From contig NZ_FXTP01000004.1 in NCBI RefSeq assembly GCF_900182705.1, positions 124,001 to 188,000 on the forward strand: DNA of 64,000 nucleotides, written 5' to 3'. Within the stretch, counting starts at the first letter, position 1; every line of letters starts with the position of its first letter. Below, piece after piece: positions 1 to 64,000 of this stretch. A program made the position numbers and the translations under genes. The notes beneath the pieces are model-generated. The model was not told the origin of the DNA and did no database searches. It worked only from the letters and a program-made list of their open reading frames with translations. The DNA comes from Gracilimonas mengyeensis. Its GTDB lineage: Bacteria; Bacteroidota; Rhodothermia; Balneolales; Balneolaceae.

Positions 1-196
1 TGACAAGAAACTAAAATCCATTGTACGCACGGCCTTCAATCAGCGCAGAAAAAAACTAAGCAATTCCCTGAAGCCGGTTTTGGGAGACGATGACTTACCC
101 GAGGGTTTTAACTTTGATGACAGAGCGGAGCATTGGGCGCCTGACATTTATGCAAAGTTGGCAGAGCAGTTGAACCAGTCTGACAGCCTTTCCTGA
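1..196 (+). CDS. rsmA: 16S rRNA dimethyladenosine transferase, C-terminal end (partial)
   Basis: This is the last 64 codons of a gene that begins before the window; the reading frame starts at base 2 and stops with TGA at 194-196. The stretch IVRTAFNQRRKKLSNSLK is the typical C-terminal helical signature of RsmA/KsgA, which dimethylates two adjacent adenines near the 3' end of 16S rRNA during small-subunit assembly. Only the C-terminal domain is visible, so the SAM-binding motifs cannot be checked. It ends 170 bases before groES; I see no strong terminator in between. The assignment rests on the short conserved motif and is good but not certain. Confidence 0.82.
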   Translation, partial: DKKLKSIVRTAFNQRRKKLSNSLKPVLGDDDLPEGFNFDDRAEHWAPDIYAKLAEQLNQSDSLS

Positions 197-366
197 AAAC
201 GATAGACTCTATTGCGTAAATAGTATTTATTTGGCTGATTTAAGCCCTTCCAAAAATTGGTTAACAGGTTTGGTACGGATGTTGCACTACGCATGGCGGA
301 ACAATGAAAGGGCAAAAGCCCGACAAAATTTAACTATTAACTTAAAAACGAACAGGAGTCATACAC

Positions 367-654
367 ATGGCTAAATTCAAACCTTTAGGCGACCGCGTGT
401 TGGTTCAGCCAGAACCTGCTGAAGAAAAAACCAGCTCCGGAATTATCATTCCTGATACGGCTAAAGAAAAACCGCAACAAGGTACAGTAGTAGCGGTAGG
501 TGCCGGAAAAGTTGAGAACGGTAACAAGATTGAAATGAGTGTAAGCAACGGCGACAAAGTATTGTATGGAAAGTATGCCGGTACCGAGATCACTTTAGAA
601 GGGGAAGAGTACCTGATTATGCGCGAATCTGATATCCTGGGAGTTGTCGCGTAA
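367..654 (+). CDS. groES: Co-chaperonin GroES (10 kDa)
   Basis: A 95-residue protein of the exact GroES length. It starts [20 protein letters not shown] and contains the mobile-loop region, followed by the beta-barrel segment with [14 protein letters not shown] and a C-terminal ESDILGVV. It caps the GroEL cylinder in the cytoplasm and cycles with ATP hydrolysis. AGGAG lies 9 bases before the ATG and supports this start. groEL follows after 56 bases, so the two form the usual operon. I looked upstream for a CIRCE inverted repeat (TTAGCACTC-N9-GAGTGCTAA) and did not find one, so HrcA control is not indicated by sequence. Confidence 0.98.
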
Positions 655-710
655 GCCCCTTTTAAATCACTTCAAGAAATTTAAATCTAAACTAAAAAGT
701 ATAAATAATT

Positions 711-2384
711 ATGTCTGCTAAGTTAGTTCACTATGATGTTGAAGCGCGCGATGCCCTGAAAAAGGGTGTTGATAAGCTGGCCAACGCGGTTAAAGTTACC
801 CTTGGCCCCCGTGGACGCAATGTTGTTATTGAGAAATCTTTCGGAGCCCCTACGGTAACCAAAGACGGTGTGACCGTAGCCAAAGAAATTGAGCTGTCCG
901 ACAAGATTCAAAACATGGGCGCTCAGATGGTAAAAGAAGTAGCTTCCAAAACCAGCGATAACGCCGGTGATGGTACCACTACTGCAACCGTATTGGCCCA
1001 GGCAATCCTGAGCGAAGGCCTGAAAAATGTTACTGCCGGCGCCAACCCAATGGAGCTCAAGTCAGGTATTGAAAAAGCGGTTAACACCATTATTGAAGAC
1101 CTGAAGAAAATGAGCCGTGATATTGACGATCGTAAAGAGATCGCTCAGATCGGTACCATTTCTGCAAATAATGATGAAACCATTGGTAACCTGATTGCCG
1201 ACGCTATGGAAAAAGTTGGCAAAGACGGTGTAATTACGGTTGAAGAAGCCAAAGGAACAGAAACCTACCTGGAAACAGTAGAAGGTATGCAGTTCGATCG
1301 CGGTTATCTCTCTCCTTATTTCGTAACCGATTCTGAGAAAATGGTTACCGAACTGGATGATCCGTATATCCTGATCTTCGACAAGAAGATTTCCAATATG
1401 AAGGATCTGCTTCCAATTCTGGAAAAAGTAGTTCAAAATGGCAATCCGCTGCTGATTATCGCTGAAGATATTGAAGGCGAAGCACTGGCTACGCTGGTAG
1501 TTAACAAGCTGCGCGGATCGCTGAAAATTGCTGCGGTTAAAGCTCCTGGCTTTGGCGACCGACGTAAGCAAATGCTTGAAGATATCGCCATCCTGACCGG
1601 CGGTACCGTGATCTCTGAAGAGCGCGGATACAAGCTTGAAAATGCTACGCTTGATTTCCTTGGACGTGCTTCTCGTGTAAGCATCACTAAGGACGATACC
1701 ACTATTGTAGATGGTAACGGAAAAGATGATGACATCCAGGCGCGCGTTAACCAAATTAGAACTCAAATTGATAACACTACTTCTGACTACGACCGTGAGA
1801 AGCTGCAAGAACGTCTTGCCAAGCTGAGCGGTGGTGTTGCGGTACTGTATATTGGTGCTGCCTCTGAAGTAGAAATGAAAGAGAAGAAAGCCCGCGTTGA
1901 AGATGCCCTTCACGCTACCCGTGCTGCCGTTGAAGAAGGTATTGTACCCGGTGGTGGTGTAGCGCTGCTACGCGCATCTGCTGCCCTCGACAAACTCGAA
2001 GGCGCTAACAACGACGAAAACGTAGGTATCCAAATTGTACGCCGGGCTATTGAAGCTCCACTGCGTACTATTGCCAATAACGCCGGTGTGGAAGGAGCCA
2101 TTGTGGTTCAGAAAGTACTGGAAGGCAAAGACGCTTACGGCTACAACGCCCGTACCGAAGTGTACGAAGACTTAATTGAAGCTGGTGTAATCGATCCTAC
2201 TAAAGTAACCAGAACAGCTCTGCAAAACGCTGCTTCTGTATCCGGATTGATGCTGACTACCGAAGCTGTGATCTCAGACAAGCCTAGCAAAGGCGACGAT
2301 GATGATGACAACGGCGGTGGCGGAATGCCAGGCGGAATGGGCGGCGGTATGCCCGGAATGGGAGGCATGGGCGGCATGATGTAA
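711..2384 (+). CDS. groEL: Chaperonin GroEL (60 kDa)
   Basis: A 557-residue Hsp60. Seen are the nucleotide-binding [14 protein letters not shown] and [11 protein letters not shown] segments, [12 protein letters not shown] around the catalytic Asp, the apical domain with APGFGDRRK, and the C-terminal equatorial motif [14 protein letters not shown]. The tail ends in repeated GGM units ([17 protein letters not shown]), typical of the flexible cavity tail of group I chaperonins. It forms the double-ring folding chamber with the GroES encoded just upstream. A Bacteroidota-like [10 protein letters not shown] acidic stretch precedes the GGM tail. A strong intrinsic terminator follows 35 bases after the stop codon, closing the groES-groEL operon. 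Confidence 0.99.
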
Positions 2385-2419
2385 TCCATCATTCCCCATA
2401 AATCTCGGCTAAGATTTAG

Positions 2420-2454
2420 AATCCCGCTCAATTAATTTTGGGCGGGATTTTTTT
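2420..2454 (+). terminator. Rho-independent terminator of groES-groEL
   Basis: AATCCCGC at 2420-2427 pairs perfectly with GCGGGATT at 2442-2449, leaving a 14-base AT-rich loop, and a run of seven T follows. It sits 35 bases downstream of the groEL stop. Confidence 0.9.
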
Positions 2455-2573
2455 ATGGGTTTGTTTTGGCAAGCGTGTTAATAAGCATAAAAAATCAATA
2501 GGCCCAGCTTTTAGTCAGGCGTAATTACTGTAAAAGTGAAGAGGATAGATAATTAGATTGCCATTTTCTCTTA

Positions 2574-2891
2574 GTCCCCGAATGGGGACAAACAATAATA
2601 GCCCAGGGTAAATCCACGTATGTGGATGCAACCCTGGGTAAACTATCCCAAAAGAAAAAACCCGAGGCTTGTGGAGTGTTAAGTTCTATATACTTGCCGA
2701 GGGTTGGCCAACCATGGCCTTGGGGGATGGGGTGCCCAAGCTTCGTTTGCAATTATTACACGCTTCACCTTCGGGGGCGAAGCTTGATGTTTCGTTTTTG
2801 GAACCCCGGGTTGCGCCTGCTAGCTCCCCCGCAAGCGGGGTAGCCTACACAGGCTTACCCGGGGCTAATATTGTTTGCCCTCATCGGGGGC
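2574..2891. repeat. Palindrome-rich intergenic repeat island after groEL
   Basis: The 728-base gap between groEL and the antiporter gene has no convincing complete gene. At 2574-2589 GTCCCC/GGGGAC pair; then TAATAGCCCAGGGTAA leads into an outer stem CCCAGGGT (2602-2609)/ACCCTGGG (2631-2638) holding an inner stem ATCCAC/GTGGAT. At 2802-2891 a related unit lies in the opposite orientation (CCCCGGGTT ... ACCCGGGGCTAATATTG ... CCCTCATCGGGGG). Between them are further hairpins such as CAAGCTTCG/CGAAGCTTG. Both ends share the TAAT(A/T)AGCCC(C/A)GGGTAA core found in the intergenic repeats of the pectin locus, so this is one more member of that family. Confidence 0.65.
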
Positions 2892-2980
2892 TTTCTGTTC
2901 GGGCTTGTCATCGAAATATCTAACATATGTAGCAATGATAAATTTCATATCGAATTTACGTTAGATTAACTACATGTATG

Positions 2981-3097
2981 TCACAGTGCTGTAACAAAGG
3001 ATGCTTCCCCCTCTGGAGTTATTCCTGTTAGTCGGTCATAAAAAGCCCCGTTAGTGACAGCATATTTGTAGAAGGAAAACCCAGAGGTTTGTAAAAA
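2981..3097 (-). pseudogene. Orphan 38-codon C-terminal fragment
   Basis: On the minus strand an open frame between two stops reads like the end of a real protein: GFSFYKYAVTNGAFYDRL followed by TGITPEGEASFVTAL and a stop. There is no start codon and no continuation upstream, where the frame is closed by TGA at 3098-3100. I do not recognise the family. It may be the decayed tail of a gene whose 5' part has been lost next to the repeat island, or chance. Confidence 0.25.
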
Positions 3098-3182
3098 TCA
3101 GTTCAGTCATCAACAGGAAGCAATAATAATCGTACTTTTAAGGCTGTTACTTTTTTAAAAGATTAAAAAGACAATCATCTGC

Positions 3183-4277
3183 ATGTCCATCGTATTTTTC
3201 ATCATTGGTTTGGTTTTATTGATTACCGGAGCCGAGCTTTTTCTTAATTCCGTTGATAAGTTTGGTATTGCCTGGAGGATTTCTCCGCTAATTATGGGCC
3301 TCACCGTGGTGGCATTTGCCACCGGCGCCCCAGAGCTGGCCATTAGCTTACAGGCTGCGGCAGACGGCCAACCCGACTTGGTACTGGGCAATATCATAGG
3401 CAGCAACATCTCCAACATTTTGCTGATTCTGGGTATCACCGGGGTGCTGGCCCCGCTTGCTATCACCAATAAAGTGATTAAACGGGATATCCCCATGGTG
3501 CTTGCTGCCAGTGTGCTTATGTATGTGTTGGCAATGGATGGATGGCTCACACCTTTAGACGGATTTATCATTTTGGCGGCCTTAGTAGCATACTCCATGT
3601 TTATTTACTTCCAGATAAAAAGCGATCGCAAAAAAAATACCGGGGAAGACTTGTCCAATGCAGCTCAGGAAATTCTAAAAGGGAGTCCTACTTGGTTCTA
3701 CACCAAATATCTGTTTTTACTACTTGGGGGACTGGTCATGATTGTGGCCGGTTCGCGCCTGATGGTGGATGCTGCGGTAACGATAGCCGAAGTTTTGGGA
3801 GTATCAGAATTGATTATCGGGTTAACCATCGTATCTATAGGAACTTCATTGCCAGAAGTAGCTACCTCTTTATCCGCCGCTCGTAAAGGGGATTCGGATA
3901 CGGCTATAGCCAACGTGCTGGGCAGCAACTTGTACAATATTCTACTTACGCTGGGGCTTACCATCGTGATTGCTCCGGGAGCATTGAGTGTATCTGCTGA
4001 AGCCATTCGTTTTGACATGCCGGTGATGATTATAGTGGTAGTAGCTTGCTTGCCGTTATTTTGGCCAGGAAAAGAATTGGGACGTGCCGAGGCAACCGGT
4101 TTCTTACTGTATTATGCTTCCTACCTAGGTTACCTGGTGCTACTTGCTATGGGACACGCCGTAGTTGATACCTTTGAGCTGGTAATGATATGGGGAATTA
4201 TTCCACTTACCATCCTTTTAATCATTGTTAAATTTGTTATGGATCTTAGAGATAAAAAGATGGCAAGGAAAGAATAG
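3183..4277 (+). CDS. Calcium/sodium antiporter (CaCA family, YrbG type)
   Basis: A 364-residue inner-membrane protein with about ten hydrophobic segments arranged as two inverted halves. The two alpha-repeat signatures are present: FATGAPELAIS (about residues 42-52) and IGTSLPEVATS (about residues 220-230), each with the acidic residue that binds the cation in exchangers of this family, and each followed by a glycine-rich G(S)N(L/I)xNI(L) segment (NIIGSNISNILLILG and NVLGSNLYNILLTLG). It should exchange Ca2+ (or another cation) for Na+ or H+. The ATG at 3183 lacks an obvious ribosome site. It stands alone between the repeat island and a short secreted protein; nothing links it to the pectin genes. 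Confidence 0.9.
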   Translation: MSIVFFIIGLVLLITGAELFLNSVDKFGIAWRISPLIMGLTVVAFATGAPELAISLQAAADGQPDLVLGNIIGSNISNILLILGITGVLAPLAITNKVIKRDIPMVLAASVLMYVLAMDGWLTPLDGFIILAALVAYSMFIYFQIKSDRKKNTGEDLSNAAQEILKGSPTWFYTKYLFLLLGGLVMIVAGSRLMVDAAVTIAEVLGVSELIIGLTIVSIGTSLPEVATSLSAARKGDSDTAIANVLGSNLYNILLTLGLTIVIAPGALSVSAEAIRFDMPVMIIVVVACLPLFWPGKELGRAEATGFLLYYASYLGYLVLLAMGHAVVDTFELVMIWGIIPLTILLIIVKFVMDLRDKKMARKE

Positions 4278-4386
4278 TCTGGTGGGGTATGAGTACTTAG
4301 TAAAGGTTATTAAAGAGTGTTAATAAGTTGGAACCTACAGGCTTTAATACAGTTAGACTTGTAAACACTAACATAAAAACAGACAA

Positions 4387-4827
4387 ATGAAGAAAACGAT
4401 ACTAAGTTTTTTGTTTTTAGGATTGATGACTTTTGCACTTCCGCTTCAGGCTCAATCTGCTGATGCCCATGAGAAACTGAAGAAGCATATCAATGAAATG
4501 GTTGAGCAGGTACAGGAAGAATCCGATGTACAACAAAAACGGGTAATGTTGAATAAATCCCTGGATGATCTTATTAAAGCGGTAGATCGGGTGGAATCAA
4601 ATAAAATGGTTCCGGATTCTGACAAGAAAGCGCTGGCAGATTTTAAAGAAAGTCTGACCGACCGTAAAAATGAACTCAACGGAACCAATGGCTATGCCAA
4701 AGTGCCCGGCAATCAGCTTAATGATTATGCCAATTTCATTCAACAGGAAATGGAACAGGCTGATAAGGTGGTTACATTGAGCCTTACCACAGCACTGTTG
4801 ATTGTATTAATCCTGTTATTACTTTAA
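4387..4827 (+). CDS. Small secreted/membrane-anchored protein, unknown function
   Basis: A 146-residue protein that I do not recognise. Residues 1-23 form a clear signal peptide ending LPLQAQ. The middle (about 27-125) is highly charged and helical with heptad-like spacing, suggesting a coiled coil in the periplasm. The last 17 residues (VVTLSLTTALLIVLILLLL) form a hydrophobic segment that would anchor the protein in the inner membrane with no cytoplasmic tail. A hairpin terminator begins 22 bases after the stop codon. The following lipoprotein gene starts immediately after that terminator, so the two may be expressed separately or by read-through. Confidence 0.7.
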   Translation: MKKTILSFLFLGLMTFALPLQAQSADAHEKLKKHINEMVEQVQEESDVQQKRVMLNKSLDDLIKAVDRVESNKMVPDSDKKALADFKESLTDRKNELNGTNGYAKVPGNQLNDYANFIQQEMEQADKVVTLSLTTALLIVLILLLL

Positions 4828-4848
4828 GTAAAAAATAAATAAAGGTTT

Positions 4849-4876
4849 AAAGCGTGGTTTGTGCCGCGCTTTTTTT
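4849..4876 (+). terminator. Intrinsic terminator abutting the next start codon
   Basis: AAAGCGTGG (4849-4857) pairs with CCGCGCTTT (4864-4872) with one G-T pair, followed by seven T (4870-4876). The ATG of the next gene begins at 4877, the base after the T run. A transcript starting upstream would have its ribosome site for that gene locked in the stem. Confidence 0.7.
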
Positions 4877-5920
4877 ATGAAACAGTTATTCTATCTCATA
4901 TCATGGATAGTTTGTTTGGCCGTTTTGGCAGGTTGCTCTGCGTCTGAGAAGGCGATGGATCTACGGCAAAAATCAAAACCTGAATATTCCATTATCTACA
5001 TTATTCACGCGGATGCCAGTTACTCCTATCATATAAATGGTAAAAGATATCAGGCAGATGAAGAGGTATTGAGTGAAGCTAAGCAGGTAGCTGCCGGAGC
5101 CAAAAAGGGAGAAGTGTTTATTTTTCATCAGAAACGGGAAAAAAAGATATTAGGACTGTTTTCCCGTAAAGACCGACGTTGGTATCACTACAAAAATGGC
5201 AGGTTAGCAGAACAGGGAAAATATTCGCCTGAAGGAGGCGGGCTTCGAAAGGAAGCAGAAATCTATCAAAATAAAAGTACAGGCAAGGGTAACAACCAAA
5301 AGGTGATGCTCTATTTTGGGCATGAAGTTCCTTCAGAAACTTCATTGAGCTACCATCAATCTAGGCCTGAGCAGAGTTTTGATACCGAATTATTTAGTAG
5401 CCAATTACCGCTTTTTGAATCTTTCTTTGATCTCTTGGTATTGTCTACCTGCAATAATGGCAACCCTTTAATGATGGAGTCATTGCATGATAAAGCAAAA
5501 TATGTGGTTGCATCACCCCGAAACCTACATCTTTCCCATTTGAGTAGCCGGAAATTGCAGTTACTTGAAAGCCAGTCTCAGGTTTCTACAGAAGCACTTT
5601 CCGACTCTATAGCGGTTGATTCCTTTGAATACCTGTCAAGTTTTCTTCAAACACGGGTTACGGTAGGGGTTTATGATATTCCAACCATACATACATATCT
5701 ACCATCTTACGCGGAAACATATGAAGAGCATCTACAAACTTTTGAGCAGAAAACACTTTTCAGAGACAATACGGACTGTGTTCTCTTAGATTCATTCAAG
5801 GCAAATCCCATTCCTGAAAGGGGAACAAAATTATATCACAAACAACCTGCTTTTGGGGTGAAGGAAAAGCAAGCCTACCATTCCCCCTGGGGATGCAGAA
5901 ACGCCAGCCAGAGTAACTAA
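4877..5920 (+). CDS. Putative lipoprotein with clostripain (C11)-like features
   Basis: The ATG at 4877 is preferred over one six codons upstream because it directly opens a lipoprotein signal (LFYLISWIVCLAVLAGC, lipobox Cys about residue 20). The 347-residue product has segments that recall caspase-fold clan CD peptidases of the clostripain type: an early IIYIIHADASYS beta strand, a His in LYFGHEVPS (about residue 150) and a Cys in LLVLSTCNNGNPLMME (about residue 192) followed by KYVVASPRNLHLSHLSS. The order His then Cys after hydrophobic strands fits a clan CD dyad, but overall similarity is too low to be sure. It is convergent with the regulator downstream, with a 4-base gap between stop codons. 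Confidence 0.45.
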   Translation: MKQLFYLISWIVCLAVLAGCSASEKAMDLRQKSKPEYSIIYIIHADASYSYHINGKRYQADEEVLSEAKQVAAGAKKGEVFIFHQKREKKILGLFSRKDRRWYHYKNGRLAEQGKYSPEGGGLRKEAEIYQNKSTGKGNNQKVMLYFGHEVPSETSLSYHQSRPEQSFDTELFSSQLPLFESFFDLLVLSTCNNGNPLMMESLHDKAKYVVASPRNLHLSHLSSRKLQLLESQSQVSTEALSDSIAVDSFEYLSSFLQTRVTVGVYDIPTIHTYLPSYAETYEEHLQTFEQKTLFRDNTDCVLLDSFKANPIPERGTKLYHKQPAFGVKEKQAYHSPWGCRNASQSN

Positions 5921-5924
5921 GACT

Positions 5925-6884
5925 CTATCCTTCTAAAACCATTTCTGCGGTTCTGCTATCTGTAATCAGTACATCGATAAATTTGCCCCGCAAAGCACCT
6001 AATATAACTTCTCTTTTTTCTACGCCGCCCGCAATGCCAACTACGGTATCAATGGCTTTAATCTGATCAATGGTAATGCCGATGGTTAGGTCATCGAGGG
6101 TTGATGAAACCGGGTTTCCTTCCACATCAAAAAAGCGCAAAGCTATGTCGCCCACAGCCTTTGAGGCGGTAATTTCTTTATAAAGTCCCGGGGGCACTTC
6201 TTTGCTGTCTTCATCCAAAACGGGATTAGTTTGTATAGCACCCAAACCAACAAACAACCTGTTAATAGAAGGGAAGGTGCTCAGGGCAACTTTTACCTGC
6301 CGGTCATCCAACAACACTTCTTTCGCATTGGTGCTGCCAACAATGCCGGGTGCGGGAAGCAGAGTAAGCCGGCTGCCCAGTAGTTGAGAGAGCCGCCGCG
6401 AAATATCAGTGGTATGAGCTTTATCTTCCGGGGGGCCTACTCCACCAAGTGCTTGTACTATATGTGTATCTTCGGTTTGTTTGGGAGGCAGGGCATCTAT
6501 TACTGCTTCAAGGGTGGTGCCCCAGCTTACCCCAATAGTGTCACCGTTGGAAATGGTACGGTGTAAGTAGTTGGCTGCGGCTGTACCAATTTGCTTCTTT
6601 AATACTTTGCCGGAAGCCTGTGTATCCGTTTCCACTATCAGGACTTCCTTGAGCCCAAACTTTTCCTCGAGATTTTTTTCCAGCTCAATAAAATTCTCCG
6701 TTGGAGAGACTACGGATATCTGAACAATGCCAACTTCGCGGGCTTGTTTCAGCAGTCGCGATACCTTGGGACGTGACAGGTGCAGCCTATTGGCTATCTG
6801 CTGTTGATTATACTCCTGTTCATAATACATGGAGCTTACTTTGGTAAGTAGCCGCTTTTCGACTGAATTATTTGCTCTGATCAT
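5925..6884 (-). CDS. SorC/DeoR-type sugar-responsive transcriptional regulator
   Basis: A protein of about 319 residues with an N-terminal helix-turn-helix (YNQQQIANRLHLSRPKVSRLL, about residues 27-47) and a C-terminal phosphosugar-binding domain of the SorC family: NGDTIGVSWGTTLEAV, VQALGGVG, LPAPG, LFVGLGAI and GIAGGVEKREVILGALRGK. These proteins bind a sugar phosphate and release DNA. The ATG at 6884 is preferred to one seven codons upstream because the extra residues add nothing to the domain. It is the only one-component regulator in the window and points away from the ECF sigma gene, with a 426-base gap between them. It could control the adjacent pectin/rhamnose locus, but that is inference from position only. 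Confidence 0.85.
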   Translation of the reverse strand: MIRANNSVEKRLLTKVSSMYYEQEYNQQQIANRLHLSRPKVSRLLKQAREVGIVQISVVSPTENFIELEKNLEEKFGLKEVLIVETDTQASGKVLKKQIGTAAANYLHRTISNGDTIGVSWGTTLEAVIDALPPKQTEDTHIVQALGGVGPPEDKAHTTDISRRLSQLLGSRLTLLPAPGIVGSTNAKEVLLDDRQVKVALSTFPSINRLFVGLGAIQTNPVLDEDSKEVPPGLYKEITASKAVGDIALRFFDVEGNPVSSTLDDLTIGITIDQIKAIDTVVGIAGGVEKREVILGALRGKFIDVLITDSRTAEMVLEG

Positions 6885-7127
6885 AAAAGAACGTTCAAAA
6901 TACAATTATCCGTGTGATGGCATATAAAAAAGCCAGCCTGAAAATACATAAACCAAGAGTAAGGATAAATGAAGCTTTACAGGCCTCTTAGTAAGTACGA
7001 ATAATTTTTGTTAAGCACACTTCAAACCCATATTTCTGCGATAAATATTTTTTAAAGCATAAGTGAGATAAAATTGTATAGCTGTTAAGTACAAGTGGTT
7101 AATTAGTTTAAGAGGGATAAAAAGTTA

Positions 7128-7137
7128 AAAGCGCTTT
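7128..7137. promoter_or_regulatory. AAAGCGCTTT palindrome upstream of ECF sigma gene
   Basis: The gap 6885-7310 (426 bases) between the divergent regulator and the sigma gene holds no gene. The notable element is the perfect 10-base palindrome AAAGCGCTTT, followed five bases later by TTGACA at 7142-7147. The AAnCGnTT form with a central CG is the core of LacI-family operators. A second AAGCGCTT lies upstream of the TonB receptor. No LacI-type gene is present in the window, so any such regulator would be encoded elsewhere. Confidence 0.4.
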
Positions 7138-7310
7138 CTTGTTGACAATGAAATATTATTTTTTAAATTGAGTGAGAACATTAATTCAGTAGTGAACAAA
7201 TGTTCAAGTGCAGATTTCGGTTTCTTTTATGCTATGGATAATTGAGATCAACTGCCGGGATAAATCAATAGTAACTTAAGGGTTGGATCTACGAAACAGA
7301 AGGATTATAA

Positions 7311-7901
7311 ATGTTAGCAAAAGTCACGAAGCCTAATCAATGGAGTACCCGTCAAAGCACAAGCTGGGAAGATTTATGGGTAGAAGTAATCAGCGGAAAC
7401 AGAAAAGCACTTTCAGACCTGTATTGCTATTCCTATTCGCATCTTTATAAGTACGGATATAAAATTTACCCTGACAATGCATTGGTTAAAGATGGAATTC
7501 AGGAATTATTCCTGAATATTTGGGATAAGCGACAGAATTTAAGCGAAGCAAAATCAGTTAAATCCTATTTATTTTCATCACTGCGCAGAATCCTTTTACG
7601 CCGGCTGCAAAAAATGCGAAACCGCACTAAACGTAATCACGACTATAATCAGGATTCATTTGAACAAATTTACAACATTGAAGAGTTATTGATTCATTTT
7701 GAGACCGAGCGTCATAAAAAAGAACAATTAATGGTAGCGCTTCGAGCACTTACTAAGCGCCAGAAGGAAGCTATATACTTAAAATTCTACAGCGGGCTTT
7801 CAAACAATGAGATATCGGAAGTCATGAATCTAAATAAGCAAAGTGTATACAACCATATTTCAAAAGCCATTAGCCGAATGCAAGAATTTATAAAGGTTTA
7901 G
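7311..7901 (+). CDS. ECF-type RNA polymerase sigma factor (FecI-like)
   Basis: A 196-residue sigma factor with the two expected regions. Region 2 lies at about residues 35-85 (ALSDLYCYSYSHLYKYGYK ... IQELFLNIWDKR), and region 4 at about 145-195 (LTKRQKEAIYLKFYSGLSN then a helix-turn-helix ending YNHISKAISRMQ). There is no sigma 1.1 or region 3. AGAAGGA before the ATG is a usable ribosome site. It is followed by a FecR-like stub and a TonB-dependent receptor, the classic order of a cell-surface signalling cassette in which the receptor senses a glycan and releases the sigma factor. Here the anti-sigma partner is incomplete, so the regulation may be unusual. Confidence 0.9.
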   Translation: MLAKVTKPNQWSTRQSTSWEDLWVEVISGNRKALSDLYCYSYSHLYKYGYKIYPDNALVKDGIQELFLNIWDKRQNLSEAKSVKSYLFSSLRRILLRRLQKMRNRTKRNHDYNQDSFEQIYNIEELLIHFETERHKKEQLMVALRALTKRQKEAIYLKFYSGLSNNEISEVMNLNKQSVYNHISKAISRMQEFIKV

Positions 7902-7981
7902 TTTGGAAGATCGGTATGGCCTGATTCATTTTGAGTAGATTTATGGAATGAAGACCTCTTTAGTAATAAGGAGGTACTATT

Positions 7982-8248
7982 TTGACCGATGAAGAAAAGG
8001 ATTTAAATGAATTGATAAACAATGAGTCATTCTTGCGTTGGCTGAGAGGAACAAGTTCATCAGCAGAAACAAAGAAATGGCAAAATTGGCATGCAGAAAG
8101 TGTTAAGAACTGGAAATTGACGAGAAAAGCAAAAAAAATCATCAGCATGCCTTTCAATAATCCAGAAATACCTGCAGATGAAGAGTGGAATGAAAAGGAC
8201 AAATTTGACAAACATTTTCTACGATTAATTAAATATGGAAAAACTTGA
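7982..8248 (+). CDS. FecR-like anti-sigma stub (N-terminal domain only)
   Basis: An 88-residue cytoplasmic protein with a TTG start preceded by AGGAGG at 7968-7973. The sequence NNESFLRWLRG followed by KKWQNWHAESVKNWKLTRKAKKII resembles the N-terminal sigma-binding domain of FecR-family anti-sigma factors (pattern FxxWL ... WxxWxxxxP ... A). Full FecR proteins have some 300-390 residues with a membrane segment and a periplasmic FecR domain; none of that is here. I read the next 418 bases in the three forward frames and saw no continuation, so this is either a naturally short anti-sigma factor or a truncated one. The good ribosome site argues that it is still translated. Confidence 0.6.
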   Translation: MTDEEKDLNELINNESFLRWLRGTSSSAETKKWQNWHAESVKNWKLTRKAKKIISMPFNNPEIPADEEWNEKDKFDKHFLRLIKYGKT

Positions 8249-8443
8249 TTAGGCAACACTGAGGTATCGGCTGAAATAGAAGCGTGTTTTGCAAAATTTT
8301 GGGAATACCGAAATCGATTAAACAATGTTTTGCATAAAGAGCTGTAATCTTTTTTTACAAAAATGAGTAGATAATATTTATCGGTGTCTCTTTAAAAAAA
8401 ACGGATAGACAACATAATCAAAAAGCGAAAGTGTAAAGATTTT

Positions 8444-8455
8444 GGAAGCGCTTTT
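8444..8455. promoter_or_regulatory. AAGCGCTT palindrome upstream of TonB receptor gene
   Basis: The 418-base gap 8249-8666 holds no supported gene. At 8444-8455 GGAAGCGCTTTT contains the palindrome AAGCGCTT, matching the one upstream of the ECF sigma gene, about 215 bases before the receptor start. A TGTCTCTTT-like sequence is also present at 8385-8393, possibly related to the motif seen upstream of several lyase genes. Promoter elements cannot be fixed by eye. Confidence 0.38.
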
Positions 8456-8666
8456 TAATCTTGTGATTTATGCGGTATTATCTCACGGTGATACCTGTAA
8501 TTGGAGGTCATCAGGCAATAAAAAGTAGCTGTCTATCTAAGAAATTGATTTCAATGAGTGGTTGTAAGTATTCATTAATTAAACCTTTAGAATATGAATA
8601 CTTAAATCCATTTCAGGTATTCTTTTTAACTGAGCTTATTAATTATTCATGTAAAGAATTAAATCT

Positions 8667-11648
8667 ATGCATACTATCTACAATTATTTTAATACGTTAA
8701 GGGCGTTTCCTGTATGGGTACTCCTGTTTTTGTTAGTGTTGGGAACAGGTGCGGTACAGGCACAAAATTCCGGCAGAATCACAGGTTTGGTTACGGATGA
8801 AAGTTCTGGTGAGCCTTTGATTGGTGCAAGTGTTATGATAGAGGGAACCAGCCTTGGTGCAGCCACATCTGTGGAAGGAGAATATACTATTCGCAGGGTT
8901 TCGCCGGGCGACTACACTTTATTAGTTGCATATATTGGTTATCAACAACAGGAAATACCTGTTACCGTAACTGCAGGTGAAACGGTAGAAGTGGATGTTA
9001 GTCTTTCAAGTGTTGCCGTAGAGGGTGAGGAAATAAATATTACAGCCCAGGCTTCAGGACAAGCGGGAGCCATTAACGAGCAATTAGCTTCTAATACTAT
9101 TACGAATGTGGTGTCAGCGGAGAAAATTCAAGATATCCCCGACATTAATGCAGCAGAATCAGTTGGGCGTCTATCTGGTGTTTCTGTTGTGAGAAGTGGT
9201 GGTGAAGGCCAAAAAGTAGCTATTCGCGGATTATCACCCCAGTATAACGTTGTGATGGTGAATGGTGTCCGTATGCAGTCTACCGACCCAAATAATCGCA
9301 GTGTGGATCTCAACATGATAGCCCCTAATGTTTTATCAGGTATCTCAGTTACCAAAGCATTAACGGCAGATATGGACGCAGATGCGGTAGGTGGTACGGT
9401 GAACCTGAAAGTAGGTAAAGCGAAAGAAGGCTTTCATGCAAATTTTTCAATGCAATCGGGATATGCATCTATGGCTTACACTCCCGAAGAAACGTATGGC
9501 AATTATCGGCTGTCAGGTCTGGTTACCAATCGTTTTCTTGACAGCAAGTTAGGGGTGCAGGTTTCTGGTTTCCTGGATGATCAAAACAGGAATGCCGATG
9601 TATTGGGTAGTGGATATTATACCAATGAAGATAATATAGAGGACGGATTTGTGCCGCTGTATCTGTCTAATGTTACGATCAATGACAGGGTTACAAACCG
9701 CCAGCGAGCCGGAGGAAGCCTTGTATTGGATTATGAGCTTGAGAACGGTTCATTAATATTGAATAATTTTGTAAGCAGCCTAAATCAGCATCAGGTAACC
9801 CAGAACAATACGTTTACAACAGGTTATGACTGGAGAGGCTGGACCACAACTGGTGAATTTACCAACACAGTTATCAATAATGCGCTTCAGGGCGAATTCG
9901 AATTTGGTGATATTCAGATGGACTTTTCACTGTCTAATTCGATTTCGTTGCAGCGTACTCCCAACGATTTAAGATCTGATATTAGACCCGAGTCAGGTGG
10001 AGTACAGGGGTTGAGGAGTGACTCTGCTAATCTGAATCAAATGAATCCAACTAATTTCCTGAATGCGGTTACTGTAATACCAGAAGGTAAAATTGTAACC
10101 GGTGTAAGCTCATTTAGCCGGGATGTGAATGTAGCTGCTCAGGCGGCCGCACTTAATTTACAGAGACCTTTTAATCTTACTGATAATGTAACTGGTTATG
10201 TGAAGGTGGGTGGTAAATATGAGCGTAATACCAGGGACAATGACGAGGAAGTATTATATATTGATACAGACAGGGGAGGTCTTGCTGGGAATTTTATTGA
10301 TCTTTTAAAAGTCGAATGGCCAGAACTTGGCTTGGAGGAATCTGATTCGCACATACCCGATGCTCTGTTTAGAGATCCGGATTATAAAGTAGAAAGTTTT
10401 CTTTCCGGGAATGAAGGAATCACCGGGGAAAGATTCTATGACTTAACGTCTATTGATAAAATGAAAAGGATGGAGCAGATAGCCAGAGACAATGGTTACT
10501 ATCTTTCAGCTCCGTTAGGTTCTAATGTATATGACTATGATTATACCCGGAACTTTCATGCCTTTTATGCAATGGCTGAAATAAATATTGGTAAATATGT
10601 CACCTTGCAGCCCGGGATCAGATATGAGCAATTTGGTTTCGATTATACAGCAGATTCTACCGTTGTATTTGGTCGGTTAACCACGCCTGGTGAAAATTAT
10701 TATAACTCAGAGACCATAGAAAGCGATGTTACCGAAGGTGAAAACTGGTTTCCGCAAATGCAGGTTCGCATTAAACCAACAGATTGGTTAGATGTACGCT
10801 TAGCCCGCACTGAAAGTATCATCTATCCGGATTATCGTGCCATCTCTCCTTATGTATATTTTGATACCTATGCTTCTCCGAGCTTAAACTTGGGTAACCC
10901 CAGTCTGAAGCCTTCTACGAGCGATAATTACGATGCATACCTATCAATATATGAAAATCATATTGGGTTATTTACAGCAGGGGTTTTCTATAAGAGCATA
11001 GAAAACTTTATTGTACCTATTGAATATTTGACAAAAGATGCTTCTAAGATTAACAATCGGGTTAGCTTACCACAGAACGGAGATCCTACCACTATTAATA
11101 CCTGGACGAACTTAGAAAGAACCTCCAATGTAAAAGGGGTTGAGTTAGAGTGGCAAACCCATTTCTGGTACTTGCCAGAGGTATTACAGGGGCTGGTTTT
11201 CAGCATTAATTATACCCATATACAATCTGAGACCTATTATCCCAACTATTACACAGAAAGAAGAGGAAATCCTCCTTTCTTTCAGTATGTAACAGTAGAT
11301 ACCGTAAGATCAGGTAGATTACTTAACCAGCCGGATGATATTTTGAACCTAACCGTAGGTTATGATCTCGGAGGGTTTTCTGCCAGAATCTCTTATCAGT
11401 ACACGGATAATATTTTACGTGGCATCAACTCAACCTATGATGAGCTTGATTCCTACACTGCGCCTTACAAGAGATGGGACTTTACCGCTCGCCAAAAGCT
11501 TCCTTGGTTAGAAGGACTTGAAGCCTATTTGAATGTAAATAACATCACTAATACCCCAGATCGTCAATTTAGCAGCACCAGGAGAAAACTATCCAATGTG
11601 CAGTACTATGGACGAACAGCAGCCTTGGGCGTTCGATATTCATTTTAA
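8667..11648 (+). CDS. TonB-dependent outer-membrane receptor
   Basis: A 993-residue outer-membrane protein. Residues 1-33 are a signal peptide (ending GAVQAQ). Residues about 36-120 form a carboxypeptidase-regulatory-like domain (GRITGLVTDESSGEPLIGAS ... TVEVDVSL). The TonB plug follows (AEKIQDIPDINAAESVGRL, SVVRSGGEGQKVAIRGL, VNGVRM), then about 750 residues of beta-barrel ending in GVRYSF with the terminal Phe used by BAM. The DMDADAVGGTVNL segment is of the TonB-Xanthomonas/Caulobacter type rather than typical SusC. No SusD gene is adjacent. By position behind an ECF sigma gene and before two secreted pectin-type proteins, it probably imports pectin or RG-I oligosaccharides. Confidence 0.92.
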   Translation: MHTIYNYFNTLRAFPVWVLLFLLVLGTGAVQAQNSGRITGLVTDESSGEPLIGASVMIEGTSLGAATSVEGEYTIRRVSPGDYTLLVAYIGYQQQEIPVTVTAGETVEVDVSLSSVAVEGEEINITAQASGQAGAINEQLASNTITNVVSAEKIQDIPDINAAESVGRLSGVSVVRSGGEGQKVAIRGLSPQYNVVMVNGVRMQSTDPNNRSVDLNMIAPNVLSGISVTKALTADMDADAVGGTVNLKVGKAKEGFHANFSMQSGYASMAYTPEETYGNYRLSGLVTNRFLDSKLGVQVSGFLDDQNRNADVLGSGYYTNEDNIEDGFVPLYLSNVTINDRVTNRQRAGGSLVLDYELENGSLILNNFVSSLNQHQVTQNNTFTTGYDWRGWTTTGEFTNTVINNALQGEFEFGDIQMDFSLSNSISLQRTPNDLRSDIRPESGGVQGLRSDSANLNQMNPTNFLNAVTVIPEGKIVTGVSSFSRDVNVAAQAAALNLQRPFNLTDNVTGYVKVGGKYERNTRDNDEEVLYIDTDRGGLAGNFIDLLKVEWPELGLEESDSHIPDALFRDPDYKVESFLSGNEGITGERFYDLTSIDKMKRMEQIARDNGYYLSAPLGSNVYDYDYTRNFHAFYAMAEINIGKYVTLQPGIRYEQFGFDYTADSTVVFGRLTTPGENYYNSETIESDVTEGENWFPQMQVRIKPTDWLDVRLARTESIIYPDYRAISPYVYFDTYASPSLNLGNPSLKPSTSDNYDAYLSIYENHIGLFTAGVFYKSIENFIVPIEYLTKDASKINNRVSLPQNGDPTTINTWTNLERTSNVKGVELEWQTHFWYLPEVLQGLVFSINYTHIQSETYYPNYYTERRGNPPFFQYVTVDTVRSGRLLNQPDDILNLTVGYDLGGFSARISYQYTDNILRGINSTYDELDSYTAPYKRWDFTARQKLPWLEGLEAYLNVNNITNTPDRQFSSTRRKLSNVQYYGRTAALGVRYSF

Positions 11649-11763
11649 ATAAAGTTTATAGTCTAATTTAAATCATGCTGAATAACAGGAGGTGAAAGAT
11701 CAATATAGAAGCGAAATACGTAACTAATTTAATACACAAACAACCATAAGAGGTATATATATA

Positions 11764-13485
11764 ATGAAGAAATTTATACTACTTTTACCCGCTTTTATCC
11801 TTGTGCTGGCCACCAGTGTGTCGGCACAGGTGACACTTGATCCTGCAGTAGCGGTCAATGCTCAGATTGCAGCAGACACCACAGCAGATGGATCTCGTAC
11901 TGAAACAACCTACTTGGCTGAAGCCGGTCAATACTATTATTTTGACGGAACGTTGGAAACCAACTTTGATCTGCAGATCCTTGGACCCGACGGTGATACC
12001 TGGATTTTCGACCAGGAAGATCCACCGGTATTTTTCCAATTTCCAGCTGCTGACGGTAGCGCAAGAGACATGATTAACTTAAATGAAGGCGGAAGTGTTG
12101 AATTGCGAAACGCTATATTCACCGGTCTGCTTCCAAATGATGTTAACATCTCGTCTATTGTTCGCAACTTTGCCGGATACAAAATGATCTTTGATAATAA
12201 TGTTTTCACTGATATTAGAGATCACACTACCAGAAGTACTGGTGCACTTGAGGAATTTACCGTCACCAACAACCTCTTTATCAACATGGACCGAAGAGGT
12301 GGTTCTCCATTCGGTGGCATGCCTTTCCGTATTGATGCAGAAGTTCTGGAATTAACCTTCGAGAATAACACCCTCTTTAATGGAGCCCGTACATTTGGTA
12401 ACGGTGGTGACTTCTTTACTTCAGAAATGACCGAGATCCACAATACTCTTGTTAATCAGCAAGTTAATGGTCATGAGCTTCACTGGTTTTCTGCCAAGCA
12501 GGCCAATAATATTTATTACAACTGGAGCTGGAGAGGTCGTGATTTAAGAACAAACGGTTACGAAGCTCCCTTCACCACGTTTGAAACACATGCCGGTGTA
12601 AAAAACAATCTTGACTCGGTTGCAATATACCAGGGCTTTAATGCTTTTTACCTGGACCCAGCTATTAGTAACTATTGGGAAGATACCATCAACCCAATGA
12701 GAGCTGATGACTCTGCTCATGTTAGACAAAGTTATCTATGGAATGTAGATGTTGACTCAACTATTAGTGCTGACGACAACTTTACCATTGGTAAAAACTA
12801 CTGGCAATTGGATCCCAATTTTGATGTGAATCCAACCAAAATTGATAGCATGAATGGATGGAATCTGGCTAACTGGACAGATGCAACAAATTATTCAGAC
12901 TGGCGAATTACCCCACCTATCACATGGAATGCGGATGGTACACCTAATAAAAACTGGCCTATCGAAATGGATTTGAGTTATTCCAATGAGAATTTAGTAG
13001 GTACAGATGGATTACCGCTTGGTGACTTGAACTGGTTCCCAGATGCTAAAGCCGACTATATGGCCAACAGAGACACTTACCTGGCTGCATTGGAGGATTC
13101 AATGACAACTGCAACCTTTGTGTACGAACCAGGTGATAGCTTGTCTGCATTTATCACCATGGACAACTTGCCAACCAGCATTGAGTCAAATAACTCAAAT
13201 ATTCCCAATAAATTTTACTTAAGTGAAAACTATCCGAATCCGTTTAACCCGGCTACTACTATTAAATTCGGATTGCCATCACAATCAAAAGTTACTTTGA
13301 GTGTGTTTAATGTATTGGGTCAAAAAGTATTTGAATTTACTGAGGGTAGCTTATCAGCAGGAACCCATTCAGTAAGGTTCGACGCTTCCCAGTTAAGTAG
13401 TGGAATGTACATTTATCGTATACAGGCTACGGATGCAAGTGGAACGAACCATATCTCATCCAAGAAAATGATGCTAATCAAATAA
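11764..13485 (+). CDS. Secreted parallel beta-helix-like protein with T9SS sorting domain
   Basis: A 573-residue protein. Residues 1-21 are a signal peptide. The central part has repeated short NN(V/L)F and ENNTLFNGA units (FDNNVFTDI, VTNNLFINM, FENNTLFNG, HNTLVNQ), as in right-handed beta-helix proteins of the pectate-lyase type, followed by a region rich in W and D. Residues about 480-573 are a type A C-terminal sorting domain (LSENYPNPFNPATTIKFG ... SSGMYIYRI ... KKMMLIK), so it should be exported by the type IX system to the cell surface. No catalytic pattern of a known lyase was recognised. Next to the TonB receptor it might act as a surface pectin-binding protein in place of a SusD, or be a divergent lyase. 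Confidence 0.65.
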   Translation: MKKFILLLPAFILVLATSVSAQVTLDPAVAVNAQIAADTTADGSRTETTYLAEAGQYYYFDGTLETNFDLQILGPDGDTWIFDQEDPPVFFQFPAADGSARDMINLNEGGSVELRNAIFTGLLPNDVNISSIVRNFAGYKMIFDNNVFTDIRDHTTRSTGALEEFTVTNNLFINMDRRGGSPFGGMPFRIDAEVLELTFENNTLFNGARTFGNGGDFFTSEMTEIHNTLVNQQVNGHELHWFSAKQANNIYYNWSWRGRDLRTNGYEAPFTTFETHAGVKNNLDSVAIYQGFNAFYLDPAISNYWEDTINPMRADDSAHVRQSYLWNVDVDSTISADDNFTIGKNYWQLDPNFDVNPTKIDSMNGWNLANWTDATNYSDWRITPPITWNADGTPNKNWPIEMDLSYSNENLVGTDGLPLGDLNWFPDAKADYMANRDTYLAALEDSMTTATFVYEPGDSLSAFITMDNLPTSIESNNSNIPNKFYLSENYPNPFNPATTIKFGLPSQSKVTLSVFNVLGQKVFEFTEGSLSAGTHSVRFDASQLSSGMYIYRIQATDASGTNHISSKKMMLIK

Positions 13486-13511
13486 TCAGCATCATCTGAG
13501 TATTACATCAA

Positions 13512-13582
13512 GAGTTTCTCCAAACCAAAGTTTGGAGAAACTCACTCAAAAGCTGATAAAAAAGTATCAGCTTTTGAGTGAG
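13512..13582. repeat. Two overlapping long hairpins between surface-protein genes
   Basis: GAGTTTCTCCAAA (13512-13524) pairs with TTTGGAGAAACTC (13531-13543). Starting inside that arm, the 18-base CTCACTCAAAAGCTGATA (13541-13558) pairs perfectly with 13565-13582. The shared CTC means both stems cannot be complete together. There is no T run, so this looks more like an mRNA processing or stabilising structure than a terminator. The first stem resembles the terminator after the next gene. Confidence 0.7.
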
Positions 13583-13609
13583 TTATTAACTTGAGCAAAA
13601 AGGGGATCT

Positions 13610-16600
13610 ATGATTAGGAAGATAAAATTTATAACATTATTGTTAATTGCTATGGGGATATTTCCCTATGCACAGGCCCAAGAGGTAGTGACAACCTTCG
13701 ACCTCAACGGAGCCGACGGGACTTTATATAACGACGAAAACCGGGGTGCAGATTTCCCCGGAGGAGACCGAAGCAGTCTTGAAATCCGATATTGGGATGA
13801 GGTTCGTTTTCGCGCTTCTATGGTGCGGTTTGATGTAAACGCCGTAAACAGCTCTCCGGATGGCGCAGTGCTTGGTCTATACCCAACCTCTGCCGGTAGT
13901 ATGGGGGCAGACAGTTTGACCTTTACGATTTACGGTTTAACCAATGAATCGGAAGATAATTGGGATGAAGGATCGTTCAGCTATAATGAAGCGCCTGGAT
14001 TTGAAGCTGCTGCAAATGGCACGTATGCCATCAATGAAGATTTGGATTCACTGACGACCATTACGGTCTATAACAATCTCACTGATACCTACCTGTATTC
14101 GGAGCCAAGCGCCGAGCTTGATGCGTTCATCAACAGCGATACCAACGGGCTCGTTACCTTTGCTATCGTTAAAACCTATTCGACTGAATCAGGCAGCTAT
14201 GTTATTAGCCCAAAAGAAGCAGGGGAATCAGTGGCTCCCAAATTGGTATATCAATCCGAAAATGGAGAACCGGTTTTACCGAATACCGAGCCCAGCATTA
14301 CATTGGATAGCCCTACTGACGGAGCGAGTTACGAATCGAACAATACCCTCACTGCAAGTGCTTCGGCGAGCGATTCCGATGGAGAAATTGCGAGCGTTTC
14401 TTTTTACCTGGACGATACCGAAATAGGCTCTGTGAATGCCAGTCCGTTTGAATACGAGATCGATTTAAGTATGTATGCTTTGGGATCGCATGAATTTTAT
14501 GCAATAGCTGAAGATAACGATGGAGCGGTAGCAAGTTCAGATACAGTTATGTTTGAGATTACTGAAGCTATTGGGGGTAGTGATGCAGAAATGGTCACCA
14601 CCTTTGAACTAAATGGAGCTGACGCCGCCATTTATAATGATGATAACAGAGGCGCGGATTATACTGGTGGAAACAGATCCGATCTTGAAATTCGCTATTG
14701 GGAAGAAGTACGTTTTCGGGCTTCAATACTGCGATTTGACGTGAGCAATGTGAGTAGTACTCCCAATGGTGCTGTGATTGGTTTCAATCCCACCTATGCC
14801 GGTAAAATGGGGGCAGAAAGTTTGACCTACACGATTTACGGGATGACCGATGAGTCGCAGGATAATTGGGATGAAGGATCAGTAAACTACAGTTCAGCGC
14901 CTGGATTTGAATCGGCGGCAAATGGCACGTATGCCCTCACCGAAAACATGGATTCACTAACCACGATTACAGTGTATGCCGATAGTACCGGCGCTTTCCT
15001 ATATTCTGATCCTAGTACTGAACTCGATGCGTTCATCAACAATGATAGCAATGGGCTGGTTACCTTTGCGATTATAAAAACGATATCGACCAATTCTGAT
15101 TACTATGCGATGAACTCTAAAGAGGCCGGCGTGTCGGTTGCTCCCCGACTTGTGTATCAGTCTGAAAATGGGGAGCCGGTGTTACCAAACTTTGAGCCAT
15201 CCATCACGCTGAATAGCCCGGAAGAAGGCATGGTTTATCAATCAGACAGCACGCTTACCGCACGTGCAACGGCTATCGATTCCGATGGAGAAATTGCAAG
15301 CGTTTCTTTTTACATGGACGGTACCGCGGTGGCCAACGTGACATCGAGTCCTTATGAATCTGAGATTGATTTAAGCATGTATGCATCAGGCTCTTATGAG
15401 TTTTATGCTATAGCCGAAGACGATGATGGAGCGACCGCAAGCTCCGATACGGTCACAATTGATATTGTAGGAGGCAGCGGAGCCGGGTCATCAGAGATGG
15501 TAACCACATTTGATTCAAATGGCGCCGACGTGACTTTATTTAACGATGAAAACAGGGCAGGTAGTTTTACCGGCGGAGACCGGACCGACCTTGAAGTTCG
15601 ATATTGGGAAGCTGTGCGCTTTCGTGCTTCTATGTTGCGGTTTGATGTAAGTAGTGTTAGCGCCGCTCCGGATGGTGCCGTAATCGGGATTAACCCTACC
15701 TATGCAGAAAATATGAGCGATGAAACGTTATCGTTCACCATTTTCGGTTTAACAAACGAGGCGGAAGATGAGTGGGATGAGGGATCGATAAGCTATAATT
15801 CAGCCCCTGGGTTTGAATCTGCTATAAATGGTAGCTATGCTATCAACGATGATTTGGATTCACTGACTACAATTACCGTTTATGCTGACAGCACCGGTAC
15901 CTTTTTGTATTCCGAACCCAGCGATAAGCTTGATGCCTTTATCAGAAATGATAACAATGGGCTTGTTACCTTTGCGATAATCAGGACGTATTCAAACAAT
16001 TCTGATATTTATGCGATGAGCTCAAAAGAAGCCGGAGAGTTAGTAGCTCCACGGCTCGTGTACAAGTCGGAAAATGGAGTACCTGTGATACCGAACCTTG
16101 AACCTAATATCACCTTAAGCCGACCAGCAGACGGCGTCAGTTACGAATCAAACAGTATGCTTACTGCTCTTGCCTCAGCCAGCGATCCTGATGGTGAAAT
16201 TGCAAATGTATCCTTTTATATGGATGGTAACGAGATTGGCTCTGCAACATCCAGTCCCTATGAATACGAGATTGATTTGAGTATTTATGAACTGGGTTCC
16301 TATGAATTTTTTGCGATAGCAGAAGATGATGACGGGGCATTAGCAAGTTCTGATACGGTCACATTTGAAATCATTGAAGGTAACGGAGGAGGATCTGAAC
16401 TGCCTGCAAGAGTGATGGAAGATATTGACCGCGGACTTATTGCCATCGACCGAGGGGACGACATATACCTCTCCTGGCGTCTGCTTGGAAAAGAAGCGCC
16501 GGATCTCGGATTTAATATCTACCGGGATGGAACATTGGTTAACAGTGAACCGATTACTGACCGGACAAATTATGTAGACGCTGATGGAAGTGCAGACGCT

Positions 16601-18460
16601 AACTACTCGGTAATTCCAGTTGAAGATGGTACAGAACTATCTGAATCGGAGGCTACTGCGAGCGTTTGGGCAAATTCCTTCATTGATATTCCTCTGAATA
16701 TTCCTGCCGATGGTACCCATGGGGGCAGCTATTCTCCCAATGATATGTCGATTGGGGATCTGGACGGCGATAACGAATACGAATTAGTCTTGAAATGGTA
16801 TCCATCAAATGCAAAAGATAATGCACAGGATGGTCTCACCGATCAAACTATTTTGGAAGGCCTCGAATTAGACGGTACGAGTATGTGGAGAATTGAACTG
16901 GGTGATAATATTCGCTCCGGTGCACATTATACTCAGTTCATTGTGTATGACTTTGACAGCGATGGAAAAGCAGAAGTTGCTTTGAAGACGGCTCCTGGAA
17001 CAAGGGACGGGGAAGGAAATTACCTCAGTACAGGGCCGGCCGCAGACGATGATGATGCCGCGAGTTATGTTACTAATACTGGCCGGATTATATATCCAAG
17101 CCCAGAATACCTGACCATTTTTGAAGGAGCAACCGGCAAAGAGTTGCAAACAGAATTGTATAGTCCTCAGTACGATTTCAAAAATAACCCTGAAAACTTC
17201 TGGGGCGATGGCTATGGCAATAGATCAGAACGGTATCTAGCCGCTGTTGGATATTTCAACGGGGAAAGTCCAAGCTTGGTCATGTCCCGTGGATATTATG
17301 AAGGATATGTTGTCGCAGCATGGGACTGGGATGGTGAGAACTTAACAAACCGTTGGAACTTTGAAGCCGGCCCATGGAGCTCTGATCCATATGGCGGACA
17401 GGGGAACCATAACATTGCCGTAGGAGATGTTGATGAAGACGGAAAAGATGAAATAATGTTTGGCTCTGCAGCTATCGATGACGACGGTACGGGATTGTAT
17501 ACCACCCGAAACGGTCATGGCGATGCCGGGCACTTGGGGGATCTGGATCCTGACATTCCAGGACTGGAATTCTTCATGCCTCATGAATGGAGCGGACCAG
17601 GCCTGTCGTTCAGGAATGCCGGAACCGGAAGTATGATCTGGGAAGTACCCAGCGATGACGATGTTGGCCGTGGGGTGGCTGAGGATATTTCTGCTGAATA
17701 TCGCGGTGCAGAAGCATGGGGCTTAGGCGCATATAATGCGAAAGGGGACCCAATAGACCTTTCACCACCATCAGCCAATTTTGTTATCTACTGGGATGGT
17801 GATGTTACCCGCGAATTACTAGACCGCAACTATATCGATGATATGGAAAACGGCCGGATATTTACTGCAGATGGTTTTTCATCAAACAATGGTACTAAAG
17901 CCACACCGAATCTCAGTGTAGATCTGTTTGGAGACTGGAGGGAGGAAGTGATCTTTCGTAGTGACGATAACACCAGCCTGCGAATATTCACCACCTCTGA
18001 TACCTCAGATGTGAGACGCTATACCCTGATGCACGATCCTCTATACAGGATCAGTATCGCATGGCAAAATGTGGCCTATAATCAGCCACCACATGTTGGG
18101 TATTACATGCCGGACGGCTCTCCGCAGCCAAATATCATCTACCCGGATGAATATGTGAGTGTAAGTATTAATCCGGAAGGTAAAGATGGTTCTGTAATTA
18201 AGGATTACAAGTTACAGAACTACCCGAATCCGTTTAACCCAACCACGAATATTAGTTTTTCTCTACCTGTTTCAGGAGATGTGAAATTGGAGGTGTTTGA
18301 TATAAACGGTCGATTGATATCCACGATAGTCAACGAACGAATGACCTCTGGTACTTATTCACGAACCTTTGATGCTTCAAATCTGGCAAGTGGTATCTAT
18401 TTCTACCGCTTGAGAACATCCGATTATACCCAGGTAAAGAAAATGATGCTTATCAAATAA
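13610..18460 (+). CDS. PL11 rhamnogalacturonan lyase with triplicated DNRLRE-like/Ig modules and T9SS domain
   Basis: A 1616-residue surface protein. After a signal peptide (1-24) come three tandem modules of exactly 302 residues, starting at residues 25, 327 and 629. Each has a beta-sandwich of the DNRLRE/CBM96 kind (VTTFDLNGAD ... EIRYWDEVRFRASMVRFDV ... DNWDEGS) followed by a bacterial Ig-like domain (SITLDSP ... IASVSFYLD ... AIAEDNDGA). Residues about 929-1510 are the catalytic PL11 domain (LPARVMEDIDRGLIAIDRG, SWRLLG, GFNIYRDGT, ALKTAPGTRDG, GQGNHNIAVGDVDEDGKDE), a calcium-dependent eight-bladed propeller that cuts RG-I by beta-elimination in YesW/YesX. Residues about 1534-1616 are a type IX sorting domain (NYPNPFNP). 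The modules probably bind glycan or space the enzyme from the cell. Confidence 0.92.
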   Translation: MIRKIKFITLLLIAMGIFPYAQAQEVVTTFDLNGADGTLYNDENRGADFPGGDRSSLEIRYWDEVRFRASMVRFDVNAVNSSPDGAVLGLYPTSAGSMGADSLTFTIYGLTNESEDNWDEGSFSYNEAPGFEAAANGTYAINEDLDSLTTITVYNNLTDTYLYSEPSAELDAFINSDTNGLVTFAIVKTYSTESGSYVISPKEAGESVAPKLVYQSENGEPVLPNTEPSITLDSPTDGASYESNNTLTASASASDSDGEIASVSFYLDDTEIGSVNASPFEYEIDLSMYALGSHEFYAIAEDNDGAVASSDTVMFEITEAIGGSDAEMVTTFELNGADAAIYNDDNRGADYTGGNRSDLEIRYWEEVRFRASILRFDVSNVSSTPNGAVIGFNPTYAGKMGAESLTYTIYGMTDESQDNWDEGSVNYSSAPGFESAANGTYALTENMDSLTTITVYADSTGAFLYSDPSTELDAFINNDSNGLVTFAIIKTISTNSDYYAMNSKEAGVSVAPRLVYQSENGEPVLPNFEPSITLNSPEEGMVYQSDSTLTARATAIDSDGEIASVSFYMDGTAVANVTSSPYESEIDLSMYASGSYEFYAIAEDDDGATASSDTVTIDIVGGSGAGSSEMVTTFDSNGADVTLFNDENRAGSFTGGDRTDLEVRYWEAVRFRASMLRFDVSSVSAAPDGAVIGINPTYAENMSDETLSFTIFGLTNEAEDEWDEGSISYNSAPGFESAINGSYAINDDLDSLTTITVYADSTGTFLYSEPSDKLDAFIRNDNNGLVTFAIIRTYSNNSDIYAMSSKEAGELVAPRLVYKSENGVPVIPNLEPNITLSRPADGVSYESNSMLTALASASDPDGEIANVSFYMDGNEIGSATSSPYEYEIDLSIYELGSYEFFAIAEDDDGALASSDTVTFEIIEGNGGGSELPARVMEDIDRGLIAIDRGDDIYLSWRLLGKEAPDLGFNIYRDGTLVNSEPITDRTNYVDADGSADANYSVIPVEDGTELSESEATASVWANSFIDIPLNIPADGTHGGSYSPNDMSIGDLDGDNEYELVLKWYPSNAKDNAQDGLTDQTILEGLELDGTSMWRIELGDNIRSGAHYTQFIVYDFDSDGKAEVALKTAPGTRDGEGNYLSTGPAADDDDAASYVTNTGRIIYPSPEYLTIFEGATGKELQTELYSPQYDFKNNPENFWGDGYGNRSERYLAAVGYFNGESPSLVMSRGYYEGYVVAAWDWDGENLTNRWNFEAGPWSSDPYGGQGNHNIAVGDVDEDGKDEIMFGSAAIDDDGTGLYTTRNGHGDAGHLGDLDPDIPGLEFFMPHEWSGPGLSFRNAGTGSMIWEVPSDDDVGRGVAEDISAEYRGAEAWGLGAYNAKGDPIDLSPPSANFVIYWDGDVTRELLDRNYIDDMENGRIFTADGFSSNNGTKATPNLSVDLFGDWREEVIFRSDDNTSLRIFTTSDTSDVRRYTLMHDPLYRISIAWQNVAYNQPPHVGYYMPDGSPQPNIIYPDEYVSVSINPEGKDGSVIKDYKLQNYPNPFNPTTNISFSLPVSGDVKLEVFDINGRLISTIVNERMTSGTYSRTFDASNLASGIYFYRLRTSDYTQVKKMMLIK
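13682..16399 (+). repeat. Three tandem 906-bp coding repeats
   Basis: Equivalent codons (first V/M of (V/M)VTTF) fall at 13685, 14591 and 15497, spacing 906 bases both times, so the unit is exactly 302 codons with no net indels between copies. Units run about 13682-14587, 14588-15493 and 15494-16399. Copies are clearly related but diverged at DNA level, so the duplications are not recent. Confidence 0.9.
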
Positions 18461-18484
18461 CCAGCCTTATTTAAGAACTACATT

Positions 18485-18524
18485 AAGAGTTTCTTCAAAC
18501 TTTGTTTTGGAGAAACTCTTTTTT
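18485..18524 (+). terminator. Intrinsic terminator after the PL11 gene
   Basis: AAGAGTTTCTTC (18485-18496) pairs with GAGAAACTCTT (18510-18520), followed by TTTTTT. The stem is almost the same as the first hairpin at 13512-13543 upstream of this gene. The remaining gap to 18814 (about 290 bases) has no gene I can support and contains the upstream motif described at 18726. Confidence 0.8.
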
Positions 18525-18725
18525 ATTTAAGCCTTTTCTTATCAGAGATTCCTCGTTTGTTTTTCAGTTTACCATATCTGAATTCCAAGTGACTAATTTT
18601 ACGGTGTGGTCTCAAGCTGTAATACGTCGGCAGCTTCTCATGATATATCGATCATTTATAGTACAGAACTCTCCTTTCTTTCCCTTAATTGATTGAATGC
18701 TAGTACAGTAGAAATAACCGCTGGA

Positions 18726-18742
18726 TGTCTCTTATTAATAAG
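18726..18742 (+). promoter_or_regulatory. TGTCTCTTAT motif upstream of the CE12 gene
   Basis: TGTCTCTTATTAATAAG lies 89 bases before the start of the acetylesterase gene; CTTATTAATAAG within it is a perfect palindrome. The TGTCTCTT(A/T) core recurs upstream of three other catabolic genes in this window (30617, 38885, 47315), at similar distances in three of the four. It may be an operator or activator site of a shared regulon. Confidence 0.45.
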
Positions 18743-18814
18743 AAATTGTACCCTCAGTTATTTCGATATTTCTGATCCCCAAATGTCAATCTACTAATCC
18801 ACACTTTTTGTTAA

Positions 18815-20506
18815 ATGAGACGTAAAGAAGAAATAATCCACTCAGAAGAAAAAACGGTATCCGATACTTTTCACTTTTTTATGTTGGCTCTTGGTTTTTT
18901 CTTGATAGTCGGTGGGATATCTCAAAACAATGCATTTGCCCAAAACGCTAACGAACGGGACATCAAGCTTCCCAAAGCAAGTAATTCCGAATTACCGTCT
19001 ATTTACTTAATAGGTGATTCCACCGTACGCAACGGAGCTGGCGACGGCGCCAACGGCCAATGGGGATGGGGGAGTTTTCTGCATGAATGGTTTGATGATG
19101 GAAAAGTAAATGTGGTTAACCGTGCCATAGGCGGACGCAGCAGCCGAACCTACATTACCCAGGGATACTGGGATCAACAAAAGGAATTGCTAAAACCTGG
19201 CGATGTAGTACTTATCCAATTCGGGCATAATGATGCCAGCCCTGTAGACGACTCCAGCCGGGCCCGGGGTGTGCTGGATGGAATCGGGGATGAAAGTCGC
19301 CATTTATTTAACCAACTCACTAAAGAGGAAGAAACGGTGTATACCTACGGCGAATATCTCCGGAAGTACGTCTCCGAAATCAGGGAAGCAGGTGCTACTC
19401 CAATGATCTGTTCACCTGTACCTACCAACGGAACCGTAATCAGTAAACTGGTAAAATATGATCAATGGGCTGAACAGGTTGCTACCGCAGAGGGCGTGGC
19501 CTTTTTAGATTTAAATGACATCATTGGCAGTGAGTATGAGCAAATGAGTGATGAAGAAGTAGATGCTTTGTTTGTAGAAGACAGAGTACACTCTACCAAG
19601 AAAGGGGCAAAATTTAGCGCCAAAATGGTGGTTTCGGCTCTGAAAGGTCTGCAGCGGAATCCGGTAGGACACTTGATGGCTGAAGAAGCTGAATCGGTGG
19701 AGCCACGAAGCGGAGATCAGGATAAAGTGATGAAGCCGGCCGTAAAAGGATACGGTGAGGGATTATTTGAAGTGGGCGAGCTGATCTATCAAAACAATTT
19801 TGAAAGTGAAAATGACTGGTTGATACAGGTGGAAGACACCGAAGCCCCCTCAGAGCCGCGTATCGATTTTTTTAATGGATACCTGGAAGTACTGCTTCCC
19901 GGCCGGGGAGCCACCGTCTGGAACCGTAACGAGTTTTCAGGTAATATTGCCATCACCTATAAAGTAAAAGCACCATCAACCTACGTAAATGAATTAGGCG
20001 TGGTGGTCCGGGATATGAATACGTTTTGGCATGCCACTCATCCGGGCAATCCCATGGCTTTGTTTGATGCAGACAAATATACCGGTGCCTTCCCATCGTA
20101 CCACACCCTGCAGGGCTATTACGCCAGCATGGGCGGACGCGATAATACCACAACCCGCTTTCGCCGCTATCCGCGTATTGATGAAAACGGAGATCCGGTT
20201 GATCATATCGCTCTTTCGTACAGAGACGGACAGCAGAGTTTTCTCATTCAACCCGGTAAAACCCACACCATCCAGCTGGTAGTTTTTGATGATGTAGTAC
20301 AATACCTGGTGGATGGCAAGGTGTTTTACGAGATAAAGGAAGGCGATACCGTAGAGGTTGCACTAGCGGATGGAACCATGGAAGAGGTGACTTATACCAC
20401 CGACCGGTTCCCGGCTTATACCGAAGGTTGGTTTGGCTTCCGGCTGGTGAATACGCATCACGTTTATTCTGATTTCCGGGTGTATAGACTGGTTCCGGCT
20501 GAATAA
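18815..20506 (+). CDS. Rhamnogalacturonan acetylesterase (CE12) fused to a YesU/DUF6250-like beta-sandwich
   Basis: A 563-residue exported protein. A hydrophobic segment at about residues 23-43 ends NNAFAQ; an ATG at 18881 (residue 23) would give a more ordinary signal peptide and is an alternative start. Residues about 60-285 are a GDSL esterase of the CE12 family: GDSTV with nucleophile Ser69, IQFGHND, and Asp256/His259 in EDRVHSTKKGA. CE12 enzymes remove acetyl groups from galacturonate in RG-I. Residues about 315-563 form a concanavalin-like beta-sandwich (YQNNFESENDWLIQVED ... EGWFGFRLVNTHHVYSDFRVYRL) like those of YesU/DUF6250 proteins, encoded as a separate protein in some RG-I loci. 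No type IX sorting tail is present, so the enzyme is probably periplasmic. Confidence 0.88.
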   Translation: MRRKEEIIHSEEKTVSDTFHFFMLALGFFLIVGGISQNNAFAQNANERDIKLPKASNSELPSIYLIGDSTVRNGAGDGANGQWGWGSFLHEWFDDGKVNVVNRAIGGRSSRTYITQGYWDQQKELLKPGDVVLIQFGHNDASPVDDSSRARGVLDGIGDESRHLFNQLTKEEETVYTYGEYLRKYVSEIREAGATPMICSPVPTNGTVISKLVKYDQWAEQVATAEGVAFLDLNDIIGSEYEQMSDEEVDALFVEDRVHSTKKGAKFSAKMVVSALKGLQRNPVGHLMAEEAESVEPRSGDQDKVMKPAVKGYGEGLFEVGELIYQNNFESENDWLIQVEDTEAPSEPRIDFFNGYLEVLLPGRGATVWNRNEFSGNIAITYKVKAPSTYVNELGVVVRDMNTFWHATHPGNPMALFDADKYTGAFPSYHTLQGYYASMGGRDNTTTRFRRYPRIDENGDPVDHIALSYRDGQQSFLIQPGKTHTIQLVVFDDVVQYLVDGKVFYEIKEGDTVEVALADGTMEEVTYTTDRFPAYTEGWFGFRLVNTHHVYSDFRVYRLVPAE

Positions 20507-20546
20507 CAAATTTGCTGTGTTCCAATCCGTTGCAACCAATTCCGGA

Positions 20547-21027
20547 GGAAGCTGGAGCTTCCCGGACTGCGTTACGAAGGTGGACCTTCATAACGAGCCT
20601 CTTTGAGGGTATGGAAATGGCAAAAATTACAAGTCGTCATGAACATGCTGTTTATGATGTTGTTTGGTCCAAGCGAGACGCTTGAACCAGGCCAGTAGCA
20701 AAATCCCGATAGGGATGACAGAATATAGCCCCCGACTTTAGTCGGGGTATGATGAACATTAGGTAAACCTCCGCCCGGACAGTTTATAGGGCCGTTTGGC
20801 TATCGGCGGTTGGGCAATAACGTAGCCATATATTGATGCTAAGGAATAGAACGCGGATGACAAGGATCGTGCGGATCATCGCGGAAAGAGTATAGGATTA
20901 CATGACAATCTAAATCAGTGAGTATCCGCCGGATCGGCGTCATCCGCGTTCCATTTGGATATTACCAAAGCACGGGAAGCTGAAGCTTCCCGGATGGCGT
21001 CACGAAGGTGGACCTTCGTAACGAGCA
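20547..21027. repeat. Composite palindromic repeat region, copy 1
   Basis: The gap 20507-21070 contains no gene but a chain of modules. E: double hairpin GGAAGCT/AGCTTCC plus GTTACGAAGGT/ACCTTCATAAC (20547-20594). AAGCG/CGCTT hairpin (20666-20688). A: ATCCC-gat-AGGGAT followed by TAGCCCCCGAC-tta-GTCGGGG (20703-20747). B: ACCTCCGCCCGGA ... CGGCGGTTGGGCAA (about 20766-20818). C: a long inverted repeat from GAACGCGGATGACA (about 20849) to TCATCCGCGTTCC (20952). E again: GGGAAGCT/AGCTTCCC plus ACGAAGGT/ACCTTCGT (20974-21019). The order A-B-C recurs in four other gaps of the locus. Confidence 0.8.
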
Positions 21028-21070
21028 CTAAGGACCAAAACTTTGACTTTCACCTAAAACAAAACCAATC

Positions 21071-23770
21071 ATGAAAAACCGCTGCAAATACTTCATCTTA
21101 CCCATCTTACTATTTATTTCTACTGGTATGATGAACCCGGCCTTCGCCCAAGATCAACCCGAAGCTGTAGATTTAAAATGGCTTTCTGGTGGTGCTCCTG
21201 AAGTTGCCGGTGGGGTGAGTTGGGGCGTACCCTGGGGAAGAGGCGAGGTTCAACCCGATGAAACCTTTAATCTGCAAGGCGGAAACGGAGAAAACATTCC
21301 CGTTCAAAGCTGGACGATGGCCTACTGGCCGGATGGTTCGGTAAAATGGACCGGATTTGCGATGTCTACAGCTCCGTCCCATGGAACAAATTTTGAGCTG
21401 CAAGCGGGACAGGAATCAGCAAGCGGCGAACAAGAAATCAAGATTCGGGAAAGTGATACTACCTGGGAAATCGATACAGGACCGCTACAGGTGCTCATTG
21501 CCAAATGGGGCGGTGATGTCATCCGGTACATGAAGGTGGATGGCAAAACCGTAGCCAGCAATGGAAACTTGGTGGCGATTATCCAAGATGGTCCGGAGTT
21601 AAACGCTTGGGATAGTCCCGAAAAGCAAAAGTTTAACAGCAAAGTGGAGAAAGTAACCATCGAGCAGGAAGGTCCCGTGCGGGCGGTAGTTAAGCTGGAA
21701 GGAACCCATAAAGCGCCTCGAACGGGAGAGGAACTCCTTCCATTTGTGGTCCGCTTGTATTTTTATGCGGATCGGAAGCCGGTGAAGATGGTACATACCT
21801 TAATTTATGACGGCGACCAGGATCAGGATTTTATCAGGGGAGCTGGTATTCACTTCAAAGTGCCGATGAGGGAAGAAATGCACAATCGTCACGTTCGGTT
21901 TTCCGGGCAGGATGATGGACTTTGGGCTGAGCCTATTCGTCCCATGATAGGTCGGGGAGGCCGGTATGTAAGAGATGGAGATACAGACGATGATGTGTAT
22001 CCAAAACAGCTCGATGGCAAACGTATTCCCAATAAGAACGAACTCACCGACCGTGACCGCTATTACTTATCCGACTGGGCGGTTTGGGGTGATTTTAAAC
22101 TCAATCAACCCAATGCCGACGGTTTTACCATTGAAAAACGTACCGACGACCACAGCGCATGGATTCCGGCCGGAGCAGGTAAGCGTTCAAATGGATTGTT
22201 TTTTGCGGGAGATGTGAGCGGCGGACTGGCTGTGAGCCTCAAGGATTTCTGGCAGTCGTATCCCTCATCCCTGGAAATACAAAATGCTAATGAAGCCGCT
22301 GCCGATATGTATGTGTGGTTGTGGTCGCCCGATGCACCGGCCATGGATATGCGTCATTACGATACCAAACCGCACGGTCTGGAGTCGGTGTATGAAGACA
22401 TTCAGCAGGGTTTCAGTACCGCATATGGAGTGGGGCGCACCAGCGAGTTGATGTTGTACCCCACGGCCGGGGTTCCCGAAAAAGCCGAAATGGCAAAAAT
22501 GGCGGAAGAGGGCAGTAAACCGGCTATGGTAGTAGCTTCCCCGGAATATTATCATTCCACAGATATGTTTGGAATGTGGAGCCTGCCCGATCGTTCCACG
22601 CCTTTTAAACGACAGATTGAAGACCAGCTGGATGCCTATATCGATTACTACCAAACCTCGGTTGAGCAGCACAACTGGTATGGTTTCTGGGATTATGGAG
22701 ATTTTATTCACTCCTATGACTGGGAGCGCCATGTTTGGAGATATGATCTTGGAGGGATGGCCTGGCAGAACACCGAGCTGATGACCGACATGTGGCTGTG
22801 GTACAGCTTCCTTCGAACCGGACGGGCGGATGTATTCAGGATGGCCGAAGCCATGACCCGCCACACGCAGGAAGTGGATGTGTACCACATGGGACGTTTT
22901 GCCGGATTGGGAACGCGGCACAGTGTACGTCACTGGGGAGGCGGAGCTAAAGAAGTACGCGTATCGCAAGCGCCGCTCAAACGTTTTTTCTACTATCTGA
23001 CCACCGATGAACGCACGGGCGATTTAATCCGGCAGACCACCGAAGATGCTACCGATGCCATCGCCAAGCTGGATCCCATGCGCATTGCCATGCCGCTCGA
23101 AAACCCCGATGAATTTCCTTACCCGGCACGCCTCCGCCTGGGCCCCGACTGGCTGGCCCTGGCCGGTAACTGGATGACCATGTGGGAAATGACCGGCGAT
23201 GAAAAATGGAAAGAGCTGCTATACAACGGCATGGATTCCATCTCGGAGTTTTCCTTAGGCTTTATGAGTGGAGAAAACCTGGTTGTAGGCTTTGATCCTG
23301 AGACCGGAGAGTTGTTCCAGCTTTCGGATGAGAAAGGCAGGTATAACCTGGCTACCATACAAGGTGGTGGAGAGGTTGGTACGGAGCTGGCAGAATTGGT
23401 GGATCATGAAGGCTGGAAGAAAGCCTGGCTGCAGTATGCTCGCCTTGCCCGGGCTCCAAAAGAGGTCATACTCAAAGATATGGAAACGTGGTCGGAGGGA
23501 AGTGACGGGCAATATGCACGCTCTGACCGCATGGCGGCTTACGCCTATTATAAAACCGGGAATCCGGCTTATGCGGAACGCGCCATTGAGCATTTGACTT
23601 CCAGGAGAGCTGCCGCTGCACAGCAAACCGAAGAAATTATGCCCCCGGAAGTATTGAACCCTGTGACTGAAGCCCGGTGGGTGACCACCAATACTGCCGG
23701 GCAATGGTCACTCAATGCCATCCAGATTCTGGAAATGGTATCGGATGAGCTGCCCCGCCGGGCGCCGTAA
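21071..23770 (+). CDS. Exo-rhamnogalacturonan lyase family protein (PL26, PcRGLX/YetA-like), copy 1
   Basis: An 899-residue exported protein with a signal peptide ending NPAFAQ (about residue 26). It has the full PL26-type layout: an N-terminal RIFT-barrel region (about 35-240: GVSWGVPWGRGEVQPDE, MAYWPDGSVKWTGFA, PLQVLIAKWGGDV), a central beta-sandwich (about 240-480: GPVRAVVKLEGTHK, LPFVVRLYFYAD, WLWSPDAPAMDMRHYD) and a C-terminal alpha/alpha toroid (about 500-899: WYGFWDYGDFIHSYD, EAMTRHTQEVDVYHMGRFAG, YYLTTDERTGDL). Founding members release disaccharides from RG-I chain ends by beta-elimination. A paralogue lies at 34285-36951 with the same motifs. No lipobox or type IX tail is seen, so a periplasmic site is likely. 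Confidence 0.85.
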   Translation: MKNRCKYFILPILLFISTGMMNPAFAQDQPEAVDLKWLSGGAPEVAGGVSWGVPWGRGEVQPDETFNLQGGNGENIPVQSWTMAYWPDGSVKWTGFAMSTAPSHGTNFELQAGQESASGEQEIKIRESDTTWEIDTGPLQVLIAKWGGDVIRYMKVDGKTVASNGNLVAIIQDGPELNAWDSPEKQKFNSKVEKVTIEQEGPVRAVVKLEGTHKAPRTGEELLPFVVRLYFYADRKPVKMVHTLIYDGDQDQDFIRGAGIHFKVPMREEMHNRHVRFSGQDDGLWAEPIRPMIGRGGRYVRDGDTDDDVYPKQLDGKRIPNKNELTDRDRYYLSDWAVWGDFKLNQPNADGFTIEKRTDDHSAWIPAGAGKRSNGLFFAGDVSGGLAVSLKDFWQSYPSSLEIQNANEAAADMYVWLWSPDAPAMDMRHYDTKPHGLESVYEDIQQGFSTAYGVGRTSELMLYPTAGVPEKAEMAKMAEEGSKPAMVVASPEYYHSTDMFGMWSLPDRSTPFKRQIEDQLDAYIDYYQTSVEQHNWYGFWDYGDFIHSYDWERHVWRYDLGGMAWQNTELMTDMWLWYSFLRTGRADVFRMAEAMTRHTQEVDVYHMGRFAGLGTRHSVRHWGGGAKEVRVSQAPLKRFFYYLTTDERTGDLIRQTTEDATDAIAKLDPMRIAMPLENPDEFPYPARLRLGPDWLALAGNWMTMWEMTGDEKWKELLYNGMDSISEFSLGFMSGENLVVGFDPETGELFQLSDEKGRYNLATIQGGGEVGTELAELVDHEGWKKAWLQYARLARAPKEVILKDMETWSEGSDGQYARSDRMAAYAYYKTGNPAYAERAIEHLTSRRAAAAQQTEEIMPPEVLNPVTEARWVTTNTAGQWSLNAIQILEMVSDELPRRAP

Positions 23771-23777
23771 TGAGAAT

Positions 23778-24213
23778 TGGAAGCTGGGGTTTCGCAGTAT
23801 GCATAACGAAGGTGGACCTTCGTAACGAGCCCTGGCCAGAGCATCACATATTGTTTACAACGATATTTAAAACCGGAGCTTTCTAACGACCTCCAAATTA
23901 TCCTGCTGCAAGCGTCTCGCTTGTAGCACTTGTGGTCCAAGCGGGACGCTTGAACCAGTCGGTAGTAAACATTGAACATTCAACAAGGAATACCCAATGT
24001 TGAAGTAGAGAAACGTTCAAAAATCCTAAAGGAATGAAATATGAATAGCCCCGGGCTTTAAGCGCGGGGGATAAACCCAAAAGAAAGAAACCTCCGCCGG
24101 ATGCATTTAAAGCATATTTGGTAATCGGAGGTTAGCAAAAATGTTGCCAAATACAGCGTTCTATTCGGATACCACCAAAGGCAGGGAAGCAGGAGCTTCA
24201 CAACGAGTTTTAG
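23778..24213. repeat. Composite palindromic repeat region, copy 2
   Basis: The gap 23771-24241 has no gene. Modules in order: an E-like unit with ACGAAGGT/ACCTTCGT (23806-23823); two AAGCG hairpins (AAGCG-tct-CGCTT at 23910-23922 and CAAGCG-gga-CGCTTG at 23938-23952); D, ACATTGAACATTCAAC ... AATGTTGAAG (about 23968-24006); A, a degenerate ATCCTaaaGGAAT plus GCCCCGGGCTTTAAGCGCGGGG (about 24022-24070); B, AACCTCCGCCGGAT ... ATCGGAGGTTAGCAA (about 24089-24137); a stub of C (CAGCGTTCTATTCGGATACC, about 24154-24173); and a decayed E (GGGAAGCAGGAGCTTC ... AACGAG). Confidence 0.75.
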
Positions 24214-24241
24214 AATATTTATTCACACCTAAAAAAAATAA

Positions 24242-26410
24242 ATGATGAAATTACCGGCACTTACAACGATTATCATTTTAGCTACACTAAGCACTGCAGT
24301 CTTTTCGCAGGATCAGGCAGATTTCATTCAATCAGAAACAAGTGGGCTGGTAGAAATTCCGGCTGAACAGTTTTCGAATAACCGGCCCGGTTCAGGGACC
24401 AAAGCTGGTGATACCTTTACGCAGGAGTCTGCCGTTGTTGATTATTTGGATGAAGGCTACATGAAAGCAAATATGGCAGATGGAGACGGAAGCGAAGAAA
24501 ACGCAGAAAATCTAAATATCAAACTGTCTTACAATGTTGATTTTATTGAAACGGGTACACACTATGTTTGGGCGCGTGTTTACTTTCAAGGTGGAGATAG
24601 CGACTCTTTTTTCTTTGGACTGAACGGTAACGTTAATGGTCAAATAGCAGGAAGTCCACATGGGCAATGGCGTTGGGAACGTGCTGATTCTACTTTAGAA
24701 ATAGATTCAACCGGAGTACATCAAATTGATTTTTTTGGAAGGGAACCCAATTCTTTACTCGACCATATTGTTGTAACCTCAGATGTATCGTACGATCCAT
24801 CCGTAGCCCAGGAACAGAATGAGCTTACTAAGATTTTTGTTGCACCTGCCGGTAATGATGAAAATGACGGTTCCATTGAAACTCCCTTAGCCACCATGCA
24901 AAAAGCTCAGGAACTGGCTACACCCGGCGATACGGTGTATATACGAGGCGGTACGTATAACGTAGGTGAAGATCAGATTTCCGAAGTCGTTTCAAATCTC
25001 TTCGCCAGCGTTACCTTTTTAGATAAAAGCGGAACCGAAGGGAACCGCATTAATTACTGGGCATACCCCGGTGAAACGCCGGTTTTTGATTTCTCCAATG
25101 TTAAACCGGCAGACCGAAGAGTAGTGGGTATTTTTGTAAGAGGGGACTACATACACCTCAAAGGATTGGAACTGACCGGTATTCAGACTACGATTACCGA
25201 ACACACGGAATCCTATGCTATTCGGAGTGAAGGCAATCACAATATTTTTGAGAATCTTAGCCTGCACGACAATGTTGGGACTGGGTTGAGGCACTTTAAC
25301 GGAGGCCATAATTTATTTTTAAATATTGATGCATACCGGAATTGGGATAATGTTTCTCAGAATGGAATTGGGGATAACAACGATGGTATTGGCGTTCACC
25401 CCAATGCAGAAGGGGTAGGTAATGTGATCAGAGGCTGCCGCGTTTGGTTTAATAGTGATGACGGGATTGATGTAATCAGGGCAGATGCGGCTGTTGAAAT
25501 TGACAGCAGCTGGGCCTTTTATAACGGATTTGATACTAATTTTAACAGCCTGGGAGACGGTACCGGGTTTAAACTGGGCGGGCATGCCCATGATGCTGAG
25601 GACAGACTCCCGGAAGTTATTCCGAGCCATACCATTACATTTTCTATTGCTGCCAGAAATAAAGCAAATGGATTTTATGCCAACCATCATTTGGCAGGGA
25701 ATAACTGGTATAACAACTCGGCTTTTCAAAACAGAGTGAACTTCAATATGCTGAATCGTCCAAGCCGGGAGGATAATGAAAACATTGACACCGATGGCTA
25801 CGATCACGTGTTGATTAATAATTTAAGTCATGTGAAAGGTTTTGGGTTCAGACATTTTGCCTATATCGATACCAGCCAGAATACGCTGGAAACCAACTCA
25901 TGGGAGTTGGGCGGACAACTTTCAGATTCTGATTTTGAAAGCCTGGATGTCGATTTGCTTACATCCCCAAGAAAAGAAGACGGCAGTTTGCCGGATGTGG
26001 ATTTTATGCGGCCAACAGAAGGAAGCAGAGCTGTAAACTCAGGAACGGATATTGGGTTCGAATTTAACAGCAGTGCTCCTGATCTTGGCGCTATTGAAAC
26101 TACCTATACAACCACGGTTCATAATGAAAAAGAGGGAAGTATTCCGGATAAATCATCATTAAACCAGAACTATCCGAATCCTTTTAATCCCTCAACAGTA
26201 ATCAGCTATCAGATTCCGGAAAACAGTCATGTGGAATTAAAGGTGTTTGATATGCTTGGACGAGAAATTTCGACCTTGGTGAATGAGCGGAAATCAGTGG
26301 GGGCCTACGAGGTAAATTTTGAGGCTTCCGAACTTTCTTCAGGAATGTATATCTACACCCTCAAAGCCGGAGATTTTACCCAAACAAAAAAGATGATGTT
26401 GATTAAATAA
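24242..26410 (+). CDS. PL9-like pectate lyase with carbohydrate-binding domain and T9SS sorting domain
   Basis: A 722-residue surface protein. Residues 1-22 are a signal peptide. Residues about 35-180 look like a carbohydrate-binding beta-sandwich (VEIPAEQFSNNRPGSG ... THYVWARVYFQGGDSDSFFFG ... GVHQIDFFGRE). Residues about 195-620 are a right-handed beta-helix beginning IFVAPAGNDENDGSIETPLA, with the DGIDVI, WAFYNG and GDGTGFKLGG signature segments of PL9 lyases, which cut de-esterified homogalacturonan with calcium. Residues about 640-722 are a type IX sorting domain (NQNYPNPFNPSTVISYQ ... SSGMYIYTL ... KKMMLIK). I see the motifs but cannot confirm the catalytic lysine. It is one of three proteins in this locus tagged for the cell surface. 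Confidence 0.82.
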   Translation: MMKLPALTTIIILATLSTAVFSQDQADFIQSETSGLVEIPAEQFSNNRPGSGTKAGDTFTQESAVVDYLDEGYMKANMADGDGSEENAENLNIKLSYNVDFIETGTHYVWARVYFQGGDSDSFFFGLNGNVNGQIAGSPHGQWRWERADSTLEIDSTGVHQIDFFGREPNSLLDHIVVTSDVSYDPSVAQEQNELTKIFVAPAGNDENDGSIETPLATMQKAQELATPGDTVYIRGGTYNVGEDQISEVVSNLFASVTFLDKSGTEGNRINYWAYPGETPVFDFSNVKPADRRVVGIFVRGDYIHLKGLELTGIQTTITEHTESYAIRSEGNHNIFENLSLHDNVGTGLRHFNGGHNLFLNIDAYRNWDNVSQNGIGDNNDGIGVHPNAEGVGNVIRGCRVWFNSDDGIDVIRADAAVEIDSSWAFYNGFDTNFNSLGDGTGFKLGGHAHDAEDRLPEVIPSHTITFSIAARNKANGFYANHHLAGNNWYNNSAFQNRVNFNMLNRPSREDNENIDTDGYDHVLINNLSHVKGFGFRHFAYIDTSQNTLETNSWELGGQLSDSDFESLDVDLLTSPRKEDGSLPDVDFMRPTEGSRAVNSGTDIGFEFNSSAPDLGAIETTYTTTVHNEKEGSIPDKSSLNQNYPNPFNPSTVISYQIPENSHVELKVFDMLGREISTLVNERKSVGAYEVNFEASELSSGMYIYTLKAGDFTQTKKMMLIK

Positions 26411-26495
26411 CGAACGCTTACATCCAAAATGTGGTGAAAGTTTATATCGCTTCTATACCAAACAGAGTCAACAGCTAACAACTACCTCAGATATC

Positions 26496-27836
26496 ATGAA
26501 ACCTGAAAGAAGATCTGTTATAAAATGCGTATGTCTTGTATTAACCTTTCTTTTTTCGGGAGGATATTCATCGGTACATGGCCAATGGAATAAGCCTGAT
26601 AGCGTGGCAGGCATTCCCGTTAACTATGATGAATCGAAAGCAGGGAGTTATGTATTAGACGATCCATTGACGTTGGCCAATGGTGAAAAAGTGAAGGATG
26701 CGGAAACCTGGATGAATGTTCGTCGCCCTGAATTGCTGGAATTATTTTACCAGTTTGAGTACGGATTTACCCCCGAGCCCCGGAAAGATATTTCATTTGA
26801 TGTATTTGAAAAGGGCTCTCCTGCACTGGATGGGAAAGCCATTCGAAAACAAGTGACGGTATCTTTTTCAGCAAAAAAAGACGGACCGGAAATGGATGTG
26901 CTCATCTACTTACCAGCTGATGTTCCAAAACCCGTTCCGGTTATTATTTCCCTCGGCTTTACGCCAAATTCAAGCCGCGTGGATGATCCGAACATCAAAC
27001 CGGGTGAATACTGGGACCGGGAATCACAAGAAAGAGTTCCCGTAACGGAAGAAACGAGAAGGTGGAGTTTTGATGAACAACTGGTACTGTTTTTATCCCG
27101 TGGAATAGGGGTTGCTATGGTGTATTATGGGGATATTGAGCCCGATTTTCCCGAAGGGATTACAAAGAAAAAGGGAGTTCGGAATTTGTATTTAAAGGAA
27201 GGACAGCAAAAGCCCGCGCCCAACGAATGGGGCGCAATTTCAGCCTGGGCATGGGGACTAAGCCGTGTGGTAGACTATTTGGAAACGGATGAGGAAGTGG
27301 ACCCCAACAAAATAGCCGTAACTGGAGCTTCCCGCCTTGGTAAAACGGTACTTTGGGCCGCTGCCCGCGATCAGCGGTTTGATATGGTGATAGCTTGCTG
27401 TTCGGGCGCTGGAGGAGCGGCACTGAATGGGCGTGACTTTGGGGAATCCATTGCACATTTAACAGCCCCAAGCCGATACCCTTATCAATTTGCTGAAAAC
27501 TTTCAAATGTTTGCAGACTATCCTAAACATATTCCGGTTGACGGTCACTTGCTGCTTTCGCTGATTGCCCCCCGACCAGTACTTTTACAAACCGGCAACC
27601 AGGATTTGTGGCTGGATCCCAAAGGTGAGTTTTTAGCAGCTTTGGCAGCAGGTCCGGTGTATGAATTGTTTGGGGAAAAGGGTTTGGAGACAGAAGAAAT
27701 GCCCCCGGCAGAAATCCCCATCCTGAACACCATTGGCTATTACATGCACGAAGGAGGGCATGGACCAAATCCTTCAGACTGGGATATTTATGTGGAGTTT
27801 ATGGAAAAGCATTTCAATTTGGATGATGAAAAATAA
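26496..27836 (+). CDS. CE15-like glucuronoyl/uronoyl esterase
   Basis: A 446-residue alpha/beta hydrolase with an N-terminal hydrophobic export signal (about residues 9-31). The CE15 signature is clear: VTGASRLGKTVLWAAARD with nucleophile Ser279, ACCSGAGGAALNGRDFGES just after it, RPVLLQTGNQDLWLDP, and a C-terminal HEGGHGPNPSDWD with the catalytic His. The usual CE15 nucleophile motif is GCSRxGK; here it is GASRLGK, lacking that Cys. CE15 enzymes split ester bonds of glucuronate with lignin alcohols; homologues in pectin loci may act on uronate methyl esters, which would help the lyases here. It starts 85 bases after the PL9-like gene and is probably cotranscribed with it. Confidence 0.85.
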   Translation: MKPERRSVIKCVCLVLTFLFSGGYSSVHGQWNKPDSVAGIPVNYDESKAGSYVLDDPLTLANGEKVKDAETWMNVRRPELLELFYQFEYGFTPEPRKDISFDVFEKGSPALDGKAIRKQVTVSFSAKKDGPEMDVLIYLPADVPKPVPVIISLGFTPNSSRVDDPNIKPGEYWDRESQERVPVTEETRRWSFDEQLVLFLSRGIGVAMVYYGDIEPDFPEGITKKKGVRNLYLKEGQQKPAPNEWGAISAWAWGLSRVVDYLETDEEVDPNKIAVTGASRLGKTVLWAAARDQRFDMVIACCSGAGGAALNGRDFGESIAHLTAPSRYPYQFAENFQMFADYPKHIPVDGHLLLSLIAPRPVLLQTGNQDLWLDPKGEFLAALAAGPVYELFGEKGLETEEMPPAEIPILNTIGYYMHEGGHGPNPSDWDIYVEFMEKHFNLDDEK

Positions 27837-27894
27837 GCGGCGTAAATAAAAAAGTGTTTATCTGTTCCCCGTCCTCTTCCGACGACTGTAGCTC

Positions 27895-27965
27895 GTCTGA
27901 CGATTGAATGCCAGTTAGCCCGTTTTATTGTGCTTCCCAACTTTACGTCCACCCAATCGTCAGAC
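27895..27965. repeat. 12-bp perfect inverted repeat in convergent gap
   Basis: GTCTGACGATTG (27895-27906) pairs with CAATCGTCAGAC (27954-27965) across a 47-base spacer, in the 229-base gap between the convergent CE15-like and PL4 genes. It has no T run. It may serve as a bidirectional transcription stop or be a remnant repeat. Confidence 0.55.
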
Positions 27966-28065
27966 CACTTCTGTGTGGTTCAGGCATACTGCGCCTTCGT
28001 TATTTCAGAATGAGGTTCATCGGATGTGCCTTTTCAGTGGTCGGACGAATTTCTTTGGTTTTTCG

Positions 28066-30045
28066 CTATTCATCCAGCTCAAGGCGTATATAATCGTACA
28101 TCACCCCATCATTCAACGAGCCCGCCGGAACGGTTAAGGTCAGCGTGTTTTCACCTTCTTTCATCAATGCAGCATTGAAGCTTAAACTTCGTTGGTGCCA
28201 TATTCCCTGTTTACCATGCCGGGCAATGGCTCCGTCCCGGATCAAATCTTCAATGGACCCTGCCGGTTTACCATTCACCTCTACATCAATCTTTTCAGCC
28301 CCGTTACCAGAAATGGCTGCCCGAAGCGTTGCGGTTCCTTCAGGTGCAGAAGGCATATCGAAAGTGATGGTGTACGGAGTTGCCCGTCCTTCGGCAGGAA
28401 CGCCCCGGTAGGGCAAAGGCTCAGCTTCAGAATCGGTATTATGCGGCACATGCTGGAAATACCAATCTTCCCTGAAATCACTTTCCCCGATGGTATAATG
28501 CACATCATCCGGAAACAGTTCTGCATACATAATCGGGGATTCGGGATTGTTGTATTCATCCCCCTTAAAAAACTCGGAAGCATTTCTGTTGGGAATACCG
28601 ATTTCCCAAACTTGTTCGCCATGACGTACCGGTGTCCAGGTTAAGTTTCCTAAATCCAGGTTCTCACCTTCTGTAACAACCACATCGGTTTTTAAAAATT
28701 CTCCAAGCACGCCATCAGCAAAAGCATAAAGGGAATATTCTCCCGGATGCACGTTATCGATTTCAAAAGTACCATCCGCGTTTCCATCCGTCCAGAATTG
28801 GTAATGCTTGGCATCACGCTGCCAGTTTACCGGGCGACGGTTCCCGGTACCGGCGGGATACACCGCTTCATATTCGGGCGCGGTAAGTCCCACCGAAAGA
28901 TTTGAAAAATTGTTGTCGGTGATGGGATCGTTAAGGACCAATTTTCCTTTTACGGTCGCTCTTTCTTCTGCAGAGGGATAATCCACTCCATCCACCCAGG
29001 AATAAGGCCATTTCTCAGTTTCAGCTGCGGCTTGTTTTTTGGCATCGGTAAACATCGCCCCGGGAGAATCCCCGGCATTGGCGTAAATCAAAAAAGGTCC
29101 GACTACTTTCTCCCAGGCTTCACCTTCATCCACCGTTAAGGTGGCGCCGCCGTAATGACTGCTTTTCCAGTAATTCAATATGGTTGGGGCCGCCACAGGA
29201 TTGGTGTCGCGATGGCCCTGGAATTCTACTTTGGTTGGACCTCCGCTCATGTATTCCATAGATGGATTGATAAAGAATAGACCAACATTTTCGGTTGTGC
29301 TGGACCAGCCAAAAGCGCGGTTTTCGGACTGTACTACAGTGAGGACATATTTATCAATAAATCTTTTTTCAACCGGATAGTAGAAATTTTGTTTTTCAGA
29401 GATGCTCATCCAGTCAAAGAAATCATTCAGTTTTGCCGCAAAGCGGGCTTCTCCCAATACCGTCAGATCATATTCAGGCTGATGGGTGAAAACAGAATAG
29501 GTATACACCCCGGATTCTCCTTTTCCCAGCGAGTAACGGATTTCAATATCTGACATGAACTGTCCGTCAGCATCGGCACCGGGACCGGTTCCCATTTTAC
29601 GTCCTTTGGAAATGCCTTTGATGGAAACTTCAGCCCGTTCCCCGCCATTGGTTTCAGGATTAATGGTGATGGTCGGAATAGCTGCTTGTGTGCCTCTGGG
29701 CCCCATGGCATCATGCGACCAAAAGCCATATTGATGGTCGGTCATTCCCCGGTTCATCCCCCAAAAATTTTGTCCCGGCGGATCACGCTGTAAGTCGGGT
29801 TCGCCCTTGGAAGTTAACCAGGTTGCCAGCATTTCTTTGTCTTGGTATCTGAGAGAAACCAAATCCCCGGAGGTTTTGGCTACCATGGCGGTAACAATGC
29901 CATTGTCGAGCGTGTAGGTTTCGGCATCTTCAGTGATGGTGACGGGCTGTTCTTTGGTGGTGCAAGAGACAAAAAAGAAGCTCAGTATCATAAAAAGACC
30001 AAGCATTTTCAAAGCCATATCTTTAGGAGAGTCTTTCATTTTCAT
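28066..30045 (-). CDS. PL4 rhamnogalacturonan lyase, lipoprotein
   Basis: A 659-residue lipoprotein (signal MLGLFMILSFFFVSC, lipobox Cys28). Residues about 40-330 match the PL4 catalytic beta-sandwich (DNGIVTAMVAKTSGDLVSLRYQ, GQNFWGMNRGMTD, YSVFTHQPEYDLTVLGEARFA, VVQSENRAFGWS). Residues about 345-460 form the fibronectin-like second domain (VKGKLVLNDPITDNNFSN ... FEIDNVHPGEYSLYAFADG), and about 465-659 the C-terminal jelly roll (EQVWEIGIPNRNASEFFKG ... FDMPSAPEGTATLRAAISG). PL4 enzymes are endo-acting on the RG-I backbone. It is the only pectin gene on the minus strand and is divergent from the unknown gene at 30707, with 661 bases of repeats between them. Confidence 0.9.
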   Translation of the reverse strand: MKMKDSPKDMALKMLGLFMILSFFFVSCTTKEQPVTITEDAETYTLDNGIVTAMVAKTSGDLVSLRYQDKEMLATWLTSKGEPDLQRDPPGQNFWGMNRGMTDHQYGFWSHDAMGPRGTQAAIPTITINPETNGGERAEVSIKGISKGRKMGTGPGADADGQFMSDIEIRYSLGKGESGVYTYSVFTHQPEYDLTVLGEARFAAKLNDFFDWMSISEKQNFYYPVEKRFIDKYVLTVVQSENRAFGWSSTTENVGLFFINPSMEYMSGGPTKVEFQGHRDTNPVAAPTILNYWKSSHYGGATLTVDEGEAWEKVVGPFLIYANAGDSPGAMFTDAKKQAAAETEKWPYSWVDGVDYPSAEERATVKGKLVLNDPITDNNFSNLSVGLTAPEYEAVYPAGTGNRRPVNWQRDAKHYQFWTDGNADGTFEIDNVHPGEYSLYAFADGVLGEFLKTDVVVTEGENLDLGNLTWTPVRHGEQVWEIGIPNRNASEFFKGDEYNNPESPIMYAELFPDDVHYTIGESDFREDWYFQHVPHNTDSEAEPLPYRGVPAEGRATPYTITFDMPSAPEGTATLRAAISGNGAEKIDVEVNGKPAGSIEDLIRDGAIARHGKQGIWHQRSLSFNAALMKEGENTLTLTVPAGSLNDGVMYDYIRLELDE

Positions 30046-30179
30046 AGGTGGGATTGATAGTTGTATTCATCTTAATAGAGACCATCACTTAACATCTCTA
30101 CTGAATGTTCCATATAGGTTATCCCTAAATGGCTGTTTGGTGATTCGTAGATTGGCAGATTTTTCCGACCATTGGCAAC

Positions 30180-30520
30180 ATCGGAATAGAACGCAGATGA
30201 CACGGATTTTGCGGATCATGGCGGAAAGGTTGGATAATGAGAAGATGAAAATTACCTCCAAATCCCGAAGGGATGAAACATAAATAGCCCCGGGTTTCAA
30301 CCCGGGGTAAAGATGAATAGAAGGAAAAACCTCCGCCCAGATGTTCTAAAAGTGCCTTTATAAATCGGAGGTTGGGTAGATTGTTACCATAGGAAAATAT
30401 GGGAATAGAACGCAGATAACACGGATTTTGCGGATTCTCACGGAAAGGTAATTTGATTGTGAGATAAACAATTAGATCAGTGATTATCCGCCTGATCTGC
30501 GTCATCAGCCTTTCATGAGG
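30180..30520. repeat. Composite palindromic repeat region, copy 3
   Basis: The gap 30046-30706 holds no gene. Modules: left half of C (GAATAGAACGCAGATGACAC ... GCGGATCATGGCGGAAAG, about 30183-30228); A, ATCCC-gaa-GGGAT plus GCCCCGGGTTtcAACCCGGGGT (about 30262-30308); B, AACCTCCGCCCAGATG ... ATCGGAGGTTGGG (about 30328-30376); a complete C from AATAGAACGCAGATAACACG (about 30402) to GATCTGCGTCATCAG (about 30509). The second C repeats the left half of the first, so this copy carries a partial duplication. Confidence 0.75.
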
Positions 30521-30616
30521 ATACCGCTATATGCCCCGGTGGTCAGAAAAACCGTTTCTTGTTAACTGGTGAATACGTTCCCGTCCTACCCAATCCAAGT
30601 AGAAACATGGCCTGCA

Positions 30617-30636
30617 TGTCTCTTTATCTAATAGAC
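30617..30636 (+). promoter_or_regulatory. TGTCTCTTTAT motif upstream of the 619-residue protein gene
   Basis: TGTCTCTTTATCTAATAGAC begins 90 bases before the start codon at 30707; GTCT and AGAC at its ends are complementary. It shares the TGTCTCTT(A/T) core with sites at 18726, 38885 and 47315. Confidence 0.42.
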
Positions 30637-30706
30637 CGTTACGGCGTATTAGAGCATCTCACCATTTTATTTTTCAAATATTTCAACTTAAACGAATCAA
30701 AAAAAC

Positions 30707-32566
30707 ATGCAGAAGCTTACCAGATTGTTAGCAGGATTTATTTTTCTTTTGGGGATTACATTCACCACGGGAAATGTAAAAGCTCAGAACCTCAGCCTTG
30801 AAGAATATGAAGCCTATGCTATTCAGGCCAAAGAAGCAGGTTTCACCCACGTTAAAATCACTTATGATATCCCGCTTTCCATGTGGCAGTTTGATACGCC
30901 GGATGATCCTTATCCCGCCTGGTATGTGTTCCGGCCTTCCTTATTAAAAATATTTCCCCCGGAAAAGCTTCAGCCTTATATGGATATGGAGTATGCTGAG
31001 GAGATCATCGAGTTGTTTAAAGCGCGAATGGAAATTTTAAAACGCCATGATTTAAAAGGCTATTACCGGACGAATGAGCCGCATGTGTTGCCGGAAGCAT
31101 TTTTTAAAGATTATCCGAAGCTGAGAGGCCCCCGCGTAGATCAGGTAAACCGGTCACGCACCGCTCGTTTTTCTCCGGATGTGGATCGCCCGGAAGTGCT
31201 GGAGATGTACAAAGAAGCCATGCAGAGTTTGCTTGAAACCCTTCCGGATATTGAGGTCTTTTCCTTTGTGACTACCGATGCAGGTTCAGGATTATGTTGG
31301 TCGGAGGGATTATACCCCGGTAAAAATGGACCCACATTTTGCAAACACCGTCCGATGAAAGATCGCGTTCGTGATTTTATGCATGCCCTGAATGAAGGAG
31401 CGGAAGCAGCCGGCGAAGACATTGTATTGAATATGTACGGGATTCCCCCACGGCAGTGGATGGAGGATACCTTTGATAACCCTGAAGAAATTGCAAAAGG
31501 TTTTCCGGATGGCTTTTCAGTTGAAGGATATAGAAACAACGGTGAGCGTATAAGATGGCGTCGACCCAGTGATGGCTATGCTTTCAACCCGCCACTGTTA
31601 GGGGTTCCAAATCCTATGGGCATTGCAGAAGGAATCATAAATGATCTGAAGAATGCAGAAGCGGGCTGGCCCTTGGGAGCCAAGTTTCCCCAGGCGCCAG
31701 GACTCGATTTCAAATTTAAGCTTCAGAAAAAATTGATGGAGTCCTCTCCGCAAAATAGCGCTGAGATAATGGTTACCCTGAGGGAGTTTGCCAGTGAGAT
31801 GGCCGGAGAAGAACATGCAGATGATTTGATGACCATATGGGAAAGCATCCATAATGCGGAAGAGCACCTGTCCAGTCTGAACTTTGGTCCCGTTTTTCGC
31901 ATGGGAAATGTTCTGGCCCGATGGGTAAACCGGCCGATGGTTCCCTTTCCTGAAGACCTGACCAAAGAAGAAAAAAGTTATTACGAACCGTATTTATTTC
32001 AGGCCAAAGGGGAGGAACAGGCCAATAACCTGATCGATATTCAGGCCATGCTCATGTATGAGGGATATGGGGCTCACCTGTTGGTGCAACGGGTGACGGA
32101 ACTGATGAGGTCGGATTTAGATAAAGCCCGACAGGCAGCTTCGAGGTTAATTGAAGGTGCTGAAAGTGAGTCGAAGAGGGAAGAATGGATACTATTGGAC
32201 AAACGACTGGCGGTAGTTGAAAGCTTTACCCGTTCAGTAGACAATATGGTAGGCTACCAGGCATTACTTGAATTGGCTAAAAACGATGATAATGAGCCAG
32301 AGCCCAATCCTGTGCTCGGGGCAAAAAACTCCTGGAAGCGTCAGGAGCTAATGCGCATCGCGCGAAACGAAATTGATAATGCGGTACAGTTAAGAGAAAT
32401 CCTGATGAGTACAGACGCTCCTCTCATTGAAACAGCAGCAACACCTGAGGGAGAATCATTCATGGTGTTGTCGCCGGATCTTCCCAATCAGTTGAAGAAA
32501 AAAATCGATATCATGAACAGTAAATGGACCGATTATGACCGCCTGTTTACCCGTCCAAATCCATAA
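30707..32566 (+). CDS. Secreted protein of unknown function, possible TIM-barrel glycoside hydrolase
   Basis: A 619-residue protein with a signal peptide ending GNVKAQ (about residue 27). I do not recognise the family. The first half has features common in TIM-barrel glycosidases: an early beta strand GFTHVKITYD, the helix-loop IELFKARMEILKRHDLKGYY, EVFSFVTTDAGSGLCWSEG (about 174-192) and DRVRDFMHALNEGAEAAGEDIVLNMYG, recalling the layout of GH67/GH115-like or hexosaminidase-like barrels. The C-terminal half is helical (QAASRLIEGAESESKREEW, YQALLELAKNDD). A decayed 3' end of a paralogue sits just before the second PL26 gene, hinting at a link with PL26. GH105 follows 200 bases downstream. The function is unknown. 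Confidence 0.6.
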   Translation: MQKLTRLLAGFIFLLGITFTTGNVKAQNLSLEEYEAYAIQAKEAGFTHVKITYDIPLSMWQFDTPDDPYPAWYVFRPSLLKIFPPEKLQPYMDMEYAEEIIELFKARMEILKRHDLKGYYRTNEPHVLPEAFFKDYPKLRGPRVDQVNRSRTARFSPDVDRPEVLEMYKEAMQSLLETLPDIEVFSFVTTDAGSGLCWSEGLYPGKNGPTFCKHRPMKDRVRDFMHALNEGAEAAGEDIVLNMYGIPPRQWMEDTFDNPEEIAKGFPDGFSVEGYRNNGERIRWRRPSDGYAFNPPLLGVPNPMGIAEGIINDLKNAEAGWPLGAKFPQAPGLDFKFKLQKKLMESSPQNSAEIMVTLREFASEMAGEEHADDLMTIWESIHNAEEHLSSLNFGPVFRMGNVLARWVNRPMVPFPEDLTKEEKSYYEPYLFQAKGEEQANNLIDIQAMLMYEGYGAHLLVQRVTELMRSDLDKARQAASRLIEGAESESKREEWILLDKRLAVVESFTRSVDNMVGYQALLELAKNDDNEPEPNPVLGAKNSWKRQELMRIARNEIDNAVQLREILMSTDAPLIETAATPEGESFMVLSPDLPNQLKKKIDIMNSKWTDYDRLFTRPNP

Positions 32567-32766
32567 TAATGGTTCGTTGATAAACGTACTTGATTGGAAG
32601 GGTTTGTGTTGTGGTAAAATTAGACCAACGGTTTTTTTTAAAAGGGCATAGAACGTGGTCTAAACGTTATATATGAAACAACATAAAGGGTTCTATATAA
32701 TGATTCCAAACATGACTAAAATGGATAAATTCACTAAAGATTAAAAATTCAATTAAAATTATAACT

Positions 32767-33945
32767 ATGATTAAGTCATTATTTTTATTTCTGTTAAGTT
32801 TCTTGATATTTTCGTGTAATTCCAAGCAAACCGAAACTCCTGAAAAACCATCCAAGGAAGAAATCGTCACTGCGATGAACACCGCCAACGATTATTTTAT
32901 GAATAAATTTCCCGATCCTGGCGCAGACCTGATTCAACCACCTCGAGGAAAAGATGATGATTTCCCGGATGGAAGAAGATGGCAGAGCAATATATGGACA
33001 TTTAGTACTTACGCTACAGGATTAATGACTTTGTATAAGACTACAAATGAACAAAGACATCTTGAATACCTTATAGAGTGGGGAGAAAAGAAAAACTGGA
33101 CACTGCCCACTGAAGAGATGTGGAATGATCATCTTGCAGGACAAACCTACATCGATTTATATAAAATCGATACCACCAAAACAGAATACATTGCCGATGT
33201 GAAGACCTCCATCGATGCTTTTATTGAGGAAGGTGATACACAGGGGCGTAGGTTTGGTAGTGATTGGAACTGGATCGATGCGTCCTACATGGCGATGCCA
33301 CTTTTTGCCCAGCTTGGCGCTTTAACCGGCGACGATGCCTATTATGAAAAAATGCACGAGCTATATTTGCATATGAAAAATGAAGTTGGTGGTGGACTTT
33401 ACAACCCGGAAGATGGTCTTTGGTGGCGGGATGCTTCTTTTAAACCCCCACACACAGAGCCCAATGGTGAAAATACGTATTGGTCCCGTGGTAACGGCTG
33501 GGTTGTGGGTGCACTGGTACGCACTCTGAATTATTTACCAGAGGACGCTCCAAATCGCGATGAATATAAAAGTGTGCTCAAGGAAATGTTCAATGCACTG
33601 CTGAAGGTACAAAGGGAAGACGGTCTCTGGAATGTGAGCTTGCACGATCCAACAAATTATGGAGGTAAAGAGTTAACCGGATCTGCCTTTTTTATTTACG
33701 GAATGGCCTGGGGAGTAAATAATGGGCTCATTGATGCTGAGAAATATGAATCCGCCATTTACAAAGGATGGAACACCCTGGTGGAAGACTGTATGCATCC
33801 CAATGGATTCCTGGGATATGTACAAGGGACCGGAGATAAACCTTCAGCCGGTCAGCCAGTAACATATAACTCTGTGCCTGACTTTGAAGATTTTGGCCTT
33901 GGTATGTTTCTTTTGGCTGGTACCGAAGTATATAAAATGGATTAA
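32767..33945 (+). CDS. GH105 unsaturated rhamnogalacturonyl hydrolase, lipoprotein (1)
   Basis: A 392-residue lipoprotein (MIKSLFLFLLSFLIFSC, lipobox Cys17). The alpha/alpha barrel of GH88/GH105 is evident: RWQSNIWTFSTYATGLM, DWNWIDASYMAMPLFAQLG with the probable catalytic Asp171, LWWRDASFKPP, YWSRGNGWVVGALVRTL and GKELTGSAFFIYGMAWG. These enzymes hydrate the 4,5-unsaturated galacturonate left at lyase product ends and release it from rhamnose. It stands between the unknown 619-residue protein and the transposase remnant, with about 200 bases of AT-rich leader. A second, more distant GH105 lies at 40337-41740. Confidence 0.92.
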   Translation: MIKSLFLFLLSFLIFSCNSKQTETPEKPSKEEIVTAMNTANDYFMNKFPDPGADLIQPPRGKDDDFPDGRRWQSNIWTFSTYATGLMTLYKTTNEQRHLEYLIEWGEKKNWTLPTEEMWNDHLAGQTYIDLYKIDTTKTEYIADVKTSIDAFIEEGDTQGRRFGSDWNWIDASYMAMPLFAQLGALTGDDAYYEKMHELYLHMKNEVGGGLYNPEDGLWWRDASFKPPHTEPNGENTYWSRGNGWVVGALVRTLNYLPEDAPNRDEYKSVLKEMFNALLKVQREDGLWNVSLHDPTNYGGKELTGSAFFIYGMAWGVNNGLIDAEKYESAIYKGWNTLVEDCMHPNGFLGYVQGTGDKPSAGQPVTYNSVPDFEDFGLGMFLLAGTEVYKMD

Positions 33946-34039
33946 AGTCCTGAGTTCAAGTAATAAGTACAACACGATTAAATAACCTTTGGGCATGCCC
34001 CACATGGTCTTTGGTCAAGCGTGGTATATTTTAGTTATC

Positions 34040-34111
34040 ATGCAAAAATACAACCACCTTGACCTACAAGATCGTCATAAGATTCATGCGCTGCTTGAGG
34101 CCGGACACTCC
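34040..34111 (+). pseudogene. IS30-family transposase N-terminal remnant
   Basis: An ATG at 34040 opens YNHLDLQDRHKIHALLEAGH, the typical first helix region of IS30-type transposases (pattern YxxLTxxxRxxIxxLLxxGxS). After about 24 codons the similarity ends and the DNA becomes homologous to the 3' end of the gene at 30707-32566. There is no catalytic DDE part, so the element is long dead. Confidence 0.7.
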
Positions 34112-34256
34112 ATTGGTTCATACAGCAGCAACACCGGAATGAGAAACGATCATGATGCTATCACCGGAACTACCGGATCAGCTTAAGAAAAAGATCGATA
34201 TCATGAACAGTAAATGGATGGATTATGACCGTTTATTTACCCGTCCGAATCCCTAA
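34108..34256 (+). pseudogene. 3' remnant of a paralogue of the 619-residue unknown protein
   Basis: The last 105 bases before the TAA at 34254-34256 align without gaps to 32462-32566, with about 87 identities by my count. The encoded end LPDQLKKKIDIMNSKW ... DYDRLFTRPNP matches LPNQLKKKIDIMNSKW ... DYDRLFTRPNP. Homology extends upstream to the CAGCAGCAACACC at 34120-34132, with an in-frame TGA where the intact gene has GGA. This is the tail of a second copy, whose 5' part was lost, next to a transposase fragment and 28 bases upstream of the second PL26 gene. Confidence 0.88.
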
Positions 34257-34284
34257 ATGAACCTGATTACTTAGTTATTTATTA

Positions 34285-36951
34285 ATGAAAATTTCAAAAA
34301 AAATGAAGGCGCAGAAAAGAGCTGTCAGAGTTCTTTCTGTGCTGGTCTGTTTATTTTTTGCTGGCAACTATGGTCAGCTTATAGCTCAAAGCAAGAGCGT
34401 TCCACTTACATGGCTGGAGGACAATAGTTTTGAAACAGATATCGGCGTAAGCTGGGGAGTGCCCTTCACTAAAGGAGAAGTACAACCAGGTGATACTTTT
34501 TCATTGACCGACAACACAGGTACAAAAATTCCGGTACAAAACTGGCCGATGGCTTACTGGCCGGATGGTTCCATTAAATGGACGGGTTTGGCGGCTGTAG
34601 TCCCACCCTCATCCGGCAACGGATTTCAACTATCTGTGGGTACTTCTGCCACGAGTGAGTCTCTCGTTCTGGCCCAGGAAACAAAGGCTGGAATTGAGAT
34701 CAATACTGGTGTCATACAAGCCATCATCCCTAAAAACGGGTCTTCATTTTTATCTTCATTAAAAATAAACGGACAACAGGTTGGCAAAAACGGTCAGCTT
34801 ATAGCCATTAATGAGGATCGTTCAAGATTAGAGAGTGAAGGTATTCTTGAACAGAAACGATTCGTAAGCCGAATCCAGGAGGTTACGCTTGAGCAATCCG
34901 GGCCGGTTCGGGCGGTAGTTAAAGTTGAAGGAAGTCATGTTGCGCCGAAGTCAGACAGAGAATGGTTGCCATTTGTGGTTAGGCTCTATTTCTATGCAGG
35001 ACAAAGTTCCGTAAAAATGGTTCATTCTTTTGTTTTTGATGGAGATCAGAAAGAAGACTTTATTAAAGGTTTGGGAGTAGAATTTTCGGTGCCCATGCGT
35101 GAACAGACACATAATCGCTGGGCGAAGTTTACCGGTGATACGGGACTCTTTTCTGAACCGGCACAGTTGATAGCAGGAAGAAGGCCGAATGATGAAGGTA
35201 TTTATTCCCGCCACGTTTCAGGAAATACGGTTGCAAATAAAGAGGAGCTCCCCAATGGAAAACTTATCGATGATCTTGCTATCTGGAATGACTTTAAACT
35301 TACACAGTTAAATGACGGTGCCTACACTATTTCCAAGCGAACCGGGCAGGAAGGAGCGTGGGTGAAATCTGCAAGAGGAGAACGCTCAAGCGGTATGGTT
35401 TTTACCGGAGATACCAAAGGAGGACTGGCTGTAAGCATGAGGAATTTTTGGGAACTCTCACCCACTCAGTTGCAAGTCACGGACTTAGAAAAAGAGGAAG
35501 CAAAACTCATGGTTTGGTTGTGGTCGCCAGATGCCCCGGCTATGGATCTTCGGCATTATGATACCAAGGGACACGGACTTTCGGCATCTTATGAAGACTA
35601 CGAAGAAGGCTTTAGCAAAGCGCATGGAGTAGCCCGTACTACAGAAATTACGCTCATGGCATTTAATCACCTGCCGGATAATGAAAGCCTGTTGAAATTA
35701 GAAGATACATTCTCCAACCCCCCAAGATTAGTAAGCACACCGGAATATTATTATTCAACGAACACTTTTGGTTATTGGAGTCTTCCGGATCGTTCGAATC
35801 CTGTAAAGAGAAAGTTAGAAGATCAGTTGGATATGATGTTTTCGTTCTACAAAAATCAGGCAGAGGAACATCGCTGGTATGGCTTTTGGGATTACGGAGA
35901 CATTATGCATACCTATGATCCGTTCCGCAATACGTGGAAGTACGATGTAGGGGGATTTGCCTGGATGAATAGTGAAGAATGTCCGGATGTCTGGCTTTGG
36001 TATAGTTTCCTGCGTAAGGGCCGGGCTGACATTTTTAAAATGGCCGAAGCCATGACTCGTCATACACAAGAAGTTGATGTGTATCATTTGGGGAGATTTG
36101 CTGGACTTGGTTCCCGGCATAATGTACGTCATTGGGGTGATAGCGCAAAAGAACTGAGAATTAGTCAGGCCCTACTAAAACGTTTTTATTACTACCTCAC
36201 TACCGATGAGCGTACAGGGGATCTATTGACACAAGTTAAAGATGCTGATTATGCTCTTCTGGAAGTGGATCCGCTTCGCAAAATTTTACCGAAGAGCCCA
36301 TATCCCACACATATACGGAGCGGGCCTGACTGGCTGGCTGCCGCCGGAAACTGGATGACCGAGTGGGAACGAACCGGGAATACTAAGTACCGTGATAAAA
36401 TAAAAACCGGAATGAAGGCTTTGGCCAATATGCCGGATGGCTTACTGACTTCTATCAGCTTTGGCTATGATCCGGAAACCGGGATGCTGTATGACGATCC
36501 GGATCAGCGGTTGCCGGTTGGGCAGTTTGTGATGATTATGGGCGGTGCGGAAGTGGCTTTTGAGTTAGAGACATTATTGGATCTACCAGAATTTTGGGAA
36601 GTATGGTTAGAGTTGTGCGAAGAATGGGCGAGAACCGGAGGTGGTGATATGGCTGCCCCTAGAGCGATTGCCTATGCCGCATACAAAAAGAATGACGCGG
36701 AACTTGGCCGTTTGGCGTGGCAACAAATGTTTAAAGAAGGAGGAGATGGAACGGGTTTGATTCGTTTTCCGGAGAAGTTTGATAGAGTCAACGAGGCCGG
36801 AGTGCCATATCCCACCGATGAGATACCAAAATATATGGCTACCGGTCATTTAAGCCAATGGGCTTTAAATGTTATTGGAACCCTGGAATTAGCCGGGAAA
36901 TGGATCCCGGAATTGGAAGAGGTTGAGGCAGGTGAATATGATGGGAAATAG
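34285..36951 (+). CDS. Exo-rhamnogalacturonan lyase family protein (PL26, PcRGLX/YetA-like), copy 2
   Basis: An 888-residue paralogue of the protein at 21071-23770. After a long basic N-terminus and a hydrophobic signal (VLSVLVCLFFAGNYGQLIAQ, about residues 15-35) it keeps the same landmarks: IGVSWGVPFTKGEVQPGD, MAYWPDGSIKWTGL, GPVRAVVKVEGSH, LPFVVRLYFYAG, WLWSPDAPAMDLRHYD, WYGFWDYGDIMHTYD, EAMTRHTQEVDVYHLGRFAG and YYLTTDERTGDL. The C-terminal toroid differs most after the TDERTGDL segment, so the two may prefer different chain ends or lengths. The following PL10-like gene overlaps its 3' end, so the pair is translationally coupled. The start follows directly on the pseudogene remnant. Confidence 0.85.
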   Translation: MKISKKMKAQKRAVRVLSVLVCLFFAGNYGQLIAQSKSVPLTWLEDNSFETDIGVSWGVPFTKGEVQPGDTFSLTDNTGTKIPVQNWPMAYWPDGSIKWTGLAAVVPPSSGNGFQLSVGTSATSESLVLAQETKAGIEINTGVIQAIIPKNGSSFLSSLKINGQQVGKNGQLIAINEDRSRLESEGILEQKRFVSRIQEVTLEQSGPVRAVVKVEGSHVAPKSDREWLPFVVRLYFYAGQSSVKMVHSFVFDGDQKEDFIKGLGVEFSVPMREQTHNRWAKFTGDTGLFSEPAQLIAGRRPNDEGIYSRHVSGNTVANKEELPNGKLIDDLAIWNDFKLTQLNDGAYTISKRTGQEGAWVKSARGERSSGMVFTGDTKGGLAVSMRNFWELSPTQLQVTDLEKEEAKLMVWLWSPDAPAMDLRHYDTKGHGLSASYEDYEEGFSKAHGVARTTEITLMAFNHLPDNESLLKLEDTFSNPPRLVSTPEYYYSTNTFGYWSLPDRSNPVKRKLEDQLDMMFSFYKNQAEEHRWYGFWDYGDIMHTYDPFRNTWKYDVGGFAWMNSEECPDVWLWYSFLRKGRADIFKMAEAMTRHTQEVDVYHLGRFAGLGSRHNVRHWGDSAKELRISQALLKRFYYYLTTDERTGDLLTQVKDADYALLEVDPLRKILPKSPYPTHIRSGPDWLAAAGNWMTEWERTGNTKYRDKIKTGMKALANMPDGLLTSISFGYDPETGMLYDDPDQRLPVGQFVMIMGGAEVAFELETLLDLPEFWEVWLELCEEWARTGGGDMAAPRAIAYAAYKKNDAELGRLAWQQMFKEGGDGTGLIRFPEKFDRVNEAGVPYPTDEIPKYMATGHLSQWALNVIGTLELAGKWIPELEEVEAGEYDGK

Positions 36952-38392
36952 TAAAAATGCCGAATGGATTCGGCATGTCCTGATTATTCAAATCGTATTC
37001 TTCTGCGTTATGTCATGTACGAAAGTAGACAGAACTACTCAATACGAAACGGAAAAATCGGTACGCACAGCCCTGGAAGCAATGCAGAAATTACAGAAGA
37101 ACGGGGGATGGGCAATGGCCTGGACAACCGATGGTTCTGCTACTTTTGGAGAGTGGTTACTTCGGAAAGATGATATCATTACCATACAACCACCCGGCAC
37201 ACCGGCCATTGGTTCAGTGTTTTTGAAAGCTTTTGAGGTTTTGGAGGATTCATCTTACTTACAAACAGCTATTCAGGCCGGGGATGCATTACTTCAAGGA
37301 CAATTTTCTCATGGCGGGTTTCCTCAGGAATTTTATCCGGGACGTTTTAGCCAAGATACATCGTGGTTTCAGCATTACGATTCATCGGGAGGCGCATGGT
37401 TTCCACCTAATATCGAAGGCGCAGATATTTATATAAACGAAAATGGATCTGGTACTTTTGATGACAGAACTACTCAGTCAGCGGCACTTTTCTTGTTGGA
37501 TTTAGGGCAGAAAACAGATCTCTCAAGATTTAAAGATGCGGCTCGGAAAGCAGCTAAATTTATGCTTGATGCTCAGTACCCGAATGGAGGATGGCCTCAA
37601 AAATACCCGTTGCAGGAAAATTATACCCGTTTTATTACGCTGAATGACGCAGCCATGCCCAGCGTGATGAGCACTTTATTTACCTTTTCAGAAGTGTTGG
37701 GAGATAGCACTTATTATGAGGCGGGCATTCGGGGAGCTTATTATTTACTCGATATTCAAAAAAAGCATAAAGAAACGGGATGGGCTCAGCAATATACATT
37801 AGATGGGGAGCCCGTTGGGGCACGTCCCTGGGAACCGGCTGCTCTTTCTGCTGCCGAAACAGTGGATGTTACTGACTTTTTAATTGAAGTGTACATAGCC
37901 ACAGGAGATAAAAAATATTTAAAGTCAGGCATGGCCGCAATAGAATGGCTGAATGAGATTCGTTTACCAAATGGAAATTGGGCTCGGTTTTATAATCCGC
38001 ATACAAATCAACCGGTGTATATGGGGGGAGCTGGAAATACAACCTCTGACTTGGATGAAGCACTAAAATATCATTCAGGCTACAGCTGGCAAGGTGATTA
38101 CCTGGACTCAGATTTAATGAAACGTTATGAGGTATTGATTGAAGGAAGTGCAGAAGATCGTTTTAAGCTGTATGCTACCTACGAACAAAAAAGTGATGAA
38201 AATTTATCTCATAAAATACAGATGATCTTATCAGAACAGAAACAAAACGGGCTTTGGACAAAGCAAATGTCCGGTGAAACGTTGGATTTTTATCACTTGA
38301 AATTTGGCCAACAAAAGGAAACTCCAACGATAATAGATTCCCAGGATTTTGTGGATAATGTGGGGCTTATGCTGGAATTCATAGAAAGTTAA
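36938..38392 (+). CDS. PL10-like pectate lyase, lipoprotein (1)
   Basis: The product is about 484 residues from the ATG at 36938 (36941 is equally possible; a TTG at 36923 is less likely). It overlaps the end of the PL26 gene by 14 bases. A lipoprotein signal (LIIQIVFFCVMSC) follows. Residues about 40-390 show the alpha/alpha toroid of the Pec_lyase/PL10 family: GGWAMAW, DDRTTQSAALFLLDLG, DAQYPNGGWPQKYPL, YTRFITLNDAAMPSVMSTL, GWAQQYTLDGEPVGARPWEPA and SAAETVDVTDFLI. PL10 lyases cut homogalacturonan by anti-beta-elimination. The C-terminal 80 residues (SEQKQNGLWTKQ ...) look like an additional toroid repeat. A second family member lies at 58148-59275. Confidence 0.78.
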   Translation: MMGNSKNAEWIRHVLIIQIVFFCVMSCTKVDRTTQYETEKSVRTALEAMQKLQKNGGWAMAWTTDGSATFGEWLLRKDDIITIQPPGTPAIGSVFLKAFEVLEDSSYLQTAIQAGDALLQGQFSHGGFPQEFYPGRFSQDTSWFQHYDSSGGAWFPPNIEGADIYINENGSGTFDDRTTQSAALFLLDLGQKTDLSRFKDAARKAAKFMLDAQYPNGGWPQKYPLQENYTRFITLNDAAMPSVMSTLFTFSEVLGDSTYYEAGIRGAYYLLDIQKKHKETGWAQQYTLDGEPVGARPWEPAALSAAETVDVTDFLIEVYIATGDKKYLKSGMAAIEWLNEIRLPNGNWARFYNPHTNQPVYMGGAGNTTSDLDEALKYHSGYSWQGDYLDSDLMKRYEVLIEGSAEDRFKLYATYEQKSDENLSHKIQMILSEQKQNGLWTKQMSGETLDFYHLKFGQQKETPTIIDSQDFVDNVGLMLEFIES

Positions 38393-38443
38393 CCACAAAA
38401 AAATAAAATCAACCCTCCATTTTGAACCAGAGGTTCTGACAGG

Positions 38444-38800
38444 CGTTCCCAACGCGACGTTGGGAACGAGTTCAAAGAAGGAAGACCTCCATAACGAGGC
38501 TTGAGACCAAATGAATTGAATTGTGATTAGAAAAATAATCCCGGAGGGATAACACCATGAATAGCCCCGGGTTTCAACCCTGGGTGAGATGAACAGAGAA
38601 TGCAAACCTCGTCCAAATGATCGAAAAGCACCTTTGCTCACTGGAGGTTGGGCAAAATGTTGTCAAAGATGAATATCAGATTAGAACGAGGATAACACGG
38701 ATTAAACAGATCATCGCGGAAGGGTAGGTATTTGATTCGTTCGGTTAAATTGATTCAGCGAAAAATCCACCAGATCACCGTCGCCCGCGTTTTCCCACCG
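38444..38800. repeat. Composite palindromic repeat region, copy 4
   Basis: The gap 38393-38960 holds no gene. Modules: hairpin CGTTCCCAACG-cga-CGTTGGGAACG (38444-38468) with AACGAGG further on; A, ATCCC-gga-GGGAT plus GCCCCGGGTTtcAACCCTGGG (about 38540-38584); B, AACCTCGTCC ... CTGGAGGTTGGGCAAAATG (about 38604-38660); C, from TAGAACGAGGATAACACGG (about 38684) to CACCGTCGCCCGCGTT (about 38791). C is more decayed than in copy 1. The upstream motif at 38885 follows. Confidence 0.72.
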
Positions 38801-38884
38801 GGATTCCTTTGTGGTAATCGAATTGCACCAAGCGCACCGGAAGCCGGTTGTATCAATTTTTTACAAGTAGAATATCAAGCTGCA

Positions 38885-38901
38885 TGTCTCTTATGATATA
38901 A
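38885..38901 (+). promoter_or_regulatory. TGTCTCTTATGAT motif upstream of the PL22 gene
   Basis: TGTCTCTTATGATATAA lies 76 bases before the start codon at 38961. Thirteen bases (TGTCTCTTATGAT) are identical to the site at 47315 upstream of the permease gene, and the first ten agree with the site at 18726. Confidence 0.48.
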
Positions 38902-38960
38902 CACCAATAATTATAAAGTTGGACGTCACCAAAGCCTAATCACCCAAAAATTTATATATA

Positions 38961-40286
38961 ATGAAAAAACAAGCTATTCCCATTTCTTCATTCCATTGTT
39001 GGTTTAATGATGTCCTCAAAATTGGGGGAGCCCTGTTGCTGGGCCTTTGGTTCGCTGTGGCCGCTACTTCATCCCTGAACGCGCAGGTAGTAGCCGGTAC
39101 CGATTATTCGGATCGTGCCCATGTGGATAATACTTTTGATATGGCCGGGCAGGATGTGTTCGGGCAGCGCTTTCCGTCAGAACATCTTACCATAAAAGAT
39201 GAGGTGAGCGGGATAGATATTATCGCACTCACTACCTCAAGGCATCATAACTCGAAGATTTACCAAGATCATCCCCAATGGACTCCGGATGGCGAATACC
39301 TCGTGTTTCGTTCCAGCAGGGCCGAGGGGCAGTATTATGCTATGTCTATGGACAACTTCGAAATTGTGCAGATTACCACGGGCGATAACAACCAGTTTTT
39401 GCATCTGGGTTGGACCAAGAATAATGCTTACCAGATCAGGGAAGGCGTACTCATTGAATTTGATCTCGGAAGATTACTTGAAGACAGTGAAAACGATGAG
39501 GTGAACCCTGATCCGGCTCATTATGAAACCGTAGTTGCTTCCTTGCCTCCAAGAGTGCGCGAGTCGGGTGGAATGGGCCTGGATGCCGATGAGGATCGCC
39601 TGTTTTTTGCTTCCCGACTTGGACCGCAACAATCTGCTATTTATAGTATTGATTTTGAAACAGGGGAAACCACAAAACATTTAGAAGTGCCTATGTGGGC
39701 CAATCACCTGCAAGCCAATGAATGGGTTTCAGGGGAGATCATGTATTCCTGGGAAACCGGTGGCGATGCCCCACAGCGAATTTGGTCGGTTAGTGTTGAT
39801 GAAGATGGGGAAGTAACTCACCGCCCTCTGTACGAAGAAAATGCAGAAGAGTGGGTAACGCATGAAGTTTTTGCCGATAAAGATCATATTATTTTTAATG
39901 TGATGGGACACCTGGATCGCTTGCAAAAGCAGCCATCCGGTATTTTTATGATGAATATTCGCACCAATGAAGTCACACGGCTTGAACAGGCCGGCAAGGG
40001 CGGATACTGGCATGCCGATGCCACCGAAGACCTGAAATGGGCCGTAGGTGATACTTTTGACGGAAATCTGTATCGTATCAACCTGGAAACGAAAGAAGTG
40101 AAATTACTTACGGCAGGGCATCGACCCAATGGTCCAAGCCCTTTTACAAGGGAGGCACATTCCCATCACTCCATCAGTCCCGATGGCAAGTGGTTGTTGT
40201 TTAATTCCAGTATGTTAACCAGCAGCGATATCATGATGGTACCGCTGCATCCTGAAGGTGTTGATTTACCTGACGTTTCCTGGTAG
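38961..40286 (+). CDS. PL22-like oligogalacturonate lyase (beta-propeller)
   Basis: A 441-residue exported protein with a long N-terminus and a hydrophobic signal (ALLLGLWFAVAATSSLNAQ, about residues 25-43). The remainder is a seven-bladed propeller with repeated DG(E/K)(Y/W)L(V/L)F blades and PL22-type His-rich loops: DHPQWTPDGEYLVFRSSRA, EEWVTHEVFADKDHIIFNVMGH, GGYWHADATEDLKWAVGD and EAHSHHSISPDGKWLLFNSS. PL22 enzymes split unsaturated di- and tri-galacturonate, with a manganese ion held by three His and a Gln. The best known members are cytoplasmic, whereas this one is exported, so final homogalacturonan breakdown would be periplasmic here. The GH105 lipoprotein gene follows after 50 bases, suggesting an operon. 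Confidence 0.8.
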   Translation: MKKQAIPISSFHCWFNDVLKIGGALLLGLWFAVAATSSLNAQVVAGTDYSDRAHVDNTFDMAGQDVFGQRFPSEHLTIKDEVSGIDIIALTTSRHHNSKIYQDHPQWTPDGEYLVFRSSRAEGQYYAMSMDNFEIVQITTGDNNQFLHLGWTKNNAYQIREGVLIEFDLGRLLEDSENDEVNPDPAHYETVVASLPPRVRESGGMGLDADEDRLFFASRLGPQQSAIYSIDFETGETTKHLEVPMWANHLQANEWVSGEIMYSWETGGDAPQRIWSVSVDEDGEVTHRPLYEENAEEWVTHEVFADKDHIIFNVMGHLDRLQKQPSGIFMMNIRTNEVTRLEQAGKGGYWHADATEDLKWAVGDTFDGNLYRINLETKEVKLLTAGHRPNGPSPFTREAHSHHSISPDGKWLLFNSSMLTSSDIMMVPLHPEGVDLPDVSW

Positions 40287-40336
40287 TACTTTCGCATCAA
40301 ATCCTTTTAAACTAATCAATACAAAATAGGCTAAAC

Positions 40337-41740
40337 ATGCACTATTCATTATCCCATTCAACTTGGAAGGCCATTCTAACGCTGTTCTTAGTAGCAGGAA
40401 TTACGGCCGGATGTACCGGGCAACAATCCGGAGAAGAAGAACAGGAATCTGAACCATTAACCGATACCACGGCTCCTTTACATGCGCTGCAACCTGATTA
40501 TCCGGTGCAGTATGAGGCGGCATCAGAAGAACAAATCATAGAAACGCTGACTCGCGTACGCGATTACCTGGATGCCAACACCCCCATGGTGTTACTGGAA
40601 GAAGGCACCGAAAATGAGGTAACCGATATCAAAGGGTATACCGGCGATACCGAATTTGAAGCCGGTGATTTCCGACTCGTGAGCTATGAGTGGGGCGTTA
40701 CCTACGCCGGAATGCAGCTGGCCGGAGAAGTAACGGGGGATGATTCCTTCACTGAATACTCCACCGAGCGGATTAATTTTTTAGCAGATGTGGTGAATGC
40801 CCATCGCGAAAAGCTGGAAGCAAATCCAACATTGGAAACACCTGTAGAATCACTTATCCATCCCGGCGCACTGGATGATGCAGGAGCAATGAGTGCGGCC
40901 ATGATTAAATCTATGGATGCCGGTTACAACGATGCAGAGCATTTAGACTGGTTGGTCAATAACCTGGTGGGTTATATTCACAACGAACAGTTTAGATTGG
41001 AAGATGGTACGCTTGCAAGAAACCGCCCACAGGACAATACCCTTTGGCTGGATGATATGTTCATGAGTATTCCGGCGCTGGCACAAATGGGCCACCACAC
41101 CGGCGAGCAAAAGTATTTTGACGATGCTGTTAAGCAAGTGCGCCAGTTTGCGGAGCGTATGTTTGATGAAGAAAAAGGCATCTATTTCCACGGCTGGGTA
41201 CAGGCAATGGAAGACAAACCACGTTTCCACTGGGGACGTGCTAATGGTTGGGCGCTGATGGCTAAAGTAGAGCTGTTGTCGGTGTTGCCGGAAGATCACC
41301 CTGGATATGATGATGTGCTGGAACAGCTTCAGGCGCACATTAAAGGACTTGCACAATATCAGTCCGGTGAAGGCCGCTGGCACCAGCTGCTGGATAAAAC
41401 CGACTCTTATTTGGAAACTTCCGCTTCTGCCATTTATGCCTATTCCATCGCCCGTGCAATTAACCGCGATTGGGTGGATGAAAAATCCTACGGTCCGATG
41501 GTTCTGTTGGCCTGGAATTCAGTAAGCAATCAAGTGAATGAAATTGGCCAAGTAGAAGGAACCTGTGTGGGTACCGGTATGGCTTTTGATCCTGCGTTCT
41601 ATTACCACCGTCCGATTAATGTATACGCGGCTCATGGCTATGGTCCCGTAATTTTGGCCGGTGCCGAGATCCTGGAGCTGACTCGCAACCACGATATTGC
41701 CATCAACGACAGCGGCCTGCAGGTGTACGGCGAGAAGTAG
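40337..41740 (+). CDS. GH105-like unsaturated glucuronyl/rhamnogalacturonyl hydrolase, lipoprotein (2)
   Basis: A 467-residue lipoprotein (ILTLFLVAGITAGC, lipobox Cys about 26) with an acidic linker (SGEEEQESEPLTD). The GH88/GH105 toroid motifs are visible: YEWGVTYAGMQLAGEVTG, DNTLWLDDMFMSIPALAQMG with probable catalytic Asp239, FHGWVQAMEDKPRFHWGRANGWALMAKVELL, HQLLDKTDSYLETSASAIYAYSIARAI. Compared with the GH105 at 32767 it has a longer N-terminal region, so substrates may differ (for example unsaturated digalacturonate versus rhamnogalacturonan disaccharide). The PL22-like gene precedes it by 50 bases, consistent with stepwise work on the same oligomers in the periplasm. Confidence 0.88.
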   Translation: MHYSLSHSTWKAILTLFLVAGITAGCTGQQSGEEEQESEPLTDTTAPLHALQPDYPVQYEAASEEQIIETLTRVRDYLDANTPMVLLEEGTENEVTDIKGYTGDTEFEAGDFRLVSYEWGVTYAGMQLAGEVTGDDSFTEYSTERINFLADVVNAHREKLEANPTLETPVESLIHPGALDDAGAMSAAMIKSMDAGYNDAEHLDWLVNNLVGYIHNEQFRLEDGTLARNRPQDNTLWLDDMFMSIPALAQMGHHTGEQKYFDDAVKQVRQFAERMFDEEKGIYFHGWVQAMEDKPRFHWGRANGWALMAKVELLSVLPEDHPGYDDVLEQLQAHIKGLAQYQSGEGRWHQLLDKTDSYLETSASAIYAYSIARAINRDWVDEKSYGPMVLLAWNSVSNQVNEIGQVEGTCVGTGMAFDPAFYYHRPINVYAAHGYGPVILAGAEILELTRNHDIAINDSGLQVYGEK

Positions 41741-41750
41741 GTTGGATGAT

Positions 41751-42080
41751 GAACATCGAACATTCAACAAAGAACATTGAATGTTGAAGTGAGGGTTAGT
41801 CCAAAATCCCGTAGGGATGACAGATAATAGCCCCCGACTTTAGTCGGGGGTAAAGAATGCAACCAGATAGAACCTCCGCCCGGATGTTTTTAAAGACCAA
41901 ATGGATACCGGAGGTTGGGCAAAATGTTTAATTGTGATATGAGTGATGTAACTGAAGATGGTCTCATGATGATTATCTCATTGTATCACAAAAATCAATA
42001 GCCATCCGCTAAATCAGCGTCATCAGCGTTCCATTCGATTATTACAAAGGGCAGGGCGAACCTGAGCTTTACAAAGAGTA
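41751..42080. repeat. Composite palindromic repeat region, copy 5
   Basis: Within the gap 41741-42412. D: GAACATCGAACATTCAAC ... ATTGAATGTTGAAG (41751-41789), ten bases after the GH105 stop. A: ATCCC-gta-GGGAT plus TAGCCCCCGAC-ttta-GTCGGGGG (about 41809-41854). B: AACCTCCGCCCGGATG ... CCGGAGGTTGGGCAAAATG (about 41871-41928). The right half of C only (ATAGCCATCCGCTAAATC ... CGTCATCAGCGTTCC, about 41998-42034). A decayed E (GGGCGAACCTGAGCTTTAC). A separate MITE-like element follows at 42175. Confidence 0.75.
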
Positions 42081-42174
42081 CAATTATATGTGCGGTCAAC
42101 CTTCATTTCGTCCCGTTGTTGGGGCGGAATGAAGTTTCCTTTTGATGGGAATGAGATTAATGGAAACAGTTTGT

Positions 42175-42382
42175 CCTTGGCACCAACACCTCTCACCATT
42201 CAAAAAGGAACAACTTTTTGAATGGATCTCTCCTCAAGGAGAGACTTTCTGGGGGATGTATTACAGATTAGAAACTTATGCATAGACCCCTGGGATTGAA
42301 TTCCACTTCGAATAAGTCCTTCCTTGAGGAAGGTGCCAGGTTTTGGCTGGCCAAAACACGCGGATGGTGTTCGTGCCAAAGG
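42175..42382. repeat. MITE-like element F, copy 1 (208 bp)
   Basis: The ends are near-perfect inverted repeats: CCTTGGCACCAACACC on the left and GGTGTTCGTGCCAAAGG on the right. Inside, in order: a private hairpin CCATTCAAAAAG/CTTTTTGAATGG (42196-42225), the constant hairpin CTCTCCTCAAGGAGAG, a spacer, the constant TCCTTCCTTGAGGAAGG, and another private hairpin GTTTTGG/CCAAAAC (42340-42357). No open frame of note. It ends 30 bases before the start of the CBM9/PKD gene. Confidence 0.75.
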
Positions 42383-42412
42383 CTATATTGCCATCTGCAA
42401 AAAAGAAAATCT

Positions 42413-43495
42413 ATGACACACAAACGAATTTTACCCATACTTCTGGTTCTGGCAGCCGTCCTGCAAACCACCTTGATGGCTCAAAGCCGGCCGGATACCA
42501 CCTTTAAAATTTTCCAATTTCCTGCCGATCAGATTCCACGGATTGATGGTGATGTTTCGGATTGGGATATGGTGCCCGCCAGCTATGAGATTGGCACCGA
42601 TCAATTGGTAGATGACAATGGGAATTACACGGAACCAGATTCCAGCACTCTGGCTGTAAAGGTAAAAGTGGGTTGGGTAGAAGGGATGAACCGACTGTAT
42701 TTTCTATATGAAGCCGAGGATGATTTTTGGCATTTCAATGAAACCGGCCTCAAAAACGATACCTATGAAATTGTAGTGGATGCCGATCTTTCCGGCGGAC
42801 CGCTCATCGATCGCTTTCACCCCAACACACGCATTGGCAAATGGGATGCCTACTTTTCCTTTCACGGCGTACATGCCCAGAACTATCACATTTTCACTCC
42901 GCCAGTAGACAAAGACTGGACGCTGGCGTGGGGGCCTCAGTCCTGGATTAAAGACTTACCCTACGCCAATGCGGCCTATGATTTCAATTTTGAGCACGGG
43001 GATTCCGGTAAACTGACCCTTGAATTCTGGATCACGCCCTTTGATTATGCCGGTGCCGAAGGACCAGGGCGCGCGGTGAAATCCAAACTGTATGAGAACA
43101 AACTCATTGGCTTAAGCTGGGCCGTGCTGGATTATGACGAAGGTGGTGGTCAGGATGGCTTTTGGAATCTCTCGGCCGAGCATACTATGTACGGGCAGGC
43201 ATCTGAGCTGGTGATGTTTCGCCTGATGACGATGGAGCCTGAATTCAAAGCACCGGTAGAAGCCGCATGGGATTTCAAAGTGATTGATATGGATCGGCGT
43301 ATGGTGGCCTTTCAAGATGAATCGGAGGGAGAGATTACCTCTTGGAATTGGGATTTTGGAGATGGTAATACATCCACAGAACAACATCCGATTCATCAAT
43401 ACGAGGAGCCCGGGTTGTATGTGGTAGTGCTGGAGGTAGAAGGACCTGAAGGCAAAGACCGGCTTTCGAAAGTATGGGACGTGGCGGTGCGCTAA
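42413..43495 (+). CDS. Secreted CBM9-like protein with C-terminal PKD domain
   Basis: About 360 residues from the ATG at 42413, which opens a proper signal peptide (ILPILLVLAAVLQTTLMAQ). A more upstream in-frame ATG at 42278 would place the repeat element inside the gene and is rejected. Residues about 35-260 resemble carbohydrate-binding family 9-type beta-sandwiches (PRIDGDVSDWDMVPASYEIG, LYFLYEAEDDFWHF, DTYEIVVDADLSGG, TLEFWITPFDY). Residues about 285-360 are a PKD domain with the hallmark SWNWDFGDGNTST and YEEPGLYVVVLEV. No catalytic motif is seen. It may hold glycan at the cell envelope or be an accessory to the enzymes encoded upstream. Confidence 0.7.
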   Translation: MTHKRILPILLVLAAVLQTTLMAQSRPDTTFKIFQFPADQIPRIDGDVSDWDMVPASYEIGTDQLVDDNGNYTEPDSSTLAVKVKVGWVEGMNRLYFLYEAEDDFWHFNETGLKNDTYEIVVDADLSGGPLIDRFHPNTRIGKWDAYFSFHGVHAQNYHIFTPPVDKDWTLAWGPQSWIKDLPYANAAYDFNFEHGDSGKLTLEFWITPFDYAGAEGPGRAVKSKLYENKLIGLSWAVLDYDEGGGQDGFWNLSAEHTMYGQASELVMFRLMTMEPEFKAPVEAAWDFKVIDMDRRMVAFQDESEGEITSWNWDFGDGNTSTEQHPIHQYEEPGLYVVVLEVEGPEGKDRLSKVWDVAVR

Positions 43496-43501
43496 GGATT
43501 T

Positions 43502-43775
43502 GAATATCGAACATTGAATATTCAACAATGAATTTTATCAAAGTACATCACGAAAATTATAAGTATCAACGTTAAACGAGGATTACCCATGGGGCCAACA
43601 CCTCTCCCGGCTAAAGCCGTACTCTCCTCAAGGAGAGACTTTTTCCGGGGAGGAATTACAGCTACGTTGCCTGCAAAAGTTTTTTAGATTGAATTCCATA
43701 TCAGTTAGTCCTTCCTTGAGGAAGGTGCCTTGGTTTTGACTTGTCAAAACCGGCGGAGGGTGTTCGTGCCAAAGG
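43502..43775. repeat. D repeat and MITE-like element F, copy 2
   Basis: The gap 43496-43852 begins with a D unit (GAATATCGAACATTGAATATTCAAC, 43502 onward) six bases after the stop. Element F follows at about 43591-43775: left end GGGGCCAACACC, right end GGGTGTTCGTGCCAAAGG, constant hairpin CTCTCCTCAAGGAGAG, constant TCCTTCCTTGAGGAAGG, and private hairpins CGGCT/AGCCG (43608-43619) and GTTTTGAC/GTCAAAAC (43733-43750). The right end lies 77 bases before rhaM, so the rhaM leader is mostly repeat DNA. Confidence 0.75.
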
Positions 43776-43852
43776 GCGGTTACTTATTACCTACCAAACT
43801 ATTACCATTTTATCATCATTGTAACAAATTTATCACTCCAAAAAGAAAACAC

Positions 43853-44167
43853 ATGTACCGCAACGCTTTTAAAATGAAACTTAAGTCCGGCTTTAAAGCA
43901 GAATACAAAAAACGCCATGATGAGATCTGGCCGGAGCTGGAAGAAGCCCTCACCGAAGCCGGCATCCATGATTATTCCATTTTTCTGGATGAAGAAACCA
44001 ACACGTTATTTGCCGTGCAGAAGCTGGAAGATGATTTCGATGGTGAGTCGCTACGGGAACTGCCAATCATGAAAAAATGGTGGGACTATATGAAAGACAT
44101 TATGGAAGTGAACCCCGACAACTCTCCAGTAGAAAAGTCTTTGGAAGAAGTGTTCCATATGGATTGA
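43853..44167 (+). CDS. rhaM: L-rhamnose mutarotase
   Basis: A 104-residue protein, the usual RhaM length. It interconverts alpha- and beta-L-rhamnose so that the isomerase receives its preferred anomer. The start at 43853 is chosen because the product then begins MYRNAFKMKLK, aligning with known RhaM starts; the longer in-frame start at 43730 would run into a repeat. Family landmarks are present: AEYKKRHDEIWPELEEAL with Tyr18 and His22 at the catalytic positions of the E. coli enzyme, the strand YSIFLDEETNTLFAV, the WW pair in MKKWWDYMKDIMEVNPDNSP, and EVFHMD at the end. It is the first gene of the rhamnose block. Confidence 0.95.
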   Translation: MYRNAFKMKLKSGFKAEYKKRHDEIWPELEEALTEAGIHDYSIFLDEETNTLFAVQKLEDDFDGESLRELPIMKKWWDYMKDIMEVNPDNSPVEKSLEEVFHMD

Positions 44168-44332
44168 CCTGTCCGGGAGGGATGCTTTAAATAGCTTGGC
44201 TAGCTATCACGCTTAAATGAACACCAACCGGCTGGTGTCCCGAACAATTCGGGGCGGTAGGCGGGGGAACATTGATAACTGGTAAACACATTGCCATCAT
44301 TTAATCTTAATAACAAAAGGATAAACAGCTGT

Positions 44333-46822
44333 ATGCATTCAACATGTTTTAGGAGCAGGATTAGATTACTACTCATCGTAATAGTTGCATTAATGGCATC
44401 CAATCTCAGCGCCCAGACCCCGATAGGTAACTTGCAGTCGCAGTTTGAACGGGATGGAAATACGGTCCTTTTTTCCGGAGAGAATGCAGACTTACAACTT
44501 GAATTTTATACCCCCTCCATGGTTCGGGTACAAACCAGTTGGGATCGATCTTTCGAGACCGTGGGTAAGGAATGGATGTTGGTAGATAACCACTGGCCGC
44601 AGGTAGATGTGAGTGTTGAAGAAGCTGGGGAGGAAGTCCGTTTTAAAACCGATGATTTAGTAGTTAGCGTGCAAAAAGAGCCCCTGAAACTAACATTTTT
44701 GACCCCGAGTGGGACAGTACTGAATACAGAAGAGATTTCCCAATCAAGTGGTGGGATGATGAAAAAAGGTGAAGCCGTCTGGGTTGAGAAAAAACTCCTG
44801 CCGGAAGAGCATTTCTTTGGTTTTGGAGAAAGGATGGATTTCGTGGATCAACGAGGTAAAAAAATTGAGCTGGATGTGGGACGCGGTACCGGACCTACGC
44901 ATACCGTTGGGGCATACAACATCCTGAAGGCCAACTATTCACCGGTTCCCTTCTTTATGAGTACAAGAGGCTACGGCATTTTCTTCCACACTCCCTACAC
45001 TACGCACTGGGATATGGGAAACAGCGATACAAATGTCTACTCTTTTAAAGCGGAGAACGGACAGATCGATTACTTCTTCATGTATGGTCCTGAATTTCCT
45101 GCCATACTCGATCAATACACGGATCTCACGGGAAAGTCGCCACTTGTACCCGAATTTACGCTGGGACTTAATGTGGGAACCTATAGCGGCGGAACCTGGG
45201 GTCATGAGGGAAATACTTCAGACGATTACGTGATTAACCTGGGCAGAAAGTTCAAAGAAAAAGGAATTCCAGCCGACGTACTGCATCTCGATTCCACCTG
45301 GCGCATATTCGGTCCTAACGGATATGGTTCAACCACCTTTGAGTGGCGCAATACCTTCAAAAACCCTGAAGCTATGTTCGACAGTCTATATGCCATGGAC
45401 TACAATATGGTAGGGGTGCACGTCCGTCCACGTTACGACAACGGAAACAAATATAACCTGCTTGACCAGGCCAGGGAAGCCGGAGTGGTATATCCCGAAC
45501 CCGGTGGCGGCGAATTTGTTAACGTTTTTGATTCTGTGGCCGTGGATTGGTGGTGGGAGCATGGCGCGCGAATCGTGATCGAGCAGGGGGCTATGTTTTT
45601 TAAAACGGATGAGGGCAGTGCCTTTGGAAATAAAGCCAATGAAAGCGACAAAACAGGTCCCACCGGCCCCGAAGCTAAGCGTCTGCATAACCTGTTTCCT
45701 CTTGCCTATACATCAGCTCCCTTTACGCGTTTCCAGGATGAAAACAACATGCGCGGCTTCAACCTCACGCGCGAAGGCTATGCAGGTATTCAACGCTACC
45801 CCTACATTTGGGCGGGAGACTGGTCCAGCGAGTGGCAGTATTTTGAACCTGTCATAAGGGCCGGGCTGAACATAGGGCTCTCAGGAGTTGGGTTCTGGTC
45901 GCATAACATGGGAGGATTTGAACACGTGCCAGACCCCGAGCTATATATCCGGTGGGTACAGTTTGGCATGTTCAGTCCTATCGCACACTTATTCGGTATG
46001 GATCATCCTGGCTACAAAGAACCCTGGAGTTATGGCGAGCAGGCAGAGCGCATCTTCAAAAAATATGACCGTATGCGTTACCGGATGATTCCATACATCT
46101 ATAGTGAAGCCTGGAAAATGCACAACACCGGGAAGCCGATTATGCGGGCCCTGGTGCTTGAATACCAAGACGACATCAATACCTATGATATCGATGACCA
46201 ATATATGTTTGGCGATAACCTGCTGGTGGCCCCGGTGACCACCAAAGGTGCCAAGACCCGAACCGTGTATCTGCCGGAGGGCACTTGGTATGATTACTGG
46301 AATGGCGAAAAATACAGCGGCAAGCAACATGTAGCGTATCTGACTCCGCTCGACAAACTGCCGATCTTTGTAAAAGCAGGAGGAATCATTCCGCAGCGCA
46401 ACCGCATCGAGAACCTGGGCGAACAGCCGGCCGATACGCTTAGCCTGGAAATTTTTCCGCATGGTCAATCTTCTTATGAAATCTATGATGATGACGGCAA
46501 AAGCAGGGAGTATGAGAGCGGGGAATATGCCATCACAACCGTAACGGTAGATGATCAATCCCTAAAAACAACTGTGAATATTCAAGCCCCTGAAGGCTCA
46601 TATCAGGTTCCGGAGCGTTCATATAAGCTGCTTATCCACACGAAGCAGGCTCCTGAATCGGTGCAAGAGGATTCTCGAGTATTGAGTAAAATATCCAATT
46701 TTGAAGTATTCCAAGAAGAATCGCAGGAAGACGGCTGGTATTTTGACGAAGAGTCAGGTAAGCTATTTGTCAGGCTTTCCGGTAGCAGTGCAGAGGATAT
46801 AAACGTCACTATTTCTAAATAA
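44333..46822 (+). CDS. GH31 family glycoside hydrolase (alpha-xylosidase/alpha-glucosidase-like)
   Basis: About 829 residues from the ATG at 44333, which directly opens a signal peptide (LLLIVIVALMASNLSAQ); an ATG 14 codons upstream is less likely. The GH31 N-terminal beta-sandwich is followed by the catalytic barrel: EEHFFGFGERMDFVDQRG, DVLHLDSTWRIFG, FFKTDEGSAFGN with the probable nucleophile Asp426, YIWAGDWSSEWQY with the probable acid/base Asp496, GLSGVGFWSHNMGGFEH, SPIAHLFGMDHPGYKEPW, then the C-terminal beta domains (FVKAGGIIPQRN). The nucleophile context KTDEG differs from the WxDMNE of plain alpha-glucosidases, so the exact sugar is open; alpha-xylose or alpha-galactose on pectin or hemicellulose side chains are options. 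It is flanked by rhaM and the permease. Confidence 0.9.
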   Translation: MHSTCFRSRIRLLLIVIVALMASNLSAQTPIGNLQSQFERDGNTVLFSGENADLQLEFYTPSMVRVQTSWDRSFETVGKEWMLVDNHWPQVDVSVEEAGEEVRFKTDDLVVSVQKEPLKLTFLTPSGTVLNTEEISQSSGGMMKKGEAVWVEKKLLPEEHFFGFGERMDFVDQRGKKIELDVGRGTGPTHTVGAYNILKANYSPVPFFMSTRGYGIFFHTPYTTHWDMGNSDTNVYSFKAENGQIDYFFMYGPEFPAILDQYTDLTGKSPLVPEFTLGLNVGTYSGGTWGHEGNTSDDYVINLGRKFKEKGIPADVLHLDSTWRIFGPNGYGSTTFEWRNTFKNPEAMFDSLYAMDYNMVGVHVRPRYDNGNKYNLLDQAREAGVVYPEPGGGEFVNVFDSVAVDWWWEHGARIVIEQGAMFFKTDEGSAFGNKANESDKTGPTGPEAKRLHNLFPLAYTSAPFTRFQDENNMRGFNLTREGYAGIQRYPYIWAGDWSSEWQYFEPVIRAGLNIGLSGVGFWSHNMGGFEHVPDPELYIRWVQFGMFSPIAHLFGMDHPGYKEPWSYGEQAERIFKKYDRMRYRMIPYIYSEAWKMHNTGKPIMRALVLEYQDDINTYDIDDQYMFGDNLLVAPVTTKGAKTRTVYLPEGTWYDYWNGEKYSGKQHVAYLTPLDKLPIFVKAGGIIPQRNRIENLGEQPADTLSLEIFPHGQSSYEIYDDDGKSREYESGEYAITTVTVDDQSLKTTVNIQAPEGSYQVPERSYKLLIHTKQAPESVQEDSRVLSKISNFEVFQEESQEDGWYFDEESGKLFVRLSGSSAEDINVTISK

Positions 46823-46865
46823 CCGTCAGTTCAATATTTGAATAGATATAGAATATGCTTTTTGG

Positions 46866-47170
46866 TCATTCCGCGGCGTACATGTCCCGACAAACTTGTC
46901 GGTGAGGCCCGGAATCTTATTGCTTGCCAGATATCAATAGTTGGATTCAACGCGACAGTTAGATCCCTGCTTTCGTAGGGATGACTTTACAAACTTCTAT
47001 TTATCTGTTTCACCTATTCTTATCTCGAAGGCAAGTTAAAAAATTAAACGGCTTAAAAGGTGCTACTACTAGTCATCTTTCATTTTATATACCTCTGAAC
47101 AGGCGAGCAGGAAGCAGCCCAGCCCGTAATCTTCAAAATCTGCAAGATTAGTATTATCCGTGTTCCACCC
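46866..47170. repeat. Degenerate intergenic repeats before the permease gene
   Basis: The gap 46823-47469 has no gene I can support. It contains GTCATTCCGCGG ... GGCCCGGAATC around a hairpin CCGACAA/TTGTCGG (46887-46902), a CCCT/AGGG hairpin leading to AGGGATGAC (about 46966-46984), and a decayed right half of module C (AAAATCTGCAAGATTAG ... ATCCGTGTTCC, about 47132-47167). The last 300 bases include the upstream motif at 47315. Confidence 0.5.
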
Positions 47171-47314
47171 ACTCGGGTTTTATAAAATAGGGCCAAAGCT
47201 GGAATTTTGGATGAAGAAAAAACGATGAACATTTCTATCAGTTCTCGCCCCCAAAACGGGTTCAAATTCTTTTCAGAAAAAAGTTATATCTGCATAGTAG
47301 ATTCCAATTTTGGC

Positions 47315-47331
47315 TGTCTCTTATGATGTAA
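47315..47331 (+). promoter_or_regulatory. TGTCTCTTATGAT motif upstream of the permease gene
   Basis: TGTCTCTTATGATGTAA lies 155 bases before the start at 47470. CTCTT and AAGAG (47328-47334 region) form a short dyad around TATGATGT. The first 13 bases equal those of the site at 38885 upstream of the PL22-like gene. Confidence 0.48.
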
Positions 47332-47469
47332 AGAGTCTTGTTTGGCAGAAAAAGCATCCTGACGTCTGGTTTAGGCCAAAGGGCTTTCTAATTTCCAATA
47401 AGAGCCATTGCTCTCACAGGCAGCTAAATAATCTAAAGAAACCGAAGGGTTTCGTTCAAATTATGTTGT

Positions 47470-48876
47470 ATGAATAATATTCTCCAGCGGTTAGACGCCC
47501 GCCTCAAAAACATTGATGAATATGAACGGCGACCAGTGCCGGATGATAAACGTAAAGGCTGGAAAGGTTTTATAGGGATGTATGCCGGAGAGCATACTGC
47601 AGGCACCGAGTTTGTGATTGGTCCTTTATTTGTAGCACATGGTGTGGCTACAGGTGAATTAATTTGGGGACTTATTCTGGGTAATATCCTGGCCGTATTA
47701 AGCTGGGCTTTTTTATGTGCTCCCGTAGCCGTGAAGACCAAGCTTACCCTGTACTGGCAAATGAAGAAAATTTGCGGCTCAAAGCTGGCTTTGATTTATA
47801 ATGTGGTAAATGCATTGATGTTTTGCTTTTTAGCCGGTGCCATGATAGCGGTAGCTGCTACGGCCATTGGCTTGCCTTTTGGTATACCCATGCCTGAATT
47901 GGGAGATTGGATGCCAACAAGTATCGGCTGGATTATTACGGTTTTTCTGGTTGGATTGGTGATTACCGTAGTGGCTATTTTAGGTTACGATTACGTGGCT
48001 TGGTTTGCCAACGTTGCTTTCCCTTGGATGCTGTTGGTATTTATTGCTGCCGCACTGGCTACCCTTCCTCAATTGGGAGTAACTTCCATTTCTGATTTTT
48101 GGACGGTGGCCCAGGAAAAAATTTGGACAGGGGTTCCGGCAGAAGGACAAAGTAAATTTACTTTTTGGCACGTAATGTTTTTTGCCTGGTTTGCCAACAT
48201 GGCTATGCACATCGGGATGGCGGATATGTCCATCTTACGATTTGCTAAAAAATGGCAGCATGGTTTTGCCTCAGGCACAGGAATGTTTTTTGGCCATTTT
48301 ATAGCCTGGATGGCTTCAGGTATTTTGACAGCTGCAGCCGCTGGCGCCATTGCGCCTGGTATCATTGCTTATAATGGCGCAGGTGTGGCTGGTGCCATCT
48401 GTGTGGTTATTGCGGGATGGACTACTGCCAACCCCACTATATATCGTGCAGGACTCGCTTTTCAATCGGTAACCCCTAACTGGAAACGCTGGAAGGTTAC
48501 CCTGTTCACCGGTATGGTTACTTCCATTGCCGCTTGTTTCCCTGCCCTGGTAATGCAATTACTCGATTTTGTGGCCCTCTATGGTTTGGTGCTGATGCCA
48601 ATGGGCGCGGTTATTTTCCTGGATGTCATGGTTTTTCAAAAAATGAACCTGCAAAGCAATCTTGCCGAAAAAATTGGTCTCAGTTTCAACTGGACAGCCG
48701 GCCTGACCTGGGGCATTACGCTACTGCTCTGCCTCTTTATCAATCTCTATATCGGTATTGAAATCTTTTTCCTTGGATTACCGGGTTGGTTTATTGCAGC
48801 ACTGCTTTACATCGGGCTGAGCCTCCTGTACCAAAAGAAAATCATGAAGGCCAAACCGGCACAAGCAACGGCATAG
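47470..48876 (+). CDS. NCS1-type permease, candidate rhamnose-pathway transporter
   Basis: A 468-residue inner-membrane protein with about 12 hydrophobic segments. The start of the membrane part (WKGFIGMYAGEHTAGTEF, then GELIWGLILGNILAVLSW) and the internal IIAYNGAGVAGAICVVIAGWTTANPTIYRAG resemble the purine/cytosine permease (NCS1) family, sodium- or proton-coupled carriers normally of nucleobases. Nothing in the neighbourhood concerns nucleobases: rhaM and GH31 lie upstream and the rhamnulose aldolase, isomerase and kinase downstream. Uptake of L-rhamnose or an RG-derived product is therefore inferred. No other candidate sugar transporter for the inner membrane is present in the window. Confidence 0.68.
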   Translation: MNNILQRLDARLKNIDEYERRPVPDDKRKGWKGFIGMYAGEHTAGTEFVIGPLFVAHGVATGELIWGLILGNILAVLSWAFLCAPVAVKTKLTLYWQMKKICGSKLALIYNVVNALMFCFLAGAMIAVAATAIGLPFGIPMPELGDWMPTSIGWIITVFLVGLVITVVAILGYDYVAWFANVAFPWMLLVFIAAALATLPQLGVTSISDFWTVAQEKIWTGVPAEGQSKFTFWHVMFFAWFANMAMHIGMADMSILRFAKKWQHGFASGTGMFFGHFIAWMASGILTAAAAGAIAPGIIAYNGAGVAGAICVVIAGWTTANPTIYRAGLAFQSVTPNWKRWKVTLFTGMVTSIAACFPALVMQLLDFVALYGLVLMPMGAVIFLDVMVFQKMNLQSNLAEKIGLSFNWTAGLTWGITLLLCLFINLYIGIEIFFLGLPGWFIAALLYIGLSLLYQKKIMKAKPAQATA

Positions 48877-48957
48877 AAAATTATTCAATATAGAATCTAC
48901 TTGAGCAACAAGAGTACTATCAACGTAAAATTATAAAGTAACGACGAAGACAAGACG

Positions 48958-51156
48958 ATGGAAACAAGCATAGTTGAAAGTTATTTCAGACAAGTTGAAA
49001 GCAAATGGGACGAAAATGAGGTAAAGGATAAAGACGCTTTGGCACGTCTTGTTTATCGTTCCAACCTGTTAGGGAGTGATGCTTACATCAACAACACCGG
49101 GGGAGGAAATACCTCCAGTAAGGTGATGGAAAAGGATCCGATCAACGGGGAAGAAGCCGAAGTACTTTGGGTAAAGGGCTCAGGAGGAGATTTACGTACG
49201 GCCAAGAAACCAAATTTTGCTTCCTTGTATCAACAGAAATTGTTGAAGCTGCAGGAGATATATCACGATATGGACAACACCGGGCTGAAGACGCCGGCAG
49301 AGGATTCCATGACGAAAATGTACCCGCATTGCACCTACAACTTAAACCCGCGGGCACCTTCTATTGACACGCCACTGCATAGTTTTATTCCGTTTAAGTT
49401 TGTGGATCACACGCATCCCGTTCCGGTAATTGCCATTGCAACGGCTGATAATGGTCCGGAGCTGATGGAAAAGATTTACGGGGATGAAGTGGCTTGGGTT
49501 GACTGGATGCGTCCAGGTTTTGAACTAGGCCTGAAGCTTCAGGAAACCATCAAAGAAAATCCCGACATTCGCGGCATTATCTTGGGCGGACACGGACTGA
49601 TTAACTGGGCCGATGATGACCAGGAATGCTACGAACTTAGCCTGGAACTTATCAACAAAGCCGCTGCCTACCTGGAAGAGCATGAATTAGGCGAAGAAGC
49701 ATTTGGCGGTGCCAAATTTGAATCCCTGGCCAAAGATAAACGCCGGGAAGTTTTTGGAGAAGTACTTCCATTTCTCCGCGGACAAGTAAGCCAGCAAAAC
49801 CAGTTTATCGGAACCATTCAGGATGATGAAACCACTTTGCAGTTCATCAACTCTAAGGATGCACCACGTCTGGCCGAGTTGGGAACATCCTGTCCTGATC
49901 ACTTTTTACGCACTAAGATTAAGCCGTTGTATGTGGAATGGGATCCACAATCGGGTTCGGTAGATGATCTGAAAGAAAAAATTGTAGAAGGTCTCGGTGA
50001 ATATCGTGATGACTACGCTGATTACTACAACAATCACAAAGACGAAGATTCGCCGGATATGCGCGATCCCAACCCTACGGTGATTTTGATTCCCGGATTG
50101 GGAATGGTTGCCTGGGGTAAAAACAAAAGTGAGTCACGCGTGACAGCCGAGTTTTATACCGCTGCTATTGGTGTGATGCGCGGGGCAGAATCTGTAGCTA
50201 ACTATACGGCACTGCCTAAGCAGGAAGCGTACGACATTGAATACTGGGCACTTGAAGAAGCCAAGCTACAGCGCATGCCACCTGAAAGCGAACTTTCGCG
50301 GCAGGTTGTTGCTGTGGTTGGTGCCGGAAGCGGCATCGGCAAAGCCCTGGTTACCCGCCTGATTGAAGAAGGTGGAACGGTAGCCGCATTGGATTTAAAC
50401 GAAGAAGCCGCAGAAGCTACCGCTAAAGAAGTGCTGGATGAAATTGGCATGGGCATTGGCGTGGCAGGATCGGACATTAGTGGTTCAGGAGATATTATTG
50501 GCGTAGGCTGTGATATTACTGACCGTTCTTCGGTGAAAGAAGCTTTGAAGAAAGTGGTATTGGCTTACGGTGGGGTGGATCATGTGGCGGTTACTGCCGG
50601 CTTGTATCCCACGCCCGACCAGCATGGAAACGTAGGCGATTCGGCTTGGGATAATAGTTTTGCCGTAAACGTGAAAGGCAATTACATTGTAGCGGATGAA
50701 GTATCTGAAATCTGGCATGCTCAGAACCTGAAAGGAAGTATGGTAATTACTACCAGTGCAAATGCTGTTGTTCCTAAATCAGGAAGTATGGCGTACGACA
50801 CCAGTAAGTCAGCCGCCAACCACCTGATTCGCGAATTGGCGATTACACTTTCTCCCAAAGTTCGGGTGAATGGTGTGGCACCGGCAACCGTAGTGGAAGG
50901 CAGCAGCATGTTTCCGCGGGACCGTGTGATTGCTTCTCTCACCAAGTATGGCATTGAGTTTAGCAAAGAAGAAAGCACGGAAGCCCTGCGCGACAAACTG
51001 GCCGGGTTTTATGCCAGTCGTACGCTCACGCAGCGCAATATTACCCTGGAACAACAATGCGAGGCTATTTATGGCCTGATAAGCTCTAAGTTTAGCAATA
51101 CAACCGGGCATGTAATTCCAGTTGACGGCGGACTTAAAGACGCATTTCTGCGATAA
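48958..51156 (+). CDS. rhaEW: Bifunctional rhamnulose-1-phosphate aldolase / L-lactaldehyde dehydrogenase
   Basis: A 732-residue fusion. The N-terminal half (about 1-430) is a class II aldolase/adducin domain: NNTGGGNTSSKV, LWVKGSGGDLRTAKK, SFIPFKFVDHTHPVPVIAIA with zinc-binding His residues, and IILGGHGLINWADDDQECY. The C-terminal part (about 440-732) is a short-chain dehydrogenase: VVAVVGAGSGIGKALVTRL for NAD, a Ser near VITTSANAV, and YDTSKSAANHLIRELA with the Tyr-Lys pair. It splits L-rhamnulose-1-phosphate to DHAP and L-lactaldehyde and oxidises the latter to L-lactate. The length agrees with the known RhaEW/YuxG fusion. About 28 residues after the glycine motif (MGIGVAGSDISGSGDIIG) look like a small insertion. 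LutABC downstream would consume the lactate. Confidence 0.95.
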   Translation: METSIVESYFRQVESKWDENEVKDKDALARLVYRSNLLGSDAYINNTGGGNTSSKVMEKDPINGEEAEVLWVKGSGGDLRTAKKPNFASLYQQKLLKLQEIYHDMDNTGLKTPAEDSMTKMYPHCTYNLNPRAPSIDTPLHSFIPFKFVDHTHPVPVIAIATADNGPELMEKIYGDEVAWVDWMRPGFELGLKLQETIKENPDIRGIILGGHGLINWADDDQECYELSLELINKAAAYLEEHELGEEAFGGAKFESLAKDKRREVFGEVLPFLRGQVSQQNQFIGTIQDDETTLQFINSKDAPRLAELGTSCPDHFLRTKIKPLYVEWDPQSGSVDDLKEKIVEGLGEYRDDYADYYNNHKDEDSPDMRDPNPTVILIPGLGMVAWGKNKSESRVTAEFYTAAIGVMRGAESVANYTALPKQEAYDIEYWALEEAKLQRMPPESELSRQVVAVVGAGSGIGKALVTRLIEEGGTVAALDLNEEAAEATAKEVLDEIGMGIGVAGSDISGSGDIIGVGCDITDRSSVKEALKKVVLAYGGVDHVAVTAGLYPTPDQHGNVGDSAWDNSFAVNVKGNYIVADEVSEIWHAQNLKGSMVITTSANAVVPKSGSMAYDTSKSAANHLIRELAITLSPKVRVNGVAPATVVEGSSMFPRDRVIASLTKYGIEFSKEESTEALRDKLAGFYASRTLTQRNITLEQQCEAIYGLISSKFSNTTGHVIPVDGGLKDAFLR

Positions 51157-51180
51157 CACTTAATCAACGATCTCCCGGCT

Positions 51181-51351
51181 ATGCGAATACTGCTTATTAT
51201 CATATCAATTATTGGATTGATGCTGACCATCATTCCATCTATACTGGTATTCACCCAGAATATGACACTGGAAACCCATAAACAGTTAATGGCAACCGGG
51301 ATGATCCTCTGGTTTGGAACCGCCGTGTTTTGGATTGAAGGCCAGGATTAA
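51181..51351 (+). CDS. 56-residue two-helix membrane protein in the rhamnose operon
   Basis: A short gene lying 24 bases after the aldolase stop: MRILLIIISIIGLMLTIIPS, a loop with QNMTLETHKQ, then a second hydrophobic segment (LMATGMILWFGTAVFW) ending IEGQD. CCGGCT before the ATG offers no strong ribosome site, but the spacing to rhaEW suggests coupling. The pattern of two membrane helices with a short polar loop (THK) and a W-rich second helix looks like a conserved small protein rather than chance. Function unknown; it may assist the permease. A perfect hairpin repeat follows directly after it. Confidence 0.6.
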   Translation: MRILLIIISIIGLMLTIIPSILVFTQNMTLETHKQLMATGMILWFGTAVFWIEGQD

Positions 51352-51363
51352 CAGCACTATCCA

Positions 51364-51396
51364 AGACCTGTCAGGTTTTAGAAACCTGACAGGTCT
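51364..51396. repeat. Perfect 15-bp hairpin AGACCTGTCAGGTTT
   Basis: AGACCTGTCAGGTTT (51364-51378) pairs without mismatch with 51382-51396 around a 3-base loop. The arms are the kind of dispersed palindrome seen in many Bacteroidota genomes. It is followed by CTAAAAAAGG rather than a T run on the plus strand, so termination of the plus-strand operon is uncertain. Confidence 0.8.
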
Positions 51397-51524
51397 ATTC
51401 CTAAAAAAGGCAATTCGTTCGTAGATTTATTATCTGCGAAATCAGCATTTTAACTCTGTTTCTACATTGGCGGGACGAGAAATCCATGCTGACTTAATTG
51501 CACAAAAAGATTTAGTACACCCTT

Positions 51525-52808
51525 ATGAATATCACATCTTCACACATTGAAGAGCACAACAAAACAGTTAAAGATGATCACCAGGAAAGCCTGGACGCCT
51601 TGGCTCATCAGCTTAATAAACGAAATATCGACATAAATGAACTGGTGGAGCAGGCCGGAGCCTTTCAGGTGGCTATTCCCAGCTGGGCATTAGGTGCCGG
51701 CGGTACGCGTTTTGGACGGTTTGCCATGGGCGGCGAGCCCCGCAGCCTGGAAGAGAAAATTGAGGATGTGGGCTTGTTGCATGCCCTGAATCATTCAAGT
51801 GGCGCCATTTCACTGCATATTCCCTGGGATATCCCCGAAGATACCGCTGCCGTGAAAGAGCTGGCGGACAAGCATAATTTAGTTTTTGATGCCGTAAACT
51901 CGAATACCTTTCAGGACCAGGAAGATCAGGAGCATTCCTACAAATACGGCTCGCTTTCTCACACTAAAGAAGAAGTCCGTGAGCAGGCCATTGAACATAA
52001 TATTGAAGTGATAAAATACGGGAAGGCACTTGGCTCCAAAGCACTGACGGTGTGGCTGGCCGATGGCTCCAATTTTCCCGGACAACAGAATTTCGGGAAG
52101 GCGCTTAGAAACACTGAAGAATCCCTGCACAAAATTTATGACGCACTGCCCGACGACTGGCAGGTGCTGATTGAATACAAACCCTACGAGCCCAATTTCT
52201 ATTCCATGGTAATTCCCGATTGGGGCACCTCTTTTCTGCTGGCGAATAAGCTGGGTGATCAGGCTAAGACCCTGGTGGATTTAGGGCATCATCTTCCTAA
52301 TACCAACATTGAGCAAATTGTAGCTATTCTGCTGATGGAGGGTAAACTGGGCGGATTCCATTTTAACGATTCTAAGTACGGGGATGATGATTTGACGGCT
52401 GGCTCTCTGAAGCCTTACCAGTTATTCTTGATTTTCAATGAGTTGATTGAAGGCACCGATGGTCCTGAAGAACTCCGCAACCAGATAGCCTGGATGATTG
52501 ACGCCAGCCATAATGTGAAAGATCCGCTGGAAGATTTACTCCAATCAGTTGAGGCTATTCAACAGGCATATGTAAAAGCATTGTTGATTGACCGGGATAA
52601 ATTAAAGGACGTGCGGGAAGAAAATGATCCTGCCGGAGCACAGGAAGTGTTGCAGGATGCTTTCCAAACCGATGTGCGTCCACTGCTGACGGAAGCACGA
52701 GTACGTCATCAGGCGGCGGCCGACCCCATACAGCTATACCGAGCGCTGGGCGTTCGTAAACAATTGATTGAGGAACGAGGGGCTGATAGCGTGGCTACCG
52801 GCCTGTAA
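51525..52808 (+). CDS. rhaI: L-rhamnose isomerase (RhaI type)
   Basis: A 427-residue xylose-isomerase-like barrel of the RhaI group found in Gram-positive bacteria and Bacteroidota rather than the E. coli RhaA type. It converts L-rhamnose to L-rhamnulose with a divalent metal. Landmarks: VAIPSWALGAGGTRFGRFAMGGEPR near the N-terminus, SGAISLHIPWDIP, SKALTVWLADGSNFPGQ, VLIEYKPYEPNFY with a metal-binding Glu, TLVDLGHHLPNTNIEQIVA with metal-binding Asp and His, GGFHFNDSKYGDDDL with His and Asp ligands, and DASHNVKDPLEDL. It follows the small membrane protein after 173 bases and is 25 bases ahead of rhaB. Confidence 0.95.
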   Translation: MNITSSHIEEHNKTVKDDHQESLDALAHQLNKRNIDINELVEQAGAFQVAIPSWALGAGGTRFGRFAMGGEPRSLEEKIEDVGLLHALNHSSGAISLHIPWDIPEDTAAVKELADKHNLVFDAVNSNTFQDQEDQEHSYKYGSLSHTKEEVREQAIEHNIEVIKYGKALGSKALTVWLADGSNFPGQQNFGKALRNTEESLHKIYDALPDDWQVLIEYKPYEPNFYSMVIPDWGTSFLLANKLGDQAKTLVDLGHHLPNTNIEQIVAILLMEGKLGGFHFNDSKYGDDDLTAGSLKPYQLFLIFNELIEGTDGPEELRNQIAWMIDASHNVKDPLEDLLQSVEAIQQAYVKALLIDRDKLKDVREENDPAGAQEVLQDAFQTDVRPLLTEARVRHQAAADPIQLYRALGVRKQLIEERGADSVATGL

Positions 52809-52833
52809 TCATCCCGAAAAAAGAAGAATAACC

Positions 52834-54282
52834 ATGACCACCCCAAAATCCGTAACCGCCGTTTTCGATATTGGGAAAACCAATAAGAAGTTTTTCCTGT
52901 TTGACGAGCAGTACGGCGTAGTGCGGAAAACGCAGGTGAAGCTGAAGCAGACCACCGACGACGATGGCGACCCCTGTGAGGATTTGCCGGCCCTGGAGCG
53001 CTGGATCAAAGAAAATATCCGTGAGGTGCAGGAGGATGAATCGGTGGATGTGCAGGCGCTGAATTTTTCGACCTACGGTGCCAGTCTGGTACATTTGGAT
53101 GAAGAAGGGAAGACCGTAACGCCCTTATATAATTATCTGAAACCCTTTCCCGAAGACTTGTTAAATCAGTTTTATAGCAGCTACAAAGGCCGGGAAGGGC
53201 TGTCGCTGGAAACGGCTTCCCCGCCTATGGGAATGCTGAATTCGGGCCTGCAGCTGTATTGGCTGAAATACGGGAAGCCGGAAGTGTTTAAAAAGATTCG
53301 GAAGAGCCTGCACTTTCCTCAGTATTTGAGTTATGTGATGACGGGGCTGCAAACTTCAGAGCTAACAAGTATCGGCTGCCATACGGCTATGTGGAATTTT
53401 GAGCAGGATGATTATCACGCCTGGATGAAGCAGGAAGATTTATTGGAATTACTGCCCGGTATTGAGCCTGTTACGGCCACTTTTCCTGTCCCATGGAAAG
53501 ATAAAACCTTGGAAACCGGGGTGGGTATACATGACAGCTCGGCCGCACTGGCTCCCTATTTATTTGCCCTGGATGAACCTTTTATGCTGGTTTCAACGGG
53601 TACGTGGAGTATCACCTTCAACCCATTTAATAAACAACCGCTTACCTTTGATGAGCTGCAGCGCGATTGTCTCTGCTACCTGGATGTATATGGCAACCAA
53701 GTGAAGGCGGCCCGTTTTTTTCTGGGAAATGAATATAGTGTACAAAAAGAAAGGCTGATGCAACATTTCGATATTCCGGAAGATGCAGAACCGGTTGATT
53801 TAGACCCGAAGCTGATGAAAGAAATTATCCAAAAAGATAACCCGGCGCTTAAGCTGAAATTACATACAGCCTATAATTCCGGGCCTTATCCTCAGAATAA
53901 ACCCGGCGAATGGGATATCACCCAGTTTGATTCGTACCAGGAAGCCTACCATCAGTTAATGCTGGATTTAGCATCCATTCAGGCAGAGTCTATTAAGCTG
54001 GCCGGTGGAGACGTTTCAGCCAATAAGCTGGTGATAACCGGAGGGTTCAGTCAAAACGAATTTTTTATTCGTCTGCTGGCTTGTTTTTTCCCGGAAAAAG
54101 AGATTTATACTTCGAGTTTACCGAATGCCTCAGCCCTTGGCGCGGCTATGGTGGTAAATGATGACAGCAGGCTGAAGCATGACAAAGAAGCTGCCAATCG
54201 TTTACTTGGATTGAAGAAGCACGAAGCTTGTAAAGCTACAGAAGCCGGCGGTTACCGCTGGAAAGAATCGGTGTTGAGTTGA
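52834..54282 (+). CDS. rhaB: L-rhamnulokinase (FGGY family)
   Basis: About 482 residues from the ATG at 52834, which gives the canonical start TAVFDIGKTNKKFFLFDEQ (phosphate-1 motif of the actin/FGGY fold). An in-frame start at 52768 would overlap the end of rhaI and is rejected. Further family segments: FSTYGASLVHLDEEG, ETASPPMGMLNSGLQLYWL, SIGCHTAMWNF, GVGIHDSSAALAPYL with the probable catalytic Asp, FMLVSTGTWSITFNP and LVITGGFSQNEFFIRLLA. It phosphorylates L-rhamnulose at O1. The substrate is assigned from context between rhaI and the rhamnulose-phosphate aldolase; sequence alone says FGGY sugar kinase. Confidence 0.92.
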   Translation: MTTPKSVTAVFDIGKTNKKFFLFDEQYGVVRKTQVKLKQTTDDDGDPCEDLPALERWIKENIREVQEDESVDVQALNFSTYGASLVHLDEEGKTVTPLYNYLKPFPEDLLNQFYSSYKGREGLSLETASPPMGMLNSGLQLYWLKYGKPEVFKKIRKSLHFPQYLSYVMTGLQTSELTSIGCHTAMWNFEQDDYHAWMKQEDLLELLPGIEPVTATFPVPWKDKTLETGVGIHDSSAALAPYLFALDEPFMLVSTGTWSITFNPFNKQPLTFDELQRDCLCYLDVYGNQVKAARFFLGNEYSVQKERLMQHFDIPEDAEPVDLDPKLMKEIIQKDNPALKLKLHTAYNSGPYPQNKPGEWDITQFDSYQEAYHQLMLDLASIQAESIKLAGGDVSANKLVITGGFSQNEFFIRLLACFFPEKEIYTSSLPNASALGAAMVVNDDSRLKHDKEAANRLLGLKKHEACKATEAGGYRWKESVLS

Positions 54283-54318
54283 TGATGGCAGGCCGTTGGG
54301 TTGATTGGAAGTGATTTG

Positions 54319-54524
54319 CCTTCGGCACCAACACCTCTCACAAACAATGTGGGAACAGCCACATTGTTTGATCTCTCCTCAAGGAGAGACTTTCTGTGCT
54401 TGAATTATGACTGTGATAATTACAAAAAAACATGGAGATAGAAATCCGCTTCGAAAAGTCCTCCCTTGAGGGAGGTGCCGGGTTTTGATTTATCAAAACA
54501 CGCGGAGGGTGTTCGTGCCAAGGG
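54319..54524. repeat. MITE-like element F, copy 3 (206 bp)
   Basis: It begins CCTTCGGCACCAACACC and ends GGGTGTTCGTGCCAAGGG. It carries the same constant blocks as copies 1 and 2 (CTCTCCTCAAGGAGAG and TCCTCCCTTGAGGGAGG) but private hairpins: CAAACAATGTGG/CCACATTGTTTG (54341-54370, 12 of 12 paired) and GTTTTGAT/ATCAAAAC (54482-54499). It sits in the 596-base gap between rhaB and lutA. Confidence 0.78.
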
Positions 54525-54576
54525 CTAAAAATGTTGAACACAAATAGAAGCCGTGAAGATGTATCTTTGGCATATT

Positions 54577-54720
54577 GCCAGCCCAACCTCCGAATGGACA
54601 TTACGCCTTTGGTTGTAATGGTGCGGAGGTTTCTAAGCCAGGGCACGCATGTTTCCACGGACCAAAGTCCGTGGCTACACTCGGTCGTCCCAGTGGGACT
54701 ATTGATAGTAACTCTGTAGT
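54577..54720. repeat. Other repeats between rhaB and lutA
   Basis: Downstream of element F, GCCCAACCTCCGAATGG ... GTGCGGAGGTTTC (54579-54634) is module B in reversed orientation, and CCACGGACcaaaGTCCGTGG (54656-54675) followed by TCCCAGTGGGA are further palindromes. Several overlapping short open frames cross this stretch, but none has a ribosome site or protein-like sequence. An AGTCTCTTAAA sequence at 54850, near the lutA start, weakly resembles the upstream motif seen at other genes. Confidence 0.55.
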
Positions 54721-54878
54721 CCTACTTACGTCTCCTTTGTTGGCTCCCTTGGATGTTAGGGAAGAAACAAGAAAGAGTTTTAGCAACAATGGCTTTTTGA
54801 TTTCCCATAGCATCCAGACCTTGCCTTCAATAACAGGCACCTATAAAACAGTCTCTTAAATTCATTATAAAATCTACC

Positions 54879-55616
54879 ATGCGCATTTCGCTGTTCATCA
54901 CTTGCTTTAACGATACGCTGTTCCCTGAAACGGGCAAAGCCATGGTTCGTTTGCTGGAGCGGTTAGGACATACCGTTGATTTCCCTTTCGAACAAACCTG
55001 CTGCGGACAGATGCATTACAATACCGGATACCAGGAAGAGGCCATTCCGCTGGTACGCAAGTTTATCGATGTTTTTGGAGATGCGGAGTATATCGTGGCG
55101 CCGTCTGCTTCTTGTGTGGCTATGATTCACGAGTTTTACCCCAAAGTGGCCGAACGTTCCGGTGATGCACAACTGGCAAAAGAAGTAGAAGAAATCATCC
55201 CAAAAGTATATGAGCTGTCGCAGTTTTTGGTGGATGAGCTGGGTATTGAAGATGTGGGAGCCTATTATCCCCACAAAGTAACTTTTCACCCCACCTGCCA
55301 TTCTATTCGGATGCTGCATGTAGGGGATGCACCGCTGAAATTATTGAGAAAAGTGAAGGGACTGGAACTGGAAGAATTGCCCGGCGCATTAGAATGCTGC
55401 GGCTTTGGAGGAACTTTTGCCGTGAAAAATGCCGATACCTCCATGGCTATGCTCAGCGATAAAATGAAGAATATCGAAAGTACGGGAGCCAAAGCCTGTA
55501 CGTCTATTGATAATTCGTGTCTGATGCACATCGGAGGAGGGTTATCACGCAAAGGAAGTGATACCAAGGCGGTTCACCTGGCGGAAATTTTGGCTTCAAC
55601 GGAGGAGAACCAATGA
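54879..55616 (+). CDS. lutA: Lactate utilization protein LutA (Fe-S oxidoreductase subunit)
   Basis: A 245-residue protein with two CCG domains: TCCGQMHYNTGYQEEA (about residues 40-56) and ECCGFGGTFAVKN (about 170-183), which bind an iron-sulfur cluster or join subunits in heterodisulfide-reductase-like enzymes. SLFITCFNDTLFPETGKA at the start and HPTCHSIR are typical of LutA/YkgE. With LutB and LutC it oxidises L-lactate to pyruvate, passing electrons to the respiratory chain. Its TGA overlaps the lutB start (ATGA), so the two are translationally coupled. Placement right after the rhamnose genes fits, because the rhamnose pathway here ends in L-lactate. Confidence 0.95.
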   Translation: MRISLFITCFNDTLFPETGKAMVRLLERLGHTVDFPFEQTCCGQMHYNTGYQEEAIPLVRKFIDVFGDAEYIVAPSASCVAMIHEFYPKVAERSGDAQLAKEVEEIIPKVYELSQFLVDELGIEDVGAYYPHKVTFHPTCHSIRMLHVGDAPLKLLRKVKGLELEELPGALECCGFGGTFAVKNADTSMAMLSDKMKNIESTGAKACTSIDNSCLMHIGGGLSRKGSDTKAVHLAEILASTEENQ

Positions 55617-57040
55617 GCAGGCAAACACCCACTTTTCAGGAAACGGCCGATGCCTATCTAAACAACACGCAACTGCGGGAAAACCTGGGCCACGCGACCC
55701 ATACCATCCGGGATAAACGTGCTGATATTGTGGGAGAGATGCCCGATTGGGAGCATCTCCGGGAAGCCGGCAACAAGCTGAAAAAGCGCGTAATGCGTCA
55801 TCTGGATTCATACCTGTTACAGCTTGAGGCATCCGTACAGGAAGCGGGTGGACACGTACACTGGGCACGGGATGCGGAAGAAGCCAATGATATTATTACC
55901 GGACTGGTAAAACAGCAGCAGGTGGATGAAGTGGTGAAGGTAAAATCCATTACCACCGATGAAATCAAACTGAATGAAGCCCTGAAAAAAGAAGGCATAC
56001 AGGCGCTGGAAACGGATTTGGCGGAGCTGATTGTACAGCTGGCTGAGGATGAGCCTTCGCATATACTGGTGCCGGCCATCCACAAAAACCGGAAAGAGAT
56101 CCGGGATTTATTTCGGGAGAAATTAAATAACAAGGAATTGACTGATCGCCCCGAGGATTTGGCAGAGGCGGCCCGTTTATATCTCAGGAAGAAGTTTTTG
56201 AGTGCAAAGGTGGGCATCAGCGGCGCGAATTTTGGCGTGGCGGATACCGGAACCATTGCCGTGGTGGAATCGGAGGGCAACGGCCGGATGTGTACCACGC
56301 TACCTGAAACATTGATTACGGTGATGGGCATCGAAAAACTCATCCCTACCTGGCAGGATTTTGAAGTATTCATGCAGCTGCTGCCTCGTTCATCTACTGC
56401 CGAGCGTATGAATCCGTACAACTCCTTTTGGACGGGCGTTACGCCGGGCGATGGTCCCCAGGAGTTTCACTTGGTGCTGTTGGATAATGGCCGAACCAAC
56501 GTATTGGCCGATGAAGTGGGAAGGCAGACGTTGAATTGCATCCGCTGCAGTGCGTGCCTGAATGTATGTCCCGTGTACGAACGTACCGGCGGACATGCCT
56601 ATCACTCCGTATATCCCGGGCCCATAGGCGCCATTTTAACGCCGCAACTCAAAGGCATTGAAGATGACGGAGCAGCTTCGCTTCCGTATGCTTCGAGTTT
56701 ATGTGGAGCATGCTATGAAGTCTGTCCGGTTAAGATTGATATCCCCAAAGTGCTGGTGCACCTGCGGGGCAAAATTGTGGACGAGAAGAAACGTAATGGT
56801 TCGTTAAAAGCTAAACTGGACCCGGAGCATGTGGGATTGAAATTGATGGCCCAGGCATTTAAGAATTCAAAAAGGTATGAACGGGCGCAGAAGCTGGCTC
56901 AAACAGGGCAAAATATTTTTGTCAAAGATGGAAAGATCTCCAGTTTGCCGGGCTATCTGTCTGGCTGGAGCGCCATGCGGGATCTGAAGCCCATCCCCAA
57001 AGAAACATTCCGTGAATGGTGGAGGAACCGCAATGAGTAA
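55613..57040 (+). CDS. lutB: Lactate utilization protein LutB (Fe-S protein)
   Basis: A 475-residue protein. The N-terminal LUD domain (about 60-300) contains VGISGANFGVADTGTIAVVESEGN. The ferredoxin-like part has CIRCSACLNVCPVYERTGGHAYHSVYPGP (about 310-340) and CGACYEVCPVKIDIPKVLVHLR (about 363-384), i.e. two CxxCxxCxxxCP-type cluster sites. The C-terminal tail (LSGWSAMRDLKPIPKETFREWW) is typical of LutB/YkgF. It carries electrons in the LutABC lactate oxidase complex. Its start overlaps lutA by four bases and its stop overlaps lutC by eight, showing a tight operon. Confidence 0.96.
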   Translation: MSRQTPTFQETADAYLNNTQLRENLGHATHTIRDKRADIVGEMPDWEHLREAGNKLKKRVMRHLDSYLLQLEASVQEAGGHVHWARDAEEANDIITGLVKQQQVDEVVKVKSITTDEIKLNEALKKEGIQALETDLAELIVQLAEDEPSHILVPAIHKNRKEIRDLFREKLNNKELTDRPEDLAEAARLYLRKKFLSAKVGISGANFGVADTGTIAVVESEGNGRMCTTLPETLITVMGIEKLIPTWQDFEVFMQLLPRSSTAERMNPYNSFWTGVTPGDGPQEFHLVLLDNGRTNVLADEVGRQTLNCIRCSACLNVCPVYERTGGHAYHSVYPGPIGAILTPQLKGIEDDGAASLPYASSLCGACYEVCPVKIDIPKVLVHLRGKIVDEKKRNGSLKAKLDPEHVGLKLMAQAFKNSKRYERAQKLAQTGQNIFVKDGKISSLPGYLSGWSAMRDLKPIPKETFREWWRNRNE

Positions 57041-57692
57041 AGCCAAAGATGAAATACTGCACCGCATACAATCAGCCCTGAAAGAGGTGCCTGCGGATGA
57101 AAAACGGGAAGATGTTGCAGTGAACCGTGAGTACATCCAAAAAGGAAATCTGAGTGGTGAAGAGCTGGTAACACTTTTTGTAGAACGCTCCGGCGAATAC
57201 CAGGCAACTGTGAAACGGATCAAGAAAGAAGAGCTAAAAGATGAAATTAGCAAAGCCTGTGATCGCCATAAGGCTATAAAAATGGTAATTCCTGCCGGTT
57301 TTAAAACCGATTGGTTACCGGATCTGCTGGAGCCACAGTTTGATGATTCCGGTGCACCTCTATCTCACGACGAACTAGATCAACTGGACGGAGTAATCTC
57401 TACCTGTGCGCTGGCTGTGGCCCAAACCGGAACCATTATTCTGGATGCCGGGGCGGGACAAGGCAGACGCGTACTTTCCCTGCTGCCCGATTATCATTTA
57501 TGCATTGTTCGGGAAGATCAGATAGTGGAAACCGTTCCTGAAGGCTTTGCCGGGGTATCGGATCAAGTAAAAAAAGAAGGTCGGCCGATTACGTTTATTT
57601 CCGGTCCGTCTGCTACTTCTGATATCGAGCTCAACCGTGTGGAGGGTGTGCACGGCCCGCGCAAGTTGGATATTTTAGTGGTAGGTGGGTGA
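57033..57692 (+). CDS. lutC: Lactate utilization protein LutC (LUD domain)
   Basis: A 219-residue protein from the ATG at 57033, chosen because GGAGG at 57020-57024 is well placed and because the longer frame from 57012 begins inside the lutB tail without need. The LUD domain carries LAVAQTGTIILDAGAGQGRRVLSLLPDYHLCIV, GPSATSDIELNRVEGVHGPRKLDILVV, typical of LutC/YkgG. It is the third subunit for L-lactate oxidation. A D-type repeat (ACATGGAACACCGAATAAC ... AATGTTGAAG) starts at the stop codon. No regulator of the LutR/GntR type is seen next to the operon. Confidence 0.95.
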   Translation: MSKAKDEILHRIQSALKEVPADEKREDVAVNREYIQKGNLSGEELVTLFVERSGEYQATVKRIKKEELKDEISKACDRHKAIKMVIPAGFKTDWLPDLLEPQFDDSGAPLSHDELDQLDGVISTCALAVAQTGTIILDAGAGQGRRVLSLLPDYHLCIVREDQIVETVPEGFAGVSDQVKKEGRPITFISGPSATSDIELNRVEGVHGPRKLDILVVGG

Positions 57693-57826
57693 ACATGGAA
57701 CACCGAATAACAAACATTGAATAAGGAATGTTGAAGCAATCCTGTCAATCCTTTTAATCTTGGTTCAAACTGTTGTAGTAAGTAAAAGGGAGAGATAATA
57801 AGGCTCATCGTTTGAATCCACCATCG

Positions 57827-58010
57827 CACATCCCCCTGTAAATTTCTAAAGAAATTTCCGGTCCCTCTTCAAAGAGGGAATTATCTATTTACCAGCCTAA
57901 TATTCAGTTATTTATATCTGAGTTATTCTTTATTCCATGCGTATTAACTGATAATTCTCCCTTTGAAGGGAGACCGGTTCAGACCTTCAGGTCTGAAGCA
58001 GGGGGATGTG
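57827..58010. repeat. MITE-like element G (184 bp, perfect 12-bp terminal inverted repeats)
   Basis: CACATCCCCCTG (57827-57838) and CAGGGGGATGTG (57999-58010) are exact inverted repeats. Inside is a nested mirror: hairpin AAATTTC/GAAATTT (57840-57857), hairpin TCCCTCTTcaaaGAGGGA, an AT-rich middle, hairpin TCTCCCTttgaAGGGAGA, hairpin TTCAGACC/GGTCTGAA (57978-57997). The architecture is that of element F with different sequences. It fills most of the 455-base gap between lutC and the PL10-like gene; no gene is seen there. Confidence 0.8.
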
Positions 58011-58147
58011 AGATGCTCGAAATGGGAAAAGATGCTTGAATCGAAGAGCATTAAGTATTTTCAACTTCGCTAACCACATTCGCATTTTTCAATGGGCAGG
58101 ATTACATTGCAATTCGGAAAGGAATTGAAATCAGTTAGTTGGAGAAA

Positions 58148-59275
58148 ATGAACTTTATGACTTATCAGTATACCTGCCTGATACTTTTAACTTTTCTTGT
58201 CGGATGTTCAAATCATGCAGATCCTGATAAAGAGATCCCGATCAGCCTGGATAAGTTTGCTGACGGGATCCATCACTATGAACTGTTTGCCGAAGAGTTA
58301 GATTATCCGCGGCTGGATACCAGCAATTACCGGGGCATTGCCGACAACCTGGTGACTTTTCAAAATGAAGACGGCGGCTGGCCCAAGAACATCGATTGGC
58401 TGGCGGATGTGGATATGGATTCTCTGAAGAACACCCTAAGCCCGCGTGATGTCCAAAGCACCTTCGACAACGACAACACCCATCCTCAAATAGATTTTCT
58501 GGCGAGGATGTACTCTCGTACTGGAAATGAGAAATACAGGGAAAGTGCAGAAGAAGGACTCCGATATATCCTGGAAACCCAAAACCCAAGCGGAGGCTGG
58601 CGTGGCTGGGATGTGGATGCCATCACTTTTAATGATAATGTGATGACCGGCATCATGGAAGTGCTGCTGGATGTGAAAACAGGAAAATCCTATTACGAAT
58701 GGGTGGAACCGGAATTAAGGCGGGAGCTAAATCAGGCTTTTGATGAAGCTTTAGATGTGACGCTACGTTGTCAGATTGAAGTGAATGGCGTAAAAAAAGC
58801 ATGGGGACAGCAGCACGATCATCAAACGCTGGAGCCGGTGCAGGGGCGTACCTATGAATTTCCGGCGGTGGTTTCGAGGGAATCGGTAGGCGTTGTGGAA
58901 TTCCTGATGCAGATTAATAACCCCGATGAACGGATCGTTGAAGCCGTTGATGCCGCAGTAAGCTGGATGAGAAGGTCCGGTCTGGAAAATATCCGCATCG
59001 ATACCATTCATATTTCCCCGGATACCTATCCCGGTCAAAATCTGGATGTGGACCGAAAGGTAACCATAGATTCTTCGGCATCTACCATTTGGGCTCGTTA
59101 TTATGAAGTGGAGGGCAATACTCCTTTTTTCGCCACCCGGTCTGGTGAAAAAGTATATTCCCTGGCCGAAGTCAATCCGGAACGCCGGGGCGGTTACGCC
59201 TGGTACGGCTACTGGCCGGCGGAGCTGATTGAAGAAAAGTATCCGGCCTGGAAAAAGAGGGAGGGACTGAAATAG
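58148..59275 (+). CDS. PL10-like pectate lyase, lipoprotein (2)
   Basis: About 375 residues; the start may be 58148 or 58157, both just after GGAGAAA, while a TTG at 58139 is less likely. A lipoprotein signal (YTCLILLTFLVGC) is followed by the PL10 toroid: IADNLVTFQNEDGGWPKNIDW (about 45-65), STFDNDNTHPQIDFLARMY, GLRYILETQNPSGGWRGWDVDAITFNDNVMTGIMEVL, KAWGQQHDHQTLEPVQGRTYEFPAVVSRESVGVVEFLM and GGYAWYGYWPAELIEE. These match classical PL10 more closely than the copy at 36938. It should cut polygalacturonate in the periplasm or at a membrane face. It is the last pectin gene on the plus strand and is separated from lutABC by element G. Confidence 0.9.
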   Translation: MNFMTYQYTCLILLTFLVGCSNHADPDKEIPISLDKFADGIHHYELFAEELDYPRLDTSNYRGIADNLVTFQNEDGGWPKNIDWLADVDMDSLKNTLSPRDVQSTFDNDNTHPQIDFLARMYSRTGNEKYRESAEEGLRYILETQNPSGGWRGWDVDAITFNDNVMTGIMEVLLDVKTGKSYYEWVEPELRRELNQAFDEALDVTLRCQIEVNGVKKAWGQQHDHQTLEPVQGRTYEFPAVVSRESVGVVEFLMQINNPDERIVEAVDAAVSWMRRSGLENIRIDTIHISPDTYPGQNLDVDRKVTIDSSASTIWARYYEVEGNTPFFATRSGEKVYSLAEVNPERRGGYAWYGYWPAELIEEKYPAWKKREGLK

Positions 59276-59350
59276 CTATTTTTGTTCATGCGGTTCTTGA
59301 ATAAGGTTTAGTAAGAGGAAAATATAGTGATTCTATAATCAGAGTGACTG

Positions 59351-59400
59351 CCCTCCCTGAAAATTCAACAGGTTGAATTTTCTGTCCCTCCATGAGGGAC
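59351..59400. repeat. Half-copy of the F/G hairpin scaffold
   Basis: CCCTCCCT, then a private hairpin GAAAATTCAAC/GTTGAATTTTC (59359-59382, 11 of 11 paired), then GTCCCTC-cat-GAGGGAC (59384-59400). This is the left half of the same scaffold as elements F and G, alone, in the 247-base gap between the convergent PL10-like and glycosylase genes. It could also work as a terminator for both. Confidence 0.65.
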
Positions 59401-59522
59401 ACAGATTCCTAAATCTTATCACCAGTCAGATTATAAGTCAGAGTTTTTTTGATAAAATTATGATCCCGAATTTCCCTGTCAAATCACCCGGTTGTTCTCT
59501 TATTACCTTATTCCCTCCTTAA

Positions 59523-60470
59523 TTACTTCTTCGCCTGCTCTTCCTTCTCTTTCAGCACGTAATTCACATATAGAAACTCAAGGGCTGCAGCCTCATAGCC
59601 TTCCCAGTTTGTGATGAGTTCCTGGAATCTTTCTTCGGAAGTATTGTGGGGATCTTCACCGTAGCTCCAGATAATCCAGCGGCGCAAACCTTTTTCTTCG
59701 CCTTTCTTTTTTACGGAGGGAAAAACGGCATCGGTTCGGGCACGCATCATCATTAAATCCTGTCCGGAAGTGGGGCCAATGCCTTTTATTTTGGTGATGG
59801 TGTTGTAGAAGGTTTCGGGATCACATTTCATAAGAAAATCCATGTCCACATTACCGGCTACAATGTCGTTGGCAAGACCGACCAGATATTGCCCTTTTCG
59901 CAAAGTAGGACCCATTTTGCGGATGTTGGCCGGGTCGGCTTTCATCAACTGATGCGGCCGCGGCCAGGCAGGCAGGTTTTGCTTGCCGTGCATAAGGGCA
60001 CTGCCATAGTTTTCCCGGATTTTGAACATCATCTTTTTAGCCGTTGGCTTGTGGTTCATCTGCATCTGTACAATACGGTACAAGATGTCTTCAAACAGAT
60101 TAGCGCGGGTCATGCGCTTCAGTCCATAGAGTTCACTCAATTTATTTCCCAACACAGGATCATCAGAAGCCTTTTCATACAGGGGACGCAAATCCATATC
60201 GGTACCAAGAATTTTGGCCAGATTTTGGTTCGCTACCTCAATCTCTTCTTTATCAAGCGATTCCGGTGTTTCTATGTGGAATTCAGGGTTTTCCGGATCA
60301 CCATTAAAAAACACAGTTACGATAATATCACGATCGCCAACGGGCAAAGGACGGGTAAATCCTTCCTCAAATATTTTTTCCGGTTCATGTTCGTGATCGA
60401 AATAGGATTCCACATCCAGGCAAAGAAACCAGTCGTGCGGAGGAATAGATTTTAAGGTCCAGGAGCTCAT
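59523..60470 (-). CDS. HhH-GPD DNA glycosylase (AlkA-like)
   Basis: A 315-residue cytoplasmic protein. The C-terminal half (about 115-280) is the helical HhH-GPD fold: an entry helix NLFEDILYRIVQMQMN, FLMKCDPETFYNTI, the helix-hairpin-helix KIKGIGPTSGQDLMMMRAR followed by TDAVFPS, where the Asp sits at the catalytic position of AlkA/MutY-type enzymes. The N-terminal 110 residues (WFLCLDVESYFDH, DIIVTVFFNGDPENPEF) correspond to the small beta domain of AlkA/OGG-like glycosylases. It probably removes alkylated or oxidised bases. No Fe-S cluster cysteines are seen. It is unrelated to the pectin locus and marks its right border. Confidence 0.85.
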   Translation of the reverse strand: MSSWTLKSIPPHDWFLCLDVESYFDHEHEPEKIFEEGFTRPLPVGDRDIIVTVFFNGDPENPEFHIETPESLDKEEIEVANQNLAKILGTDMDLRPLYEKASDDPVLGNKLSELYGLKRMTRANLFEDILYRIVQMQMNHKPTAKKMMFKIRENYGSALMHGKQNLPAWPRPHQLMKADPANIRKMGPTLRKGQYLVGLANDIVAGNVDMDFLMKCDPETFYNTITKIKGIGPTSGQDLMMMRARTDAVFPSVKKKGEEKGLRRWIIWSYGEDPHNTSEERFQELITNWEGYEAAALEFLYVNYVLKEKEEQAKK

Positions 60471-60572
60471 AGTGGTGATTAGGTAATAAGTTAGTTAGTG
60501 AAAAAGTAAATAAGGATTCTGGGTTAATGAGTCCAGTTATCCAGTGATTTATAAAGGGGTATATATCACATT

Positions 60573-60597
60573 CGTTCCAACGCAGAGCGTTGGAACG
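60573..60597. repeat. CGTTCCAACGC hairpin
   Basis: CGTTCCAACGC (60573-60583), a 3-base loop and GCGTTGGAACG (60587-60597) pair perfectly. It is nearly the same as the hairpin at 38444-38468 (CGTTCCCAACG) inside a composite repeat, so this family also occurs outside the pectin locus. Confidence 0.75.
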
Positions 60598-60649
60598 AGT
60601 TGCGTTTTTCCTTATCTACTTATTCACTTATCTACTAAATCCAAGCCTC

Positions 60650-63600
60650 TCAGTTAGCCAATTCCACTTCTTTAGATGAGGCATAACCAAAGGGATTCCA
60701 GCTGATAGCCTTGGCTTTTTCCAATAAATTGGCTGTGGTTACATACACCACAGGGATAAACACCAATGTTACCAGGGTAGAAGCGGTCAGTCCACCAATA
60801 ACTACACGGGCCAGGGAAGCCTGAATTTCTGCACCGGCGCCGATTCCAAAGGAGAGAGGTAACAGTCCAAGTACAGTGGTTAAGGTAGTGATGAGTATGG
60901 GGCGCAAACGTAATCTTCCCGCTTCAACCACCGCTTCAAAAACCGGCATGTTTTTCTCGCGGCGCATCAGGTTGATATAATCCACCAACACAATGGCATT
61001 GTTTACCACAATTCCGATCAGCATAATCATTCCCATCAGACTTTGAATATTCAAGGTAGTGCCGGTAAGCAAGAGGGCGGGTATCACGCCTATAATAGCT
61101 AAAGGCACAGAAAACATTACCACCAGGGGATCAGAGAAACGCTCAAACTGTCCGGCCATCACCATGTAAATCAAAATAAAGGCCATCACGATAGCCATGC
61201 TGAAGTCAGAGGCTGCTTTTTGCTGCTCCTCGTATTCTCCGCCGTAGACAATCGAATATCCTTCGGGGAGCGGGAAGTCAATTAATTCTTCCTGAATAGC
61301 TTCTACGGCTTCTCCAAGAGCCATATCACCAGAAAGGTTTGCGGTGATGTTGGTCACGCGCTGTCCATTTATTCGGTTGATATCTTCCGGTCCGCGAGCG
61401 CGTTCTTTGCTGATGACAGCCGAGACGGGAAGTACTTCTCCAGCCGGGGTACGGATTGAAATATTGTCTAGATCCAACGTACCTAAACGGTCTTCAGGAC
61501 GCAGGCGAACGGTAATAGGATATTCATCGCCGCCAATACGGTAAGAGCCCGCACGACTACCACCAATATTGGTTTGGATTATTTGGGCAACCTGGTTGAT
61601 AGACATTCCCAGGTCGGCAATTTTCTCGCGATCAAAAATAATGCGCTCCTCCGGGCTTCCTTCACTTCGTCCGACACGTACTTCCATGATGCCCGGGATT
61701 TCTTCTACCCGTAATTTGATCTGTTGGGCCAGTTCGTACGCCTTTTCAATATCATAGCCGCGTAATTCAAACTGCACGTCCTCTGCGCCACCACCGCCAA
61801 ATACACGGCGCAATATCCATAATCCAGAGCCGGCATTAACTCGGATGTCGGCACCGGGGATTTTACCGGAGAGGTTTTCCCGGATTTGATCCGCTAGTTC
61901 CGAAGTGCTTTGAGAACGTTTAGACTGAGGAACCATAGCAAGTTCCACTTCAGCACGTCCATCGCGAACCTCGGTAGTAAAAAATTCTACATCTTCCATG
62001 GGAACCGTAGCCCGAACGATATTCTCAAGTTCTTTCAGGTACAGGTTTTGAACGGCAATGTTGGTTCCATCGGCCATCTCCAGGTCGATGTCGATTTCGT
62101 CGGCATCGGTTTGAGGTGCTAACTCAACAGGAATAATGGGTAAGAGCAGAAAGCTGGCAACAACCAGCACACCTGTAATCCCAAATACCCATGACTTACG
62201 GTTCAAGATTTTCTCCAGCATAGCGGAATACTTGAATTCCATCTTCTGGAAAAACTTCTGGAACTTTCCCTTTTTAGAATTTCCGCCTTTTTTAACTGTC
62301 AGGAATTTGCTGGAAAGCATTGGGACCAGGGTCAGTGCTACTAGCAGAGAACAGACCAGGGAGAATACAACAACCAGCGCCAGTTCCTGAAACATCAATC
62401 CTGAAATAGTTTGCATAAACATCACCGGTAAAAAGATTACACAGGTGGTAAGGGTGGAGGCCACAATAGCACCGGCCACTTGTTTAGTCCCGATCAACGC
62501 ACTTGCTTCCAGTTCTTCTTCCTCTTCTTCCCGAAGCCGTATAATGTTCTCTAACACCACAATGGCGTTATCTACAATCAATCCAACCCCGAGGGCCAAC
62601 CCTCCAAAACTCATTTGGTTTAAGGTAAGATCATTGAAATACAGCAGGGCAAAAGTGGCAATGATGGATATGGGTATCGCAACAGCAATAATAAAAGTAG
62701 AGGACCCATTCCTGAAAAACACATATAAAACCACTACAGCTAATAGAGCTCCCCAAATGGCTGAGCTTTGCACATTATCGATAGAGCTTTGAATAAACTG
62801 GCTTTGGTCGATGGTTACAAAAAGCTCAAGGTCATTGCGTTCACTGTTAATCTGCTCTACCTGTTGCCGGATATCTTCAGCTACCGCTACGGTATTGGCT
62901 CCGGTCTGCTTGCGAATGCCAAAGCGTACCATAGGTTTCTCATCAATATATACCACGCGGTCCAGATCTTGGTAGCCAAAAGAAACTTCAGCGACATCTT
63001 TAACACGGATGGGTTTATTATCGATGGTTGTGATGACCGTATTGGCAATTTGATCTATCGATTCATACTCACCAAGCGTTCGTACATACAATTGCTGCAG
63101 GCCGGAGTTTACATTCCCTCCCGGCAGATTGGCATTTTCTCGAGCAATAGCTTGTTGCACTTCCGCCGTAGTAAGGCCACTAGCAATGAGACGGTCTCGC
63201 TTAATATCTACCTTAACTTCACGCTCAATACCGCCCCAGATGTCGATAGAGCCCACACCATTAATTTGCTCAAAGCGTTTGGTTACTTCCCGGTCCAATA
63301 GATCGGTCAGATCGGCCAGGTTCATATCCGAATTGGCACCCACGATTACAATGGGGAAGTTATTAGGGTCAAACTTCCAGATTCGCGGGGGCTCGGCTTC
63401 CGGGGGAATGTCATCACGAACACGGTCAAGGGCAGCACGTACATCATTGGCGGCTACATCTACATCCACACTTTGGGCAAATTCCAGGGTAACCCGGCTG
63501 CCGCCTTCTTCCGATCTGGAACGAACGCGTTCTACGCCCGGTACGCCGGCAAGTGCATTTTCAACGGGCTCTGTAATGATTTGCTCCATTTCCTCGGGGC

Positions 63601-63763
63601 CCACATTGGCATAATCCGTAGCTACGGTAAGCTGGGGATATTCAATAGGAGGAAGTAAATCAACCGGGAGAAACCGAAAACCAATAACTCCCAGGGTTAT
63701 GATGATCAGGAAGACCATCGAAGTCGCAATAGGGCGCTTAATCGACGTTTCAGTGATAGGCAT
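60650..63763 (-). CDS. RND efflux transporter, inner-membrane permease (AcrB/HAE1 type)
   Basis: A 1037-residue pump of normal length. It starts with the standard [23 protein letters not shown] transmembrane helix, followed by the porter domain ([40 protein letters not shown]) and the two six-helix bundles. The TM4 motif is [16 protein letters not shown], with one Asp in place of the double Asp of AcrB, as in many Bacteroidota members. The second half repeats the fold ([48 protein letters not shown]). It forms a tripartite drug/solute pump with the adaptor gene ending 11 bases upstream. The outer-membrane partner is not in the window. Confidence 0.96.
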
Positions 63764-63774
63764 AGTCTTCGCTC

Positions 63775-64000
63775 TTAAAGGTTGATGTTATTGGATTGAT
63801 CTTTCTCCTGCATGATCTGTCGCAGCAAGTCTTCACGCTGAAGCTGTTGTAGCCTTACAATACGTTCCCAGCTCATAGCACGCACGCGTGCCTCGCCACG
63901 TCCCTCACTTAGTAAATCCTGTCCAACCGTTACTACCCATTGTCCGCTTTCCAGACCTCTGACGCCTACTTCCATACGTCCCTCAGCTACCACATTAATG
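63775..64000 (-). CDS. RND efflux periplasmic adaptor, C-terminal end (partial)
   Basis: The open minus-strand frame runs off the right edge of the window. The visible 75 or so residues (RMEVGVRGLESGQWVVTVGQDLLSEGRGEARV) are the beta-strand membrane-proximal domain typical of HlyD/AcrA-like adaptors, followed by a helical tail (WERIVRLQQLQREDLLRQIM). It ends 11 bases before the permease start, so both are in one operon. The N-terminal lipoyl and hairpin domains lie outside the window. Confidence 0.8.
   Translation of the reverse strand, partial: INVVAEGRMEVGVRGLESGQWVVTVGQDLLSEGRGEARVRAMSWERIVRLQQLQREDLLRQIMQEKDQSNNINL

Follow-up and report, generated by a model that had tools for sequence, protein, structure and literature searches.

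The hairpin-bearing elements in the window, by which the whole analysed stretch of 64,000 nucleotides from Gracilimonas mengyeensis is meant, are probably (with a probability of about 0.7) non-autonomous, MITE-like copies from a family of mobile elements with a single gene, that of DUF559, a predicted nuclease with a Vsr/EDxHD fold. The window contains four complete elements and one half element, and they follow the shared plan that had been noticed in the sequence-only reading, with the sequences named there in their places. They are listed here with their scores for the whalefall-1 RNA model RF01762 and for R1, a model built in this analysis:

42179-42377, + strand: element 1, full, 199 bp, two inverted halves, ends GGCACCAACACC / GGTGTTCGTGCC
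42196-42225, no strand: variable left hairpin of element 1, CCATTCAAAAAG-GAACAA-CTTTTTGAATGG
42227-42244, no strand: constant left hairpin of element 1, TCTCTCCTCAAGGAGAGA
42318-42333, no strand: constant right hairpin of element 1, CCTTCCTTGAGGAAGG
42340-42357, no strand: variable right hairpin of element 1, GTTTTGGC-TG-GCCAAAAC
42187-42247, - strand: whalefall-1-like left half of element 1, RF01762 30.1 bits, E 2.1e-4, R1 22.9 bits
43591-43770, + strand: element 2, full, 180 bp
43608-43619: short left hairpin of element 2, CGGCT-AA-AGCCG
43732-43751: right hairpin of element 2, GGTTTTGAC-TT-GTCAAAACC
43599-43641, - strand: half of element 2, RF01762 just 17.4 bits, E 2.7
54324-54519, + strand: element 3, full, 196 bp
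54341-54370: left hairpin of element 3, CAAACAATGTGG-GAACAG-CCACATTGTTTG
54482-54499: right hairpin of element 3, GTTTTGAT-TT-ATCAAAAC
54332-54392, - strand: left half of element 3, RF01762 26.9 bits
57827-58010, + strand: element 4, full, second family, 184 bp, ends CACATCCCCCTG / CAGGGGGATGTG
57840-57857 and 57978-57997: variable hairpins of element 4
57831-57879, - strand, and 57956-58006, + strand: halves of element 4, RF01762 29.5 and 27.4 bits
59350-59402, - strand: half element, third family, RF01762 36 bits, E 2.7e-6, R1 35.2 bits, variable hairpin GAAAATTCAAC...GTTGAATTTTC

No RF01762 match was found for three right halves in the window, that of element 1 among them, and element 2 has no R1 match at E 0.01. 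The sequence CTCCTCAAGGAGAG has 6 window matches with up to two mismatches (3 sites, both strands; 0.32 expected, 0/100 shuffles), and GGTGTTCGTGCC has 5 with up to one mismatch (0.15 expected). The region contains 24 terminator-like sites versus 19.6 in shuffles; three of the 24 are the constant hairpins of elements 2, 3 and 4, and a side role of the constant hairpins as terminators is possible.

The elements are short and non-coding, consist of inverted halves and occur in multiple dispersed copies, as is typical of MITEs, and they also have a partner that carries a gene and shares their ends, in the form of DUF559 genes between such ends, with DUF559 as the candidate driver of movement. The constant hairpin pattern is found at 43 places of the genome with up to two mismatches (0 for the reversed-pattern control), and many of the copies consist of one half or have additional hairpins nested in them. 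Among the 32 exact left halves of the genome, 22 have a long hairpin and 10 have CCGGCTAAAGCCGT; this short type is identical in nine of its ten copies, with one variant. All 22 long left hairpins of this genome differ from one another, so that the handful of fixed arms that had been named as a refutation is not what the genome shows. The left arms had been called unrelated, which was too strong, as the long ones align as variants of one type beside the second, short one, but the observation that arms differ yet stay paired holds: across 16 equally long halves of the long left type, 98.4% of the cells are paired, the covariation score is 0.393 versus 0.118 in shuffles (0/500), and both sides have changed in 10 of 12 variable-stem pairs.

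The smallest nuclease-bearing unit, at locus L074, is H > DUF559 < H with the variable hairpins facing the gene, each half H consisting of the constant hairpin, then the variable hairpin, and then a conserved purine-rich tail, and at other loci the order is E-DUF559-E, with E standing for an element of 180-200 bp like those in the window. The own genome has seven PF04480 (DUF559) matches above the cut-off, and all seven genes lie between direct repeats, four of them (L125-L128) with families of the window. At L126 and L127 the DUF559 gene lies between repeats of the element 4 family, at L128 the repeat family next to the truncated gene resembles the third-family half by eye, and the link of L125 to window families comes from reading the sequence together with a 71-bp repeat; the flanking repeats of L122-L124 are of other kinds. 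The same general plan, with palindromes that border a gene and with dispersed copies, is described for REPtrons in PMC8266576, and as there are five Y1_Tnp genes in the genome, a Y1 HUH transposase that moves the hairpins, as in REP/RAYT (REPtron) or IS200/IS605 systems, comes to mind, but the gene that the element brackets is DUF559, which makes this explanation highly improbable. None of the five own Y1_Tnp loci has the element in its 1.5-kb flanks, and because other palindromes are found there (by eye), the Y1 transposase was rejected as the partner.

Flanking repeats are found also at DUF559 loci of other Balneolaceae. From 151 matches in 57 genomes, 77 loci were drawn (the own seven included), 75 of which had enough flank, and direct repeats occur at 50 and inverted repeats at 31 of the 75, versus 0/20 and 0/20 in random windows that came from 6 genomes and were unmatched for gene size or intergenic position; 25 of the 75 loci have no direct repeat. 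A perfect hairpin of at least 8 pairs is contained in 28 of 42 direct repeats of at least 50 bp, with 0.5 expected from shuffles. In a second set of 66 named loci, which overlaps the first by at least one locus (L220), 59 were testable; direct or inverted repeats were found at 50 of these, and no flanking repeat of either kind at 9. In this second set, model R1 recognises 22 halves, which are spread over 14 loci; 16 of them lie within 150 bp of DUF559, including some from Scalindua, KSB1, Calditrichia and Draconibacterium, and 20 random windows have 0 halves. An R1-recognised whalefall half is present at just 17 of 72 Balneolaceae DUF559 loci, the other flanking repeats being of other kinds. 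Similar ends accompany similar nucleases, across genera too. To separate this from mere orthology, the loci were compared within classes of kinship: in flank-similar locus pairs from different genera (62 pairs), the nuclease identity is 0.593 versus 0.467 in within-genome shuffles (0/2000), and in those from the same genome (8 pairs), the value was reached by 12 of 2000 shuffles.

The name DUF559 marks a family whose function is unknown. The L074 protein has a Pfam score of 105.9 bits for it, E28, D56, H73 and D82 are invariant in 24 of 24 aligned DUF559 proteins, and the predicted DUF559 structure (pLDDT 90.3) resembles I-Bth0305I (Z 12.2) and Vsr (Z 10.4), all of which is consistent with a predicted nuclease of the Vsr/EDxHD fold. 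Also in PMC9403480, a DUF559 gene is assigned to the EDxHD family. Among the open-licence PMC papers considered, which include PMC9403480, PMC8266576, PMC11879112, PMC3943268 and the unrelated PMC9769881, none was found to describe DUF559 with such ends, and no open-licence PMC paper was matched by DUF559 and transposon together.

Elements are present or absent at collinear sites of a sister pair from another genus (G040 and G031), which was used because no such sites were available in the own genus; in nine sister genomes of the own genus, no DNA homologue of 43850-46822 was found except for one 50-base match in G004. Three G031 elements (L103) are missing at the collinear G040 site (L289) and one G040 element is missing in G031, which is a result on the G040/G031 family and not on the window's own families, and the empty sites are too diverged for reading a target-site duplication. 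An E-DUF559-E unit is common to both species without shared flanks (L158/L104).

Of the nine halves that the window contains, six have an RF01762 match; five of these matches are at E 2.2e-3 or better and all six (17.4-36 bits) lie below the gathering score of 37, and elsewhere in this genome copies reach as much as 51.6 bits. Matches occur in 31 of 57 Balneolaceae genomes versus 0 of 14 controls, 43 of them in the own genome and 63 in G040. By genus, whalefall-1 and DUF559 occur together in 12 cases and are both lacking in 8, with whalefall-1 alone in 1 and DUF559 alone in 0 (p 4e-5); in genus g12, whalefall-1 is present and no DUF559 was detected. PMC2864571 grades whalefall-1 as 'certainly' an RNA and as not cis-regulatory, and if the halves were structured RNAs as published, either a host noncoding RNA or a leader, their spread would be incidental. 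The excess of G-U over A-C pairs on one strand would fit such an RNA, as would the CTTG loop (CUUG in RNA) that the variable hairpin often has in G040 and G031. However, the halves form inverted pairs, reach dozens of matches in some genomes, are present or absent at collinear sites and have a nuclease gene between them, and a host RNA is not expected to vary with a linked nuclease, which is why this alternative is unlikely. It is possible that an RNA is made by the mobile element itself.

With regard to the origin of the matched arms, a process that rewrites both arms together and selection on structure had both been proposed, and there are traces of both, with selection on structure weighing more. 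Between copies that bracket the same nuclease gene (41 loci, 74 hairpins), there are 58 one-sided pair changes, 15 two-sided changes with pairing kept and 2 two-sided changes otherwise, and 563 pairs are unchanged; the input was 77 Balneolaceae loci plus 20 loci picked from the 66 named ones for their direct repeats, and of all these 41 passed the filters, and 45 pairs that are unpaired in copy 1 as well as 4 gapped pairs were left out. Paired changes exceed the mis-partnered control, in which 8 of 570 were double changes, of which only a part would pair. The arms do mutate singly, and an obligatory joint rewriting of the two is hard to reconcile with this. That arms mutate independently and lose their pairing, which had been named as a refutation, is seen over short times alone (58 single versus 15 paired changes) and not in the long term, where the kept pairing suggests selection on a folded strand.

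In the G040/G031 orthologues, 12 hairpins from six element pairs were compared; L088/L117 and L090/L110 agree in both flanks, the rest are anchored on one flank and the element, or partly, and L094/L116 was left out because L116 stops before the element. Three hairpins are identical or altered in the loop alone, four have changed stepwise (one via two fully paired changes, three one-sidedly), two are swapped between two recurring hairpin types, one has turned into a different, shorter hairpin, one has 5 of 7 inner pairs changed (four two-sided), and one is exchanged for an unrelated hairpin. The five hairpins named last, beginning with the two swapped ones, correspond to the hairpin replacement that had been suspected, with separate insertions as a possible alternative. 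The constant stem changes in pairs as well (3 of 9 pairs in G040/G031), and in a comparison at roughly 90% identity (G056, G035, G025), two hairpins at orthologous places are nearly unchanged or decaying. If the arms were jointly rewritten by template switching or quasipalindrome correction in replication, selection would be unnecessary, and the perfect pairing in many copies, transversion-type double arm changes such as UA to AU, hairpins nested in hairpins and the L090/L110 hairpin, which has 5 of 7 inner pairs changed next to a nearly unchanged constant stem, would be in line with it; the preponderance of one-sided over paired changes between same-gene bracketing copies and the excess of G-U over A-C pairs on one strand make such a mechanism quite improbable.

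This excess was determined with one strict stem rule for all sets, and on one specific strand of each half there are 22 G-U and 3 A-C pairs, 15 of the 22 G-U pairs being from two related genomes, and copies that are related do not count as independent. An earlier mixed set with loose stem ends had given 11 G-U versus 18 A-C pairs, but the A-C pairs came mostly from stems extended into the flanks, and therefore all sets were redone under the stricter rule. The looser counts were 27 G-U and 4 A-C pairs in G040/G031, 9 (3 of them from a spurious row that was later dropped) versus 3 in own left halves, and 3 and 0 in own right halves. The excess of G-U on one strand points to a folded single strand, but it could instead stem from a strand-biased C-to-T mutation process.

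If the elements are indeed moved by DUF559, the nuclease would act on each end in the form of its folded 'whalefall' strand, be it single-stranded DNA or RNA, where it would recognise the sequence of the constant parts but the shape of the variable hairpin, and it would then cut and thereby start movement or copying. With pairing as the sole requirement, the arms would drift by single and compensatory changes, and an occasional exchange with other copies, by conversion or re-insertion, would swap whole hairpins. Private arms that nevertheless match would then be the outcome of hairpin exchange and of drift that is free as long as the shape is kept. More tentatively, DUF559 may be the core enzyme of an unrecognised class of mobile elements in Bacteroidota, Calditrichota, Planctomycetota and others, which would read the ends of its element in a folded, single-stranded form (DNA or element RNA) and the variable hairpin by shape, and whalefall-1 would be the end of one branch. 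DUF559 would thus gain a definite candidate substrate in the ends that flank it, and a candidate role in element mobility, and a catalogued 'certain' RNA would be recast as part of a mobile element. For covariation-based RNA discovery this means caution, because structural selection on mobile DNA or on element-made RNA gives the same signal.

With the EDxHD homing endonuclease I-Bth0305I and with Vsr, DUF559 shares the nuclease fold at the Z scores given above, but unlike these, its gene lies between repeated hairpin-bearing ends and the protein has little beyond the catalytic domain. Whalefall-1 has two hairpins and is matched by the half-elements, but what is listed as a certain RNA, known there from whalefall samples only, is here the half of an inverted-pair DNA element beside a nuclease gene. 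Like bacterial MITEs, the elements are short and gene-free, have inverted ends and many copies, and have a partner that carries a gene between ends of the same kind, but this partner is no known transposase, and each end is in part conserved in its structure and not in its sequence. REPtrons and REPINs (tnpA_REP) share the palindrome-bordered gene, the gene-free dispersed copies and the strand-specific folded ends (PMC8266576), whereas the nuclease here is DUF559 and not a Y1 HUH enzyme, and each half has two hairpins, one of which is constant and the other free in sequence.

The window holds four full elements, each made of two inverted halves with a constant and a variable hairpin per half, and one half element, all at the positions that the sequence-only reading had given:

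42179-42377: full element
43591-43770: full element
54324-54519: full element
57827-58010: full element of the 184-bp family
59350-59402: half element

The constant hairpin occurs in the window far more often than expected by chance, and at 43 places in the 4.67-Mb genome of G. mengyeensis (at most two mismatches), in which a reversed control pattern has none. Six of the window's nine halves match the Rfam family whalefall-1, five at E 3e-6 to 2.2e-3 and one at E 2.7, all with scores under the curated cut-off; the Rfam search of the window gave no such match for the right halves of the first three elements, and a further weak match on the opposite strand of the first element is taken as a palindrome echo. 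Whalefall-1 was published as certainly an RNA, without a cis-regulatory role, and its known occurrences were confined to whalefall samples (PMC2864571). With a threshold of E 0.01, it is present in 31 of the 57 Balneolaceae genomes examined, with 43 matches in G. mengyeensis and 63 in the one-contig genome G040 of another genus, and in none of 14 control genomes (E 0.01). Read directly, high-scoring loci consist of two halves that flank a gene of 132 residues, and this gene is DUF559.

A gapped exact pattern gave 32 left halves in the G. mengyeensis genome, with a short left hairpin in ten (nine of them identical) and a long one in 22, all different. Sixteen long ones can be aligned as one type with a stem of 12 pairs, ten of which show two-sided changes while 98% of all cells are paired; the adjoining constant stem of seven pairs has, in the same left halves, no two-sided change and a single broken cell. 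The private, paired arms at fixed places are thus real, and of the earlier claim that left arms are unrelated yet paired, the pairing holds and "unrelated" is too strong. Between two copies that bracket one nuclease gene, 563 stem pairs are unchanged, 58 are changed on one side, and 15 on both sides with pairing kept, besides two other two-sided changes. Counted by one neutral rule for all sets, the whalefall-1-matching strand has 1249 Watson-Crick pairs, 22 G-U (15 of them from G040 and its sister species G031), 3 A-C and 22 other imperfect pairs, and therefore the conserved feature seems to be the fold of this one strand. A mixed, looser count gave the opposite direction for a technical reason, as stems were extended into the flanks.

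The congeneric species G031 and G040 are 71-82% identical where they share sites, and 12 orthologous hairpins from six element pairs were compared between them. Three are identical or differ only in the loop, four differ stepwise (one by paired changes, three one-sided), two have switched between recurring types, one is a different, shorter hairpin, in one five of the seven inner pairs differ next to an almost unaltered constant stem, and one is replaced by an unrelated hairpin. Such differences could possibly also go back to separate insertions at one site; as both hairpins of each type switch recur in the two genomes, exchange between element copies is suggested for these two cases. Three elements in one 6.6-kb stretch of G031 are absent from the collinear places of G040, one G040 element is absent in G031, and one element-nuclease-element unit is common to both with different flanks (L158/L104). 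No target duplication is readable at these diverged empty sites. Nested palindromes are found within element hairpins at four loci of G. mengyeensis (L019, L030, L006, L028) and one of G040 (L093), where either a ATCCCGAATG...CGGGA hairpin takes the place of a left arm or the loop of a constant hairpin contains an additional palindrome.

All seven DUF559 genes of G. mengyeensis lie between direct repeats, by reading and by BLAST:

L125: bracketed by the family of the first three window elements
L126, L127: bracketed by the 184-bp family of window position 57827
L128: truncated gene, bracketing family resembling window position 59351, one side a partial copy
L122-L124: flanking repeats of other families

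DUF559 has 151 matches in 57 genomes, and 77 loci including these seven were examined. Flanking repeats are direct in 50 and inverted in 31 of the 75 loci with enough flank, versus neither in 20 random windows (p 2e-8), and 28 of the 42 direct repeats of at least 50 bp contain a perfect hairpin of at least eight pairs (0.5 expected). Of the 66 named loci, 59 could be tested, and flanking repeats, direct or inverted, stand at 50 of these. A covariance model built from 28 halves of two genomes found halves at 17 of 72 Balneolaceae DUF559 loci searched and at 14 of the 66 named loci (22 halves in total, 16 within 150 bp of DUF559), and none in the random windows. DUF559 genes therefore often have hairpin-bearing ends; the whalefall form makes up one branch of these, and most DUF559 ends are of another form. 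Of the genera compared, 12 contain DUF559 together with whalefall-1, eight lack the two, and one contains whalefall-1 without DUF559. G020 and G034 of genus g12 have 17 and 5 whalefall-1 matches and no DUF559 match at E 1e-6; these copies may be orphaned or have another partner. In Draconibacterium sediminis (L282, 2797-3766), three halves follow DUF559 at 182-bp steps and one more precedes it, which is a tandem array of ends. DUF559 domains also occur in very long open frames of 994-1484 residues (G044:C112:28784, G027:C2:1171966, G031:C2:310346); around the second (L147) flanking repeats were not found, and its domain perhaps has a host role.

The ends also go with their nuclease: nuclease similarity at flank-similar loci is 0.625 versus 0.488 in within-genome label shuffles, none of 2000 reaching it. 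Because orthologous sites could produce this similarity, the test was redone on loci of different genera, where 62 flank-similar pairs gave 0.593 versus 0.467 shuffled (again 0 of 2000). In the weight of the mobile-element reading, this cross-genus result and the rarity of the whalefall form offset each other. A structure model from 24 aligned DUF559 proteins (mean pLDDT 90) is, among solved folds, nearest to a Neisseria endonuclease-like protein (Z 15.6), followed by the catalytic domain of the homing endonuclease I-Bth0305I (12.2) and Vsr (10.4), and lower by mitochondrial ribosome parts (at most 9.9), Holliday junction resolvases (7.5) and TnsA (6.7). A DUF559 gene is already assigned to the EDxHD homing family in PMC9403480. 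As FASTKD4, likened to Vsr, binds RNA according to PMC11879112, RNA would be a possible partner of DUF559.

Most likely, the window elements are non-autonomous versions of a mobile element that has DUF559 as its nuclease, the chemistry of which we infer, and ends that keep their shape and are partly free in sequence. At 54655-54700 (+), a REP-like palindrome CCACGGACCAAAGTCCGTGG weakly matches Rfam Acido-Lenti-1 (28.6 bits, cut-off 37); this "RNA", catalogued like whalefall-1, may likewise be a palindrome that moves. The five Y1_Tnp genes of G. mengyeensis (L067-L071) have other palindrome kinds nearby, and since none of the five, read by eye over flanks of 1.5 kb, carries the ends described here, the elements do not belong to the REPtrons. 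Their likeness to REPtrons lies in the way of working, whereas nuclease and ends differ.
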